Shown here piece by piece: positions 1-64,000 of a stretch of 64,000 nt of DNA. Position numbers and translations under genes: made by a program. The DNA is from Telopea speciosissima (Eukaryota > Streptophyta > Magnoliopsida > Proteales > Proteaceae): assembly GCF_018873765.1 (NCBI RefSeq), contig NC_057916.1:28247501-28311500 (forward strand), read 5' to 3'. How positions within the stretch are numbered: position 1 is the stretch's first letter; every line of letters starts with the position of its first letter. The notes beneath the pieces are model-generated. The model was not told the origin of the DNA, searched no databases, and was given only the letters and a program-made list of their open reading frames with translations.

Positions 1-740
1 TTCCTAAATGGAGAACTGGATGAGGAGGTGTATATGGACATTCCACCAGGGTTCTCTTGTGACAAAAACCAAGGTAAGGTGTGTAAATTGAAGCGTGCAC
101 TTTATGGGCTGAAGCAGTCACCTTGAGCATGGTTTGGCCGGTTTCACAAGGCCATGATTTCTGTGGGCTATAAGCAGAGTAATGCAGATACACTCTCTTT
201 ATAAAGAGGGTTGGTGGAAAACCCACTGTTCTTATAGTCTACGTTGATGACATAGTGGTTACTAGCAATGATGGTGATGAGATCAGCCGGTTGAAGACCT
301 TTCTTGGGCAGGAGTTTGAGATTTAAGATCTAGGAAAGCTACGGTACTTTCTTGGGATTGAGGGTGCCAGATCTTCTAAAGGCATCTTTTTCTCCCAAAG
401 GAAGTATGTCCTAGATTTATTGGCTGAAACTGGTTTGTTAGGATGTCACCCTTCAGATATTCCTATGGATGCTACTGTTCGTCTCAAGGAAAAAGAGGGT
501 GAACCTGTTGATAAAGGCCGGTACTAAAGACTAGTGGGGAAGTTGATTTATCTCTCACACACACGTCCTGATATTGCTATTGCTGTGAGTACTGGGAGTC
601 AGTTTATGCATGATCCCTACTCTTCTCATATGGAGGCTGTTCTTCGTATCCTTCACTACCTAAAGTCAGCTCCTAGAAAAGGCATTCTCCTGTCCAAGTC
701 TGTCTCTTTTACAAGAGGGGCTGCCTATTTAATGGAATAG
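1..740 (+). mobile_element. Ty1/copia LTR retrotransposon fossil (reverse transcriptase part)
   Basis: Conceptual translation shows the plant Ty1/copia reverse transcriptase signature: an early block resembling [18 protein letters not shown], the ALYGLKQSP motif, the active-site block YVDDIVVTSN near 240, and the downstream RPDIAIAVS block near 565. The element is broken and truncated: only the RT region is here, its upstream part lies outside the window, and the RNase H and 3' LTR were not found downstream. It reads as an old relic. Confidence 0.9.
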
Positions 741-760
741 GTCAGCTTACAAAATTAGAA

Positions 761-1745
761 ACGTAAAGAAATAGTAACTTCTAAAAGAAATAACAACTTC
801 TTAAAATAGAAACCTAATGAAAATAGAAACTAGGCTTTATAGTTCAGCCAACATGCAAGGAACAAAATTAGAAACTAGTAAATATAGTAATTACTAAAAA
901 GAAAGAAATAAAATTAGAAACTACTAGATACCTAGACTTGATAACTAAGAAACTATTACAAAAATAAAAACTAAGTTAATAGCTAATGTAGCTCTAGCCC
1001 TAGACGTAATACTCTTTGTTCTTCCAATTGTTGCAATCTAGTCATGATTGCATCAGCTTTAGCCTCTTGGGCTTCAGTTGCAGCCCTTTGTTCAGCTCAA
1101 GCTGCTGGAACATCTCGAGCATTGCAGCCATGGGGTCAGCCATGAGCTCTGATACCACTTGATGTAGCTCTAGATAGGAGAAGGATCCTACTAGAGGCCA
1201 AGCAACATGATCTAAAAGGGGCTGTTGGTTCGAATGGGTAGAATTGGGGAATTAGGGTTAGGTTTAGGGTAATGAAGGTAAGTCTTATATGTTTTTAATA
1301 GGCAGGTCTAGGGGAAGCTAATGATATAGGTTTGATGTTGTTTGAGTGAGAAAATAAAAACCAGAGAATTAGGGTTTTGGGTTTCGGGTTTTGGGGAAGA
1401 TGAGAGTGATGGGATCTAGGGTTTAGACTAGGAATTAAGGCAAGGGGCTAAGGTTGAGTTCTGTACTGATAGGGAACACCACTCGGCCTAGTGGCTGTGT
1501 TATTTGCTGGAAGTGATGGATCTGAAAGTTCTAGGGTTTTGGACTTAATGGAGATTGGGGGGATTTTAGGGTTTGAGATAGGAATGCAGAACTTAGGATC
1601 GAGTGGAGGGGGATGTTTAATGGAGCTGAGGCTGTAATATGGGATGATTCTAATGGAGGGATGGTGCTGGACAGCCAGGAACCGAGAAAATAACTTAAAG
1701 CACCAATCAAAACAGAGTTGCAGGAGATTACCACTGGTTTCTTAT
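761..1745 (-). mobile_element. Minus-strand LTR-retrotransposon leader relics
   Basis: At 1146-1157 the plus strand reads gctctgatacca, the complement of the initiator-Met tRNA primer-binding site used by many plant LTR elements. It lies next to a TGATGTAG end at 1160. On the minus strand just after this site is a short gag-like start (MADPMAAMLEMFQQ). 761-1000 is an A-rich stretch of short repeated words (tagaaact and variants). The relation to the LTR at 1759-2188 is unclear; two elements may be joined here. Broken, old. Confidence 0.55.
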
Positions 1746-1758
1746 TGCTCTGATACCA

Positions 1759-2188
1759 TGTGACAGTATCTGAATAATAGAACCAGTGATCAGAGAAGAA
1801 GAGAAGAGAAGAGAAGAGAAGGAATGGAAAGGGGGACTGTCTAGAGAAGAAGAGCTGATTGTCTAGCAGTCCCTGCAATTGCTTTATTTATAACCTGGGA
1901 ATTACATAGAAAGAGGACTCCTAATAGAAGGAATCAGAAGCAAAAATAAATTAAATTTAACCTAAACTAACAATCCTGGACTCACTAGGATACTAACCAA
2001 GTCACAATAGAAGGAAAACTCCTCCTATCGTGTTACAATCAGATTGTATCCCACTGTACAGTAGTTAACAAGGTTCATGATGCTGTGTTTGGTGCTTAAG
2101 TTTGCCGTTATTAACTGCAGTTTATCTATGGTTCAGATAAGTTTGTTCCCCTGTTTACATTTATGGTTTTGGATGCATATTCCCAACA
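1759..2188 (-). mobile_element. LTR of a minus-strand retrotransposon, with adjoining primer-binding site
   Basis: A 430-bp block begins TGTGACAG and ends CCCAACA, giving TGT...ACA ends. Immediately outside, at 1747-1758, is gctctgatacca, the complement of the TGGTATCAGAGC primer-binding site. Position and orientation make this the 5' LTR of an element read on the minus strand. It lies in what should be an upstream intron of the TPR gene. The matching LTR is not in the window. Confidence 0.75.
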
Positions 2189-2256
2189 GTTATCCTGAGT
2201 TCCCTTGTAGAATTGGATGACACTGGTATTTACCATTCATGCACTTTAATTTGCAG

Positions 2257-5200
2257 TTGCTGCCATGGAAGGTCTTGTTGGACTCAATCTGGAGTTGGGG
2301 AAGGTTCGTAAATTAGCTCTTCTTGCTAGTCTTTTTCCTTTTTGTTTTTTGTTTGTGTGTGTGTGTGTTGTGGGGTGGGGGGGGGGGGGGGAGAGTTATT
2401 GCATAGGAGTGTTTGGTCATTTGAATTCATTTCAGAAAATCCTTCTCCCTATATAGGATGATACCTCGTCAGTGCTCGCAGATAAATGCTTGCGACTCTT
2501 TCGAAGCAGTGAATCAGAAACTGAATATTGCACCGATGGTGGTGTTCTGGAAGCTCGGGCTAAAGCTGGCAAAGGGCTAGTTGAGCTTGTGCTTGGTAAT
2601 ACTGAATCAGGTCTGGCTGAATACCTATTTGCCCTTTGTGCATTGCCATTTGTAGATTATTTATTTATTTTTGTACTCGTGGCTGAGAACCGAGCTGCTT
2701 CTGGTTTTGCAGCGGGGTTGTGCTTTGTAGGATCCGGGGCCAATGAAAGTTGCTTTGGTAGGATGCTTTTTATCGGATCAAGTCCTTGTGGAGGACATGT
2801 TGATTCTATCATATATTGATGGTTTCTGTTTATAGGCAATGTTGCTTTGTCATATGGAGAATACTTGCATGCAATTGGAAATTTTTCGCGTGCGGAGCTG
2901 TTTTATCAGAAGGCAATTCGAGGGGTGTCTGAGACCAGAGATTTTGTTGACCCGTGTATCTTATCCACTTGCAATATGCTACCAGAAGAAGTTCTTTTGG
3001 GGGCCTCTTGTGCTTTAGGACAGCTTAGAGCACATGCAAGGTAAGTAAGCTTTTTTTTACTAGTTGATCTTGCATTTAGCTTATTCCTCCACTTCTTTTA
3101 TGTTTATGAGTCCTGCATCCTGCATGTATTATTTTCAGATTTTTTGGAGATGCAGAGGACGTACTGACAAGGGCATTAACGCAAGCAGAGGAGTGTTATG
3201 GTTTGTAACCCTTGCTTGCAGTCATTAAATGAGAGTGCTGTAGGATCTTTTTAGTGCGTTGCTTCCACTTGATAGGATGTTGGATGTTTACTGTCCTTGT
3301 TTTTCATTTTCCTTTCATCTTTGTTATGATCTAGGATTGCATCATCCGAAGGTTGGGATCATCCTAACCTGCATAGCTCTCATGTTTCGGCACAAAGCAA
3401 AGCTAGAGTTTTCAAGTACTCTTTTGATTCAAGAGGTTGGAACTGATGCATGCCTTTACTATTGCAAATAGAGAAGTTTGAAGACCAAAGCATCTTCCAT
3501 GATTTATTTAGCAAATGTCATTGTAGTTGGTTATTGGATCTGTGAAGCAGTGGTTCAGTGACTTAATATGATCAGTTGTAGTTCTCTGATAAACCTGATA
3601 GGTTGACGACTGAATGCAGTTGATTTGTGTTTTCTATTTACTTCCCAATAAACTTCTTCAAGAAGTTAGCTTGTTTATTCACTAGCCCTTCAAATGATTC
3701 TTCTCTTCTTATTGTGAGCATAAACTCTGTTGATACGTTTTGATATGGGCCTCATTGCTTTACTCAATGTTTTACCTGTAGGGACTCTACAGGAGGGCAA
3801 TCGAATTGCTAAAATCTCCACCTTTGGAGAGTGAAGGTATAGCATTCTCCATCTTAAGTCTTTGTCTTTGTAGTTTTACTTTTACTTTTCATTTTAATTT
3901 TGAACCCAGTTAAAATTCCTTTGATGCTGGTGCAGAATGCAAGGTAGATAGAAGAGATATAATAGCCCTTGCAAGAGGTATGGCTTGAATATCTAAATGC
4001 TTTTCAAGATGCACTATGGACCTGTCTTTTTGTGTTACTTTCTATTTTGTATGAAGAGATTATACATAGCTATATGTTGTTGTTCTTGGTCCTTATTATT
4101 GTTTTATGTCCATTCTTTTTTTGTTAACACGCTGATTATTCAGATGTTGGGCTGTTGCTGTAGGATTACCTAGCCATTGAATTATTCTCACCTCATGTTG
4201 GCTGATCTAAATGGCTTCCTTTCTTTCTTATATATCTGAATATTTCTTCTTCCAACTATGTCCTAGACTTCTTGGTCATACAAGCAGAAACTCTTGGTAG
4301 TGATGGTTATTAACTGTCTAATGGCTATGACTGAAAAATACATCCAAGATGCCACACCTACTGTTACCAGTCCAAAGTGATGGGTATATTTGAATAATGT
4401 GGGGAGGACAACCATGATTCCATCACCGACATTGAAATCAAGCCCATTTACATGTTAGAGATTTATTTGTTTGCGCTAATCATGGATGATTTAACTAGGA
4501 ACATTCAAGATGAGGTTCCTTGGTGTATGCTTTTTACTGATGATATTGTTTTGGTGGGATGAGACAAAAATAGAGATTGACGCTAAGTTGGAGTTATGAA
4601 GATCAACCTTGGAATTAAGAGGTTTTAAGATAAGTATAACAAAGACGTAATATATGGTGTGTAACTTTAGTTACACTAAGATGGATAATAAAATGGTGAA
4701 AATTGATGAGAGAGATACCACAAAGTGATTATTTTAGATATCTGGGCTCAATTATAAATAAAAAATGTGATATGGAGGATGATGTTTCCCACAAAATTAA
4801 AATAGGATGGATGAAATGGAGAGGTGCATCCGGAGTGTTGTATGATCGATGCATTCCTTTAAAGCTTAAAGGAAAATTTTATAGGATAGGCGTACAATCG
4901 GCTATGATGTATGGTGCGGAATGTTGGGCAGTTAAGAAATGTCCAAGTGTAGTTGAGATGAGGATGTTAAGATGGATGTGTGGCAAAACTAGGAAGGATA
5001 AATAAGGAATGACCATGTTAGAGTTGAGTTAGGAGTTGCCTTGGTACATGGTAAGCTTTGAGAAAGTCATTTGAGGTGGCATGGCCATGTTCAATAGAGG
5101 CCTTGGGACACTCATGTGCGGAAGAGTGATTTGATTCAGATTGAAGCAACTAAAAGAGCTAGGGGCAGGCCTAAAATGACTCTAGGAGTAGTGAGAAAAG

Positions 5201-5950
5201 ACAAGCATAGTTTAGGCCTTGTAACAAGTATGATCTCAAATAGAGCTGATTGGAGGGTAAGGATCTATGTAGCTGACCCAATTTAGTTTGGATAAGGCTG
5301 AGTTATTGTTTTTTGTAATTAAACTGCGTTAAAAATTACAGCGTCGAAACCTGGAATTGCATTGAGTTACCCTGGTTGAAAATAAAGTTACAATTTGCAG
5401 ATCAGTTTCCTGGGCTCCAAATAGTGTTTCTGTTCATGTTATCTGCTTTAAGTTTACTCATATTCTGGATCCTACACAATGTTCTTAACCCATGTGTTAA
5501 AGGACCATTAGACTGTGGTAGGACCATCCCCCACCACAGTTCAATTTGACACCATATATGTGTAAACGCATACTTGCTACATGCTCATTCTACCCACGAC
5601 CATCAGACAACCAACTGAAAACAATGGATGATTTGATGTTTGGACTGTTAAAAAAAATGGTTTTCATAGTGAATTGACATGGCATCTATTGCATGTATAA
5701 AGGTGGATATGCGGATGTTCTGTGTGTTCAACAAAACAGGAAGGCAGAAGGAGAACGGATGAGGAAATGGGCAGAGACTGAATGGGGAAATCATCGGCTT
5801 TCACTGGCTGAAGCACTGGAGTTTGAGTTACCTGATCCTGATTCAGAGATGCCTGAGATAGATATGGAGTTCTCTGACCCTTATTCAGTGGTGCCAGACC
5901 CTTATTCAAAGGTGTCAGTGATAGATACTCGTATCAGCAGAGTGCTGTAA
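2257..5950 (+). CDS. TPR-like protein, 3' part (eight visible exons)
   Basis: Exons joined by GT-AG sites and phase: 2257-2303, 2457-2610, 2836-3040, 3139-3200, 3335-3435, 3782-3836, 3936-3977 and 5703-5950 (stop TAA). They give about 303 residues in one frame. The blocks ALSYGEYLHAIGNFSRAELFYQKAI and GLYRRAIELLKSP are helix pairs of tetratricopeptide-repeat type, which normally serve as protein-protein docking surfaces. The tail is rich in Asp, Pro and Ser (ELPDPDSEMPEIDMEF). The first visible exon starts mid-codon, so upstream exons lie outside the window, beyond the LTR at 1759-2188; the ATG at 2264 is probably internal. The last intron is about 1.7 kb and holds an RTE LINE. The family resembles uncharacterised plant TPR proteins; no specific function is claimed. 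Introns and 3' end look intact. Confidence 0.8.
4290..5310 (+). mobile_element. 5'-truncated RTE-clade LINE
   Basis: The stretch at 4703-5005 encodes FRYLGSIINKKCDMEDDVSHKI, WMKWRGASGVL, IPLKLKGKFYR and MLRWMCGKTRKDK, the conserved C-terminal part of plant RTE-type reverse transcriptases. Upstream, 4470-4560 keeps the DDLTRNIQDEVPWCMLFTDDIVL region, so the catalytic [FA]xDD block is visible, but frameshifts and stops separate the pieces. The 3' end has the usual ADPI...ataaggctgagttattgtt tail near 5272-5315. It sits inside the last intron of the TPR gene and is inactive. The same 3' end recurs at 26135-26240. Confidence 0.88.
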
Positions 5951-7516
5951 TTTTCTGGTGGCTGGATTTCTGTAGCAGCTGATCTCAAGAAACTGTGGGT
6001 TTTTCTTCTGTAAACTAAGCTGTATTTATAAATTCAAGATTTTGATCCATAATGCATTGGTTGTTTCGATGGGGGGGGGTATCTACTGGTCAATGCATTG
6101 CCATGAACTTATTTACCAATTTTCATAGTATGTACCAATCCAAGAATTGTAAATGCACTACACGGTGTTATAAAAATCTGAATACAGTATCTATGACTGA
6201 ATTACATTGGTATCAAAGTTCAAAGTGGAAGTGATTTTGCCAGGGTTTTGTAACAGGGAGCAAATTTTTTGTATGACAATTTGTTTGTCATACTATGTGG
6301 AATTCAATATTCAGTGATATGCATGTGAAATTGAACAATTGAATCTGCAGCACAAATTAATCAGTACCTTTGTTTTGTATGAATGCATTCTGGTTTGCTT
6401 TCATTTAAGCTTTTTAATAAAATCTTTGGAGAAATTTTTTTTTGGTAAATAAATTTTTTGGAGAATTACCTTTTACTAAAACTATAATAAGCATGATTTT
6501 TTATTTTTTGGAGGGGGTGGGGTGGGGTGGGGAGGTGGTGGTGGTGGTGGTTACTAATACGTGTAAGGGAATTTTTTTTTGGGGGGTTAGAAAGTAAGGG
6601 ATTTAAATGTTATAATCTTGTGCTGGGTCATTAAAAATAAAAAAATTGGCCCAATAAGTGATCGTTAAAAACCGGCCGATTTGATAGTTATTGGTTTGGC
6701 TTTTGTTGTAGATCAAACATCTTATCAATCTAATTTCGATCTGGGTCCGTATTTGTTTACATTTTTACCCTTAATCAGTTGGGTTGTAAAGGATCAGATT
6801 CGGCTCGGATAGTGCTATATCTGTATCCGCATCCAATTAGCTATTGGACGGATTCGGATAGTGCTAACTGGATATGGACACGTATACGGATCGGATATTT
6901 TATCCGTTTACATGTAAATATAGTTTTTCCGGATAGCTATAGCCTATCTGTATCTACATCCGTTTAGCTTTCGGACGAATTCGAATAGTGCTAAACGGAT
7001 ACGGATACGAAAACGGATTTTAACTATTCATTTATACCCCTATTAATCAGTACCCCTGTATCGATATTGTATTGGGGTCAAGAATCTGTATCGATCTCCA
7101 TCGATATTGATACGAATCAGCCGATCCTACCGATCTGATACCGATTCTTCAAACTATGGTGGTTACCCGCTGGGGAGAGGAACCTGATTCCAAGACGAAC
7201 ATATGAGATTATGATTACATCCTAATGCAGGTTTTGGATCCATGCCTACGTGCCAAAAACCTATTCAGCTTTTCCGGACTAAATTGTAAAATTTTCGATA
7301 TTTGTTCTTCCATTTCTTCAATTTATGGCAGAATTTCCGGTTGGCGGGCGGCGGTCCACCCCCTCAATATCAATTTCGGTCGAGAATCAAATGAAACCAA
7401 TATTCTGGGACGATTTCAGAGGATGAAATGTGTGTGGTGGGCTGGTGACTGCAAGTTCGAACTAAGAATCACACCCACAGGAAAATGAAGGACGAAAAAA
7501 GCGAGATGATGAGAAA
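5951..7516. other. Intergenic region between TPR and PPR genes
   Basis: No gene recognised. It holds the 3' flank of the TPR gene, a G-rich simple tract (tggggtgggg, then ggtggt repeats, about 6510-6552), and two blocks of short-word repeats described separately. An open frame at 7225-7488 has no recognisable domain and is not in frame with the PPR gene. Confidence 0.6.
6810..7160. repeat. Degenerate CGGATAC / CGATACC word repeats
   Basis: A unit of about 130 bp occurs twice: 6810-6883 (ctgtatccgcatccaattag...) and 6941-7015 (ctgtatctacatccgtttag...). Both contain ggacg(g/a)attcg(g/a)atagtgcta. The following 7057-7160 is built from tatcgat, ccgat and gatacc words and ends ttcttcaaactatgg. 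The style resembles 17524-17780, 21460-21690 and 58620-58750. Probably the ends of decayed transposons. Confidence 0.6.
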
Positions 7517-9454
7517 ATGCTCCTCCGATTCCCGGTCTATTACTTACGACGCTCTCTGGCAGTAGCAGCAGCGGCAATAATCACCAACTCATCATTTTCC
7601 CGCGCTGCAACGAACTGCAGATATTCGTCTACGTACCCGGAAATCGATTTCGTCTCCTGCAACGATCAGATTGCGTGCGATGTGGAGAAGGAGTCGAGTT
7701 ATGAGAAACAGGAGCTCTTCGCTCGGTTGCTGCGAAATGGGTCAGTATCCAAACCTCATTACCTCAGCAGATTTGTGTCTGCCTGTGCACACTCGTCATA
7801 TCTGTCCGCGGGAGAGCAAGCTCACTCCGCAATTATCAAGCTCGGCTTTGATTCTAACGTATTCATCAATAGTGCCCTCGTACATTTGTATGGTAACTGT
7901 GACAGCATTTCGTCGGCACGACAGATGTTCGATGAAATGCCTGATAGAAATGTGGTCTCTTGGAATTCTTTGATTACCGCTTATCTTCATGCCGGGTTTC
8001 CCCATATTGCCGTTGAAGTGTTCTTGGAGATGCTCAGACTTGGTTTTGCTCCAAATCCATCCACTATCTCTGCTCTTCTAGTGGCTTGCTCACGAGTAAA
8101 AGCAGGGGAGTTGGGAATTCAGGTACATGCTCTTGGTCTGAAGTCTGGTGTTTCGTCTAATGTCTTCGTGGGAACAGGCTTGATTGACATGTACTCGAAG
8201 TGCTCAAATATTGACGATGCGAAGAGAGTGTTTGATCACTTGCCAGATAGAAATACAGTTACGTGGACTTCAATGGTCACTGGATATGCACATCATCAAC
8301 AATCTAATGAGGCCATGATTCTGACAAGAGAAATGCGGCGTTTGGGTGTTAAACTGAATAGCATAACCTATAACAGTCTTTTGAGCTCATTTTCTAGTCC
8401 GAATGATTTGGATCATGGCAAGCAAGTTCATTGCCAAGTAATCGAACAAGGCTTGGAGTCCAGCACATATATAGTAGTTTCCCTCATGACCATGTATTCA
8501 GAATGTGGTTCTTTGGAGGAATTCTGTAAGATGTGCCCTACCATGTCAACCCGGGATCAGATAATATGGAACTCTGTCATTGCTGGTTTTTCTCATTTAG
8601 GAAAGGGTGAGCAGGCCCTTGAATGCTTTGCTAGAATGCGGAAGGCTTGTATAACAATTGATTTCTTCACGTTCACAAGCGTCCTAAGAGCTATAGGAAT
8701 CCTCTCAGCTTTGGAAGAAGGGAAGCTAACTCATTCTCTGATTCTCAAAACTGGGTATGCATCACATGTTAATATCCAGAACGGCCTTGTTTCCATGTAT
8801 GCAAGATGCGGCTCAATTGATGATTCAAAGCAGGTCTTCTCATCAATGGATCAACCTGATTTGGTTTCATGGAATTCACTCCTATCTGGATGTGCTCAAC
8901 ATGGTTATGGTAGGGAGGCTGTTGATTTGTTTGAGCACATGAGAAGAACTGGTATCAAACCAGACCAAACCACTTTCCTTTCAGTGCTCTCTGCATGTAG
9001 CCATGTTGGGTTGCTTGATAAGGGGCTTGAATGTTTTGATTTGATGAGACGTGATAATTCACTGGAACCTCCAAGAGTAGAGCACTATGCTTGCATTGTT
9101 GATATACTTGGTCGAGCAGGGCGTCTGTATGAAGCGGAAAACTTTGTGAATAACATGGGTATAGAGCCAGGACCCTCGGCCTACAAAGCTTTGCTGAGTG
9201 CCTGTCAAGTTCATGGAAATGTAGATATCGCAATGCGTTCTGCCAAGAAACTTCTTGAACTGTGGCCTAATGATCCTGCAACATATGTGTTGCTAGCAAA
9301 TATCTTGGCAACTGGGGGTTGTTGGGAGGATGCCACAGAAATACGCAAACTTATGTGTGAGAGGGGAGTGAGGAAGAAGCCAGGTTATAGTTGGATTGAA
9401 GTTAACAACCAGAATTATGCTCCTCTGTTAGAAGGGGGAACTGGTGACTTGTAA
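7517..9454 (+). CDS. Pentatricopeptide repeat protein, PLS class with short E-type end
   Basis: An intronless 645-residue protein. Residues 1 to about 45 are rich in Arg, Ala and Ser with few acidic residues (MLLRFPVYYLRRSLAVAAAA), as expected for a mitochondrial or plastid targeting peptide. From about residue 75 to 600 it is a run of alternating P, L and S motifs; typical blocks are VFINSALVHLYGNCDSISSA, FDEMPDRNVVSWNSLITAY, VVSWNSLLSGCAQHG and VEHYACIVDILGRAGRL. It ends shortly after KKPGYSWIEV, the start of the E region, with no E+ or DYW deaminase domain. PLS proteins bind organelle RNA in a sequence-specific way, mostly as editing or processing factors; one without DYW would need a partner enzyme for editing. 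Most plant PPR genes lack introns, as here. The start is the first ATG of the frame. Confidence 0.93.
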   Translation: MLLRFPVYYLRRSLAVAAAAIITNSSFSRAATNCRYSSTYPEIDFVSCNDQIACDVEKESSYEKQELFARLLRNGSVSKPHYLSRFVSACAHSSYLSAGEQAHSAIIKLGFDSNVFINSALVHLYGNCDSISSARQMFDEMPDRNVVSWNSLITAYLHAGFPHIAVEVFLEMLRLGFAPNPSTISALLVACSRVKAGELGIQVHALGLKSGVSSNVFVGTGLIDMYSKCSNIDDAKRVFDHLPDRNTVTWTSMVTGYAHHQQSNEAMILTREMRRLGVKLNSITYNSLLSSFSSPNDLDHGKQVHCQVIEQGLESSTYIVVSLMTMYSECGSLEEFCKMCPTMSTRDQIIWNSVIAGFSHLGKGEQALECFARMRKACITIDFFTFTSVLRAIGILSALEEGKLTHSLILKTGYASHVNIQNGLVSMYARCGSIDDSKQVFSSMDQPDLVSWNSLLSGCAQHGYGREAVDLFEHMRRTGIKPDQTTFLSVLSACSHVGLLDKGLECFDLMRRDNSLEPPRVEHYACIVDILGRAGRLYEAENFVNNMGIEPGPSAYKALLSACQVHGNVDIAMRSAKKLLELWPNDPATYVLLANILATGGCWEDATEIRKLMCERGVRKKPGYSWIEVNNQNYAPLLEGGTGDL

Positions 9455-11636
9455 TGCACCAGTGTTGTGGAAGTGCTCACACAGTAGATAGTCATGCCTC
9501 TGATGGTTGGATTGGAATGATCTAACTGTTATCATGTCCATGTTATTGTTATTGAGGGACACTCAACTATTTTGAATTGTGTGACTGATCTAACCCACAC
9601 CATAAATTTCAAATATTTTTTTGCTTTTTTCAGATAGATGTAAAATGTTGTTGAAGTTATGCAAAACATTTTAAGGGGGTGATCTAAGTTAATTTATTGA
9701 TCACGATAGGTACAGAACGATGGAAGAATAGTAATGGATCCAAATACAAGCCCAAGTCGGAAGAAGAATATACATTTACTCCAGTAAGTACTCAGAGAGG
9801 AAGGTCAAGTCCTTTACCCACGTCAACTCCAATTATCTGAAGAATACCCTTGTTCAGGATCTGAACCACAAACCATCAAAGAAGAAACAGAGGTATGAGA
9901 ACGACTGTGGCTGATCTCTTCTGTACTTGGAAGAGTAAGTATATCAGATTTATCTATAAAGGAAGGAAGGAAAAAGAATCACCAGCTCTACTATGAAGGT
10001 CCCAATAAGGCCGATCATACAAGCTCTGGAGTTCCATATTTCTGCAGTCTTTGTGAAGCCAAGAAAAGGGGCTGTGAATTTTGGCTCCACTTTTGGCAAT
10101 TCCACCTGTAAATTTCAAGACCCGTTTCATCTACCTTCCTTGCTTCCAGTTATTTCAGGTCACAAAGTGAAAGAAAGACAAGAAGAATGGACAGAAGATT
10201 CAATGACTTACACGGGGGGGAAGTTTTGCAGCTCGGATCCTCAAGGAGACGGGCTTCTGGTTCTTTGTTCTGCTTTGCCGATTAGAATGGTGGAAGAGCG
10301 AGCGATGATGAGTGGGATGAGCAGCAGTCTCAGCTCTAGCGTGAATAGGGAACGATGAAGAAACGACTGGTAACGTAGCCATTGCTTTCTTCCTGTCACC
10401 GTAGATATGACTTCCACCTCCACCTTCACCTTCACCTTCACCTTATCTACCAACCCCTCTCAGCTCCGCACACCACACACTTTTATGATTTAGAAGTGTG
10501 TGGTACGCCTTCTGCGCATTACGCACCATATGGTTTTTAATCTCGTTTAAGAGAATTGGTATCATAGATGATAGAAGCTAAAGTGGTGGCATGTCAAGAA
10601 CTCCTGTTCGAATTTGTCAAAGTCTAATAGGCAATTCAGAAGAGGGAATCAGGAATCGCAATTACCTTGATCAGATTCCGATTACTAGAACCAATCGAGT
10701 TGATTCATCTGATACGATTCTTAAAATAAGAAACAATAGGGGGAAAAAAATTCCAACATGAATAATAGGCAATTCAGAAGAGGGAATCAGGAATCGGTTG
10801 GACTTGGGATCGGGCTCGGTCAATTTCAATATGGATCAGGCAATTACGTTGATCAGATTCCGATTACAAGAACCAATCAAGTTGATTCATCTGATACTGA
10901 TTTCGATTACTAAAACCATGTTTCAATGTAAATATTAGTTTGATTCTAATTTAACAATCCATGAGCGAGGGTTTTTTCAAACTAAAAGATGAGTGCTTCC
11001 ACGTACTACAATTAAGGGTGTCATAAGTGAACAAAAATTAGAATCAAAATCAAGCATTTTAAAATCGAACCAAATCAAAACTAAATAGAAAACAAATCGA
11101 ACCTTGATTGGACCAATCCAAAATCAATACTTATAGTGTAACCCTAAGGTATCTCAAACGATAAATTTCATCTTCTTCAATGCTATAGCAAAACTTATAG
11201 AATGTGTCTCAAATCGAAACCAAATTCAAATTGAGTAACAAAACAGAATATCCAAAACAGATTCTTAACCGAATCCAAATACAAGGGACTCTCATGTCCA
11301 TGGCATTTTCCAACTTGAACATTTTTGCCCTCCCACCCCAACCCACCCAAGAGGAGTGATAGGGAATCAAATTGATAGATCAGCCGTGATCGATCCTGAT
11401 TCTGCCCACTCCAATACTGTCGATTTAAACCCGAAAACCTTTAAAATTCACTGTTTTTAAATCTAAGGACTAATTCTAGAGTTCTTGGAGACCGATTCCA
11501 ATCCAATTCGGATAAAAATCGACACTAACCGATTCTTCCCTGCGCGGAACTTGGGGTCAAAGACGAAGGAAACGGGGTTGTTTCAGTTAGAGACCTAGTC
11601 GACGGTTATATTAAGAAATGACCATTTGTACGATGC
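9455..11636. other. Intergenic region between PPR and LTI65-like genes
   Basis: No gene supported. Open frames near 9993-10358 and its antisense lack recognisable domains. At 10413-10443 is a short ccttca tandem. 10628-10915 is a duplicated block listed separately. The remainder is AT-rich sequence with many aatcaa/aaccgaa words, as in decayed repeats. Confidence 0.6.
10628..10915. repeat. Direct duplication of a ~95-bp block, one copy interrupted
   Basis: Copy 1 starts near 10628 and copy 2 near 10765, both with aataggcaattcagaagagg. They share gggaatcaggaatcg and later ttgatcagattccgatta with gttgattcatctgatac. Copy 2 carries about 45 extra bases (ggttggacttgggatcgggc...) between the halves. 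The block ends gattactaaaaccatg, an end type seen in other repeats of the window. Confidence 0.65.
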
Positions 11637-11792
11637 CACGTGGAAACAATTCTAATGTACAGTCTTGTATATCATGCCATGTGTATAATTGGAGCCCACA
11701 AGCTTTTCTAATGGATCTTCTTATAACACATGTCGGTTTCTTATTCCACAGGGTAAACTCCAAAATCCAAACCCCAAATCCCAACTTATAAG
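11637..11792 (+). promoter_or_regulatory. ABRE and DRE elements upstream of the LTI65-like gene
   Basis: A perfect CCACGTGG at 11637-11644 is a G-box/ABRE core (ACGTG), bound by AREB/ABF bZIP factors. GTCGGT at 11732-11737 reads ACCGAC on the other strand, the DRE/CRT core bound by DREB/CBF factors. A TATAAG box lies at 11787-11792, about 137 bp before the ATG. RD29-type genes are known to combine ABRE and DRE control, so the motifs fit the product. Activity is inferred. Confidence 0.6.
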
Positions 11793-11923
11793 CATTTCTA
11801 GCCTCTCTTCAGAATTTACTGTGTCTTGAAAGTTGGAGAGAGAGAGAGAGAGAAAGAAATTGAAAGAAGTCTCATTTACTCAACTCAAGATTGTGGTGAT
11901 TGATTGCAAATTGCAGAAAGAAA

Positions 11924-14839
11924 ATGGCTCAGATGGAGCGGATGCAAAGAAACAGGGGAAGTGGCGGAGGAACTCCACGTAATACACTTACGATAGAACA
12001 ACTTCTCAGCTACGGTAACTAATCTTCAAACCTAACTCATCAATACTTCTTTCTTCTTCTTCTTCTTCATGGTTTTCAGTTTCAGTTGATTATAGAGCAA
12101 ATTAAACAAAAGCACTTAAAGATGATCTGGATAATTTGAGTCCTGTAATCGATTTAGTAAAAGCAATTCCTATAATTTGGTTAATAATGTTTAATTGGAT
12201 TCCAGATGATGCACACTCTCCTGTGTTCCACGAAGAAGATCAGAGTCCGCAATCGAGGAAATCAGTATTGGCAAAAATGAAAGAGAAGACTAAGAGATGG
12301 AGAGACACACTGGCCAAGAAAAAGCAGAGTTCTGAAGATAATGCCACTCCTGCATGGGGTTTTAGCTTGGAGGAGGAAGATGATGACCAAGAAGGAGAGC
12401 CCGAATATCTGGGAGCCCCTAGTAACTTACTTTACATCCCCTCTTTCTCCCCTTTCCCTTGTTCCGACCAGGGATTTAAGTTAACACCGTTACTTCTGCT
12501 GGAGATTGAGTTGCAGATGTGATGAAGAGGATGAATTTGGGGTTTCTAGTTACAAGGGTAAAATTATAAAGGTCAAAGGTAGTTTAGGAATTTAAAATTA
12601 TTTAATTGGCTGACATCATCACTTAACAGCATAAAATTAACGGTAGGGACTAATTTGTCATATTGAGGTTTAATACAGAGGATGATTTGAGTATTTTCAA
12701 AAATCAGGGGGTGATTTGAGTTTCGTTTGAAAACCAGGGGGTGACGTGTAATTTACCTTTTAAAATTTATAAAATAAAATAAAAGAAAAACATTGACCCT
12801 TATTTGTTTTTTACTTTGAACATTTTACATGGAAAAAAATGAAGCCAAAATTTGATGAAATATTATTTAGAAAATAGTTTAAATATTTATTTGGTCTAGC
12901 AATAATATGAGAAATGATTGCTTAATTGCCTTGTGATTTCCATGCAAATTGGTAAAAGATTATTCTTTTAATATTCTCTCTATTTTTCATAAATTATATT
13001 AACCAAATTTTATTTGGAGAATAATGTTTCTCAAAAGTTTTTGGCATTGGACAATGGATGAGTAGGGATTTATATTATTTTTCAATGCTTTTTATTTTGC
13101 CTCCCAACTCTGTTGAAGCAGACTTGACATGTGAGTAGGAGATCTTAACTGAACCACAACGTGTGTATGCTAGTATTTAGGAAAGTATATGATTGAATTT
13201 GAGTTTGAAATTTAGAAAATGACCAATCAAAGATAATTTCTAACATATTTGATAGTCTGAATAGCCACATTACCCTTCCACATGATACAACTAGGGATTG
13301 AGCACTCAAAGTCTAAGGAAAAGAGTACTTCCTTCCCATCTTGGGGTTCCTAACTATTTTTTTCTTAGGAAAAATAACCAACAAAGTAAACTAAAATGCA
13401 TCACTTTCCTTCCCCCAAGTATCCGGAAAACACAGCCAAAAGGTGTGTCTAGAACAACCCTCTGTAACACACCCCAGCATTTTCATGGTAAATGCTGAAA
13501 ATTGTCGAAATCAAGATTAATTTTATACTAATAGATTTATAATTAAAGAGAAATATTAATAAATCATAAGATAAATTAGATGACTAAAATTTGACATGTG
13601 ATCAATCTAAATGCAAATGTAGCGATGAAAAGAAATATATTTGCAATTTTTTTTTTTTATTAATTTCACCATCAAACCAAACACAAAGGGTTCTGGATTC
13701 ACGTACAATTAGATGATAACATGTGTCTTTTTTGCTTCCATAAATATCCCTCCAAGCAAACTAATGGCAGAAGGTAGAAACAGATGTACGTTTTGTGATT
13801 TTTATTATCACTTACTTAAGACTTCTTCATCTTTACTTTCCCACTGCAGTGTATGAATCAGAAATGGCACCTGAGGAGTGTAGGGAAGCAGCGAGGCAAC
13901 ACCCAAGAGCAAATCCAGTGATCTCTGAAAAGCATATGTTGGCTACTAATTTCACCACTCAAAATAATAGTAGTATGGAAGTTCTTGACAAAGACCCTCC
14001 TCCTCACACAAAACATTTTAATGACCCAGTTGCCCAAAACAAGACCCTCACCCAAACCGTGACCGATAAGCTTGCCCCAGCCCGTGCAGCTGTCACAGCC
14101 AATCTCGCACCTGCTTATGCCACTGTTTCTGAAGCCACCCACCAAATGGCTTCCAAGATTAATCATACCCAAGCAGATAACCCCATCATCTCTCCAACCA
14201 CTGTTTCTGAAGCCACCCACCAAATGGCTTTCAAGATTAATCATACCCAAGCAGATAACCCCATCATCTCTCCAAGTACTGCTGACAACACACATACTGG
14301 TAGTGTTGCCGGCACCGGCATCGTCATCGGAACCGGTGCTGGGGCTGGTTCCCATCAGCAGCAATGGGACAAAGGGGTGTCGGTGAAAGAGTATCTGACA
14401 CACAAACTGGAACCAGGTGAAGAAGAAAGAGCCCTTTCTCAGGTGATCACCGAAGCCATCAGTCCAAGGAAACTCACCAGTGGTTTTAACCATGAAGATG
14501 GGATGGTGGAGAAGGTTAGGGAGGCCGTTTCTTCATTGCTCTGGACCTCCAACGATTCCTCACCATCATCAGGCTCAGCAACAAAAACAACAACAACAAC
14601 AGCAACAACAATAAAAACAAATCCAGCAACAAACAAGGCGTCCACAAACGTTCCAATCTCTACCAATGCTTATTCAGGTGGTGTATTAAGTTCTGGCCAT
14701 GGACGGTTCTCGATTGCGTGCGTGGCTATGGCTATCATTTATCATTCACGACTCACGAGAGTTTTTCTGGGTTTTAATTTTTGCAGCTGTTGAGGAAATT
14801 GAGGAGCAGAATAAGGGAAGGATTCTTCAGGCCAACTAA
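11924..14839 (+). CDS. LTI65: LTI65/RD29-like low-temperature- and dehydration-induced protein
   Basis: Four exons: 11924-12014, 12206-12421, 13850-14677 and 14787-14839, all GT-AG, giving 395 residues. The start follows a (GA) tract and matches MAQMERMQRNRGS. Exon 2 is acidic and charged (SVLAKMKEKTKRWRDTLAKK). The junction of exons 2 and 3 creates YLGAPMYESEMAPE, a family signature. Exon 3 has repeated TEATHQMASKINH-type segments, then WDKGVSVKEYLTHKLEPGEE, ALSQVITEAISPRK and VEKVREAVSSLLW, all hallmarks of the LTI65/LTI78/CAP160 family. Exon 4 encodes the conserved end VEEIEEQNKGRILQAN. These hydrophilic proteins accumulate under drought, salt, cold or ABA and are thought to protect cells; no enzyme activity is known. 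It is shorter than Arabidopsis RD29B. A 26-residue tandem duplication lies in exon 3. Intron 2 is 1.4 kb and contains transposon-like sequence. Confidence 0.88.
12530..12765. mobile_element. MULE-like non-autonomous element end in LTI65 intron 2
   Basis: The block contains ggggtgatttgag and ccagggggtgacgtgtaattta, a style shared with the ends of the MULE at 46719-48013 (cccctg near each end, then a pyrimidine-rich leader). No matching inverted terminal repeat could be placed confidently at the other side, so boundaries and class are tentative. The rest of the intron (12770-13849) is AT-rich with no feature seen. Confidence 0.35.
14122..14277 (+). repeat. 78-bp in-frame tandem duplication in LTI65 exon 3
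   Basis: 14122-14199 and 14200-14277 are nearly identical and encode the same 26 residues (TVSEATHQMA...NPIISP). The only residue changes seen are Ser to Phe after QMA and Thr to Ser at the end. The near-identity points to a recent duplication of one family repeat. Confidence 0.9.
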
Positions 14840-15245
14840 AGACTCTAATTAACACCTTACTCTACCAATCCTTGCATGCAATATTTGCTGAATTAAGTTC
14901 CAACTTCATTATGAAATCAATTCGTTAACATATATTTCCATAACTTGAATGTGTTTCTTTTATTTTTCTTGTTTTGTAACTGTATTTCCCTCATGACAAT
15001 AAATGAGTTGTATACTTTTGCATCTTCAAATTAAAGGGCTGTGAATAGAATTGCATCAAACAAGAGATTGGATATTTCATTCTTAAATTTCACATTTCAA
15101 TTTATAGTGAAAGCAATATAATATAACAATCATCGACAAATCAACAACAATAGGAGCCATTAATTACAGAAGACAAATAGGATTTAAAAAAATAAAAAAT
15201 AAAAAACCAAAAACCAGATGAAGTGATATTGGGATTAATTCTGAA

Positions 15246-16575
15246 CTATGAAGAAACCGTGCATTCTTCTTCTTCTTCTCTCCTTCGTTTCTTTGGATTG
15301 GAGTTGAGGCAACAACAATGGAGATCAAAGAGAGCAAGGCGATCCAAGGTGGTCTCCTTGGTGATTAGAGTGATGGGACTGGAAGGGCCACAAGAGTGCC
15401 CAAAAGTCATTCCATTGTATAGAGGATCCGCTAAATGTTCTTCCATGGCTTTGTAGCATTTGTCCATATCGTCCTATATACATACACACACATAGACCAC
15501 ACCACCACCACCATGAGTTCATGTCAAATTGTGAATGAAAATAAAATAGAAAACCATATTTTTTTGGCAGTGATTTCTTTTACCTTTAACTCTGGAGGGA
15601 TGAGATGTTGAATATTAATGGAGAGATGTTTATCGGTTTTGGAAGGAAACATTTCTTCTAGACAACATCTGAACGCGGATACTGCAATGGTACAAGGCCT
15701 GAACTCCAGAAACTTAGGATCTGGACCATCCATTTGGTACCAGTTAATTAATATATGTATATATATATTTACATACTAATTAAGAAAGAAAATCATGAGA
15801 GAGAGAGAGAGAGACCCAATTCGCAATTCGTAGACGTACTTGAAAGAGTGGCCAGAAGAATGAGTTCAGTGAGGCGAAAGGAGGAGTCAACCTGAACTTG
15901 AGATGGCTGGATGAGAGAATCAAGTTGGCACGTAAGCAAATCCACGTAAGAGTAAGGTGTGACGCAATTGAGGCGCCATCCAAGCGCTTTCAATACCTTC
16001 AGTTCCATACTTTGGATGGTGGGGGTTATTGGTTTCAGCCAAAGCTCATGATCCTCCCATATCTTTCAACTCACCATTACCATTAACCAATTAGCACTTA
16101 GAGAGAGAGAGAGAGAGAGAGAGTAGCAATTAGAAGTTTTAACCACGATTATGCATGCCTGGAAATTAACAAGTTATTATTTTGTTAATTAATTCTTAAT
16201 CTCCATTAAATACGTACCCCCACCTGAAGCTGAGGGATTGATACTTCTCCGAACTTGGCAGCGATCGACAAACATGCAACGGAGACCCATTCAATCATCC
16301 AATTCTCCCATTTCTGCATAAATTTTGATTATTAAAAGAGAGAGAGAGAGAGAGAGAGACGAGAAAGAGAAAGAGAAAGAGAAATATTGTTATTCACATT
16401 CTGTACCTCGGAATACTCTGCGGAAACAAATCGATCAAAGTAATTCACAGCATTGAAGACAGTTCCTAGAGAAAGATTAAACCGGCATTGAGACTGAAAA
16501 TATATAAAAAAATTATATAAGTGAATTAGTGATAGCATTATATATGTATATATAAAGAAGAAGAATTTAAGCAGC

Positions 16576-16618
<43 letters not shown>

Positions 16619-16995
16619 CAGATAATAAGGAAGGAAGGAAGGAAGCTTTGAAGCTGATCGATCACCTTGATAAACCAACGAACAGCTTTGAATCTGGTGG
16701 TCATTAAATCCAAGGAATAGAGACGTTCAATGTATCCAGCAGCTTCCGGCATATAACCAATCTCTTTCTCTTTCTGCAACAAAACCTTAAGAGCATTTTC
16801 ACGGTCTTCTCTGGTTTCTCTGGTGGTGGTGGTGGTGGTGGTGTAGAACGAACCAACAACAACATTGGTGGTGCTCCTCCTGCTTACACTATCATCATCA
16901 TCATCATCATCATCATCCTTGTGAATTGGGTAAGGCTGGACAGGGCTAATTCTAAGCCAGTCCTCGTCGCAGAGTAATAAGCTGCTCTCCTCCAT
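15246..16995 (-). CDS. CYCD7: D-type cyclin, CYCD7-like
   Basis: Six exons on the minus strand: 16995-16666, 16493-16407, 16313-16224, 16062-15840, 15720-15584 and 15473-15246, giving 364 residues. Residues 7-11 (LLCDE) form the LxCxE motif by which D-cyclins bind retinoblastoma-related protein. The cyclin box follows: RFKAVRWFIK, LGTVFNAVNYFDRFVS, WENWMIEWVSVACLSIAAKF and MELKVLKALGWRLNCVTPYS; the C-terminal fold includes KFLEFRPCTIAVSA. The N-terminal CDEDW and the WENWMIE block resemble Arabidopsis CYCD7;1 more than other D groups, but subgroup is by eye only. D-cyclins activate CDKA at G1/S; CYCD7 is known for the stomatal lineage. Odd points are runs of nine Asp (27-35) and seven Thr in exon 1, and CT tracts in most introns. 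The least certain junction is the start of exon 4. Confidence 0.85.
15796..16625. repeat. GA/CT microsatellites in the cyclin introns
   Basis: GA tracts lie near 15798-15813, 16100-16121, 16336-16358 and 16580-16618, one in each of four introns. On the gene's sense strand they are CT tracts within introns. Similar tracts occur upstream near 17523-17538 and 17982-18016. Confidence 0.8.
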
Positions 16996-17980
16996 AAACC
17001 CTGTAAAACCTTCCTTGTATTATTGATTTAAAAGAAGAATAAATTAATTAATTAATATAACGGAGAGTTGTTTGTATACTTGGTAGATCTATACAGCAAG
17101 CTAAGGAAGCTAGGCAATACAAAGAAGAAAGGAAGGAGAATATTACACGGTTGGTGAATGGAGGAAGGACAAGAGAAAATTAAGGGGAGCAATTAAGGAA
17201 CGTAGTAGCTATAGGAAGGAGCGAGGAGAGTAGAATAGAGGGGGAGCAGGAACGCAGAGTTTTTTATTTTTTAGATGGACAGTTTTTGCTAAACCTTCGC
17301 CCTCGATCTATTCGTAGTCTCCTCCACACTCTCCACTAAAATGTATAGTGGATAGTGGGGGAGACTGGGAGGGACGTTACTGTACGTTATACTTATATTG
17401 AGGGAGAGTGAGAGAGAAAGGAGTTGGGTTTATTTATACTTGGGCAACCATGGTTAATAATACCTAAGGGTACGTTGTTTTGTAAATACCAAAATACAAG
17501 TTAATTGTACGTGATTAATGAAAGAGAGAGAGAGAGAGACAGACATGTTTTGAGGTTTCGGTATCCTGTCGCCTGTATCGGGGTGATACATACCAGTTTT
17601 GCATGTGATCGATTCCGATACTGTCTCGATACCAATATATCGTATCAGTGATACGATACGGATAAGGGGTAAAATGGTCAAAAACATATTTTTAATGAAA
17701 AATCAAAGATAAATTTATTCGATACAACCGATACCATATCAATTTCCATGTTGATCGATACTCATTCCAATACGGACCTTTATCTGCTCTATTTTCTGGG
17801 CAACTTCATTTTCCCAAGTTCTTCTAATAGAAGGAGACATAAATGACCACCTTTTCCTACTCAAATACACTGCCCGGATAGGGTCCAACCCCCCTTTTAT
17901 TAGAGGAACTTAAGAAAATGGAGCTGCCCCCTGAAATAGAGCATATAAAAATACTTCTGGCCAATACCGTGCACTAAACC

Positions 17981-18018
<38 letters not shown>

Positions 18019-18553
18019 CATGTGGTGGCATAAAAACGGGGCCAACTCTCTCATGAAAAGGGGTAAATGCTCAGCAGTACCTTATGAAGAGAGGATATTT
18101 TTTGTTTTTGGTTAGTTGTTGTTTCATTTGGTATTTGACCAACTATACAATAACCAATAGCTGCGTGAGCACACGAGGATAAGGGTGTACGTAACATTAT
18201 TTGATTTAATGCTAAGCTTTACAGCTCAACAATTTTTTTACTTTACCAAGTAAGCCTACTATAGTACTATACTATACATGGACCTACTCACCTCCTTGTG
18301 GGACCATAGTCGAATAACTTCCTTCATCCGGAAACAACTAGCTAGAAGACTGCTCCAAACTTTCAAGCAAATTAAAATTATATTTACAAGAGTGCCACCA
18401 AATTCATTACAATAAATAAGCAATGAAACTTTGGACTGACTTTTTTGGTTCCTTTGCTCATTTAGGGTGGTTTAAAACTTGACCATAGGAATGGGTGTGT
18501 GTGTGTGTGACTGTGTGTGTGTCATCCTCTATCATGTGGATGCCCTCAAGTCA
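16996..18553. other. Upstream region of the cyclin gene
   Basis: Holds the putative promoter of the minus-strand cyclin gene, GA microsatellites, a GT tract near 18497-18522 and a CGATAC-word repeat (17524-17780). No coding sequence recognised. Confidence 0.6.
17524..17780 (-). repeat. CGATAC-word repeat relic
   Basis: Composed of ggtatcctg, tgatacatacc, cgataccaata, cgatacgg, gatacaaccgatacc and gatcgatac words. Its left edge, catgttttgaggtttcgg, looks like the inverted form of the ...aaacctcaaaacatg end type. Compare 7057-7160 and 21460-21690. Probably a decayed transposon end. Confidence 0.5.
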
Positions 18554-18772
18554 TTAATAATAATAATAATAAACTATGTCTTCGAGTTCGAGGTTTCAAC
18601 CTTTTCATGGTAGTATCCTTGTTGACGTGGGCCTTGCGTTTGTGATATATATTTTATCATGTAGAAACTATCTTGTCAAGATTTTCCTGCTTTAGTATTG
18701 CTTAGAAGTAATATTGGATCTATAATCCATCAATGTGATGATCTTATTTGTTTCTATTTGTGATGATAAATA

Positions 18773-18845
18773 ACTTACTTAACTCAGTGGTTAGAGTATT
18801 ACTTTCATACGGTAGGAGTCATTGGTTCAAATCCAACAATAGGTA
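18773..18845 (+). tRNA. trnM-CAU: Plastid-like trnM-CAU copy (nuclear insert)
   Basis: A 73-nt segment matches the plastid elongator methionine tRNA in order: acttacttaactcagtgg (acceptor and D arm), actttCATacgg (anticodon loop, CAU at 18806-18808), ggttcaaatcc (T arm) and the closing aggta. Several bases differ from the usual plastid gene (gctttcatacggcggga there), including stem positions, so it is probably a non-functional nuclear copy. Confidence 0.75.
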
Positions 18846-18882
18846 TAACTTATTAGATATCAGAGTCAGCAATATCTATTAT

Positions 18883-19030
18883 CCTCCGATTCCTTCTAGT
18901 CGAGCCTCCCGATCTGTCATTATACATCGAGAAGTAGAAAGAATTACAATCCCCATTCCACCTAAAATCCTAGGAATTCGTTGATAGTTAGAATAGATTT
19001 GTAAATCGGGTCGGCTGATACGTTTTAAAA
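18883..19030 (-). pseudogene. rps8: Fragment of plastid rps8
   Basis: Minus-strand translation gives LKRISRP, then [20 protein letters not shown], then [20 protein letters not shown], the C-terminal half of plastid ribosomal protein S8. The last few residues (about GEILCYIW) are missing where the match breaks off at 18883. In plastomes rps8 and trnM are not adjacent, so the two pieces were brought together by rearrangement. Confidence 0.8.
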
Positions 19031-19585
19031 TAGGTCTGTAGGACCCCTTCCTATTGCTTATAGGTTGCAGGGTTGAAATTAACCAAGAAATATTTGTTGT
19101 TTTCCTAGTGTTTCCTCATGTTTTCGATAAAACCTTCTCGAATCTTGATGCCTGAAAGTTGAATAGAATGACCCCTACGTAAGGATTATATTGCCCCCAA
19201 TTTTTAATTTAAGTTCGGCAAGCCTCTTTCTCAGGTTCCATACCTTGGGACTCTATGTTCATAACGATGTCATGCTCGCTTGTGGTACTCCGGAGAAACA
19301 AATCTTGATCGAACTCATATTCTCCTAATGGATACAATTTGCTCATGGTAAGAGTTCATATGGGTTCGATATACTTTTATCTTCAACCAATGGCTTATGC
19401 CTTATCGAGCATGTTATCCTATTTTTAAATTGATTTATTCTGCAACAGCAAATGCTAGTCACAATAGGGGTTTCAACAAAACAAATTTAATTATTAGCAA
19501 ATCCCAAGTCAACGAGAATACTACCATGAAAGGTTAAAATCTCGAGCTCGAGGACATAGTTAATTATTATTATTATTATAATAAA

Positions 19586-22551
19586 CTACTTCACAGCCTT
19601 GTCAAGATAAACTTCTTTTAACGGTCCACAAAATTTGTAGTGTAGAAAAATGATGTGGCAACTTCAATCATGGGAATATAGGATAGTAATGATACAGTCA
19701 TGTCAAAATTCATATTCAAGTTCAACCATATACTCCCCTATTTATTTATTGGCAATCACCCCCATATATGTCCATATATGCCTATGATATTCCAACCAGT
19801 ATTGTGCCCTCTTCCATAGTTCTCCATTTTTTAAAATTCTATTTTACCACTTTGTAGACTTTGTTTGGGCATAACTTGACATATAAGCTGGGACCTAGGG
19901 GTTTACCTATCCACACTAATTGAGCCTGAAATGGCAGATTTTTGGTCGTATTAGATAAACTTGTCATTGGGCCTACCAAATTTACTAATAAAATAATAAT
20001 AAAAATAAAGAAAAAAGAACTTCATGCCGCAGATTCTAATATATACCTTCTAAGTTTTCGCAAAGTGACATTCTCTCTCCTATTCTGAGCATATGAAGTA
20101 TACCATCTTCAGATCCTCATTGATGTGGTGTGCATATTATTTCTTACACTTTTGGGTAGGGGTGGGTTGGGGTTCGATCGGGGGTGTAGATCTCATTGTC
20201 AAGCTTCAATTCCAAAAAGATTGAAAAAAACACATAAACTTCAGTCTCATAATGTTAAAAAGATGCATAAAATAGGATTAAGTTTTCCTTCACCCATAGA
20301 GGACAGTTCACCCACCATCCAAGGATTTACAAATCCTTATCAGGTTTTAATATGTTCTCAAAATGTCCTCCCGATTATCCCCTCCAGCCTTCTCATGCTC
20401 CGCGGTGAATGGGATCCCATTCATCTTGGGTAGAGGAAAACTCAATCCTTCAAAAAAACGATGTTAAAAAGATTCCAAGAATATTGCTAGACTATTATTT
20501 AGAAATAGCTCCTTTTATCCTACAAAGATTGTCTTATAGGGAAAAACCCGACTTTAAGGAGGTTGTTTAATGCATAAACCACCCACACCCCCTTTTTTGA
20601 ATTAATAAGCCACTATTTCAAACTCTTTTTCCAATATGGCTGCATTGTTTAATTTAATATAATAAAGGAAAGGGGAAAGGTTTGCTGTCCGATCATGTAG
20701 CCTCTGCACAAGCACGAGGATCAATGAGGAGGTGTGTGGTGCATGGGAACATGATCATGCAGCATTCTTTTTCCCTAATAAAGGTAAAAATCAAATAAAT
20801 GCTCATACAATAAATGTGTAGATTTTTTTTTTGGATAAACAAATGTGTAAATGAATACATAGGGGGCATAATGGAAAATCCATAAAAGAATAGGGAAAAA
20901 GTTCCCCCCGCTAGGGGTAGAACACATTAGCACCTCTCTCTCTCTCTCTCTTTAACATATAATGATCTCATTGTCATCTAATGTACTAAATTGTTTTGGT
21001 GCTCATCTAATGTACTATGTTGTTTTGGTGCACATGCTCCTCTATGCCACTTGCTCGAAAAACCTTCTTAAAAAAAAAAAAACAAGTCTTGGATCTTACA
21101 ATGAACAAACATTTTGAGACTCTGAAAAACCTCAATCAAGATTAATAAAATTATCTTAGTTGAACGGAGGGAGTAATATATTTCCATAATGCATTCCAAC
21201 CTATGCTATCATCTCTCATAGAAAACTCTACCCAAAAAAAAATAAAAATTCTATCATATAAAACTAAGTCAGCATGTTGCATAAATCATAATCTAGACAT
21301 TGGTCTTCATTTCAATTTGACTTCATCATGTGCTAATACCTTCTTTTTTAATTTGATTCTGAAGACAATTTGGAGATCCTATAGCTTTGAAGAAGGAAAA
21401 TGATCCCATACTACCATACATGGAGGCCACATAATTGAGATGGATAAAAAATTTTAAATTGTGACCTATCCCGATCATGATTTGAAGAATCGGTATTAGG
21501 TTCCACCAGTACCGATCCTTGACCAATACAATACCGATCCCAGGGTCCTGACCAAAGGTAAAAATGTAGATTAAATCAATTTTTGTTAACATTTACGAGT
21601 AAAATCATCTGATCCAGGCTGATACGGGCCAATCAGGATCGATATCATATCAGTATAGGTCGAGATGATACCAATTACTAAAACCATGATCCCAATAATT
21701 ACCTATATTCTCAACAGTCCAAATGACTAATTCGTTCCCATATGGCAGAGATAGTTGAGATGCTACGAATCTTAACGGGAGGAAATTTTTTTCTCCCTAT
21801 ATACGTATAAAGACATTTAAAAACAAATTATAGGGATAATCAAGCTGTTAATAGTTGGACAGTCATATGAGAGGCATTTGTGTAAATATACATGGGCAAA
21901 GATGTGAAGCCTTCATAGCATTTTGATCACATTCTTTTCATAAAATATCACTTCTCTTCCCCTAGTCCACATAATGGGGTTCAGCTTCCAAAAGGAATCG
22001 TTAACCCCTCCAGTTCGCCGTCCCCTTCAATTCCTCACATGGGGCAGAAATAACCACCCTACCCCCTGCCCGAAAACACTGCCTAAGGTGGGATCCACCA
22101 CACCCCCCCCCCCCCTATTAGAGGAATTGGAGGTGCCCGAGAATTGGAAGTGATAATTATTCCTCCAAAAGAGCTTCAAAATCCAACATAAAACATGTTC
22201 TCTCATCCCTAACCATATGGAGCACACGCTTGTTCCCGTTCTGCCAATTGTGGCTTTGAAAGCCTGACAGTATCCATTGTACCCCTTGAAACAATGAAAG
22301 TTCTGCTATGAAAAAGTACCCTCATGGCATTAGGATTAGAAACACGAAGAAGTTGTATGTGTATATGAAACTTGTTTTGTTCCAATAGAATGTACATCAC
22401 ATGATAGTTCACTTCTATGCACCTATTACATTACACACAAATTCATTTTTGAACTCTGAAAGCTTAAATAAGGAGCAAAGGCCATAAAATTCACATGTAG
22501 GAGGTTAAAATTACCACGAGAGCACCGTACTGGCATTGTATGCATTCAATT
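19586..22551. other. Intergenic region downstream of GID4
   Basis: No gene recognised. AT-rich with decayed repeats. 21460-21690 contains gatcggtatta, accgatcc, gatacgggcc and gatcgatatcatatc words and ends taccaattactaaaaccatg, the same end style as at 10915. CT tract at 20936-20951, poly-C tract at about 22095-22106. Confidence 0.55.
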
Positions 22552-25500
22552 TTATTGCAACTGATACGATGAAAAGCTGAAACCTGACCTTCCTTCGTTT
22601 GTGGACTTCAACTCAAGCTTCTGAAATGGGCTGCAAGTTGGAGTTGAGAATATATTCTTCAACTTCATAATTTAATTATGAAAATGAGAATGGTAATAAT
22701 AGAACAACAAAAATTGTGAACGTAAGGTCAGACCCATCGTACGTATGGAACCAAAGCCATGGCCCTAATACAAAAAGAAATTTTTTTTAAAAAAAAAAAA
22801 GAAGAAAACACGCCACTCGAGTCAATGACAAAACAACACAAATTGTAAACAAAAGGTGAGATTCATCAAAAGTATGGAACTGAAGACCTGGTCCAGATTC
22901 AAAAGAAAAAGAAAATATGCCATTTAAGTCATTCTATGCATCTACTCAGCTCCAATAACTTTCAACTTCAAATCAATCAGAAGTTAAAGACTGCTGGAGG
23001 AATTTGTTAAATTTGGTGTTGACAATGTTAGATCATGTTGGGTGTAAGTTCAACACAGGCCACAGATTTTCGGTTTTCACCAAAGATCAACCAAACTTTT
23101 TCATACAGAATGACCAAGGAGTGCAAAAACCACCGATATACATAATCTTTGGGGGTTTTATTTATTTTTTTTTTTTGGGGGGGTGGGGGGCGCAGAAACT
23201 GTATACCAAATAAAGGGGCTCCAGGTCTCTGCTCTCATTCAAGAAAAGCATTCAGGGCTTTGCACCAAGCTAGCATAATTAGGGAGCAGAAGACCGGAAT
23301 TTGTTTCAATTATCCTTCTCAGTATCTAAAGAACAACCAAGTTCAAGCATGCTTCAAAATCAGATAGTTGATCTTTCTTCATTTCAACTTGCCAGGTAAT
23401 ATAAACAGGAAGGTTTCTTTAGTTGATACACTAGTATGAATCGCTACTGGTTCGAAACCAATAGTGGCAGTTGTTTCAATATGTCAAGGGTATAAAAGCC
23501 ATGATTGAAAATTAGTTGATGATACATTTCCCTATATATTTTGTGCCATGTCTGATATATGAAGACAAACAGATGTACGAACACATGTTACATTCCATTC
23601 TGGTACATGATTCAATGATGTAATTTTGCCTGAAAGAAGCGGTCCTGCTGTTATGCTTCAGATACCACTCCTTTGTGCTTTTCACCAGTCAGTCATTAGG
23701 TTTAGGAAAATGATGGATGGTCTAATTTTCTTGTGAACAGGTTTAATAGATCCTAGTTAGATAAGCTAATCCTAAATGTAGGACTGCTTAGTCCAGTGTA
23801 TCTCCCATGCACATATTTATTGGCATCTTTTTCTTTTTTCTTTTTTTTTTTTTGTGGGGGGGGGGGAGGGAGGGGGGACAAGAGATTCATTTACAAAGAC
23901 CAACCTAAAAGGGCTTCAACTCAATACATGTCCTGCTTTTGCAGGGTCCTCAGAGGGGTGAACTGGAGATGGTCCTAACCTCCAACATTGTTTGCCCAAA
24001 GTGGCGCCTCTCAAACACAAACCAGTATTTTGGTGCTGGCAGCTTGAGCTTTTACCATTACACCAAGCAACGGCAGCTAAATATCTAATATAACAGTCCA
24101 CCTTGGTTTTACTAACTTATTTTAATATTATTGTTACCCTTGTTTTCCAAAACCTAGATGTTAGCTTGCCATACGTGAGAATCAGTCAACAATTCCAGCC
24201 AAATTATTAAAGCCAAATATGACCTTATCTTGCCTTGATGCAATTTCAGTGGACAAGAAACCCTTTCTTGATTTAATGTTTCAACAAAAGAGGGGGGGGG
24301 GATCATCAACTCTTTGGTGTCTACATAGTTTAGTTGTCAAAAACACCCTTCCTCTCATATTCTCACCTTTTATTCACCAAATTTCTAATGAAAATAAACA
24401 CATTCAGTCATCAAAAGGACAAATCACTCTTCCTCTTCACCACCACAGTTATTAGGGACAGCAACAAGTCAGGCTTGGGGAAGGTTTAACCACTATGAGC
24501 CAAACCTAATTTGATCTGCCCTTAAGCATGCAAGGGAGTTCTGATTTACAAGGACGAGTGTAGGGCTCAGAAGGCAAGTCGGGGCATGTTGGAGTGCCAG
24601 GTTTTGTTGCTGTAAGGCGGGTGTTTAGGAAACTCCGGAGAAATGTTTTAACTTGCTAAATTCTGTTTGATTCAAAATTATCTTTGGGTACATTGTTAAA
24701 TTTCCCAGAGGAGGGGTGGATACTTGGTATTGCAATCTTAGCCAACAAAGGAATTTGATCTGAAGTTAAAAAAAATATGGGCAGACACTGTCATTCAGAA
24801 ACAATACAGGGCAAAAATTTACTCAACAAATATGGGTAAAAGAAATAACAATTGCGCTATCATGTATACCTGCTGTTAGGATCATAATAGAAGCCATTGA
24901 TGGAGCCATCGCTACAAGAGAAGCAGACATAGTAAAAACCAGCAATGGTTAAGCCGCAGTCTATTCCAACATTCACAAAGTACTGCTCTTTCCACCTCTG
25001 AGCAGGGAAAACAGAAAGGCTACATTAATAATTGATTCAACATGAGCTTCTTCCACAGTTGCTGAAACATTTGAGAATTGAGTACTACCATAAATACATA
25101 AGGGTAGTTACTCAGGTCCAAAGATTTACCACCATCAACCTCCACTTGACTCTGAAAATGGAAAAGATCATTCAGTAAAACAATTTTGCACATGGAAGAC
25201 AACCATGATTCTCTTTATCTATTTTTTTCCCCCAGGTGTGTGTGTGTGAGAGAGAAAATCATAATGTCTTACTGAGAGTGGAGAGAAAGATGGAAATTTG
25301 GACCAGTGCCTCACGTCATCTTCTGGCCTGTTAAAATGTAGAAGTTTTGAGCTAAAAGGAGCATAAAAGCAGCCCTACTTTTTCAAACACAAAGTACAGA
25401 AGCACCCAATATCATTCAATAAACCCATTATAATCCACAACTACTTCTATCAATTTGAAGGAAGCTCTTCAAACATCATAATGTCCCCTGATAAGGGATT

Positions 25501-26546
25501 GGACAAAGGTGACATACGTTGCTTCCCACTTGCCAGTGAAGAAAGTATAGTTCTTTGTATCAACGATTTCCCCCTCCCAGAATGTCACCACCTGAAATAT
25601 TTATTAAAAAAAAAAGAGATGTTGGATGAAACAAGGCCTCAAATAATTACTTAAATATCTTCAACAGGTTATAGGATTTAAGGTATGTAAGGTTTCTTCT
25701 TTGAAGAAAACAAGCATGAATCAAATTGTGTTGCAATAGGAATATATTCAAAAGTCGAGAGCTTTATTTGATTCAAGGTCAATTACATCAGTAGTCAAGG
25801 CAATTAACTCTTTTTTTCTTTCCCTTCTGTTGGGGGTGGGGGGATGAATGCCAAAATGGAACTTATGAAAACAGTCTTTTGGCAGACCACTGGAACAGTA
25901 GTCCCAAGTTGATCGAAAAAACCAAAATATTTAATTTCAGTCATCTAAATGAAGCACATGTTTAAATAAAAAATTTTAATTTGCAGCTAGTGGTTTTTGG
26001 AAATTTTATTCAAAACACTTCAGAACCATTGATGGGCTAGGCTGGGTTAGAGCGAAGAAATAAATCAACTTCTCCAACCAACATTTTAATTATCTATATT
26101 TATATCTTTCAATGGTGAGGAAAAACATGCATAGCATAGGTCTTGTTTCAAATATGACCTCGAATAGAGCTGTTTGGAGGGCAAGGATCCATGTAGCCGA
26201 CCCCATTTAGTTGGGATAAGGCTGAGTTGTTGTTGTATATTTATCAAAATATTTCACTAAAAATTAAACTGAAATTACTGAAGCACCAAAATATTTCATT
26301 TTAAAAACCAACAAAAACAGTAACTAACATAAACAGTCACTAATCAAATTTTATAACTATTGCCTGTATACCAGGATCACCAACCCAATCATCTGTTCAA
26401 ATCTTATCAAATTAAAAAAAAAAAGGGAATTTTGTTAGAAGGTACAAGTCACAGATATTTACTTGAGCCCTTTAAATATCCATAAGATATGAAACATGTG
26501 ATCTGTATTCTTCTGAGATAGAATTTAAAAAAAAAAAATTCTTTTA

Positions 26547-26581
<35 letters not shown>

Positions 26582-28380
26582 TGTGATAGACTTGGCTTCT
26601 ACCACTGGTAACCAGAGAGGATGCCTACAGGAAAAATGGCTGAAGCTTGGGGAGTTCGACTGGAACTTCATCTTCGACAAGGAGAATTGAACAGCGATTG
26701 GAGGAGTTTGACTCACACTTGGACTTCAGCAAAGGACGGCGACTTCGACGGAAGAAGGCAGCGGCAGCTACAAACCAGGTAGGAGTTTTCTCTCCTCTTT
26801 TTTTTCCTGATGTTCTCTGTCTCACTTCTTCTGACTCTCGCTCTGCCGTCTCTGCTCTCCTTTTTTTTTTTTTTTCACTGGGTCGAACCCTATATTTCAG
26901 AGGGAGGGTGGCGGGAGCTGTCACTGGAAAGGGCGGTGGGGGCTGTCGCTGAAAAGGGGCAGTGGGGTTTGTTGCGGACTTGCGGTTTAGGGTTGCTGTG
27001 ACATCACAGAGTTTTTTTTTTTTTTTGAAATCAAGGGAGGAGAGGGTTGTGGTGGAAGAAAAGGGTTCTGGGTTTCTGGTTGAGTTGAGGGATGGGTCTG
27101 GGTTTGGATTCGACCTCTGTTTCCACAGAGTCGAACTTTTCTTTCTTTTTTTGTGTTTTCGTTGTTTCAGCAAGGTAGAAGGGGATGGGAAAGGTGGGGC
27201 TGGGCTTTCAGAGGGGTCGGAGGAGAGGGGTGGGACATGGGAGGGTGATACGCAGGTTTTTTTATTTATTTTATACTGCTGCTGGTTGCACAACAGGTAA
27301 TGGAAGAAAGGGATAGAGAAGAAAAAGAAAGGGTTGAGAGAGATTAACAGGGAAGGAGTTGGATCCTTCGGCTCTGATACCAAATAATGGGGGACCGGAA
27401 AGGAGAAAGGAGAAGTTTGGAAGAAATCAGAATTGCAGGAAGAAAAGAGAAGAAACCGTGGAGAAGAAGAACCGGGGGGGGGGGCAGGGGGGGGGGGGGG
27501 GGGGGGGGGGGAAGGAGGAAGAGGAGTGCACACACACACAACTCAAATTCAATTCATTCTTCATTCTCTCTCAAATACGTTGGTTACAACCATATAAATA
27601 AGAAAAAAAAAGACTTTAAAAAAGGAAACTACTCTAGGACTCTTGATGATTTAAAACTATTCCTACATATCCTACCCAAATTAAAGATCTCCTTACATAA
27701 TTAACCCAATAAAATAAACTTCCTAAAATCCTACTAGATCCAAACACTCAAACTGGACCCGGTTCATCTCCGTGCAACTGGGTTTGGGTCGGCCCGGTCC
27801 AAGATTCTCCTGCATCAGGGATTATAACAGATCATAAGTTTTTCTTGCAAAACAGGAAGTTTATAGCCCTTTACGATTCTGAGTTGTGTACAGCAGCTGC
27901 AACACCATTCGAACGAAACTCGTATACAATCGATAGAGGACCCCTGGTCGATCCCAGTTGGCTGATCTCCTTGCTTGGAAAAAAAAATAATCCAAAAACG
28001 AGAAAAGAAAACAGCTTCTTCCTTGACCTAGCAGTACTCTATTTGCAGGAAAGACTACCTTCAATAGGTCTCTACCATAGTATCAATCCTCAACTTCATT
28101 ATAGTTGATTGGACGTTCTTTACAAGCTCTAGAACTTACTGCCTTTCCTCAGTTCTAGGGCTTGCAGAGAGAGAAAAGAAGGAACATAATCTGGTCGACT
28201 CTCAAAACTCTTCCAGCTCTAATACCAAGTTAAGAATTATACAACTAATATGTTAGGGAAGGACAAAAAAATGGTAGATGAATAGCCAGTTCCAGGTGGT
28301 GGGGGAAGAAGAAGGAGAAAGAAGAGAGAAAAGAAGAAGATACGGAAGAAAAGAATGTTGATTAGTGACCCACATAGTAT

Positions 28381-28419
<39 letters not shown>

Positions 28420-31400
28420 TAGAATATTACAAGTATGGCCCTTAAAACGCTGGATATTATAACTAAAGACATAAACACCTAAAGTTCCATGGACACCGTC
28501 ACACACTACTATTCTAACAATAATATAGTAACTCATATATTGGCTTTTTAACTCTATGGTTCAGAACATCGACCAGCAGACCAAAGAATAATCAGATGTT
28601 TCTTTATTAGAAGGCACTCATCTAAAGATAATTGAGGCTAACCAAAGCTGATATCCCCCATCCACTAAAAAAATTTTGAACAAGATCGCAGATATTTAGT
28701 TCTTCATTTTGGCTTAAAAGTAAGTCTCTCATTACAACTAAATGATTTAAGAAATCATCAAGATCGGTAAATTTTCCTACAAAATGATTTCATCTGGGTA
28801 TTATAGTGGAAGCTTACATGCAAATCCTCCCACAGAATGGTAATTTATGACAGAACTATAAATCAAAACATGGTCAGCATTGGCTGGAAGAGAAGAGGAT
28901 AGAGATAAAGATGACAATGCGATTTCTTGGGGTTGGGGAGTAGAGAATTGCATCCCAAAAGGAAAATAATATGGTCAGAAAAGTGAAGGCATAGTACAAA
29001 AACTTGTTAAAACTCGATCGAGATTTCGAGAATCTCGAGTAACTCGGTCTGACCGAAACGAAACACCACTTCGAGATGAAAAAATGCAATAACTCGGTCG
29101 AGATTTCGGTACTTTGTAACATCTTGCCGAAATATCGGCAAGATGTTACAAACCCAAGTTATAAAATGTCAAAATCTCAGGAGTCTCGGTCGAAATTTCG
29201 ACCGAGAGCTCACAAGGCTTGCTTTTTTCATTTTCTTTCTCCCATTTCTTCCTCCTTCACTTCTCTTTGGTGATTTTTGAACTGGCCTTCGAATCTTCGC
29301 CGCATCTAGGGACGTAGTGGATCATTTTTTGTGGACGACATCTTCTCCTACCTAACCCACCAGCCTTACCCGTACATGCTCCCAGAGCCGTCATATCACA
29401 GTGGATCAATGGGTAGTCGTGGTTATTCACACTTTGGTGACCCATATCCTAGGATAGGTTACCTTCAACATGTTGATGATGATATTTACATGGTCACTGT
29501 GGATGACCACTCGTTTCTTCTCCCAGACTATGACGTAGCATTCATATGTCCTATAGTCGAAGAACAATGCACGTCGGCTCCACCGGACTATGGGTGGGGT
29601 CAATCCTGGACGACGGAATAATTATTATTAGTAGACATTTGTGTCACTTGATGACTACTTGACTTGTACTGGGAATTTGGGATATTGATGTTATTGACTT
29701 ATTGTACTTAATATTATGAATTATGAGTCATTGAATTTATGTTTCCAAGTGAATTTATTTGTTTAAATTGCTTATCAGTCATTATGTCCTCTAGTACTTA
29801 AAGTTTTAAACAATGTGTATGTGTAACTAAGTTATACATTAGGCTTCGACCGTATACTGCCAATCAATGGTGCAAATTCAAAACACCACTTTGGGTGACT
29901 ATTTTTGCAATTTGAACATTTACATGTGTTTATATAGGCTAAAATAGGGTTTCCATGAAGTTTCACGCCTTAACTTCGCCTAAAACCCACCGAAATGACC
30001 TATTGAAACCTTGCAAAAAAAATACAATATTTCGACCGAAATATCCAAAATTTCAGATATTTCGGTCAGACCGAAATACCGAAACGAAATGAGATTTTAA
30101 ACATTGAGTGAAGGTGATGGCAATGATGACTTAACTGTTTGTGATTATTAAAGAAAAAGAAATCACAGCACTAACAATTTGACTTCCAGAAGCAAGTAGA
30201 AATTCCTCAATGAAATGCAACGTGTGAAAAAATACTGAAATATATGCAGGTAATCCTTAAAAATAAACTTCGTGAAAGCAACAACCTTTATATAAAAAAC
30301 AGGTAGAAGGAAATAAGGGAAGAAGATATACTATCAGATTTTGGAGTTTGGACTGCACAGATATTGCGTCAACTAACATGGTTAATCAACAGCTAAGTTT
30401 CAAATAGTATTTCATAAAAAATTGCCAGTAAATCACTGGGAAAATATGACATATATTACTACTTATCAGGCGTATTTTCACAAACAGAACAAAGATAAGC
30501 AGACTGTAACCTATTGAAATACATAGAAAAAGGAATAATAAAACCAAAGACACTTAGTTATGCATTCTTGATGGAGAGAGTTCTTACAGGTGTGTCAGCC
30601 GAAGGAACATTAAGGGCTTCCATTGTGCCACATAGATAACCATGATCAAGGTCACAACCTTGTATCCGCACATTAACCCTCCACGCTTCATCCTTTTGTA
30701 TGCTTGAAACATTTTGAGTTCCAGCAAAAGCCTGAAAAACCAAACTTTTTGTGGTGAAGAATGAAGAGTCTAAACTTGATATAATTGAAGTCGGATCACT
30801 TCTCAACTAATTTAATAACATCACTCGATATAAAATTTGGTTGTATGCTTGTGATACAAATATGATGCCACTTCTATCAATCTCCATTTATGTTATATCT
30901 TGCTTTCAAATATTAAGATGTCAATGTTACCAAAGTATTGCAGTATTATTGCTGACTGCCTCAGCATTTCCTGGTCCTGTGATACAGGTTTGTTTACAGG
31001 AGCATACTACTTATCAGTCCCCTTTTCTTCATAAAACAGATCAGTTGGGCCCATTAAAGCAGGCTGATTGGGTTCTCGGACCGTTGCCAAAATCAAGTTG
31101 CTTTCTGAGTTTCCTATGTGGGTTTGTTTGGCATTGACCTGATTCCCCTCCCTTTCCTGGTCCAAAAGACACTTTCTTGCGGTGGCCTATAAGTAATTTC
31201 CTCCCAAAAGCTACAATGCTACATAGTGCAGCAATTGCTCCTCTATGCTATTTGTTGGGTTTGGGCTTTATGGGACGAGCGAATGAAGAATTTTTAACAA
31301 AAAGGAAACAAGTTTTACAAGATTCTGTTGGATACTGGTCAACTTTTAACAGACCGGGCTTATCTTCCAAGAAGTTTGAAGACATAACCTCAATACTGTT

Positions 31401-34400
31401 GATGGCAGTTGGTGGGTTTTCCTGAGTTTAAAAGGTCTGTGCACATATATACACATGTACTTTTGTATAGTTCATTTCTCTTTTGCATGTGCTGTATCTG
31501 ATTTATGCCCATTCTCAATTAAAGTTTTCTGTTTTTAGCCAATCAAAAACAGGGAAAAAAAAAAAGAAAGAAGATCATGCAAGGGGAAAGTCATCAAGTT
31601 AAACATCACACTTGATAAAAAAAAATTCATCCCAAGTTTTAACTTTTTGGTGACGTACTCACCACTCTTCTAGATCAGTCCTACAATTCGGCGAGTTTCT
31701 CAGATTTCTGAGAAACCGAGACGAGATGCCATACAATTCTCAAAAGTTCAATTTCTCGGCGAGATCTCGAATCTCGGTTTCGACTCAGTTTTTTGCCCAT
31801 CTAACTCGTCTCGACTCAGCGAAATCTCGGCGAGTTTTGAGTTTCTCAGTTTTCTGAGAAACCCAAACGAGATGGCATACGGTACATAAAAGTGCAATAT
31901 CTCGCCGTGCGAGATCTCGGATCTCGGGTCGACCCATGGAAATGACCCTTCTACTATGTATTGACTTACCTAACTCGACATAATTCGACATATCTCAGAT
32001 CTTGGGTCAAGATCTCGGGTTGACCCATGGAAATGACCCATCTACTATGTATTTACTTACCTAACTCGACAGAACTCTTATATGCTTGCTGTGGAGCACT
32101 ATATGCAACATTACAGCCACATTAAGTCATGGGAAGACTATGTGACACTAGCGGGGACTGAATACTTGATTCAAAGTCATTTTATGTGATGATAGTTGTA
32201 ACAGTGTTAAACAGTTTGATGTATCAATTTAGCATTTCTAATTCTTATTTAAGTTATTTAGCTATTAATTGAATGTTTTGCTTGCTCTCTATTACTAAAT
32301 TATGTGTAGAGTAGGGTATTTTAGTACGTCACCGCCTACCAACCTATGGTCCGAATTGAAACTTATATTTGGACTTTGTTTTTGCAAAATCTGATAGTGC
32401 CATTGTGTTTAAATGACCTAAAATAGGCTGAATACCAAGTTTCAGACCCAAACTAGGTCTAAAACCCACCGAGTTGAGGCTTCAAGTCAAAAAATAAAAA
32501 TAAAAATGCACTAACTCGGCGAGATCTCGACTCGACTCGATTTTTCCAAGAGCCGAGTTGGTACCGAGACCCGAGTTTTAGTACCTTGGATACTTGATGC
32601 ATACGAACATAGTCCTAGCATTAAAACTTGTCTACCATAAAACATTAGCAATGTGTTGAGGATGTGGAAACGGATGAGTGGAAACTCTTAGAGGAATAAA
32701 AGTATAAAACAAGAAATGAATAGATCTACGTGAGAACTTAGGAGGTGGCCCAAACAGGAACTGTAGTCAGTATATTAGATTAAGAAATACATTATAACAT
32801 CATAAACATAGAAAGACATCTCAAAGTTCTACTTGGAGTTAATTAACTTTCATGGGCTCTTATAAAAAGCTCACCTGTCCTACACTCAGGAGTGTAAAAG
32901 CAGGAGGTAGAGCATGTCCCTGGTTTGCACCTTGGCACATAAGAAAACATTTTATGTTAGAGTAACGTATATAAATACCGTAGAAGCCAAATAAGAGTGA
33001 GACAGAGGAAGAAACGTAACAATATAGTTCTGAAGTATCTTCTTCCTCACGGCATTCAAAACAACTTATAAGAAGCAACCAACAAGTCCAATCTTAAAAT
33101 TAAACAGTCCCCATTCTGATAGCCGTATTTAGATAGAGTGGTAGAATAGCTTATTCTTTTTCGTTCCTTTTTTTTTTTTTATGCCAGGGGGGGGTCTGGG
33201 AATCAAAATTTAGCAAAGTTGCCATTTCCAACATCCTGGTTCACTTCAAGCCTTTTTTTTTTTTTTAAAGAATTATATACCCATCTAGGAAATTGATGGT
33301 ATTTTTTATAGCATGGAAGAGAAACCACTGAAAAACATCCTTCAGTTGAAAGATGCTCAAAATGCTGTGAAGCTAGGAATATGAGACAGCCCCCCAAGGA
33401 AGAGATTGCCGAGCTCAGGACCAGGTTCTTCAGTTAAATCCTCCAAAACAGGGTGGGCTGTCAAGAACACAATTAGATAGTTGGCTCCAGGTCTGGGATT
33501 CAGAAAATGTAGAATTAATTCAACAACAGACCAGATTGAACTGGCAAAGGAGATGGGTTTTAATGATGAACTTGTGTACTTCAATAACAAGGAATAACAC
33601 GAGCACAAGACATTGTTACAGAATTATAAATAAGTAGCTGCCCTTTTTGGCTGCCTTGGAAAGCAAACTACTACTGGTACTGTGTCCAAGGAGAGGATTT
33701 TGATGGCGGGGGGGGGGGGGGGGGGGCATTGTTGGAATCTTTACTGCTGTATTTCTGAGGTACTGATTGGTAACAATTGGAGCAACATAGTGCCAAGACA
33801 TTTCAGTTGCTAGTAGCCTAGTCCTCCCATGGAAAGAAATTATATAGCAGTTTTTACAAGCAAAATTGTGACCGTCAATGTCAAGGTTTTAGGTTTCGGT
33901 TTCGCCCGGCCACGAAACCGAGATCTCGGCGAGATAATGTTTTTTTTTTTTTTTTTTTTGAGATCGATGGTAGGTTTCGGTGGCCATATGGCCAAGATGG
34001 GGGCTGAAACTTGACATTCCCCCTATTTTAGGACTTCTAAACACAGTGGAACCATTAGTTTTTACAGATTCAAACCCAAAATGGTACTTCAACTACGGAC
34101 CCTAAGTTGGTAGTCTACGGCGTGCGTGAGGTCTACCCTAGGCTATTTCATAGTCCATTCAATGTTTAGAACTCATAAATAATTAAAGTAGAAGTGCAAA
34201 ACAACTTAAATAAGCATTAGGAACTAAAATACATCACACCATAAACCATTACATACTACATAATGATGGACTGATTGTTCATAATTGTTAGAAACCTTTC
34301 CAAAGACATAGTCACATAGATTAAATAAATCGAAGCACGTACTGAAACGAGTGTCGGGCCGGATCATCATAATGACCACGTAGGTGGTGTTGTTGTTGTC

Positions 34401-36801
34401 GAATCAAGCTCTGCTCTGATTGCATCACAAAGGCTGGCGATGACATATGATTGTGGAAGTAACACTCGAAGTAGTGTACAACAACCTTATAAACCGAGTC
34501 ATCAGAGTACTGGAGGTACCCTAACCTAGGGTATATATCTCCAAAACGTAAGGAACTCGATCGAGAGCCACCGCTACTAGATGGTGCCCGTGGAACCGGC
34601 AAAGACATGTATGGCTGGGGGGCCGGGACCCCAAAAATGCTTTCCACAAAACCTGACTCAGTGTGTGAGTGTGACTGACCTTCATACTTATAGGCAGAGG
34701 GTAATGATGATGAAGAGCCGGCCTCTCCAAAGCCCCCAAACTGACCATACCCAGCATAGTGACTATACTCGGAACTGGTGCTCCCCGTGCCATATATTGA
34801 TGGTGTATGCCACTGCTCCCTATGATGAATACCACTCTCCATACTCAAGCCTCCAATACTGTCAGTCAAGCTCCTGATCGTGTCATCCAAGCTATCTTGC
34901 TGCTCCCCAGCTTGTTTTTTGAATTTCTGACATGAGCCTCTCGGCCCTCTCCTGTAGGCAACTCCACCATGGGCCTCATCCTGTGTGGCATGAGTGAATT
35001 GATTCTCTCCTGTGAAGTGCACTGGCTCAGGCTCACGCTCTGGCTCCTGGTAGTGATACCTCTCGCGCATACCCCCATCACCACCATCACCCCCGGCTGG
35101 ATCATCCCCATCATCATCATCACTACCAGCACCACCATCACCCTCGGGGGCCCCGGCTCAATCACCAAGCTTTGATTAGGAGCTTCAATCTTCAATGCAC
35201 CAAGCTTTGATGAGGTGCTGGAGGTGGGATTTGCCAAAAGAAGTGAAAAAAACCCCCAAAGATGGAGTTTTCCCCTTCACAAAGGCGAGACAGGCGAGAG
35301 AGAGGATATCTCGTCGAGACATGTAATTTTTGTACCATAAGTAAAGTCTGGTTTGACTGAGTCGAACCGAAACGAGATATAGAGCCGAGATCTCGAGATC
35401 TTGAAGTATTTGTGTATCACAAGGTGTCTTGTCTTGACACAAGGTGTCTTGTCTCGACATCCCACAAAACCGAGATCTCAGCGAGATCAAACCGAGATCT
35501 CAGCAAGATCTCGCCGAGATCTTGAACAATTGTCAACGTTTATAACATACACATGAACACATGCTATTCAGCTGCATCCCATTCTGTCAATCGCCTCCCC
35601 CCCCCCCCCCCCCCTTGATCAGTATATGGTGAAGGGACGACTGAATAGAGGTATTGGCCTATGGTTGCCTTCAGTAGCAATGGAAAGAAATGTTTCAAGA
35701 ACAATTAGTTCGCTGCCTTTTACAGGTTGTTTTGAAAGCCAGGCGTCTCCAAAAGGGAATAAAGAGGTCTTTGGGTGCTAACTTGGTAGATGCCAGACCA
35801 AGGGATTTTAAAACTTCAGCTGTGAACTTTGCTTCAACAATATCTTCAGCATGGGAAGTATTTCCAAAACCACAATTCGGACTTAGTAGTACCAGCTTTA
35901 AATACGCTTCAGTGGCAAGAATCTAGTGAGGATTGTAGTATGCATCAGGGCCAGAGAGACTTTCATTTGTCTCTCAGGAATTCCTCTAACCTCAGCTTCA
36001 AGAAATTTTCTCACTTTTGATCATTAATAAAATTAAAATCCATCAGTTCGAAAAAAATTAAAATCACATATTCAACTTTAGCCATACTATCATTCTTTCA
36101 GAAATGCACGCATCCTTACCCCCCCCCCCCCCCTTTCACGGAGAGGCTGCTTCCTGACTCGAACCTGTGACCACTAGGTTGCAATGGAGCAACCTTAATG
36201 TTGCACCGAGGTCCGCCCAAAATAAAGCTTACAAATTGCAGATAACAAAATGGAAGGCTCGAGTCAGAAAAATGATAAGGTCAAAGTACCACGTTGGGTG
36301 GGGGAGGTGGAGGAGGAGTACTATGTGTAAACATTCAACCTCCATCTAATTTGTGCTAAAGATTTCCCATCTATAACAATAACTTCTAATGCAGACTGTT
36401 TAAATTAGCTAGAAAATGACCCGCCAATAGTGGAGAATTCCAATTGACATACCCCTCCCGCCTCTCCCCCCACTAGAATTCCAATTGTTTCCTCCCAGAA
36501 AATCCCTCTCTTCTTCCTCACCCTCTTCTAGGTAGGCAGGCGTCATAGTCAGTTGGTTAGTAGGTAAGTGGTATCGGAAAACACAATCGCCAGTTCGCCC
36601 ATAATTTCTATTCAAAACCAGAAGCTAAATCTAACCCTAATCACCTCCCAAAAACGCGCACCACCACAAGACGTTTCCATCTCTAATCAGCAAAAAACAA
36701 CCAAGCATCTCTTTAATACACCAGACAAGAAATAGAATCCGAGTTTAATTAGTACCTGAAACTTGCGAAGGTGCCGAGCTCTCCACCACCCTCACGGGCA
36801 T
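22552..36801 (-). CDS. GID4: GID4 (Vid24 family), substrate receptor of the GID/CTLH E3 ubiquitin ligase
   Basis: Eight exons: 36801-36756, 32930-32875, 30731-30588, 25591-25518, 25327-25273, 25151-25089, 24997-24870 and 22630-22552, all GT-AG, in phase, giving 214 residues. It begins MPVRVVESSAPSQVSG, continues ANQGHALPPAFTLLSVGQ, then the beta-barrel of the Vid24 domain: RVNVRIQGCDLDHGYLCG, VVTFWEGEIVDTKNYTFFTG, RHWSKFPSF, VEVDGGKSLDLSNYPYVFM, RWKEQYFVNVGIDCGLTIAG, GSINGFYYDP and a C-terminal LELKSTNEGRSGFSF. In yeast and humans this domain binds N-terminal proline degrons and delivers clients to the GID/CTLH ligase; plant orthologues are well conserved. The frame is intact across all exons. 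Introns 1, 2, 3 and 7 are 2.1-5.0 kb and packed with hAT elements, LTRs and LINE/SINE pieces, while introns 4-6 are 91-190 bp. A promoter with similar sequence reappears beside a GID4 relic at 52899-53310. Confidence 0.93.
26135..26240 (+). mobile_element. RTE LINE 3' end fragment
   Basis: About 100 bp match the 3' end of the RTE LINE at 5180-5310: cttgtttcaaatatgacctc, gagctgtttggagggcaagg, then the tail gttgggataaggctgag followed by ttgttgttg. It lies in GID4 intron 3 and is a short, 5'-truncated insertion typical of LINE reverse transcription. Confidence 0.8.
26570..27817 (-). mobile_element. LTR-retrotransposon fragment: LTR (27385-27817), primer site and leader
   Basis: 27385-27817 begins on the minus strand TGATGCAGGAG and ends CCCATTA. 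Two bases further is the primer-binding site complement gctctgatacca (27371-27382). The sequence towards 26570 is a pyrimidine-rich leader. No polymerase region was found, so the element is incomplete. The LTR is interrupted by a long poly-G tract near 27475-27511. The end signature resembles that of the element at 45003-48683. Old fossil inside GID4 intron 3. Confidence 0.6.
28387..28416. repeat. (AT)n microsatellite
   Basis: A pure AT dinucleotide tract of about 15 units in GID4 intron 3. Confidence 0.9.
28990..30106 (+). mobile_element. Non-autonomous hAT element, copy A
   Basis: 1,117 bp flanked by a perfect 8-bp duplication AGTGAAGG (28982-28989 and 30107-30114), the size made by hAT transposases. 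Ends read CATAGTACAAAAACTTG and, inverted, CAATGTTTAAAATCTC. Both subterminal regions are dense in CGAGATTTCG and TTTCGGTC words. The interior (29331-29621) encodes 96 residues including FGDPYPRIGYLQHVDDDIYM, related to copy C, and DYDVAFICP, which recurs in copy E. No transposase core is present. Located in GID4 intron 3. Confidence 0.82.
31682..32589 (+). mobile_element. Non-autonomous hAT element, copy B
   Basis: About 0.9 kb with the family's subterminal words (gagatctcggcgag, ctcgactcg) at both sides and the right end gagttttagtaccttg. The interior at about 32080-32190 reads YMLAVEHYMQHYSHI, resembling the VYKVVVHYFE region of copy C. No clear 8-bp duplication was found, so the edges are approximate. 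Located in GID4 intron 2. Confidence 0.65.
33882..35531 (-). mobile_element. hAT element, copy C, with longest coding tail
   Basis: 1,650 bp flanked by gtcaatgt (33874-33881) and gtcaacgt (35532-35539), an 8-bp duplication with one change. The left end caaggttttaggtttcgg is the inverted form of the family's right end. The right side holds repeated ccgagatctcagcgagatc. The minus strand 35070-34321 carries an open frame of 249 residues: an acidic Gly/Asp-rich start, RRGPRG, a Ser/Gly/Tyr-rich middle, and FGDIYPRLGYLQYSDDSVYK, related to copy A. It resembles a low-complexity transposase tail; no DDE core is seen. Located in GID4 intron 1. Confidence 0.78.
36105..36225 (-). mobile_element. SINE fragment (tRNA-derived, Au-like)
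   Basis: The minus strand reads ggtgcaacattaaggttgct, ggtcacaggttcgagtcagg, cagcctctccgtgaaa, then a long poly-G and gtaaggatgcgtgc. It matches the SINE at 51446-51591 (ggttgcaggttcaaaac, cagcctctccgcgaa, gtaaggttgcgtac), but the 3' third is absent. The poly-G of about 16 replaces a run of four G in the other copy. GID4 intron 1. Confidence 0.7.
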
Positions 36802-37221
36802 CTTGCCGAACGATCAGTCAGACAAGGTCGAAGGAACAAAAACGGTACCTCGCGGCTATGCTCCTTGGTCTAAACCGCTCACCAGAGAAATCACAGATGG
36901 ACGGGAAGAAAATAAAAAGCAAAGCAAATCTCTCAAGAGGAGATCGACCACTGGTTCACCCGAAGACCAACCATCAACGTTCACCGGGCGGTCAGGACGG
37001 AATCCGAACCGTCTCCGGCTCGCTAGCACGGCGATCGAATATATTCCAGAGTTCCTCTTCGGAACCGGACGAGTGAGAGTTTGACCGTGTAAATATCAGT
37101 TCAGCGGGTGAAACCCGATTGGAATGAGACTAAACGGTTCAACCGGTTAGACTTCGGCCATCTTTGATGCTTTATAATCAAAACTCGCCTCGCGCGCTCT
37201 CATTTTTGCCTGTGTGGGAAG

Positions 37222-38256
37222 CATGGAATAAAAACTCGAACGAAACCTGTCGAAGCCATCGAGTTAACTTGGTTTCCTAGGTTTCTGAGACGAGTTGAAG
37301 GGGGATTTTATAAAATCCCTGGATTTGACCAGGTTTCGATGGTTTCGACCAATTTCGATCATATTTCGGTGGTTTCGACACATATGCCCATCGAAACTAG
37401 GGGAAACTTGGCTCGAAACTTGGACAGACAGGTATTTAAGCTAGAAACTGCCAGAAACCAGGACAAACATTTAGTTATGTCTAATATCATTTAAGTAAAT
37501 GTTTCATTTACTTAAGATAATATTCATAAATAAGCAAATACCCCCTATTTGAATTCAATAAAAATAGTTAAAAAGTCAAATTCCAAAAGGAAAAAAAGTC
37601 AACCCCCCAGTTCAAGAATAAAAACTGAATTTTCGACGGTAAGTGCAATTTTCAACTTTTTAATGCTGAGGTTTTTCTCAAATCTAAAAATTCCATAAAT
37701 GTCAATATGGCAAAACATTGCTAAAAACCAAAAGTGCGATAAAATATTCATTTGTTTTGATGTCCAAAAAAATATTTTCATTTAGAGTGATTTTGACAAC
37801 ATTCGCGCACACCAAATTAAGTTTGACCAGTACATAACTCCTTCAATATAAATTAGATTTAAGCAATCTTGGATTGATTGAAAAGCTATCAAAACAAAAC
37901 TTTCTAACAAATCCAAGATTACTTAAATCTCATTTATATTGAAGAAGTTATGTCCTAGTTAAACCTTATTTGATACCATGTCCAAGAACAATATACAGTA
38001 TCAAACTTGGATCAAAACCACAAGTAATATTTTTAGTGTTCTCTATGTGAAACTAATGCATTGATTGAGTTTAAAATGTCAAAAATAGGGTAGCACAACA
38101 AGAATTAGGGCAAAAAACCAACTTTTGGGCCTCGAAACCAATGTTCGAGTTAGTCTGGAGAAAGTCCCAAGTTTCGACTGAGATATGGTCGAAACCGAGA
38201 CGAACTCATTTTCTGACTGGTAGAAACCTAATTGAAACCCGAGTTTTAGAACCTTG
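37222..38256 (+). mobile_element. Non-autonomous hAT element, copy D
   Basis: 1,035 bp flanked by a perfect 8-bp duplication GTGGGAAG (37214-37221 and 38257-38264). Ends are CATGGAATAAAAACTCG and, inverted, CAAGGTTCTAAAACTCG. Subterminal words are TTTCGA and CGAAACC types instead of CGAGATCTCG. The middle (about 37850-37950) has an imperfect inverted repeat around aagcaatcttggattga / tccaagattacttaaatc. No coding match. It lies between GID4 and the hAT-derived gene relic. Confidence 0.82.
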
Positions 38257-38456
38257 GTGGGAAGAGTAGAAGCGTTTCAAACACACCAGAAAAATAATAC
38301 TAGTAAGTACCAATAATCTTTTCCTGTTTGGTTAATTTGTGAAGATGTCAAGCAATCATTGTTAGTCTGTTAGTACTTAGTAGACAAAGATCTTATTTGG
38401 GTCTTTATTGTTGATTGACGGATCGTGGTCTAGGCGGACCACGTCTAGAGACATAA

Positions 38457-38560
38457 CTGCCTAATCGCTTTGGAAATGAACGCCTTGCTGCATTGAATTT
38501 CCATCTTTTCATGAAGGTAAGGCGGTTATTTCCAAGGCGATTAGATGTGAGAGAGCGCGA
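38457..38560. repeat. Short hairpin repeat
   Basis: The arm 38459-38492 (ctgcctaatcgctttggaaa tgaacgcctt) is the inverse of 38518-38548 (aaggcggttatttccaaggc gattag), with few mismatches. Looks like a small MITE; no target duplication resolved. Confidence 0.5.
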
Positions 38561-38654
38561 CCGATTAGATTAGCGTTCTTAGATCCTTACTTTATTTTTT
38601 CCCCCTTTGAATAGGAACGACTTAGTTGTAGTTTAATATGGAATGGTTGCAACC

Positions 38655-39330
38655 CTGTTCGTTTGCAAGGATAAAATTTGAGTGGATTAGTGTAATACTT
38701 GAGAATGCTCAAGCAATAACAAGAATTGTATATTGTCATGCTTTGGTTCTAAATATTACAAGAAGATAAACATATGGGAAATATTTAGTACAACCAACTG
38801 AACCATTGGTTGCTCTTCAACAAACTTTATGAAGCATGGTTGATCTCAAAAGTTATATTTAGGCAATGTTTGCTTCACAGAAGTGGATGGACTGCCATTA
38901 TTCAAGAAACCAGATGGGATTGCAATGCTCAATATCATTTGTAGCGATTCTTTTCGGTCTTCATGTAGCACTGTTGTCTGTTTAACAGACCCACTCTCAA
39001 GAGTGTTCAGAAGGGTTAGTTGTAAGAAGAAGCCAGCAATGGGATACATTTATGCTTCCATGTAAAAATAAAAGAAGCAATAAAAAAAGGAACTGGTAAA
39101 GAAGAAGTTTTATTTGGTCTACTTATGGAGGAGCTGGGTTGGCTGCTTGGCTATAAGCGTTCTCAGTCAAGCTTGTAGTGCAAGTGTTTTCAAGCGAAAT
39201 CAGATATCTCTCAAACAAATCCATTACTAACAAGGGGTGTATTTTGAGGCTGGAAAGGGAAGTAGTTGGTCATGAGACTCTTGCAAGTTGATTTATGATT
39301 GTGAACAGGAAAGATTCATGGTGATGATAG
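38655..39330 (+). pseudogene. Decayed partial copy of the hAT-derived gene at 53801-56539
   Basis: The sequence follows the intact gene in order: aaatttgagtgg (parent 54877), acatatgggaaa (parent 54969), agaagtggatgg, then the readable block 38883-39061 whose protein keeps PDGIAMLNIICSDSF and PAMGYIYASM against PDGLALIDVIYSQAF and PAMGYIYEAM in the parent. Then aaagaagcaataaaaaaagg jumps straight to ggtctacttatggaggag, skipping about 520 bp of parent including the intron near 55600-55820. Stops and frameshifts are frequent, and the N-terminal half is missing. It lies divergent to GID4, as the intact gene lies divergent to a GID4 relic. Confidence 0.85.
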
Positions 39331-40055
39331 ATTAACTCATGACACAAAGTGTAGATTCAGCTAGGCAAGTTCCCTACCTCCAGAGCGTGACCATTTGAAA
39401 ACTCTTTCACCCAAGCTTAATGGGTATGTTCAGCGCTGCAAGCGCCCCCCTCCTTGTCTTAAGCATGTGTTTACAAGTTTACAGATATTAACTTCTTCCC
39501 CCCCGCCCCCTCTCCTCTCTCTTAAGCACTGGTGGTTCGCAGCTCGTTCCATTTGCCATTTGGAATAAAAGAAATAGGAGAATTTTTGCTCGATTATGCA
39601 CTAATGTTGGACAATTCCTAGAGATTTTGATGAACATTGGAGACCATTTCTCCTTTGAGATTTTGGTTTCTTGAAGCTATGTTTTCCCTTTCTTATCACA
39701 TGGTTAGTCTTTTGCTGTAAATGTACACTTTGTAAATGCTGTAAACATCTCCTACTAAACTCATTAATGACATTATTTTTTGGTGACAATAAAGAAAATG
39801 TTATAAGATTAAAGAATAGTTAAAATCTGAAGAATAATACCTACTGCATTAATAGCATCATTACCCTTACTACTGAGTAAGGGTTCAGGTTTAGGACTAA
39901 TATCCTTTTATTGTTGTTCCAAACCTCCATTGAAAAAGTGAAATTCTGAACGATAACTAAATGCTATGTGTTTGTATTTATGTGCATGTTGCATTAATGA
40001 ATATACAAAAATAGAGCAGATTTCTTACTCAACCTTTGTGGCATGTTTTACTGCA

Positions 40056-40245
40056 CAATGCAGATCATCTACGGCCCAGCTGCCCGTAGCAGCCTGTGCA
40101 GTGCAGACTGGGCTGCGTGCGCAATGACCGCCTTACCCCTTGCCCAACGCCTTGCCCGAGCGGGGGTAAGGCAGTCATTGCACACATGGCCCTGTCACGT
40201 CGCACAGGCTGCTACAGGTAGCTGGGCCGTAGGAGATCTGGATCC
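40056..40245. mobile_element. Foldback MITE with 9-bp target duplication
   Basis: 190 bp flanked by TTTACTGCA at 40047-40055 and again at 40246-40254. The arms are long inverted repeats: ctacggcccagctgcccgta near 40070 against tacctgtagctgggccgtag-type sequence near 40215-40233, and gcaatgaccgccttaccc against gggtaaggcagtcattgc. A 9-bp duplication and long arms suggest a MULE-related MITE. Confidence 0.8.
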
Positions 40246-42659
40246 TTTACTGCAAGCATGCCAAGGCAGCGACGTTGCAGCCAGGTGAGTACCCAAATTT
40301 AATGGACATGTTCATAACTTCATATTATCACCTAGTAATGCGTCAAATCCACTCAAATCTGACTTCCACTTATCATCATAATATTTCACAAATTGTTTGA
40401 AAACTTCAATTCTTTTCAAGACTTGGGATATTATAGACATCCAAAAAATGAAGAGAAGCCTGTTCTTGGTGGTCTATATGATTGCCAACTATAATTTGGC
40501 ATATGATCTATCTAAGAATTCCCTGCCTTTCAAATGAATGCTAAACAATTTCCCACATAAAACAAAAATAGATGCATGGAGAAGGTATTCGTAACAAGCA
40601 TTTAAGAACCCTTTTTCTAAGAGAAGTATGATCTACAGTCGAATACCAAAGCCGTTTGTTTGCTCACATTGAGATACCTGCCGATGACTGCAGAGCAAGA
40701 TCATCAACTGCTAATTGTCTTACAACAGAAAATTACATAAATATAAAAAAAAAAAATGGTTTGCAACACAATTGTTCGGGGGGCTGCCATAGCTCTGCAA
40801 CCAGTGGTGTAGGTGTGGTTAATAAAAGGTCAATGGCACAAGGTAAATCTATTCTGGCCTGTCCAGTAAATGTGTCATCCACATCCAGTGTCTAGGAGTG
40901 GATAATGTCCATAAGTTAGTCTACATTTCCTCTTTAACTCTGTGGGATATTAATCAAGAGTATATCAAACCCCCCCCCCCTCTCTTTGAGGAATAGAGAA
41001 TTTGAGTTTTTTTTGAGGAGGGGCGGGGGGGGGGGGGGGGAGGAGGATTTCATTCCATCAACAAGTTGAACCATGCTGGCATTAAATAAAAAAAGTTTAG
41101 TCAATGTGATCGAATAATCTGTGAACAAAAGAAAAAAAAATCAGCAATGAAAATCAAAATAAAATAAAGGATGAGGGATTGCTATTCTGCTCAACCACAA
41201 CATTTTTTGAGAGTTGGATGAGATACAATCATAAGGGCATTTCAGATACTTCAGACCATTGTGGTAATTATTCCAATTACAGGGTGTATTGTTCCAGACC
41301 ACGAATTCCCTTAGCTGGTCTACGAAGTAGAGTTTTTTTTGCCTAGAACAAAAAACCAAAAAAGAAAAAGAAAAAACATCGTATGGTTTGTAGGAAAACC
41401 ATGGGAATCAAGCAATTAGATGTTTTTTACACCTTACCTTGGAGAATCCCTATTTCAGTAACTTTTTGACAGCTCAATTGTGGTCTGATTTTTCAAACAA
41501 AGGTTTCATCAAGTTTTCCTGGTTGCTAAAATAACACTTAAAAAAGAGTCAAGTGAGTTCTACGCGAACTTTTCCGAACTGGAAAACATGGAAACAAAGA
41601 GAAAACACACATATAAACAACAAAAACAAACAAAATATTTTAAAAAGAGTTCATTAATAGGAAGAATTAGGAAAACATTCCAAAGAGGAACAGTTGAGTA
41701 ATTAAGTTGTATGAAGCATTTTTTTTTTGGCAAAACTGCATTGTCACATCTTAGAGCCATGATTATAAGATCGTTGCCAGAAAATTTTGAAACTGCGAAA
41801 CTTGTACCCAATACATGACAATCATGTTATAGTGAAACAGTTGGCAGTCAAGAATTATTCTCCAACTCAATCTTATCACATTAAAAGAAAAAGGAAAAAA
41901 AAAATGAAGAACGATGCAAACTTGAAACACAAAATTGTAGAACCAATGCCAATCTATTCATCTTAAGTACAGAACCATAAAGAACCAACACGATGAATAT
42001 GTTTATCCAAGCCCATCCATGCACTTCTATTGATGTCCATCGATGCGAGTCCTCTATGTGCAGTATGTTTCTCTTATACAGGCAGGTATATTCAGTTTCC
42101 ATTGTATGTTTACTGGAACCAGGGTGGAGCTTCATACAAATTAGGCGAGCGCAAGTACTTCATCTTCTAGGCTTTTTTTCCTACACATCAATACCTCCGA
42201 TTGAAAGTTGTGTTATTGCTGGTTGGAGTCATCACTTCATTGAAAACAGCTCCTGCTGTTCTGTATCTTTTCTACTTAACAAGATACGCATCATCATGGG
42301 GGTTCAGAAACAGGAATTCGTCCCTCGCAGAATTTACAAAGATCCTCCAAACTGTGTCCCTCACCAGTATGATGAAACACATAGGAAGCAGAATTCTGGC
42401 CTTCACCTATCATCCTAAAAAGACTTTTGAATTCACATAGCAACTAATGGTTTCAAAAGCACCTTCTTGGAGGTGGACTGCATGGAAATGTGTAGAAGGG
42501 AGTATTAGTCAAGCTAAAATAAAGGAAAGTTGTTGTTCAAGTCTCCTCCAACTGGAAAGGTTAAAATCTCCAGCATGGTTGTTCTGGTACAGAAGTTGCA
42601 ATGAACTCTTAATTATTGGCTCCAGAGAAGGGAGGTGATTGTGGTCCATTAGTTTGAGT

Positions 42660-43468
42660 CAAGGTACAAAAACTCGTCTCGAAGAGGTGTCTCGAGCAGG
42701 TCGAGATTCTCGAGATATCACCGAGATCTCGGCGAGATAGTGCATTTTTTTTTTCTTTCTGGTTTGATGTTTCGGTGGGCAAATGGCCATAGTTGGCTCC
42801 CAAACTTTAAGAGAAACTTTTTTAGACTTAATAAACATATTTAAATCTTCAAAATGTCAAAAAAAAACACCCAATTTTATGCTTTGGATTTGCACCCTTG
42901 GTTGGCAGTAAATGTTGAGTCCTCACGTAATATTTGCCTATACATATTGATTGAGTGCTATGAGACATAATGGGCAAATATAACAAGTAAATTATGCAAT
43001 AATGGATAAAGACACATAATATTGAATAATTATTTAAGACATAGTTAAGGACTTAAAGTAAAAACTACAAAGTACAGTGAACAATGCATGTTAAATAGAC
43101 ACCCAAGTACAATGAACAATACATATGTCATAGACACCATAATCTTCCATGTCCCCACAATACAATATTGTGAGTCTGTCTATTGATATGAACTATGACA
43201 TGCTGGATCAAGTCCACACATGGTCCGATGGAACCGACGTGCATTGTCTTCCATCTACATGACATATGAATGCTACATCATAGTGTTTGAGAAGAAACAA
43301 GAGTAGTTTCTTCTCAAGCAGGTCGAGATATCGGAGATTTTCGAGATTTCGCCAAAATTTCGACTGAAATATTCGAAACACTGCAGGTTTTAAGTTTCAT
43401 ATGTAATCTCGTCTCGAGGAGCTCGAGATTCTCGAGTTATTGAGATCTCGCCGAGAATTAGAACTATG
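42660..43468 (-). mobile_element. Non-autonomous hAT element, copy E
   Basis: 809 bp flanked by a perfect 8-bp duplication GTTTGAGT (42652-42659 and 43469-43476). Ends are CAAGGTACAAAAACTCG and, inverted, CATAGTTCTAATTCTCGG. Subterminal words are ctcgagattctcgag and gagatctcggcgag. The minus strand near 43270-43200 encodes YDVAFICHVD...QCTS, matching YDVAFICPIV...QCTS of copy A. Shorter than A; no transposase core. Confidence 0.83.
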
Positions 43469-45002
43469 GTTTGAGTTCAATATCAACCCAGAGCCCCAAA
43501 CAAGGTCCTTTAAGGCAGCTAAGCTCATCATCACTTGGGGGTTTTATGACACAAAAGCTCAAGGGCATAGCATCGGAGGCACCATACCAATGGTTATGGA
43601 GAGACAAGGAATCAATAGCTTACTATAGACATCACGCTGAAATTAACAAAGGGTCTCTATTGGAAAAGAAAGACAATGAACGGAGAAAGAAAAAACTGGC
43701 CATCATGTTGGGGAATTTCAGGGCACTAAATTGTACAATCATGGTTCTAATGCCAGATGTTAGACAGGCAGACTCGGAACAAAAGGGTCAGTGGGGCCCA
43801 CATGGGCTCCCCCTGGTCTCAGTAACCAAACTAACCTTTAGAGCATCAACATACGCTGCACAACTGCTTTAATCCATGACTCTCTCTCTCTCTCTCTCTG
43901 GTGGGGAGTAATTTGATTTCTTCTTCAAGGAATTGACAATTTCATAGTCATTACTTTTTAACTGGTTTAGATATATAGTTGATTTTATTCACTTAGATAT
44001 CGGTGTCTAGCTTAAATAACTGAATCAACTGAGGAATCAGGAAAGAGAAAGTAATATTCCCATAATTTTTCTTTAGGCCTTTATTTTTTGTTTGATTGAT
44101 TTTGGTATCAGATGTGAGTTTTTTCAACAAGCTACCTAACAAAACAAGAAGTGGTTAATCTCATGCAATTTGAGGTTTGTACTTGATATTTCACATTTTT
44201 TGAAAACATTACTCCCTAGAGAAGATCCAGGTCTAGCCCTGGGCCTTATATCTTATTGCATTGTCGAGTCCATGACCCTCTTCGGTAACTTTAATCTTGC
44301 TCCTGCTCATAGGTTGTGTGCCACACCTGATTTTAATAAAATCGAATGGCCCATTTAACAGAAACAAAATGCACTTAAAGTGCTGCTGGTTTATTCCTCT
44401 ATCGGATCCCTTTAACCTGATATGCTTTCAGAACTTTATGGGTAGTTCCTAGAGCTCTTTAGTGATATCACAGCAGAACCTGCCTATCTCTACCTCTTTT
44501 TTTTTTTTTTTTCTGATAATTTCCCCCTTTTGTCCTTATTTCTTGAAATTTTCCCTAACCACATCAAAAACTCTAATCCCACTCCTAACTCACCCTTAAA
44601 CATAGCTTCCCTTAATGTGTACAACCAATATCCTATGAACCCATCCATCAATTAGTCTTCAAAATAAGATCTTCCAGTGCATACCACCAAGGCAATTTTC
44701 AGTAATTAGAACTGGAATCAATAGAGTGAGGTGCAACCTGCATTAAAACCATGGATTGAGCAATTTGGAGAGGATTTGTTCTTTGATTTATTCTCCTACA
44801 ATTTTGGGAGCTCTCACATTATCTTTTAATTCAATAGTTTTAAGACATGCAATAAAAGCATTTAGATGAACATGACCTTTTTATTAGTTTTGATGGTCTG
44901 ATAAGCTAGTTCTCCTTTTTCTAACCTATGTGAGACTCCTTCACAGGGGCATGAACTACCCCCTCGCTTTTTGATAGGCTGTCTACTTCAAAAAGTTCAT
45001 TT

Positions 45003-48000
45003 CCCCACGATTTGATTATGATGAATGAAAATATTGCTTTGCTTTGTTGCAATTGTGATTTCTTCTCAAGTTGAATGATTGACTAGAAGGGCTGAAGGAG
45101 CCTGGCTGAGAGAGCCTAATCCATCTATCCCCCCAACCTTCTATTTCTTATTTTCTCCATTCTTCTTCTTCTCCATCGAGCCTGGTTTGCTGGGAAGCTC
45201 CTCCACTGCACAGAAAGCCATCCGAGATCTGTTACTACTCCTCCAAGTTATTCTAAGTTGCTGCCATTGCTGCTGGAGAACAACACAGCCTGATTTGGAA
45301 GGTTTTTCTTTAACCTTCTATTTTGGTGGTTCCTTGATAACTTCACATCGAGCCATCAGAAATGAATCAAAATTTGAAGATAGCCTCTCCCTAGCATTCT
45401 CTACCTTCGATCCAAAGGAGGTGTCCATCAGTTGGCTGGTTTGGCTAAAACCCTATCCTTCAAATTTCTGGTTCTGTTGCTATGTTGGATTTGTCGGTTT
45501 ATCGATCCTAATGTAGAGTGGTTCTCAGCTGAACCTATTCTACATTATTTGGTATCAGAGATAGGGTGGATGGAAGCTCCAACCAAGCCTCGATAGATCC
45601 ACCTCCCTTTGTTTTCAAGATCCGAGTTCGTCTACCCAATGGGAGCACAGCCATATTATGCGTTGATGAGAGGCGACGTGACAACATTATTTCACAATCT
45701 GTGGTGGATATGTTGTCTCAGATAGGAGAGATTTGCATCATGCCTACAGGTCAAGTCTTTGTTGAATTTGAGTGTTCCTCATACTATGACGATGTTTGGT
45801 GTCAGCCGGTACCATCTCCAAAAAGCTTTATTGCAGTAGGTTGTGATTGGTTGGACGAGCGACCAGGTTAGATTGAACCTAAAAACAACACGTGTGTCCT
45901 ACCTGATCGACAACATCTATACCATTGTTTTACTTTAAAAGGGTTACAACCAAATGTGACAACATCGACGGTACAGCCACAAGGAACGCCGAACATATCA
46001 ACTCAAAAGCAAGTGGCACGACTGTTATTGAAGCTTCACCAATGGCTGATGCACCAACAGAAGATTCTACTAAGACAGTCGGTGTTGAAGAAATTCAAGA
46101 ACATATAGCTAACAAAATTCAAGTAGACCAAGCTGCACCAGTGGTTGAGAAGCTCAACCATCAAATTGATGTGGAGGTCAAGAACACAATGGTAGAAGAC
46201 GAGCTAGAAGACGACCCCATGGACACATCTAAAGACGTTGAAGTGGCACACATGGAGTTTATCATCCCCTTGAAGTACCTTGAAGAACAACATCATTGCC
46301 TCAATGACTACATTCGTACATCCAAGGAATCACCCGAATTTTTCTACAGATTGAAGATGGATGTGCACCATACTAAAATCACCCTAACATTCTTTTCGAA
46401 GAGGGGGAGAGTTGATGTAGATCAAAACCTGAAGAAGAAGAGGCCAAAACACTGTTCCCATTACTGTTCACGTGAACAGTGTCACAGCCCCTTATTTTTG
46501 GCTTGGTGAGAATATTCCTTGAAAAATTGTGGGGGCAGATTAGTCTTTTAAGTATTAGTTATTCAAGTCTTAAGTGAAGGGCAATTTTGTCAATCTTCTA
46601 AAGCTAATAAGTTGAATTGATGGGGACCACAGGCTGGAGATTTCGGCTGCAACAATTAAGTCATCCAAGTGGGTCCCACAAGGAGATTTGAAGACTTAAG
46701 AAGATTTAGAAGATTTTAGAGAAAATTACTTGGACACCCCCTGTACTATGGTCATTTTGCTTACGATTACCAACATTTGAAACAATTACTTGACACCCCC
46801 TGAAACCTGACTGTGTTAGTCTGCTGTTAGGGTTTAATTGGAAATGTCCATTTTACCCTTATCACCTTTTCAATAGAAAACAACAAAATTGACAAATTTA
46901 CCGCCCTTCTCCTTCTTCTTCTTCTTCTTCCTCATGCAACCCCACTACCCCTACCTCCTACTGATTTCAAACCCTAATCGATTTCAGAAAATTTCTCTTT
47001 TCTTAAACAAATTTCAAATCAAAATAACCCAAAACCCTTAATCGATTTTCAAATTAAGGGTGTGAATCCGAAAATCGATTAAGATTCAAACCCTCAATGG
47101 TAACTGGAATCAAACTTATTCACCTACAAGAGGAACTGTAATCAGAAGTGGACCGGTAGGAAAGGATGCCCATGTTCATGAACTATATTTCCTCTTTCTT
47201 GTCCGATCCTGGATTTGGGCCAGCATTGACAAGAGTATTTGGACTTTGGCCAAATGAAACATCTAATTTTGGCGACACTAAACCTTATTTTTATCGTAAT
47301 CCTCATACAGACACATAGATCCAAACAACTAAGCTGATTCGTGAGTGGTATTAGTGTGAAGGGTTCTTTTGAATCTGATACTTTAAGTGTACGTGTTAAG
47401 CTTTCACTTTCCCCTTCATATATGGGTTGGTGATGAACTAATAATGTAATGAACTAATGATGGGATCCACTTCCTCAGAAAATTAAGGAAGAGAACTAGA
47501 AATTCTGGATTTCAAACCGATAAAACACATGTCAATACGAAGATGAAATGAGAAGTAGAAGTAAGAGCCAAAGACTCCTATCAATGTGAAAGGTCCTTAA
47601 GATATTCCCTCTGCAAATGTCGCTGGGAAACTAGAAAAAAAGCTACGATTCAGCAAAGAACAGAGACAGAGGTAGAGTGTAAGAGAGAGAGAGTGAGAGA
47701 GCAAGACAAGTAATCTTGTAGAACTTTCAAACCCTTAATGGTTTTTGCAATAGCAGCCATGGCTGCCGGGTTGTTTTTTTTTTTGGTTGCAGGAAGAAGA
47801 AGAAGAAGGGGGGGTAAATATGTCACTTCACCACACCTTAAGGGTAGTTTAGGTATTTATAAAAAATTTAACCGATGGTAACGGTGAATGACTAACGGAC
47901 AGGGCTACTTGAAAGAAATGGTAAACTGCAGGGGGTGTTCAAGTAATTGTTTCAAACTTTGAAGAGACTAAGTAATTAGGCCATAGTACAGGGTGTGTCT

Positions 48001-48683
48001 AAGTCATTTTCTCAAGATTTTATTATGTTTCTATTTTTATTTCAGTCCTAATTAGAGTAGTTTCTAATTCTTAAGATTGAGTCAATAAGGTAGTTTCTAT
48101 TTCTGTCTTTTCTTGAGAAGCAAGTGTTGCTTCTATTTATTTGTAAGGCTGATATAGCCATCCCCACGATTTGATTACGATGAATAAATATATTACTTTG
48201 CTTTGTTGCAAGTGTGATTTCTTCTCAAGTTGAGTGATTGACTTGAAGGGCTGAAGGAGCCTGGCTGAGAGAGCCTAATCCATCTATCCCCCCAACCTTC
48301 TATTTCTTATTTTCTCCATTCTTCTTCTTCTCCATCGAGCCTGGTTTGTTGGGAAGCTTCTCCACAGCACAGAAAGCCATCCGAGATCTGTTACTGCTGT
48401 TCTAAGTTATTCTAAGTTGCTGCCATTGCTGCTGGAGACCAACACAGCCTGATTTGGAAGGTTTTTCCTTAACCTTCTATTTTAGTGGTTCCTTGATAAC
48501 TTCACATTGAGCCATCAGAAGTGAATCAAATTTTGAAGACAGCCTCTCCCTAGCATTCTCTACCTTCGATCCAAAGGAGGTGTCCATCAGTTGGTTCTAA
48601 TTTCTGGTTCTGTTTCTATGTTGGAATTGTAGGTTTATCGATCCTATTGTAGAGTGGTTCTTAGCTGAACCTATTCTATATTA
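45003..48683 (+). mobile_element. Non-autonomous LTR retrotransposon with unusual internal ORFs
   Basis: Direct repeats 45003-45547 (5' LTR, truncated on its left) and 48162-48683 (end of the 3' LTR) are highly similar, starting ccccacgatttgatta. The 3' LTR begins TGATGTAG at 46413 after a purine tract (gaagagggggagag), and the LTR ends CTACATTA/CTATATTA. A primer-binding site TGGTATCAGAGA is at 45550. The 3' LTR is about 967 bp without the inserted MULE (46719-48013). The interior of about 0.87 kb carries two open stretches (45566-45871 and 45925-46509) but no reverse transcriptase or integrase; the first has a weak retropepsin-like layout. It must have moved with help from another element. 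High LTR similarity suggests moderate age; incomplete. Confidence 0.75.
46719..48013. mobile_element. Non-autonomous MULE nested in the LTR
   Basis: 1,295 bp flanked by a perfect 9-bp duplication AAGATTTTA (46710-46718 and 48014-48022), the Mutator signature. The terminal inverted repeats are about 85 bp: gagaaaattacttggacacc on the left against gagaaaatgacttagacaca on the right, continuing through ctgtactatgg, gaaacaattacttg and acaccccctg. The interior has a (CTT)n tract near 46911-46931, a poly-T tract near 47774 and no transposase; whether the middle holds captured gene pieces is undetermined. It inserted after the host LTR element. Confidence 0.9.
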
Positions 48684-50679
48684 GGGATGGGATGGGTCTC
48701 TCACCGTACCTGCCCCTCACAGCCATTAATGGCTTTAATCAAGTTCATTCTTTTTTTCTCAATTAGAATGGCGAGCTGGAAAGGTAGACTTTTATCCATG
48801 GTGGGTCGTGTTGAGCCGGTTAGATCTGTAATTTCTAGCAAATCAGTCCATAACTTCTCAATTTATTGGTGGCCATTAAATCTGATTTTACTTCTTGAAA
48901 GATGGATGAAAATTTTATTTGAACAGGAGATATTGAATCACCTAAATCTATTGTGGTAAAATGGGATAACTTGTGCAGACCGAAATATGAAGGTTGTCTA
49001 GGCATTCACAGGCTTTCTGACATCAACAAAGCTCTTCTATGTAAGTTAGCATGGAAGATCAAGCACGGAGATTCTCAGATATCATTTTTTCAAAGGAGGA
49101 TTTTTTCAGCCTAACGGTTCTTTCAAAAGATCCTACTGCTCATCTTCTATTTGGCCAGACTTAAAAAGAGTTTGGGACTTTATCTTCTCAAAGGAGAGAT
49201 GGATTATAGGGAAGGAAAATAACATCAATTTCTGGAATGACATATGGTTAGGCAATCAATCAATCGCTCATTCTTCAAGTCTCCCTTCTTCTCTTCTTGT
49301 TGATTCACAGATTAAAGTCTCAGACTTCGTCATAAATGGAGAGTGGTCTTTTCCTAATGTTTATTCGGCATTCTTGAATGAGATATTTTCCAAAGCAATG
49401 TCAATCCAGATTGCTCCAATGGATGTTGATGACAGGTGTATTGGAGTCCCAATTCGTCTGGCACCTTTCACTGTGTTCTCTGCTTGGGATGAAATAAGGC
49501 GTAGGAACCCAAAATTTCCTTGGTTTTCGTTAATATAGAATTCTAACTTGCTGCCCAGATTTTCAATCTTTGGATGGCGTCTCATCTATGGTAAACTTCA
49601 AACAGATGATTCTGTAACTTCCATGGGGATTAATGTTACTTCAAGATGTGATCTTTGCCAATCACACATTCACACCCGGAGTCTCTTCAACACTTATTTC
49701 TGGAATGTGACTTCACGAGGAAGATATGCATTGGTTACCATTGTTTTGATGTAACATCCATTCAAAAACTATCCCAATTGGATTCGAAAATCACGCATAA
49801 TCTCTCTTAAAGGTGTATGGAAATCTGGTATTGTGATTATTCTTTACAATCTATGGGTAGAAAGAAATCTAAGACACAAGGTAGTAAGAGATTTCATCAA
49901 ATTGTCTTCAAAAAGATCTTACATGATCTTGGAGATATAAGCAGCAAGCTTAAAGGCTGGGTTTCTACTGTTGCTGATTTTGTTTGTGTCTCCAAATTGG
50001 GGCTGTCAATTAAAGCTAAGCCTCCCAATCGTATCATTGAAACTTTCTGGTGTAAACCAACTTACCCATGCATCAAACTAAATACTGATGGGTCCTCCTT
50101 GGGTAACCCAAGAAGAGCTGGCGCAGGAGGTATTTTCAGAGATTCCCAAGGTAGTATTATATTTTCCTTCAAAGAATATCTTGGGATAGAAACAAATTTT
50201 GCAGCAGAATTTTATGCATTAATCAAAGGTCTTCACTTCACCAATGAGATGGGATTCACAAATATTTGGATCGAATTTGACTCGGCATCTGTTGTTGTCC
50301 TTGTTCAAGCAAACCATCTTCCTTGGTTCCTTTGGCAAGAGTGGTCAAGTCTTCAGCCCCTTCTTTCTTCTATCAATTTGAAGATCACTCAGTCTCTTAG
50401 AGAATCCAACCCAGTAGCAGACTACTGTATCCGGATCAGTCATTAATTTTCCTTTTCATATTCAAGAAGAGATTAGAAAAGATATTCTAGGGATGCCCAG
50501 CTATCGATTTTGTTCTTAGATTTTGAAGTTGGGAAGCCCTATTGATGGCATTGTCAAAGGTGGGACTGTCCTCCTTTATTTTGTTTTTGTATCCCCTAGG
50601 TATGCCCAGGTTCATTCTTTGTAAATCCCTCTTTTTTTAATATATTCTTTCTGATTCCTAGCAAAAAAAAAAAAAAAAG
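48684..50679 (+). mobile_element. 5'-truncated L1 LINE with RNase H domain
   Basis: The block near 48770-48900 reads MASWKGRLLSMVGRVEPVRS, VISSKSVHNFSIYWWP, the end of a plant L1 reverse transcriptase. 49640-49690 reads CDLCQSHIHTRSLF, the zf-RVT zinc finger. 49817-50446 holds an RNase H domain: LNTDGSSLGNPRRAGAGGIF, AAEFYALIKGL and IEFDSASVV, so the catalytic Asp, Glu and Asp positions are visible. Frameshifts and stops break the frame. The element ends in a poly-A tail at about 50663-50679. Confidence 0.88.
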
Positions 50680-51299
50680 CCTACTCCTTAATTTATAATT
50701 CCAACTGATTACATCCTAGGTTCTTCTAGAAATGTCTCAAAACAAAAGTTCAATTAAAATAGAACTCCTATTCCTAATCTAGAAAATAACAAACTTCTAA
50801 TTACCCACGCAAGGCAGCGGCCTTTTTGGATTCAAAGTACTCCACGCAAGCTGTCATGTGGGCTCACCAAATCTGAGTAAATACCTCCTCTTTAATCCCA
50901 ATTATCTCTAACTCTAATTACATCAAATAACAGAATTATATCCTAATTAGAAACCTATCTACAACAGCTGTAGGAGTCCTCCACGCATTGGCAATTGAGT
51001 CTTCAAACTGATCTCATCCAGCTGGCTATGGGGCCACCAGATCTACTAAAAAGTATTCCCAAACCAAGCAAATATAGGCTGTGACACTGTTCACATGAAC
51101 AATGTTTTGGTCTTTTCTTCTTCATGTTTCTCCAAGCAATCTGGACTTGAGCTGCCTTACGAGATGATCCTTTGAACCAACAAAAACCTGCCACATCACC
51201 AGACCAGGCTGCCTCTCACAGCAGTTGAATCTCACAACTACACTGGGCTGGTTTTGGGGCTTGGACCTGCAGCTACACTTGGACCTGTGATCTACATCA
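50680..51299 (-). mobile_element. LTR fragment related to the 45003-48683 element
   Basis: The minus strand begins TGATGTAG at 51299 and shares with the 3' LTR of the upstream element the blocks gaagaagaaaagaccaaaac and gtgaacagtgtcacagcc. It also carries about 100 bp absent there, so it is a diverged family member. It ends against the poly-A tail of the L1 LINE. No second LTR visible. Confidence 0.65.
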
Positions 51300-51445
51300 A
51301 TTTATGTTACTAAAACACTTTTAGTAAACTACCGAATGATAGAATTTAAATAACCTGATTTACAATGTATGGATAAAGAGGCAAATGTCAATTATTACTT
51401 AGTACAGACTCACAAATATGTGAACCAATGTGTTATTTCTTGCAA

Positions 51446-51591
51446 CGGTTAAGTTAAGTTATTGCAACAATCAGGTTGCAGGTTCAAAACATGGAAACAG
51501 CCTCTCCGCGAAGCAGGGGTAAGGTTGCGTACATTTGCCCCTCCTAGACCCTGCAGTAGCAGGAGCCTCGTGCACTGGGAGACCCTTTTAT
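51446..51591 (+). mobile_element. Au-like SINE with 19-bp target duplication
   Basis: 146 bp flanked by aatgtgttatttcttgcaa (51427-51445) and aatgtgctatttcttgcaa (51592-51610), one mismatch. The head has a tRNA-like B box (ggttcaaaac). The body cctctccgcgaagcaggggt, aggttgcgtac and cctcctagaccctgcagtag, then ggagcctcgtgcactggg, matches the angiosperm Au SINE family. It ends in a short T run. Complete copy. Confidence 0.85.
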
Positions 51592-51610
51592 AATGTGCTA
51601 TTTCTTGCAA

Positions 51611-52898
51611 AGACAAATCTATGTTAACCCTTTTCCACATTATTCAAGGAAATTATGGGTCAGAATGACTAATGGATCAAGGTATATAATGGCAAACCAA
51701 TGAGAAATTATCAATATTATGACTACCTCCCAATTACTTAAGAGTCATTTTGTGGCAGGGAATGTCAGGTCTTTTGTAGAGTAATTGCTGATATGCAGGG
51801 TTGATTGTTCCCTCTCATGAACACTATGGTTGTTCAGAAAAAAATGTTGGTATTATAAAGTTATTTACTCGAACACAAACACTTTATAAGATGGAATCTC
51901 TTGTCAATATGTGGAATCAGTTTGATTCTCTGGAGTCCTTTTTGTTAATTCTGAAGATGACAAATCTACACAACCTTTCTTTTCTCAAATGGTCAACATT
52001 GATGATTTGAATATGTACATAATCAACCAACCTAACAAATTTTCATTTTCATTGCCATAGTCATTGTTGTCATTATCATCAGATCCTTATCCAATCTATT
52101 CGGTGTTGTAGGTATGGTTGGACCATTAAGTTTTTCACAGAGGTAATTATGATAGTTCAGGTTCACTATTCTTGACCAAGAGCCACAGAATTTTTCAGCA
52201 AAGAAACTTCTTGTGCTTATAAGGATTTTTTTTTTTTTGGGGGGGGGGGGGGGGGGTGTTGTGTTGCTGGTCGTAGAAAAGGAGCTCTAGCAGTGTCTAC
52301 TCCAGTTAAACTCCCATCTTCTCCAATTCTTCAGACAGGAAAACAAATCTTATAACAGGTGCTATCAGTGGCTATCCACCCTAACCATCAGCGCATTAGA
52401 AGAGAGGAAAGACATTTAAAATAGAAGAAGAAGAAGAAGAAATCCACCTTCCATGTAAGCCGTGATGAGCTACTGCATTAAAGCAATCGTCCCCCACACC
52501 CGCCCACCTTTGGGTTGTCCAATATAAAGTTTTCCCATCACTAGTGAGAACTGAGAATAGAAAATAATGGTGAAGACAAACCAGCTGACTAAAAGAAACA
52601 GGTTTGAACAGAAATTGAGTATAAAACTCCAATATTCCGATGTCAACACTAAACACACCAACATTCAAGTACTTAACCCTAACCCTAAATTCTCTGAATA
52701 TTCGTCAACAATAATACGTTACGTCCTCAGATTAACCAAAAATATCTAAAAGAATCTTATGTTTCATCGATCAAATAAGTTTCAGAGCTGATTCCAACCG
52801 TTGAAGTAAATAGAGGAAAACGGATCTCAATTCGAGCAAGACATCAATGGATCATCTTCCAACAACAAAAACGAATAATATCGAGATTTCAAGACTAC
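51611..52898. other. Region upstream of the GID4 relic
   Basis: No gene recognised. I looked here on the minus strand for further GID4 exons and found none. Notable are a T/G homopolymer tract at 52227-52255 and a gaagaa tract near 52425-52440. Confidence 0.6.
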
Positions 52899-52937
52899 CT
52901 GAAACTTGCAAAGGCACCGAGCTCTCCATCGGTATCA
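52899..52937 (-). pseudogene. Relic of GID4 exon 1
   Basis: The minus strand reads ATGGAGAGCTCGGTGCCTTT then GCAAGTTTCAG and a GT donor, encoding MESSVPLQVSG against VVESSAPSQVSG of intact GID4 exon 1, with the donor conserved. The sequence before it does not keep the MPVRV start. Exons 2-8 are not found in the 13 kb downstream. Homology continues into the upstream region (52940-53310 against 36802-37165). Confidence 0.8.
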
Positions 52938-52939
52938 CA

Positions 52940-53800
52940 GACACATAGCACAGATCGATCGGATCTAAACGATCAAACGCAGCAAGTCGAAGAAAGAAAA
53001 ACACGCTGTAGATCTTTCTTTTGCAAGAGAAAACGAAAAATGCGGAGAGAAGCCGCAGCAGAGATATCAAAAGCCCGAAGAGATCACAGGTTCGCCCGAA
53101 AAACGCCGTTCTCCGGCCGGTCTAACCGGCGTTCAAACCATCTCCGTCTCTGCACGGCCACCGGAGGTTCGTTTCTCCTCCAGCGAAACTGGTCTAAGCT
53201 GGAGTTTGACCGCGTAGGAACCGGATCATCCGGTAAAAACCGATCTGGTCGGGGGAATAAAAGTGAGTAACAAACCGCGCTGGCCACAGAACTAACCGGT
53301 TCATCCGGTTAAGTTTTCCACTCTCCTCGACTGTTTATATACAATGAACCCGGCTCTCGTTCAATTTGCTCTCGTCAACACAAATATAAGAGAAGTCTCC
53401 CTCCCTCTCCCCCCCTTTTTCTCTAGCTCTCTCCCTGTCTCTCTCTCTCTCTCTCTTACTTTCTCGCTCGTGCGTTTTTGTGACTAGCTGGATAGGCCAG
53501 TGCTCAGAGATTTAAAAAGTGGTTAGAATCACAAGCTTCAAGTAAGTACTGTAGCTCCTGTTCTTTCTTTCTTCTCTCTGTTTTTGTAGTTAGTAGTTAG
53601 ATTATGAATGTATATTGTGAACAATGCATGTGATATTGTTTTTTAGTTAACAAGTTTAAAGGGTTTTCGTGTTAATTAGTCTATTTGTTTTCTTTTGAAG
53701 AGTGAAGTATTTCTTGTCTTCTATGCCCTGCTGCCTGCAATCATCTGCTACTTAGGGGGGGTCACTGCCAATTTTAGCAATTTTTTTTTTTTTGTTCTTC
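52940..53800. promoter_or_regulatory. Former bidirectional promoter and 5' UTR of the hAT-derived gene
   Basis: 52940-53310 shares ordered blocks with the GID4 upstream region at 36802-37165: ggttc(g/a)cccgaa, aacc(g/a)tctccg, gagtttgaccg(c/t)gta and ctaa(c/a)(c/g)ggttcaaccggtta-type. The stretch 53400-53455 is CT-rich, as in plant 5' leaders. A likely 5' UTR intron starts at gtaagtact near 53541 and ends before the ATG at 53801. Confidence 0.6.
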
Positions 53801-56539
53801 ATGGAATCTGAATTGGAACCCATGCCTATTGGGTCGCAGAAACGCGACCTGGCTTGGAAGCATTGTCAGATGTTTAAGATTGAAAATCGGATTCGACTGA
53901 AGTGTATCTATTGTGGTAAAATGTTTTCTGGTGGGGGAATCCATAGAATTAAAGAACACTTGGCTGGACAGAAAGGTAATGGAGCTACTTGTCCAAGAGT
54001 GCATCCTGATGTGAGGCATATAATGAGGCAAAGCTTAGATGGGTCAATGGTGAGAATGAAGAAGAAACAAAAGATTGCGGAAGAAACTGCTAATCAGCTT
54101 ATGATTACTAATGAGGTAGAAGCGTATAACCCTCACTGTGAAGCAATCACAGGACTCCAATTGCTTGCAGCTCCCAATTCAGGTGAAACGAATTTGGGTT
54201 TGTCAGCAAAGGAAGAAGAAGGAATGACTGATAGAAGTTCAGAAAGATGGAAAAGAGGGGCAGTTGGAGACCCTTCTTCGGCTCCTCTGGTTACTCATCC
54301 TATTAGAGAACTCACTTTAGGATTAACAAGGGGGAAGGATCAAGTCCATATGGCAATAGGTCGGTTTCTATACGATGCTGGGGTGCCTCTAGATACAGTA
54401 AACTCTGTCTATTTTCAACCAATGGTCGATGCGATTGCATCGGAAGGACCAGGGTTCAAACCACCATCATATCATGATCTTCGGGGTTGGATTTTGAAGA
54501 ATTCAGTTGAAGAAGTAAACAAAGTTGTAGATCAGTACAAGGGAACATGGGGACGGACTGGATGCTCTGTCCTGGCTGATGAATGGACTGTGGAAGCTGG
54601 TAAAATTTTGATAAACTTCCTGGTTTATTGTCCTGAAGGAACAATGTTTCTGAAATCAGTTGATGCGTCGGACATAATTAGATCACCAATCGCTCTATAT
54701 GAACTGCTTAAAGAAGTGGTGGAGGATGTTGGAGTGCAACATGTATTGCAGGTGATTACTGATAGTGCAGAGAACTATATTGAAGCTGGGAGATTGTTGA
54801 CAGAGACCTTCCCCACTATTTATTGGACCCCGTGTTCTGCTCGTTGCATTGATTTGATGCTCGAGGATTTTGGAAAATTTGAGTGGATAAATGCAACTCT
54901 GGAGCAAGCCAAATCAATAACGAGGTTTGTATATAATCATGTTGAGGTTTTGAATATGATGCGAAGGTATACATATGGGAAAGATTTAATACAGCCAGCA
55001 ATCACCCGCTCTGCAACAAACTTTACAATTTTGCAGGGCATGGTTAGTCTTAAAAATAGTTTGCAGGCAATGGTTACTTCACAGGAATGGATGGATAGCC
55101 CATACCCGAAAAACCCAGATGGACTTGCATTGATTGATGTCATTTATAGTCAGGCTTTTTGGTCTTCATGCGTCACTATCATCCGTTTGACAGATCCACT
55201 GTTGCGAGTTTCAAGAATTGTTGGAAGTGAGAGGAGGCCAGCAATGGGATACATTTATGAGGCAATGTACCGAGCCAAAGAAGCAATAAAAAAGGAACTG
55301 GTTGAGAAGAAGGATTATCTGGCATACTGGAATGTTATTGATCACAGGTGGAACAGGCAACTTCACCGTCCTCTTCATGCAGCAGGTTTCTACCTGAATC
55401 CCAAGTGTTTTTATAGCATTGAAGGAGATGTACCTAATGAAATCATGTCGGGGATGTTGGATTGTATTGAAAGATTGGTACCTGACACGAAGATCCAAGA
55501 TAAAATCACTAAAGAGTTGACCTCATACAAGAATGCTGTTGGGGATTTAGGGCGAAAGATGGCCATTAGAGCTAGAAATACTATGCTTCCAGGTATGCAC
55601 CCTTTCTTTATATTTGAGTAGTCTTTTGTGTTTAATGTTCCAGGTTCTCTTTTGTTTTTAGTCTTTCTTTTTCTAGATGACTTAGATCAGAAGATAGCAA
55701 TACTGTGATACATATGACAGAGAGAGGACTGACTTTACCTGTCTTCCGATATTAGTTAAAGTGTTCCAGAACATATTTGCTATGCATACAACTGATGCTT
55801 TCAAAATCTTAACATCTGTAGTCGAATGGTGGTCTACTTATGGAGGAGGTTGCCCGAGTTTGGCACGCTTGGCCATACGTATTCTTAGCCAAACTTGCAG
55901 TGCAATTGGTTTCAAGCAAAGTCAGATTTCTTTCAGACAAATCCACCACCAGAGGAGAAACCACATCGAGCATCAAAGGCTTAGTGACCTCATTTTTGTT
56001 CAACACAATTTGCGATTGCGGCAAATGTATGTAAAAACTACTTGACACAGCAGCTGTTTTGTTATAGCATTCTTTTATCTTATTTGTATGACTTAAAAAG
56101 TGGAAAGGATAAGAAACAGAGAGAAATCCAATGTTGTGTTTAATGACTCTTCACAGGCTACATAGGAAGAATAAAGAACTGGATGCTTTAGATCCCATCT
56201 CCTTTGACACAATGGGTACCATTCAGGACTGGGTAACTGAAAAGGAAAAACTCTTAGCAGAATATGGAGGTTCAGATTGGAAGGCACTTGTCCAGCCTGC
56301 AGCTAACACTATGTTGGCTGTCTCTCCAAATGATGAGACTGAAGGCTTGGTTGCAGGTAATATCCATTCCTTGGTTTAGGAAATGCACGTAAGAAGTTCA
56401 CACTCAGTTAACTTATCTTGGACAATGAACAGGATTTGAAGATGATGAGATTCACAATGGTGTGAAAGATGATGGCGATAATGACACTGAGAACCAGTTG
56501 GAAGATGATGGCGATGGGGACCTGGGAGACCAAACATGA
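53801..56539 (+). CDS. hAT-transposase-derived gene (BED zinc finger, DUF659, hAT dimerisation)
   Basis: Four exons: 53801-55592, 55822-56026, 56157-56356 and 56433-56539, GT-AG and in phase, giving 767 residues. The start is the ATG of MESELEPM; the frame upstream has no ATG. Residues about 15-75 form a BED-type zinc finger (LKCIYCGKMF...HRIKEHL). The DUF659 region follows with YHDLRGWILKNSVEEV and TGCSVLADEWTVE, then the hAT core. Exon 2 encodes the dimerisation region (WWSTYGGGCPSLARLAIRIL). The tail is acidic (Asp/Glu/Gly). Similar single-copy hAT-derived genes exist in Arabidopsis (for example the At1g79740 and At3g22220 group, from memory). Introns, an intact frame and no terminal repeats suggest a domesticated gene, possibly a DNA-binding regulator. 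A broken paralogue is at 38655-39330. Confidence 0.88.
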
Positions 56540-59456
56540 TTGTCATTGATGCGTGATTTTCTTGGCTTCATTGTTGTATAAGCTATCAATGGTGCGTAGT
56601 TTAGCTGGTTTAAACAAATTAACGTAAATAATGTGTTTATGGTTGGGTTCAATGGTTGAAATTCTTAAGAAGCTCAGAGTCATGTTGAATTTTGATTGTT
56701 AATTAACCTGTTTATTGATTTATGAATGATTTCTTTTTTGTCTTATCAGAATCTGATCATTCTAGCCTTGAAACTTGAGTAACAGGAAAGTGAAAGCATC
56801 TGGAAATGTATGGCTGTTAAAAGGATGATTGAAACCATATATAAAGTTCTGTGAATTGTCGAGGATTTTTTTTTAACCTTCTGGGAGCTCCAGCTCCTTG
56901 ATAGAGCACGGGGTTGAAGATTACAGAACTCAGGTTCCTTGCACATTGGAAGCAAATAAATTGTTTACAAGCACATACTAGAAAACTTGTAGATAATGAA
57001 GTTGGTCACTGAGAAAAGAAACTTTTGTTCAGGTTGGACAGCAATTCGGATAGCATGGCACATGACCAACTGATAATTAACAGAGTTTTATAGGTATACG
57101 TAGACGATGAACTCATGAATATGGAAAAAAATTGGTTTTTGTTTTGGAAATCTGAATGGCACATGACCAACTGACAATTAACAGAGTTTTACAGGTAGAC
57201 GATGGACTCATTCATGGTTGTGGAAACAAATTGGTTTTTGTTTTGGAGATCAGATTTTAAAAGCCTGTGTTTATTCCAGTTAACTGATAAAGGGTGTTGG
57301 GAATCGGAGCAGAGGTTGAGATCAGATCTTGATTTCAGTGAAAGACGATGAAATCTTTTTTCTTTTTATTTTCTTTTTGGTTTTTTTGGGAACTTTTATT
57401 TTTTGGTGTATTGGAGCTAGAAATTAAGGAGGCAGGGCTTAGTCATTAATTTGTGAAATTGAAAGGCATTAAAAGGGCAGATTTGCAGGGAGCTGACAAA
57501 ATCTGGATTTTTTTGCTACTGCCAAGTGGGATTGTAGGGTTGTAGTAAGATCTTGCTTCTTCCAGAGTTTAAGAAAAGATTCCCTAGCCAGCTTTATGGA
57601 TCAGGTTCAAAAAGGCATTTCTGCTAGATACTAAGGTGGTTCTATTTTTTGAGGGTTGGATGCACTGAGCCACTGAGTAATACTGAAATTTATTGACGAC
57701 ATGGAGAACACAAGGCTTCATTTATACATAGCTGATGAAGCCAAGGAGTATAGACTGGTCAAACTGTCTTACTTGTCAATGACAGGGCTTTCTGTGCAAT
57801 GGAATGAACAATATCGAATGGAATATGGGTAAAAAGGCAGACCAGAAACCAGGTTGAGAGTTAGGAGGTGTCTTGAATGATAGGGCTAACTAAAGATGAA
57901 CTAAAGAGGCTGCGGAACTCCTGGGGATGTGATGAAAAGAATAACCTCCCTATTGTAAATTCAACCTGGAGATGGGAATGACACAGAGCCAAGGCCTGAA
58001 TTAAACCCGCTCAAATTGCTAGAGCTTCCCTGATGCTGCTGGAAGAGAAATTCACCGCTTCTGAAGACGCATATAACTGGCTCCACACATGATTGCGCAC
58101 AATAACACCTTACCTCCCAACTAAGGGTCAGATGGAAGTGCTGCATCGCAGTTCAATCTAGCGAATCCAATCTGAGGGTCGGAGGGAAGGGGATTGATCA
58201 TGAGACAAGGAAGCTGTCCAGATTCCATAATTCTTTAAAGGCCTTCTGAGTTGATTGGAATACCTCCACAGACATTCAGATTCTCTTTCCAAAGATTAAG
58301 TCCTTTCTTGCAATCCACAAATACCAACATGTTATCATAATCCGTCAATGCATGCTCTTAACATTTTCAAGTTGGCACTACTGCAGTAGCAGACTTGCCC
58401 AAAACTTACCCCACCCCCCAATTAAATATATAAAAAAATGAAGAAAGTTTTCTGCGGGGGAGTGAGCAACCTGTGTCTAGAAATAGAGGGGGCAAAATGA
58501 TCGCCCTGTTGATGGCTCTGTGTGCGCTTACATGTAGGGGCCATGGTCCCCCACAGAGAACTCTTTGCCATAAAAGAAAAAAGAAAAAAAATAAATAAAA
58601 CAGACATGCCATGGACTTAGGTATAGGTATTGGTATCCATATCATTCTCAGCCGTATCAAGATGGATTAGATAATTTTGCCCCTCAAAATACTGATACCT
58701 TGATTTTTTTAACCGTTTTTCCCTCTCCTGTTCCAATACCACCGATACATCGGATAGGTATCTTTTTCAAGCCTCAGAACATACCAACTTTACAATCCAT
58801 CTTTCTGGAGGATTGGGCATACAGATTTAAGACCAAGGAAAAGCTTTTTCAAACCCTAGAACATACCAACTTCACAATCCATCTTTCTGGAGGAAGGGAG
58901 GAAATTTTCTTTTTTAAGTACTCGTTGCTCGGTTTAAAGAGAGAGACATTTGAGAGCTTGAGTTGTACGTGAGGAAAACCTTTGCAGGCTTGGACAGTAT
59001 GATTGTGTAGAGAACAACTAGAATTTCTAAACATCTACAAACCCATCTACCAATTTCACTTGTGAGTCGCCTCTCTGCAGGTTTATTCACATACCTGGGG
59101 AAGAAGTAATAACTGAAGAACAATATGATAATTTATGGAATCTCATCTTTAGATCCCAGGAATTTGTAGCTTTATAATGTATCTCATCCATTACAAATCT
59201 CTCCTTTCTCTTTCTAATTTGAACTGTCACCTAGTAGAAATCGAAACTTTCAGAGAGAGAGAGAGGAAGAGAACAGACTATTAGTTTCATTGCATCTAGC
59301 AAATCGAAGATAACTATAAGTAGTCGAGTCCCTAGTAGGAGATAGTTAATAATTGATAAGTGTTCTTGATGGCTTTACAAGATAAACATAATGGGAAGAA
59401 GATCACAACCAAGGGGTGATGGTATTTATAGAAAACAAAACCCAGTAGGGTGAGAA
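56540..59456. other. Intergenic region between the hAT-derived and lectin kinase genes
   Basis: No gene recognised. Two local tandem duplications: a unit of about 100 bp at 57055-57152 and 57155-57251 (atggcacatgaccaactgat to tggtttttgttttgga), and a unit of about 82 bp at 58762 and 58844 (ctttttcaa, then agaacataccaact and cacaatccatctttctgga-type). 58620-58750 carries tataggtattgg/gataccttg words like the other CGATAC repeats. Confidence 0.6.
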
Positions 59457-61562
59457 TCAACGTCCCCCAGAGAGTACTCCAGAGAATCCCCCAGAGACTA
59501 CCCCAGAGATTCTCCCAGAGAGTAGCGATTCTGAAACTGTTGGTGATAGAGTACTTATCTTCTCCAGAGAAGAAGGATACGACATGACAAAAGCATCGAA
59601 CCCTACATTTGTAAATGATATGCCATTAGCAATCAGACTAAGAGATGACAGATCTGGTAGGGGAAGTTCTCCATCCAAATACTGCACAACCTGTCTCATA
59701 GTTGGCCTTTCTGTTGGAATGCAATTAGAACAAAGCAATCCAAGCTTCAACACAAGCTCCATTTCCTTCTCTACATAATTGTTCATCAAGTTTGGATCCA
59801 CTGTCTCAAGAATTGTTCCTCTACTCCAACAAGAGAACACCCAATCCACCAACACCAGATCTTGGTCTGCTGATGCTCTTGGTTCTACTGGCCTTCTCCC
59901 ACAAGCAACTTCCAATATAAATGCCCCAAATGCAAACACATCTGTGTTCGGGTTTGCCTTGCCTGTTCTTGAAAGTTCTGGTGCAAGATAGCCCAGTGTC
60001 CCAACCACATGTGTTGTTTGAGGTTCACTTTCACGGTTATACAATGTTGCAAGTCCAAAATCTCCTAATCTTCCATTCAATTCCCCATCCAATAAAACAT
60101 TACTGGACTTTACATCTCTGTGAACCACAACTTGCTCCCATTCTTCATGTAGATAAAACAATGCAGATGCTATACCTCGAATAATTCGAAATCTCTGACC
60201 CCAATTCAGCACCGGCGTTAATGGATCGAAGAGGAACTTGTCTAGACTTCCGTTGGGCATGAATTCATATACCAAAAGGAGTTCTCCTTCACGCCGGCAA
60301 TACCCCAAGAGGGTTACTAGATTCCGATGCCGTAGTCGACCGACGCTAACGATCTCAGCAACAAATTCTTTCATCCCTTGTCTTGAATCATGGGAGATTT
60401 TCTTCACTGCAACTTCAATTTTGGAAGTGGGTAATACGCCTCTGTACACCCTACCAAAGCCGCCACTACCCAGGAGCCCCTGATGCTTAAACCCATTAGT
60501 CGCAATGTAGAGATCTTTATACTTGAACCTATGAGGCCCATAATCGAGCTCCCATTCTTCAACCACTTCTGCAAATTTTCTCTTCCTTTTCACCATAATC
60601 AGGATTAAATAGATCGTCGCTGACATTAAACCAATGACAAGTACAGGAAGTCCTATTGTCAGAATTGCTGGTTTCTGGTTGGGTTGTCCTGTTACAGGAA
60701 GTTTCGGAAGTTGGGAGAGATTGAGTTCATTTGCTTGCCCGTTCACCTTGAAGCTCCATCCCAAAACAAAGTGATTTGTGGGAACGGAACCAGTAGAGGA
60801 TGAGAAACCCACGAACATGGACTCTTTCATGACCGGAGAAAGATCGCGAGACAGAGACAAGAGGGGAATAGCAGGTTTAGGAACATTGATTGGAGCTAAT
60901 GTTACATTGAGGTGCTTTTGGACACCATCGTAATCCACCCAGACTTGCATGGAGCGGCCACTGACGAGGCTTAGGTTCTGGAGCCGGCCGTCGTTATCGA
61001 AATAGGAAGCCGGAGCGGAAGCAACAGATATCAATCCATCGATATCAATACCGACATGGTTGTCGTTGATATCATTGAACTCCTTGCTCTCTACGGTGTC
61101 GAGCTCGACTGCGAATACATGATTGGTTGAATTGCCAATGTCGGTGCTATTGAAGAGGCCAAGATATTCGCTTGGAAGAGCACCAGGGAATCCTCTTGTG
61201 GGTGAGATAACAAAGGCGATCCCGTGACCGCTCAAAACAGAATACTGGGAAACGATGGCAAAGACATAAGTGGCGGAAAAGGAGAGAGAAGCGGCGGCGC
61301 CACCTGATGAAGATGGATCGAAGAAACGAATTGGGTTAGTGTAGAAGGCATGACCCTGCTGTTCTCTGTTAATTGCTTTGGTAAGCATGATAAGGCCATT
61401 GGATGTGATCTGGGCCATACCGTCCAAGCTTACGTTAGCTCCTGTAAAGCCATTGTAGGTGAAATCGCCTTCTTCTACTTGTGATGATGATGCTGATGAT
61501 GATGATGATGCTTCAATTCTCGCGAAGAGGAACAAAATGGTAAGTTTGAAAATGAAAATCAT
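59457..61562 (-). CDS. L-type lectin-domain receptor kinase (LecRK)
   Basis: Intronless, 701 residues from the ATG at 61562. I prefer this to an in-frame ATG at 61754 because it opens directly with a signal peptide (MIFIFKLTILFLFARIEA). Then come a Ser-rich linker and a legume-lectin domain to about residue 280 (FTYNGFTGANVSLDG, FAVELDTVESKEFNDINDNH, VGIDIDGL, MQVWVDYDG). A membrane span follows at about 300-325 (LTIGLPVLVIGLMSATIYLI) and a Ser/Thr kinase domain with all key motifs: GSGGFGRVYRG, VAVKK lysine, HRDVKSSNVLLD (an RD kinase), DFGLA and GTLGYLAPE. LecRKs sit in the plasma membrane and sense extracellular signals, many in immunity; the ligand cannot be inferred. The last 20 or so residues are a Ser-Gly repeat from a 12-bp tandem. 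No break seen. Confidence 0.93.
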   Translation of the reverse strand: MIFIFKLTILFLFARIEASSSSSASSSQVEEGDFTYNGFTGANVSLDGMAQITSNGLIMLTKAINREQQGHAFYTNPIRFFDPSSSGGAAASLSFSATYVFAIVSQYSVLSGHGIAFVISPTRGFPGALPSEYLGLFNSTDIGNSTNHVFAVELDTVESKEFNDINDNHVGIDIDGLISVASAPASYFDNDGRLQNLSLVSGRSMQVWVDYDGVQKHLNVTLAPINVPKPAIPLLSLSRDLSPVMKESMFVGFSSSTGSVPTNHFVLGWSFKVNGQANELNLSQLPKLPVTGQPNQKPAILTIGLPVLVIGLMSATIYLILIMVKRKRKFAEVVEEWELDYGPHRFKYKDLYIATNGFKHQGLLGSGGFGRVYRGVLPTSKIEVAVKKISHDSRQGMKEFVAEIVSVGRLRHRNLVTLLGYCRREGELLLVYEFMPNGSLDKFLFDPLTPVLNWGQRFRIIRGIASALFYLHEEWEQVVVHRDVKSSNVLLDGELNGRLGDFGLATLYNRESEPQTTHVVGTLGYLAPELSRTGKANPNTDVFAFGAFILEVACGRRPVEPRASADQDLVLVDWVFSCWSRGTILETVDPNLMNNYVEKEMELVLKLGLLCSNCIPTERPTMRQVVQYLDGELPLPDLSSLSLIANGISFTNVGFDAFVMSYPSSLEKISTLSPTVSESLLSGRISGVVSGGFSGVLSGGR
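59464..59523 (-). repeat. 12-bp tandem repeat encoding the LecRK C-terminal tail
   Basis: Five units of 12 bp (consensus ccccagaga plus three variable bases) encode SGRI SGVV SGGF SGVL SGGR at the very end of the receptor kinase. Units differ mostly in the last bases, so the tail varies at two of each four residues. Confidence 0.85.
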
Positions 61563-62080
61563 TGCATCCGGATTCTGGAACCTTAAACCCTCCTTAATTG
61601 AAACACATTGGTATCTTAGTTTTGCTGTGTTTTTCTTTACTTGTTCTTCATCCTTTCTTCTGTTCATGAGACCAACTAAAATATTAAAACATAAACAATT
61701 TAAGGTCAACCACCTAGTTGCCAAGTCAAGTCGAAGAGTTGTTAGACCATCCAATCATATTAAATTGCATGCAGAGAATTCACATGCCAGCCAAGGCGGA
61801 TTCCCATAGAATTAAATTGTGGGGACCAGCTAAAATACTTCAGTATTACTGGAATTGGAAGCTAAATAGCAATTAATGGAAAATTTCAAAGGGGTTGGGA
61901 ATTTTTTTTATTTCTTCCTATCAGTATTGGAGAATTGGAGAATCAAATGAATGAGGTGCAACAAAACGGTTTCATACATAATAGGGGTAAAATGATTCTT
62001 TCATGTGAGAAAAAGAAATAATCATATAATGCTTCAGCAGTTCATAGAACTTTTTTCCTTTATAATATTAGTAGGGAGAA

Positions 62081-62206
62081 TGTTTTCTGTGTCGCAGCGC
62101 AGGTTGTGTCTAGATACATGGGCCTGTCAATCGGAGGGCAGGGTGATCATTGCACCCACCTCCATGTATCTGGATGCAGCCTGCACTGTAGCACAGAGAA
62201 CAACAC
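62081..62206. repeat. Foldback MITE-like repeat
   Basis: Inverted arms: tgttttctgtgtcgcagcgc aggttgtgtctagatacatgg against the inverse of ccatgtatctggatgcagcc tgcactgtagcacagagaac. About 45 bp each with roughly one mismatch in five. Target duplication not resolved. Confidence 0.65.
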
Positions 62207-63180
62207 CCCATACTAGCATTAGCATTAGGAAATTCTTTTTGCTAACCGTTTTTTTTTTTTTAATGGGCACAATTGCGTTTACAGTTGTCTATAGGACCAC
62301 CTTATATCCTGAATAGGACCACTTTATTTGATTTATGGAAGCTTGTTCAGAGTAGACATTTGGATTTGGATTTGGTTTCTATTACAACTCGTATGATGAT
62401 GGGGATTAGGGAGGACATCTTTCTCTACTTAAATTCTTGGTATCTCAAAAAGTGTAGACTAAACCCATTATAGAGATAGGATTAGAAATGACAATGGTTG
62501 GATCGTATGACTAAGGTCTCTTCATCCTACGTGATGGCAGGTGGGACCTTGGCCTTTCCACCTCCCCTTCCCTCGTGGAAGCCTGGGCTGACCAGTAGAG
62601 TATCCCTAGAAGGCTCAGGGGCAGGTTTAAGGAAAATATTCCTAGCCATAGTTTCACTACCTAGAAATACACTTCACCTACTCAAGTTTTCCTTTAACAA
62701 AGATCCCTTTCGATTCTTATTTGTTGTTTGCATTGGAATGCCCTACGAGATGTCAACCATCTTATCTTATCTTTTCCTGTCAGTTCTGTCAAAGGTAATT
62801 TAGGAATCCATCTATGCCAAGTGTTGCCATTCTTTAGACCCATTAGGTCCTTTGACTGGGAGTGGACATGGTTATTATCCGATTTCTTTTGAAATCGATT
62901 TATGATAATATTGGACAGTTAATGTTTTCTGTTATAATTTATCATATTTGGTGAAAATGAAACAAGAGATATTGGTTTACCTTCTCCCACACATTTCATT
63001 AGATTTGGACTTCCATCTCATTTGATGTTCGATAGAAAAGCCTATACCTACTCTCCTCGTCTAAAGATACCCCAAGGAACCAGCATATATCACTTTGTCT
63101 TGGGATCTTCCAGTTCAATTTGTCTCCCCCACCCCATTCCTTGGTGCCCCCCTCTTCCCTCATTTTTGTTCCTCTTGGTT

Positions 63181-63402
63181 GGATAAAAATCCTCATCAGT
63201 GCTTAATCTTACGGTGCCTTTGCAGTTTGGGTTTACGAGTTCGACACATGGAAGATGTTTTATCCAAAAGGTACGAACTCAAGCAAACCCAGTTGTTATT
63301 ATTTTTTTTCCTTTCTACTCGAACTCGCACCGTTGGATAAAGTATCTTCCACGTGTCGAGACTTGAGAGCTCGCAAACCCAAATTGCAGAGGATTTTTAT
63401 CC
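63181..63402. repeat. Foldback MITE-like repeat
   Basis: 222 bp with ends ggataaaaatcctc and gaggatttttatcc. The arms continue with tgcagtttgggtttacgag, cgacacatggaagatgtttt and atccaa, pairing with ttggataaagtatcttccac, gtgtcgagac, ctcgcaaacccaaattgca. The left arm carries a 26-bp insertion (atcagtgctt...). Central loop is short and T-rich. Confidence 0.75.
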
Positions 63403-64000
63403 CCTTTGATTTGTGTTTCCTGTTGGTTGCTCGCTTGTTGAGCTGTGGCTCTTGTCCTTTGTTGTAGGCTTGTTGAGCGGCTTGTGTTGAGGGGTTTGCC
63501 ATGTTCACGTTGGTTTCTTGTTAGTATATTATTTATTCATAGCAATGGTTTCCCTCAATAGTATTGGGAAAATTTTAATCCCTAAAAGCCTCTTTTTGTT
63601 GTAGTGCAGCCGACTACACTTCTCTTTAATATTAAAATAAAAAGATCCAATTTTTTACAGAATTTATTTGACCTTCTAGCATAATTTAAAATTTTGATAT
63701 TATTTCTGTTTTTTTTTAATGCATCTTATATAGATTTATACGGAGAAGTCGGTTTCGTATGGATCATGGACAAGGCTACATTATTGGTTGCAGATCATAA
63801 AAAAATCAGACAAAATCAAACTATTTCAACAACTATGATACTCTTAACTGAAAGAATTCGATCTGTTGGAGTGAGAAAAAAAATAGTTTTTTCAGTCTGA
63901 CCTTCACTCTATGTGATGATTTCCTTTCATAGTAGTATATTACAGATCAATTTTCAATATCTGTTTTTCCATTTTAAATTACAATGACAACAACTAAATA

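Follow-up and report, generated by a model that had tools for sequence, protein, structure and literature searches.

The GID4 gene and its hAT-derived neighbours

The window, by which is meant the whole 64,000-nucleotide stretch of waratah (Telopea speciosissima) DNA analysed here, positions 28,247,501-28,311,500 of the chromosome referred to as C1, contains an intact GID4 gene on the minus strand, which runs from 36801 to 22552 and in a hand-built model has eight exons encoding 214 aa. Exon 1 (36756-36801, minus strand) is coding, ends in phase 1 at the donor CAG/GTACT, and is supported both by the gene model and by homologous exon-1 sequence, with its splice donor, in all four of the promoter copies described below. 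Exons 2-8 (22552-32930, minus strand) are placed at 32930-32875, 30731-30588, 25591-25518, 25327-25273, 25151-25089, 24997-24870 and 22630-22552, exon 2 having been picked as the top-scoring candidate (35 vs 26). The protein matches Pfam Vac_ImportDeg (PF09783) with an E value of 4.1e-50 and 170 bits against a curated cut-off of 27, and its closest solved relatives are human GID4 chains (E 3.5e-30); the gene is assigned to GID4 on both grounds, and the intact minus-strand gene with its first exon at 36801, as proposed in an initial annotation of the window, is thereby confirmed. Comparing the protein with the whole genome at E values up to 10 gave eight matches, all eight of them in exon 1 or exons 2-8 of the window gene, exon-1 relics being too short for detection by this search. 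A survey of the GID/CTLH complex found one sequence per component in most species and duplications in some plants (PMC3797097), and the return of GID4 to single copy described below agrees with that survey.

The second intact gene, termed hAT1, is hAT-derived and occupies 53801-56539 on the plus strand, where it had also been annotated initially; a hand-built model gives four exons (53801-55592, 55822-56026, 56157-56356 and 56433-56539) and a protein of 767 aa. BED, DUF659 and hAT C-terminal dimerisation domains all score above their cut-offs in the two genes scanned, window hAT1 and a gene termed hAT2 on a second chromosome, C2. A genome search with the protein of hAT1 exon 1, in which 72 of 3830 candidates were scored and 75 stretches matched, returns three close copies, namely window hAT1 itself (100%), C2:1367514-1369334 (88%) and C2:1389278-1391125 (70%); beyond these, the best match among those scored is 43% identical and the remainder span 31-43%. 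A four-exon structure is common to the three intact genes (window hAT1 and both C2 genes), and their pairwise Ka/Ks of 0.19-0.21 indicates purifying selection. Of the 20 other hAT loci that can be aligned at the CERNWS motif, 16 retain its acid; the three genes (FKQSQIS, FKQNQIP and FKRHQIS) lack it, as do the three loci closest to them. We take this acid to be the catalytic residue of hAT transposases, so that its loss marks the genes as domesticated. Judged by domain content, loss of the acid, low copy number and purifying selection, all of them read from sequence, hAT1 and hAT2 are domesticated hAT-transposase genes.

On C1, hAT2 survives only as a pseudogene upstream of GID4 (38673-39233, plus strand), comprising an exon 1 piece at 38673-39121 and an exon 2 piece at 39115-39233; the edges of 38655-39330 given in the initial annotation are about right, as the alignment to C2 hAT2 covers 38673-39233 plus 32 bases at 39313-39344. 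The piece contains in-frame stops and indels of 8, 1 and 5 bases, and the start and N-terminal part of exon 1 have been deleted at about 38666/38673, where the alignment to reversed C2 jumps from 43822 to 44994. Over 444 sites it agrees with C2 hAT2 at 362 (81.5%) and with the gene at 53801 at 321 (72.3%). Quartet sites divide 51:2:3, with the 51 favouring a pairing of the decayed piece with C2 hAT2, and a maximum-likelihood tree recovers the same pair with moderate support (84/89) and the hAT1 pair with 100/99. By codon position, the decayed branch has 25/12/12 changes and the C2 hAT2 branch 3/2/13 (Fisher 6e-4), which indicates that the decayed copy is free of constraint and C2 hAT2 is constrained.

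The genome holds many hAT-type transposases, as the 75 matched stretches attest, and the decayed piece could in principle be a dispersed hAT copy or transposon that came to lie near GID4 by chance. Against this, its 81.5% identity to C2 hAT2 is found at the collinear place, exon by exon and behind the same upstream promoter; the alignment with C2 continues through both of its flanks; and the three close copies, window gene included, are all that were found among the candidates scored. A chance landing is accordingly so improbable as to be negligible, and the piece is taken as the decayed C1 counterpart of hAT2. The initial annotation had held that its being closer to a dispersed copy elsewhere than to the gene at 53801 would refute the duplication; such a copy exists in C2 hAT2, and duplication nevertheless stands because that copy lies at the collinear place with the same promoter.

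Between the GID4 promoter and the decayed piece lies a non-autonomous hAT-type element of 1,035 bp (37222-38256, plus strand), flanked by the 8-bp target duplication GTGGGAAG at 37214-37221 and 38257-38264. It adjoins, on the downstream side, the TATA-like site of the lost hAT2, and C2 has an empty site. The target duplication, inverted CAAGG-type ends (an end consensus that is presumably of hAT type), many copies and the empty site together identify it as non-autonomous hAT; 40 copies were scored of 4370 candidates, window copy included, of which 36 match end to end, and the other 39 are 86-93% identical to the window copy. Its insertion was considered as the cause of hAT2 death and rejected: in a rough comparison, the 7-14% by which copies differ, set against the 49 changes assigned to the decayed branch over 444 sites, indicates that the element probably arrived after hAT2 had died.

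A relic of exon 1 of a second GID4 lies at 52899-52944 on the minus strand, some 16 kb away and facing hAT1, and its identification in the initial annotation (as 52899-52937) holds, with the splice donor kept at 52899. The start codon is GTG in place of ATG, a change common to the corresponding relic on C2, and by eye the two hAT1-side relics have further changes of the first codons in common; the second GID4 was therefore dead before C1 and C2 were doubled. At the GID4 site of C2 exon 1 alone was found, with ATG and splice donor kept and, by eye, a private frameshifting deletion of 2 bases. A search for GID4 exons 2-8 covered 40000-52800 of the window, the corresponding interval of C2 and the place of GID4 on C2, and found none; the matches obtained resembled repeats, low-complexity stretches and two short candidate intron remnants, the latter being matches to GID4 introns at the C2 GID4 site that may be remnants of the lost gene.

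The relic at 52899 might still be in use, either by GID4, whose alternative first exon it would be despite the distance, or as the start of a noncoding RNA from the hAT1 promoter, as it has an in-frame ATG at old codon 6, ends at a retained donor and matches the live exon at 31 of 37 bases. Its conservation between C1 and C2 (32 of 37 bases) is, however, no better than that of the hAT1 introns and 3' flank (80-92%), and the donor is kept on C2 as well, where no downstream exon was found. Continued use is quite improbable.

The collinear segment on C2 and the order of events

The comparison covered 100 kb of C2, which is reversed relative to C1. Matches between window and C2 run in order from about 13847 to 57279 of the window, amid off-diagonal repeat matches, and the collinear block takes in the GID4 promoter and the decayed hAT piece, continues through the stretch beyond that piece, and includes the relic and hAT1. 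On C2 both hAT1 and hAT2 are intact. A collinear block on two chromosomes is what a segment pair from a whole-genome duplication looks like, and the hAT1 pair (C1 vs C2) has a Ks of 0.348 (0.27-0.41), while hAT1 vs hAT2 gives 0.98-1.00 (range 0.80-1.21). As the decayed piece pairs with C2 hAT2 and the hAT1 genes pair with each other, the tandem duplication predates the doubling onto two chromosomes.

The macadamia genome duplication has a Ks of 0.35 and is dated to 42.3 million years in the text of its report and to 46.8 in the abstract (PMC8752631); the 0.348 found here equals that peak, though it comes from a single dating gene pair and the peak is from macadamia, not waratah. The macadamia event has also been termed species-specific relative to grape (PMC8906886), and a report on the related Eidothea gives only limited evidence of ancient duplication (PMC13080361), both of which weigh against taking a duplication shared by waratah and macadamia for granted. 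Simple scaling of Ks puts the tandem event near 120 million years, as a rough figure.

Several other genes and stretches of the window were compared with C2. An intact legume-lectin receptor kinase lies at 59457-61754 (minus strand), with relatives on C1 at 28.32-28.34 Mb and a large array on C5 at 69.4-69.6 Mb; it was rejected as a second dated pair, synonymous sites being saturated and the collinear C2 copy an older paralogue, and the kinases at the right end of the block, not being a simple counterpart pair, count against a clean segment doubling. A PPR gene with an E motif is present at 7466-9454 (plus strand); of the 67 candidates scored for it, the top-scoring one is 37% identical and none exceeds 49%, and the lack of a close match on C2 near 1.4 Mb to this gene at 7.5 kb was likewise counted against collinear doubling. 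A gene with an LTI65/LTI78 PGEED repeat (13765-14793, plus strand) is matched at the collinear position of C2. For dating, the 14 leading tblastx pieces at 13-17.5 kb were discarded, their Ks values lying anywhere between 0 and 1.06, with 4-34 synonymous sites each and frames of uncertain coding status. The stretch 41549-44962 shares 66-77% of its bases with the collinear interval of C2, and no notable open frame is common to both; it was dismissed as a gene since translated matches hold stops in one or both copies, and a megablast of 41981-42415 against plasmids only gave no match. Between the two hAT loci an RNase H/reverse-transcriptase-like open reading frame (49811-50446, plus strand) is probably a retroelement relic, and a Pfam scan of the frames at 16570-17019 and 34324-35157 found no domain.

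The window taken alone, in which a single GID4 and a single hAT gene stand beside two relics and the promoters are homologous, fits a single tandem duplication followed by complementary decay on the same chromosome, for which a second duplication is unnecessary, and this was the reading of the initial annotation. Part of it stands: a head-to-head pair was duplicated in tandem and one partner was lost from each copy. The joining of both losses into one decay after the tandem event does not, as C2 has both hAT genes intact with the same promoters and the doubling falls between one decay and the other; the start of the second GID4 was lost before it, in common to both chromosomes, and hAT2 decayed later and on C1 only. 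A single duplication is thus very improbable as the whole account. As hAT2 decayed on C1 alone and remains intact on C2, it is the two chromosomes that show reciprocal loss, and tandem copying of the pair, then doubling of the segment, then reciprocal loss between the chromosomes is the overall explanation preferred here (probability about 0.9).

Substitutions and deletions in the two promoter halves

The regions upstream of both GID4 copies align in order with a score of 79, the maximum of 500 dinucleotide shuffles being 22.5, which bears out the ordered blocks that the initial annotation had noticed; with the exon removed the score is 49 against a shuffle maximum of 19, and a control intron gives no signal, its score being reached by 269 of 500 shuffles. 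The same blocks recur in a four-way alignment that includes both C2 copies. By hand count, start codons or their relics are about 810-860 bp apart, on opposite strands, at C2 hAT2, C2 hAT1 and window hAT1, and these loci thus have the geometry of divergent pairs with start codons within 1 kb; the GID4 locus of the window is excluded from the count, its hAT2 start being deleted and 1 kb inserted. In the window the GID4-side half of the ancestral divergent promoter, with the 5' leader, occupies 36802-36960 and appears constrained here, where GID4 was kept, and decayed on C2, where it was lost. The hAT-side half (36961-37213), which contains CCGGTT motifs and, near 37170, a TATA-like site, appears decayed here and constrained on C2. 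The second copy of the divergent promoter, with the hAT1 5' leader, is placed at 52945-53800 by the promoter alignments. All four descendants of the one divergent promoter are now one-armed, with GID4 at one of the four and a hAT gene at three. Near the TATA-like site (37135-37149 of the window and equivalents) all four promoters have CGGTTCA and CCGGTTA without change, and these are a candidate factor site.

To compare the halves, an alignment of all four promoters was built that extends from the splice donor of exon 1 as far as the TATA-like site, and a change was placed on one of the two GID4-hAT2 branches only at sites where the hAT1 loci have the same base. Over the 94 sites of the GID4-side half there were 6 changes on C1, which kept GID4, vs 21 on C2, which lost it; in the hAT-side half (183 sites) there were 20 on C1, which lost hAT2, vs 6 on C2, which kept it. 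With a split placed after the data had been seen, at a block common to the four copies, the crossed table gives a Fisher p of 9.7e-5, and two other alignments give 2.3e-4 and 3.9e-4; without coding exon 1, and with the same post hoc split, the counts are 6/16 and 20/6 (p 0.0012). Lineage-specific deleted columns show the same cross in three alignments, C1 vs C2 having 12 vs 42-46 in the GID4-side half and 30-38 vs 0 in the hAT-side half. Each half has therefore changed least where its own gene survived.

Local mutation rate or misalignment, rather than lost constraint, would be another source of such a pattern, and this reading draws on the outgroups, which align poorly and are saturated in the GID4-side half, on the post hoc split, and on the drop in significance at more distant splits, where without exon 1 p is 0.02-0.055 at 37000 and 0.04-0.085 at 37040. 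Against it, four alignment settings concur near the conserved element (p 0.001-0.005 without exon 1 for splits at 36940-36970), and a split-free rank test in one alignment gives p 6.5e-5, or 9.7e-4 without exon 1. The deletions repeat the cross, and among the controls the start of GID4 intron 1 has 12 vs 13 changes over 131 sites with no asymmetry. For the hAT1 loci, both of which are without GID4, the first of the three alignments likewise shows no asymmetry (9/8 and 7/11), and the hAT leader, where C1 was expected to be ahead, leans only weakly (15 vs 9 of 160 sites). Mutation rate or misalignment is thus an unlikely source, and lost constraint is the preferred one.

If lost constraint is accepted, the comparison of four copies hints at which portion of the control region belonged to which gene, and we infer that each half drives its own gene only. 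On a further reading, given roughly even odds, the stretch between GID4 and the hAT gene would at no time have been a single bidirectional promoter; two separable promoters would have abutted there, with their junction near 36,940-36,970.

Proposed history and comparison with known systems

In the proposed history, GID4 and its ancestral head-to-head partner, a domesticated hAT-transposase gene whose start codon lay about 0.8 kb from that of GID4, were duplicated in tandem (Ks about 1.0). The second GID4, copied fully or in part, then lost its start codon, its body being absent from both chromosomes, before the tandem block was doubled onto another chromosome (Ks 0.35), most likely in the whole-genome duplication known from macadamia. 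Opposite losses followed, C1 keeping GID4 and losing hAT2, C2 keeping hAT2 and losing GID4, and both keeping hAT1. The ancestral promoter may have acted as two abutting modules, with substitutions and deletions falling mainly beside the lost gene, and the end state is one GID4 and three hAT genes, none facing an intact partner. The locus also displays how a reading confined to a single window can fuse two separate duplications into one.

Among domesticated hAT genes, the SLEEPER genes (Ka/Ks 0.28-0.29; PMC3499209) offer a parallel in having an N-end BED finger, a C-end hAT dimerisation domain, loss of a conserved transposase residue and purifying selection (here 0.19-0.21); unlike them, the genes described here carry DUF659, a term absent from the text of that report. 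Here hAT1 and hAT2 are classed as domesticated hAT genes only and not as members of the SLEEPER family.

The loss of one member from linked pairs after genome doubling is itself a known event and well described. The linked clock pairs sMYB-PRR and PIF3-PHYA underwent fractionation after whole-genome duplication (PMC9516744), and the present case is similar in that linked neighbours were doubled, one member was later lost from a copy, and the linkage was broken. It differs in that the partners stood head to head with one promoter between them, the doubling was preceded by a tandem duplication, and each chromosome lost the member that the other kept. For the crossed decay of promoter halves, no description was found in the literature searched, which was covered in part, mainly as titles and abstract openings.

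The interest of the locus lies in an unusually clean natural dissection of a divergent promoter, which bears on the standing question of whether divergent neighbours have regulatory sequence in common or are simply adjacent. With opposite partners lost on two chromosomes and third and fourth copies serving as outgroups, promoter halves may be assigned to genes from sequence alone; if the reading as two promoters is true, evolution would have performed a dissection equal to a promoter-swap experiment. Divergently paired genes have been defined by start sites less than 1 kb apart (PMC2670823), and the pair described here resembles such bidirectional-promoter pairs in its opposite transcription from an intergenic stretch of about 0.8 kb, measured here between start codons; unlike in those pairs, each of its four descendant promoters now has a single gene.
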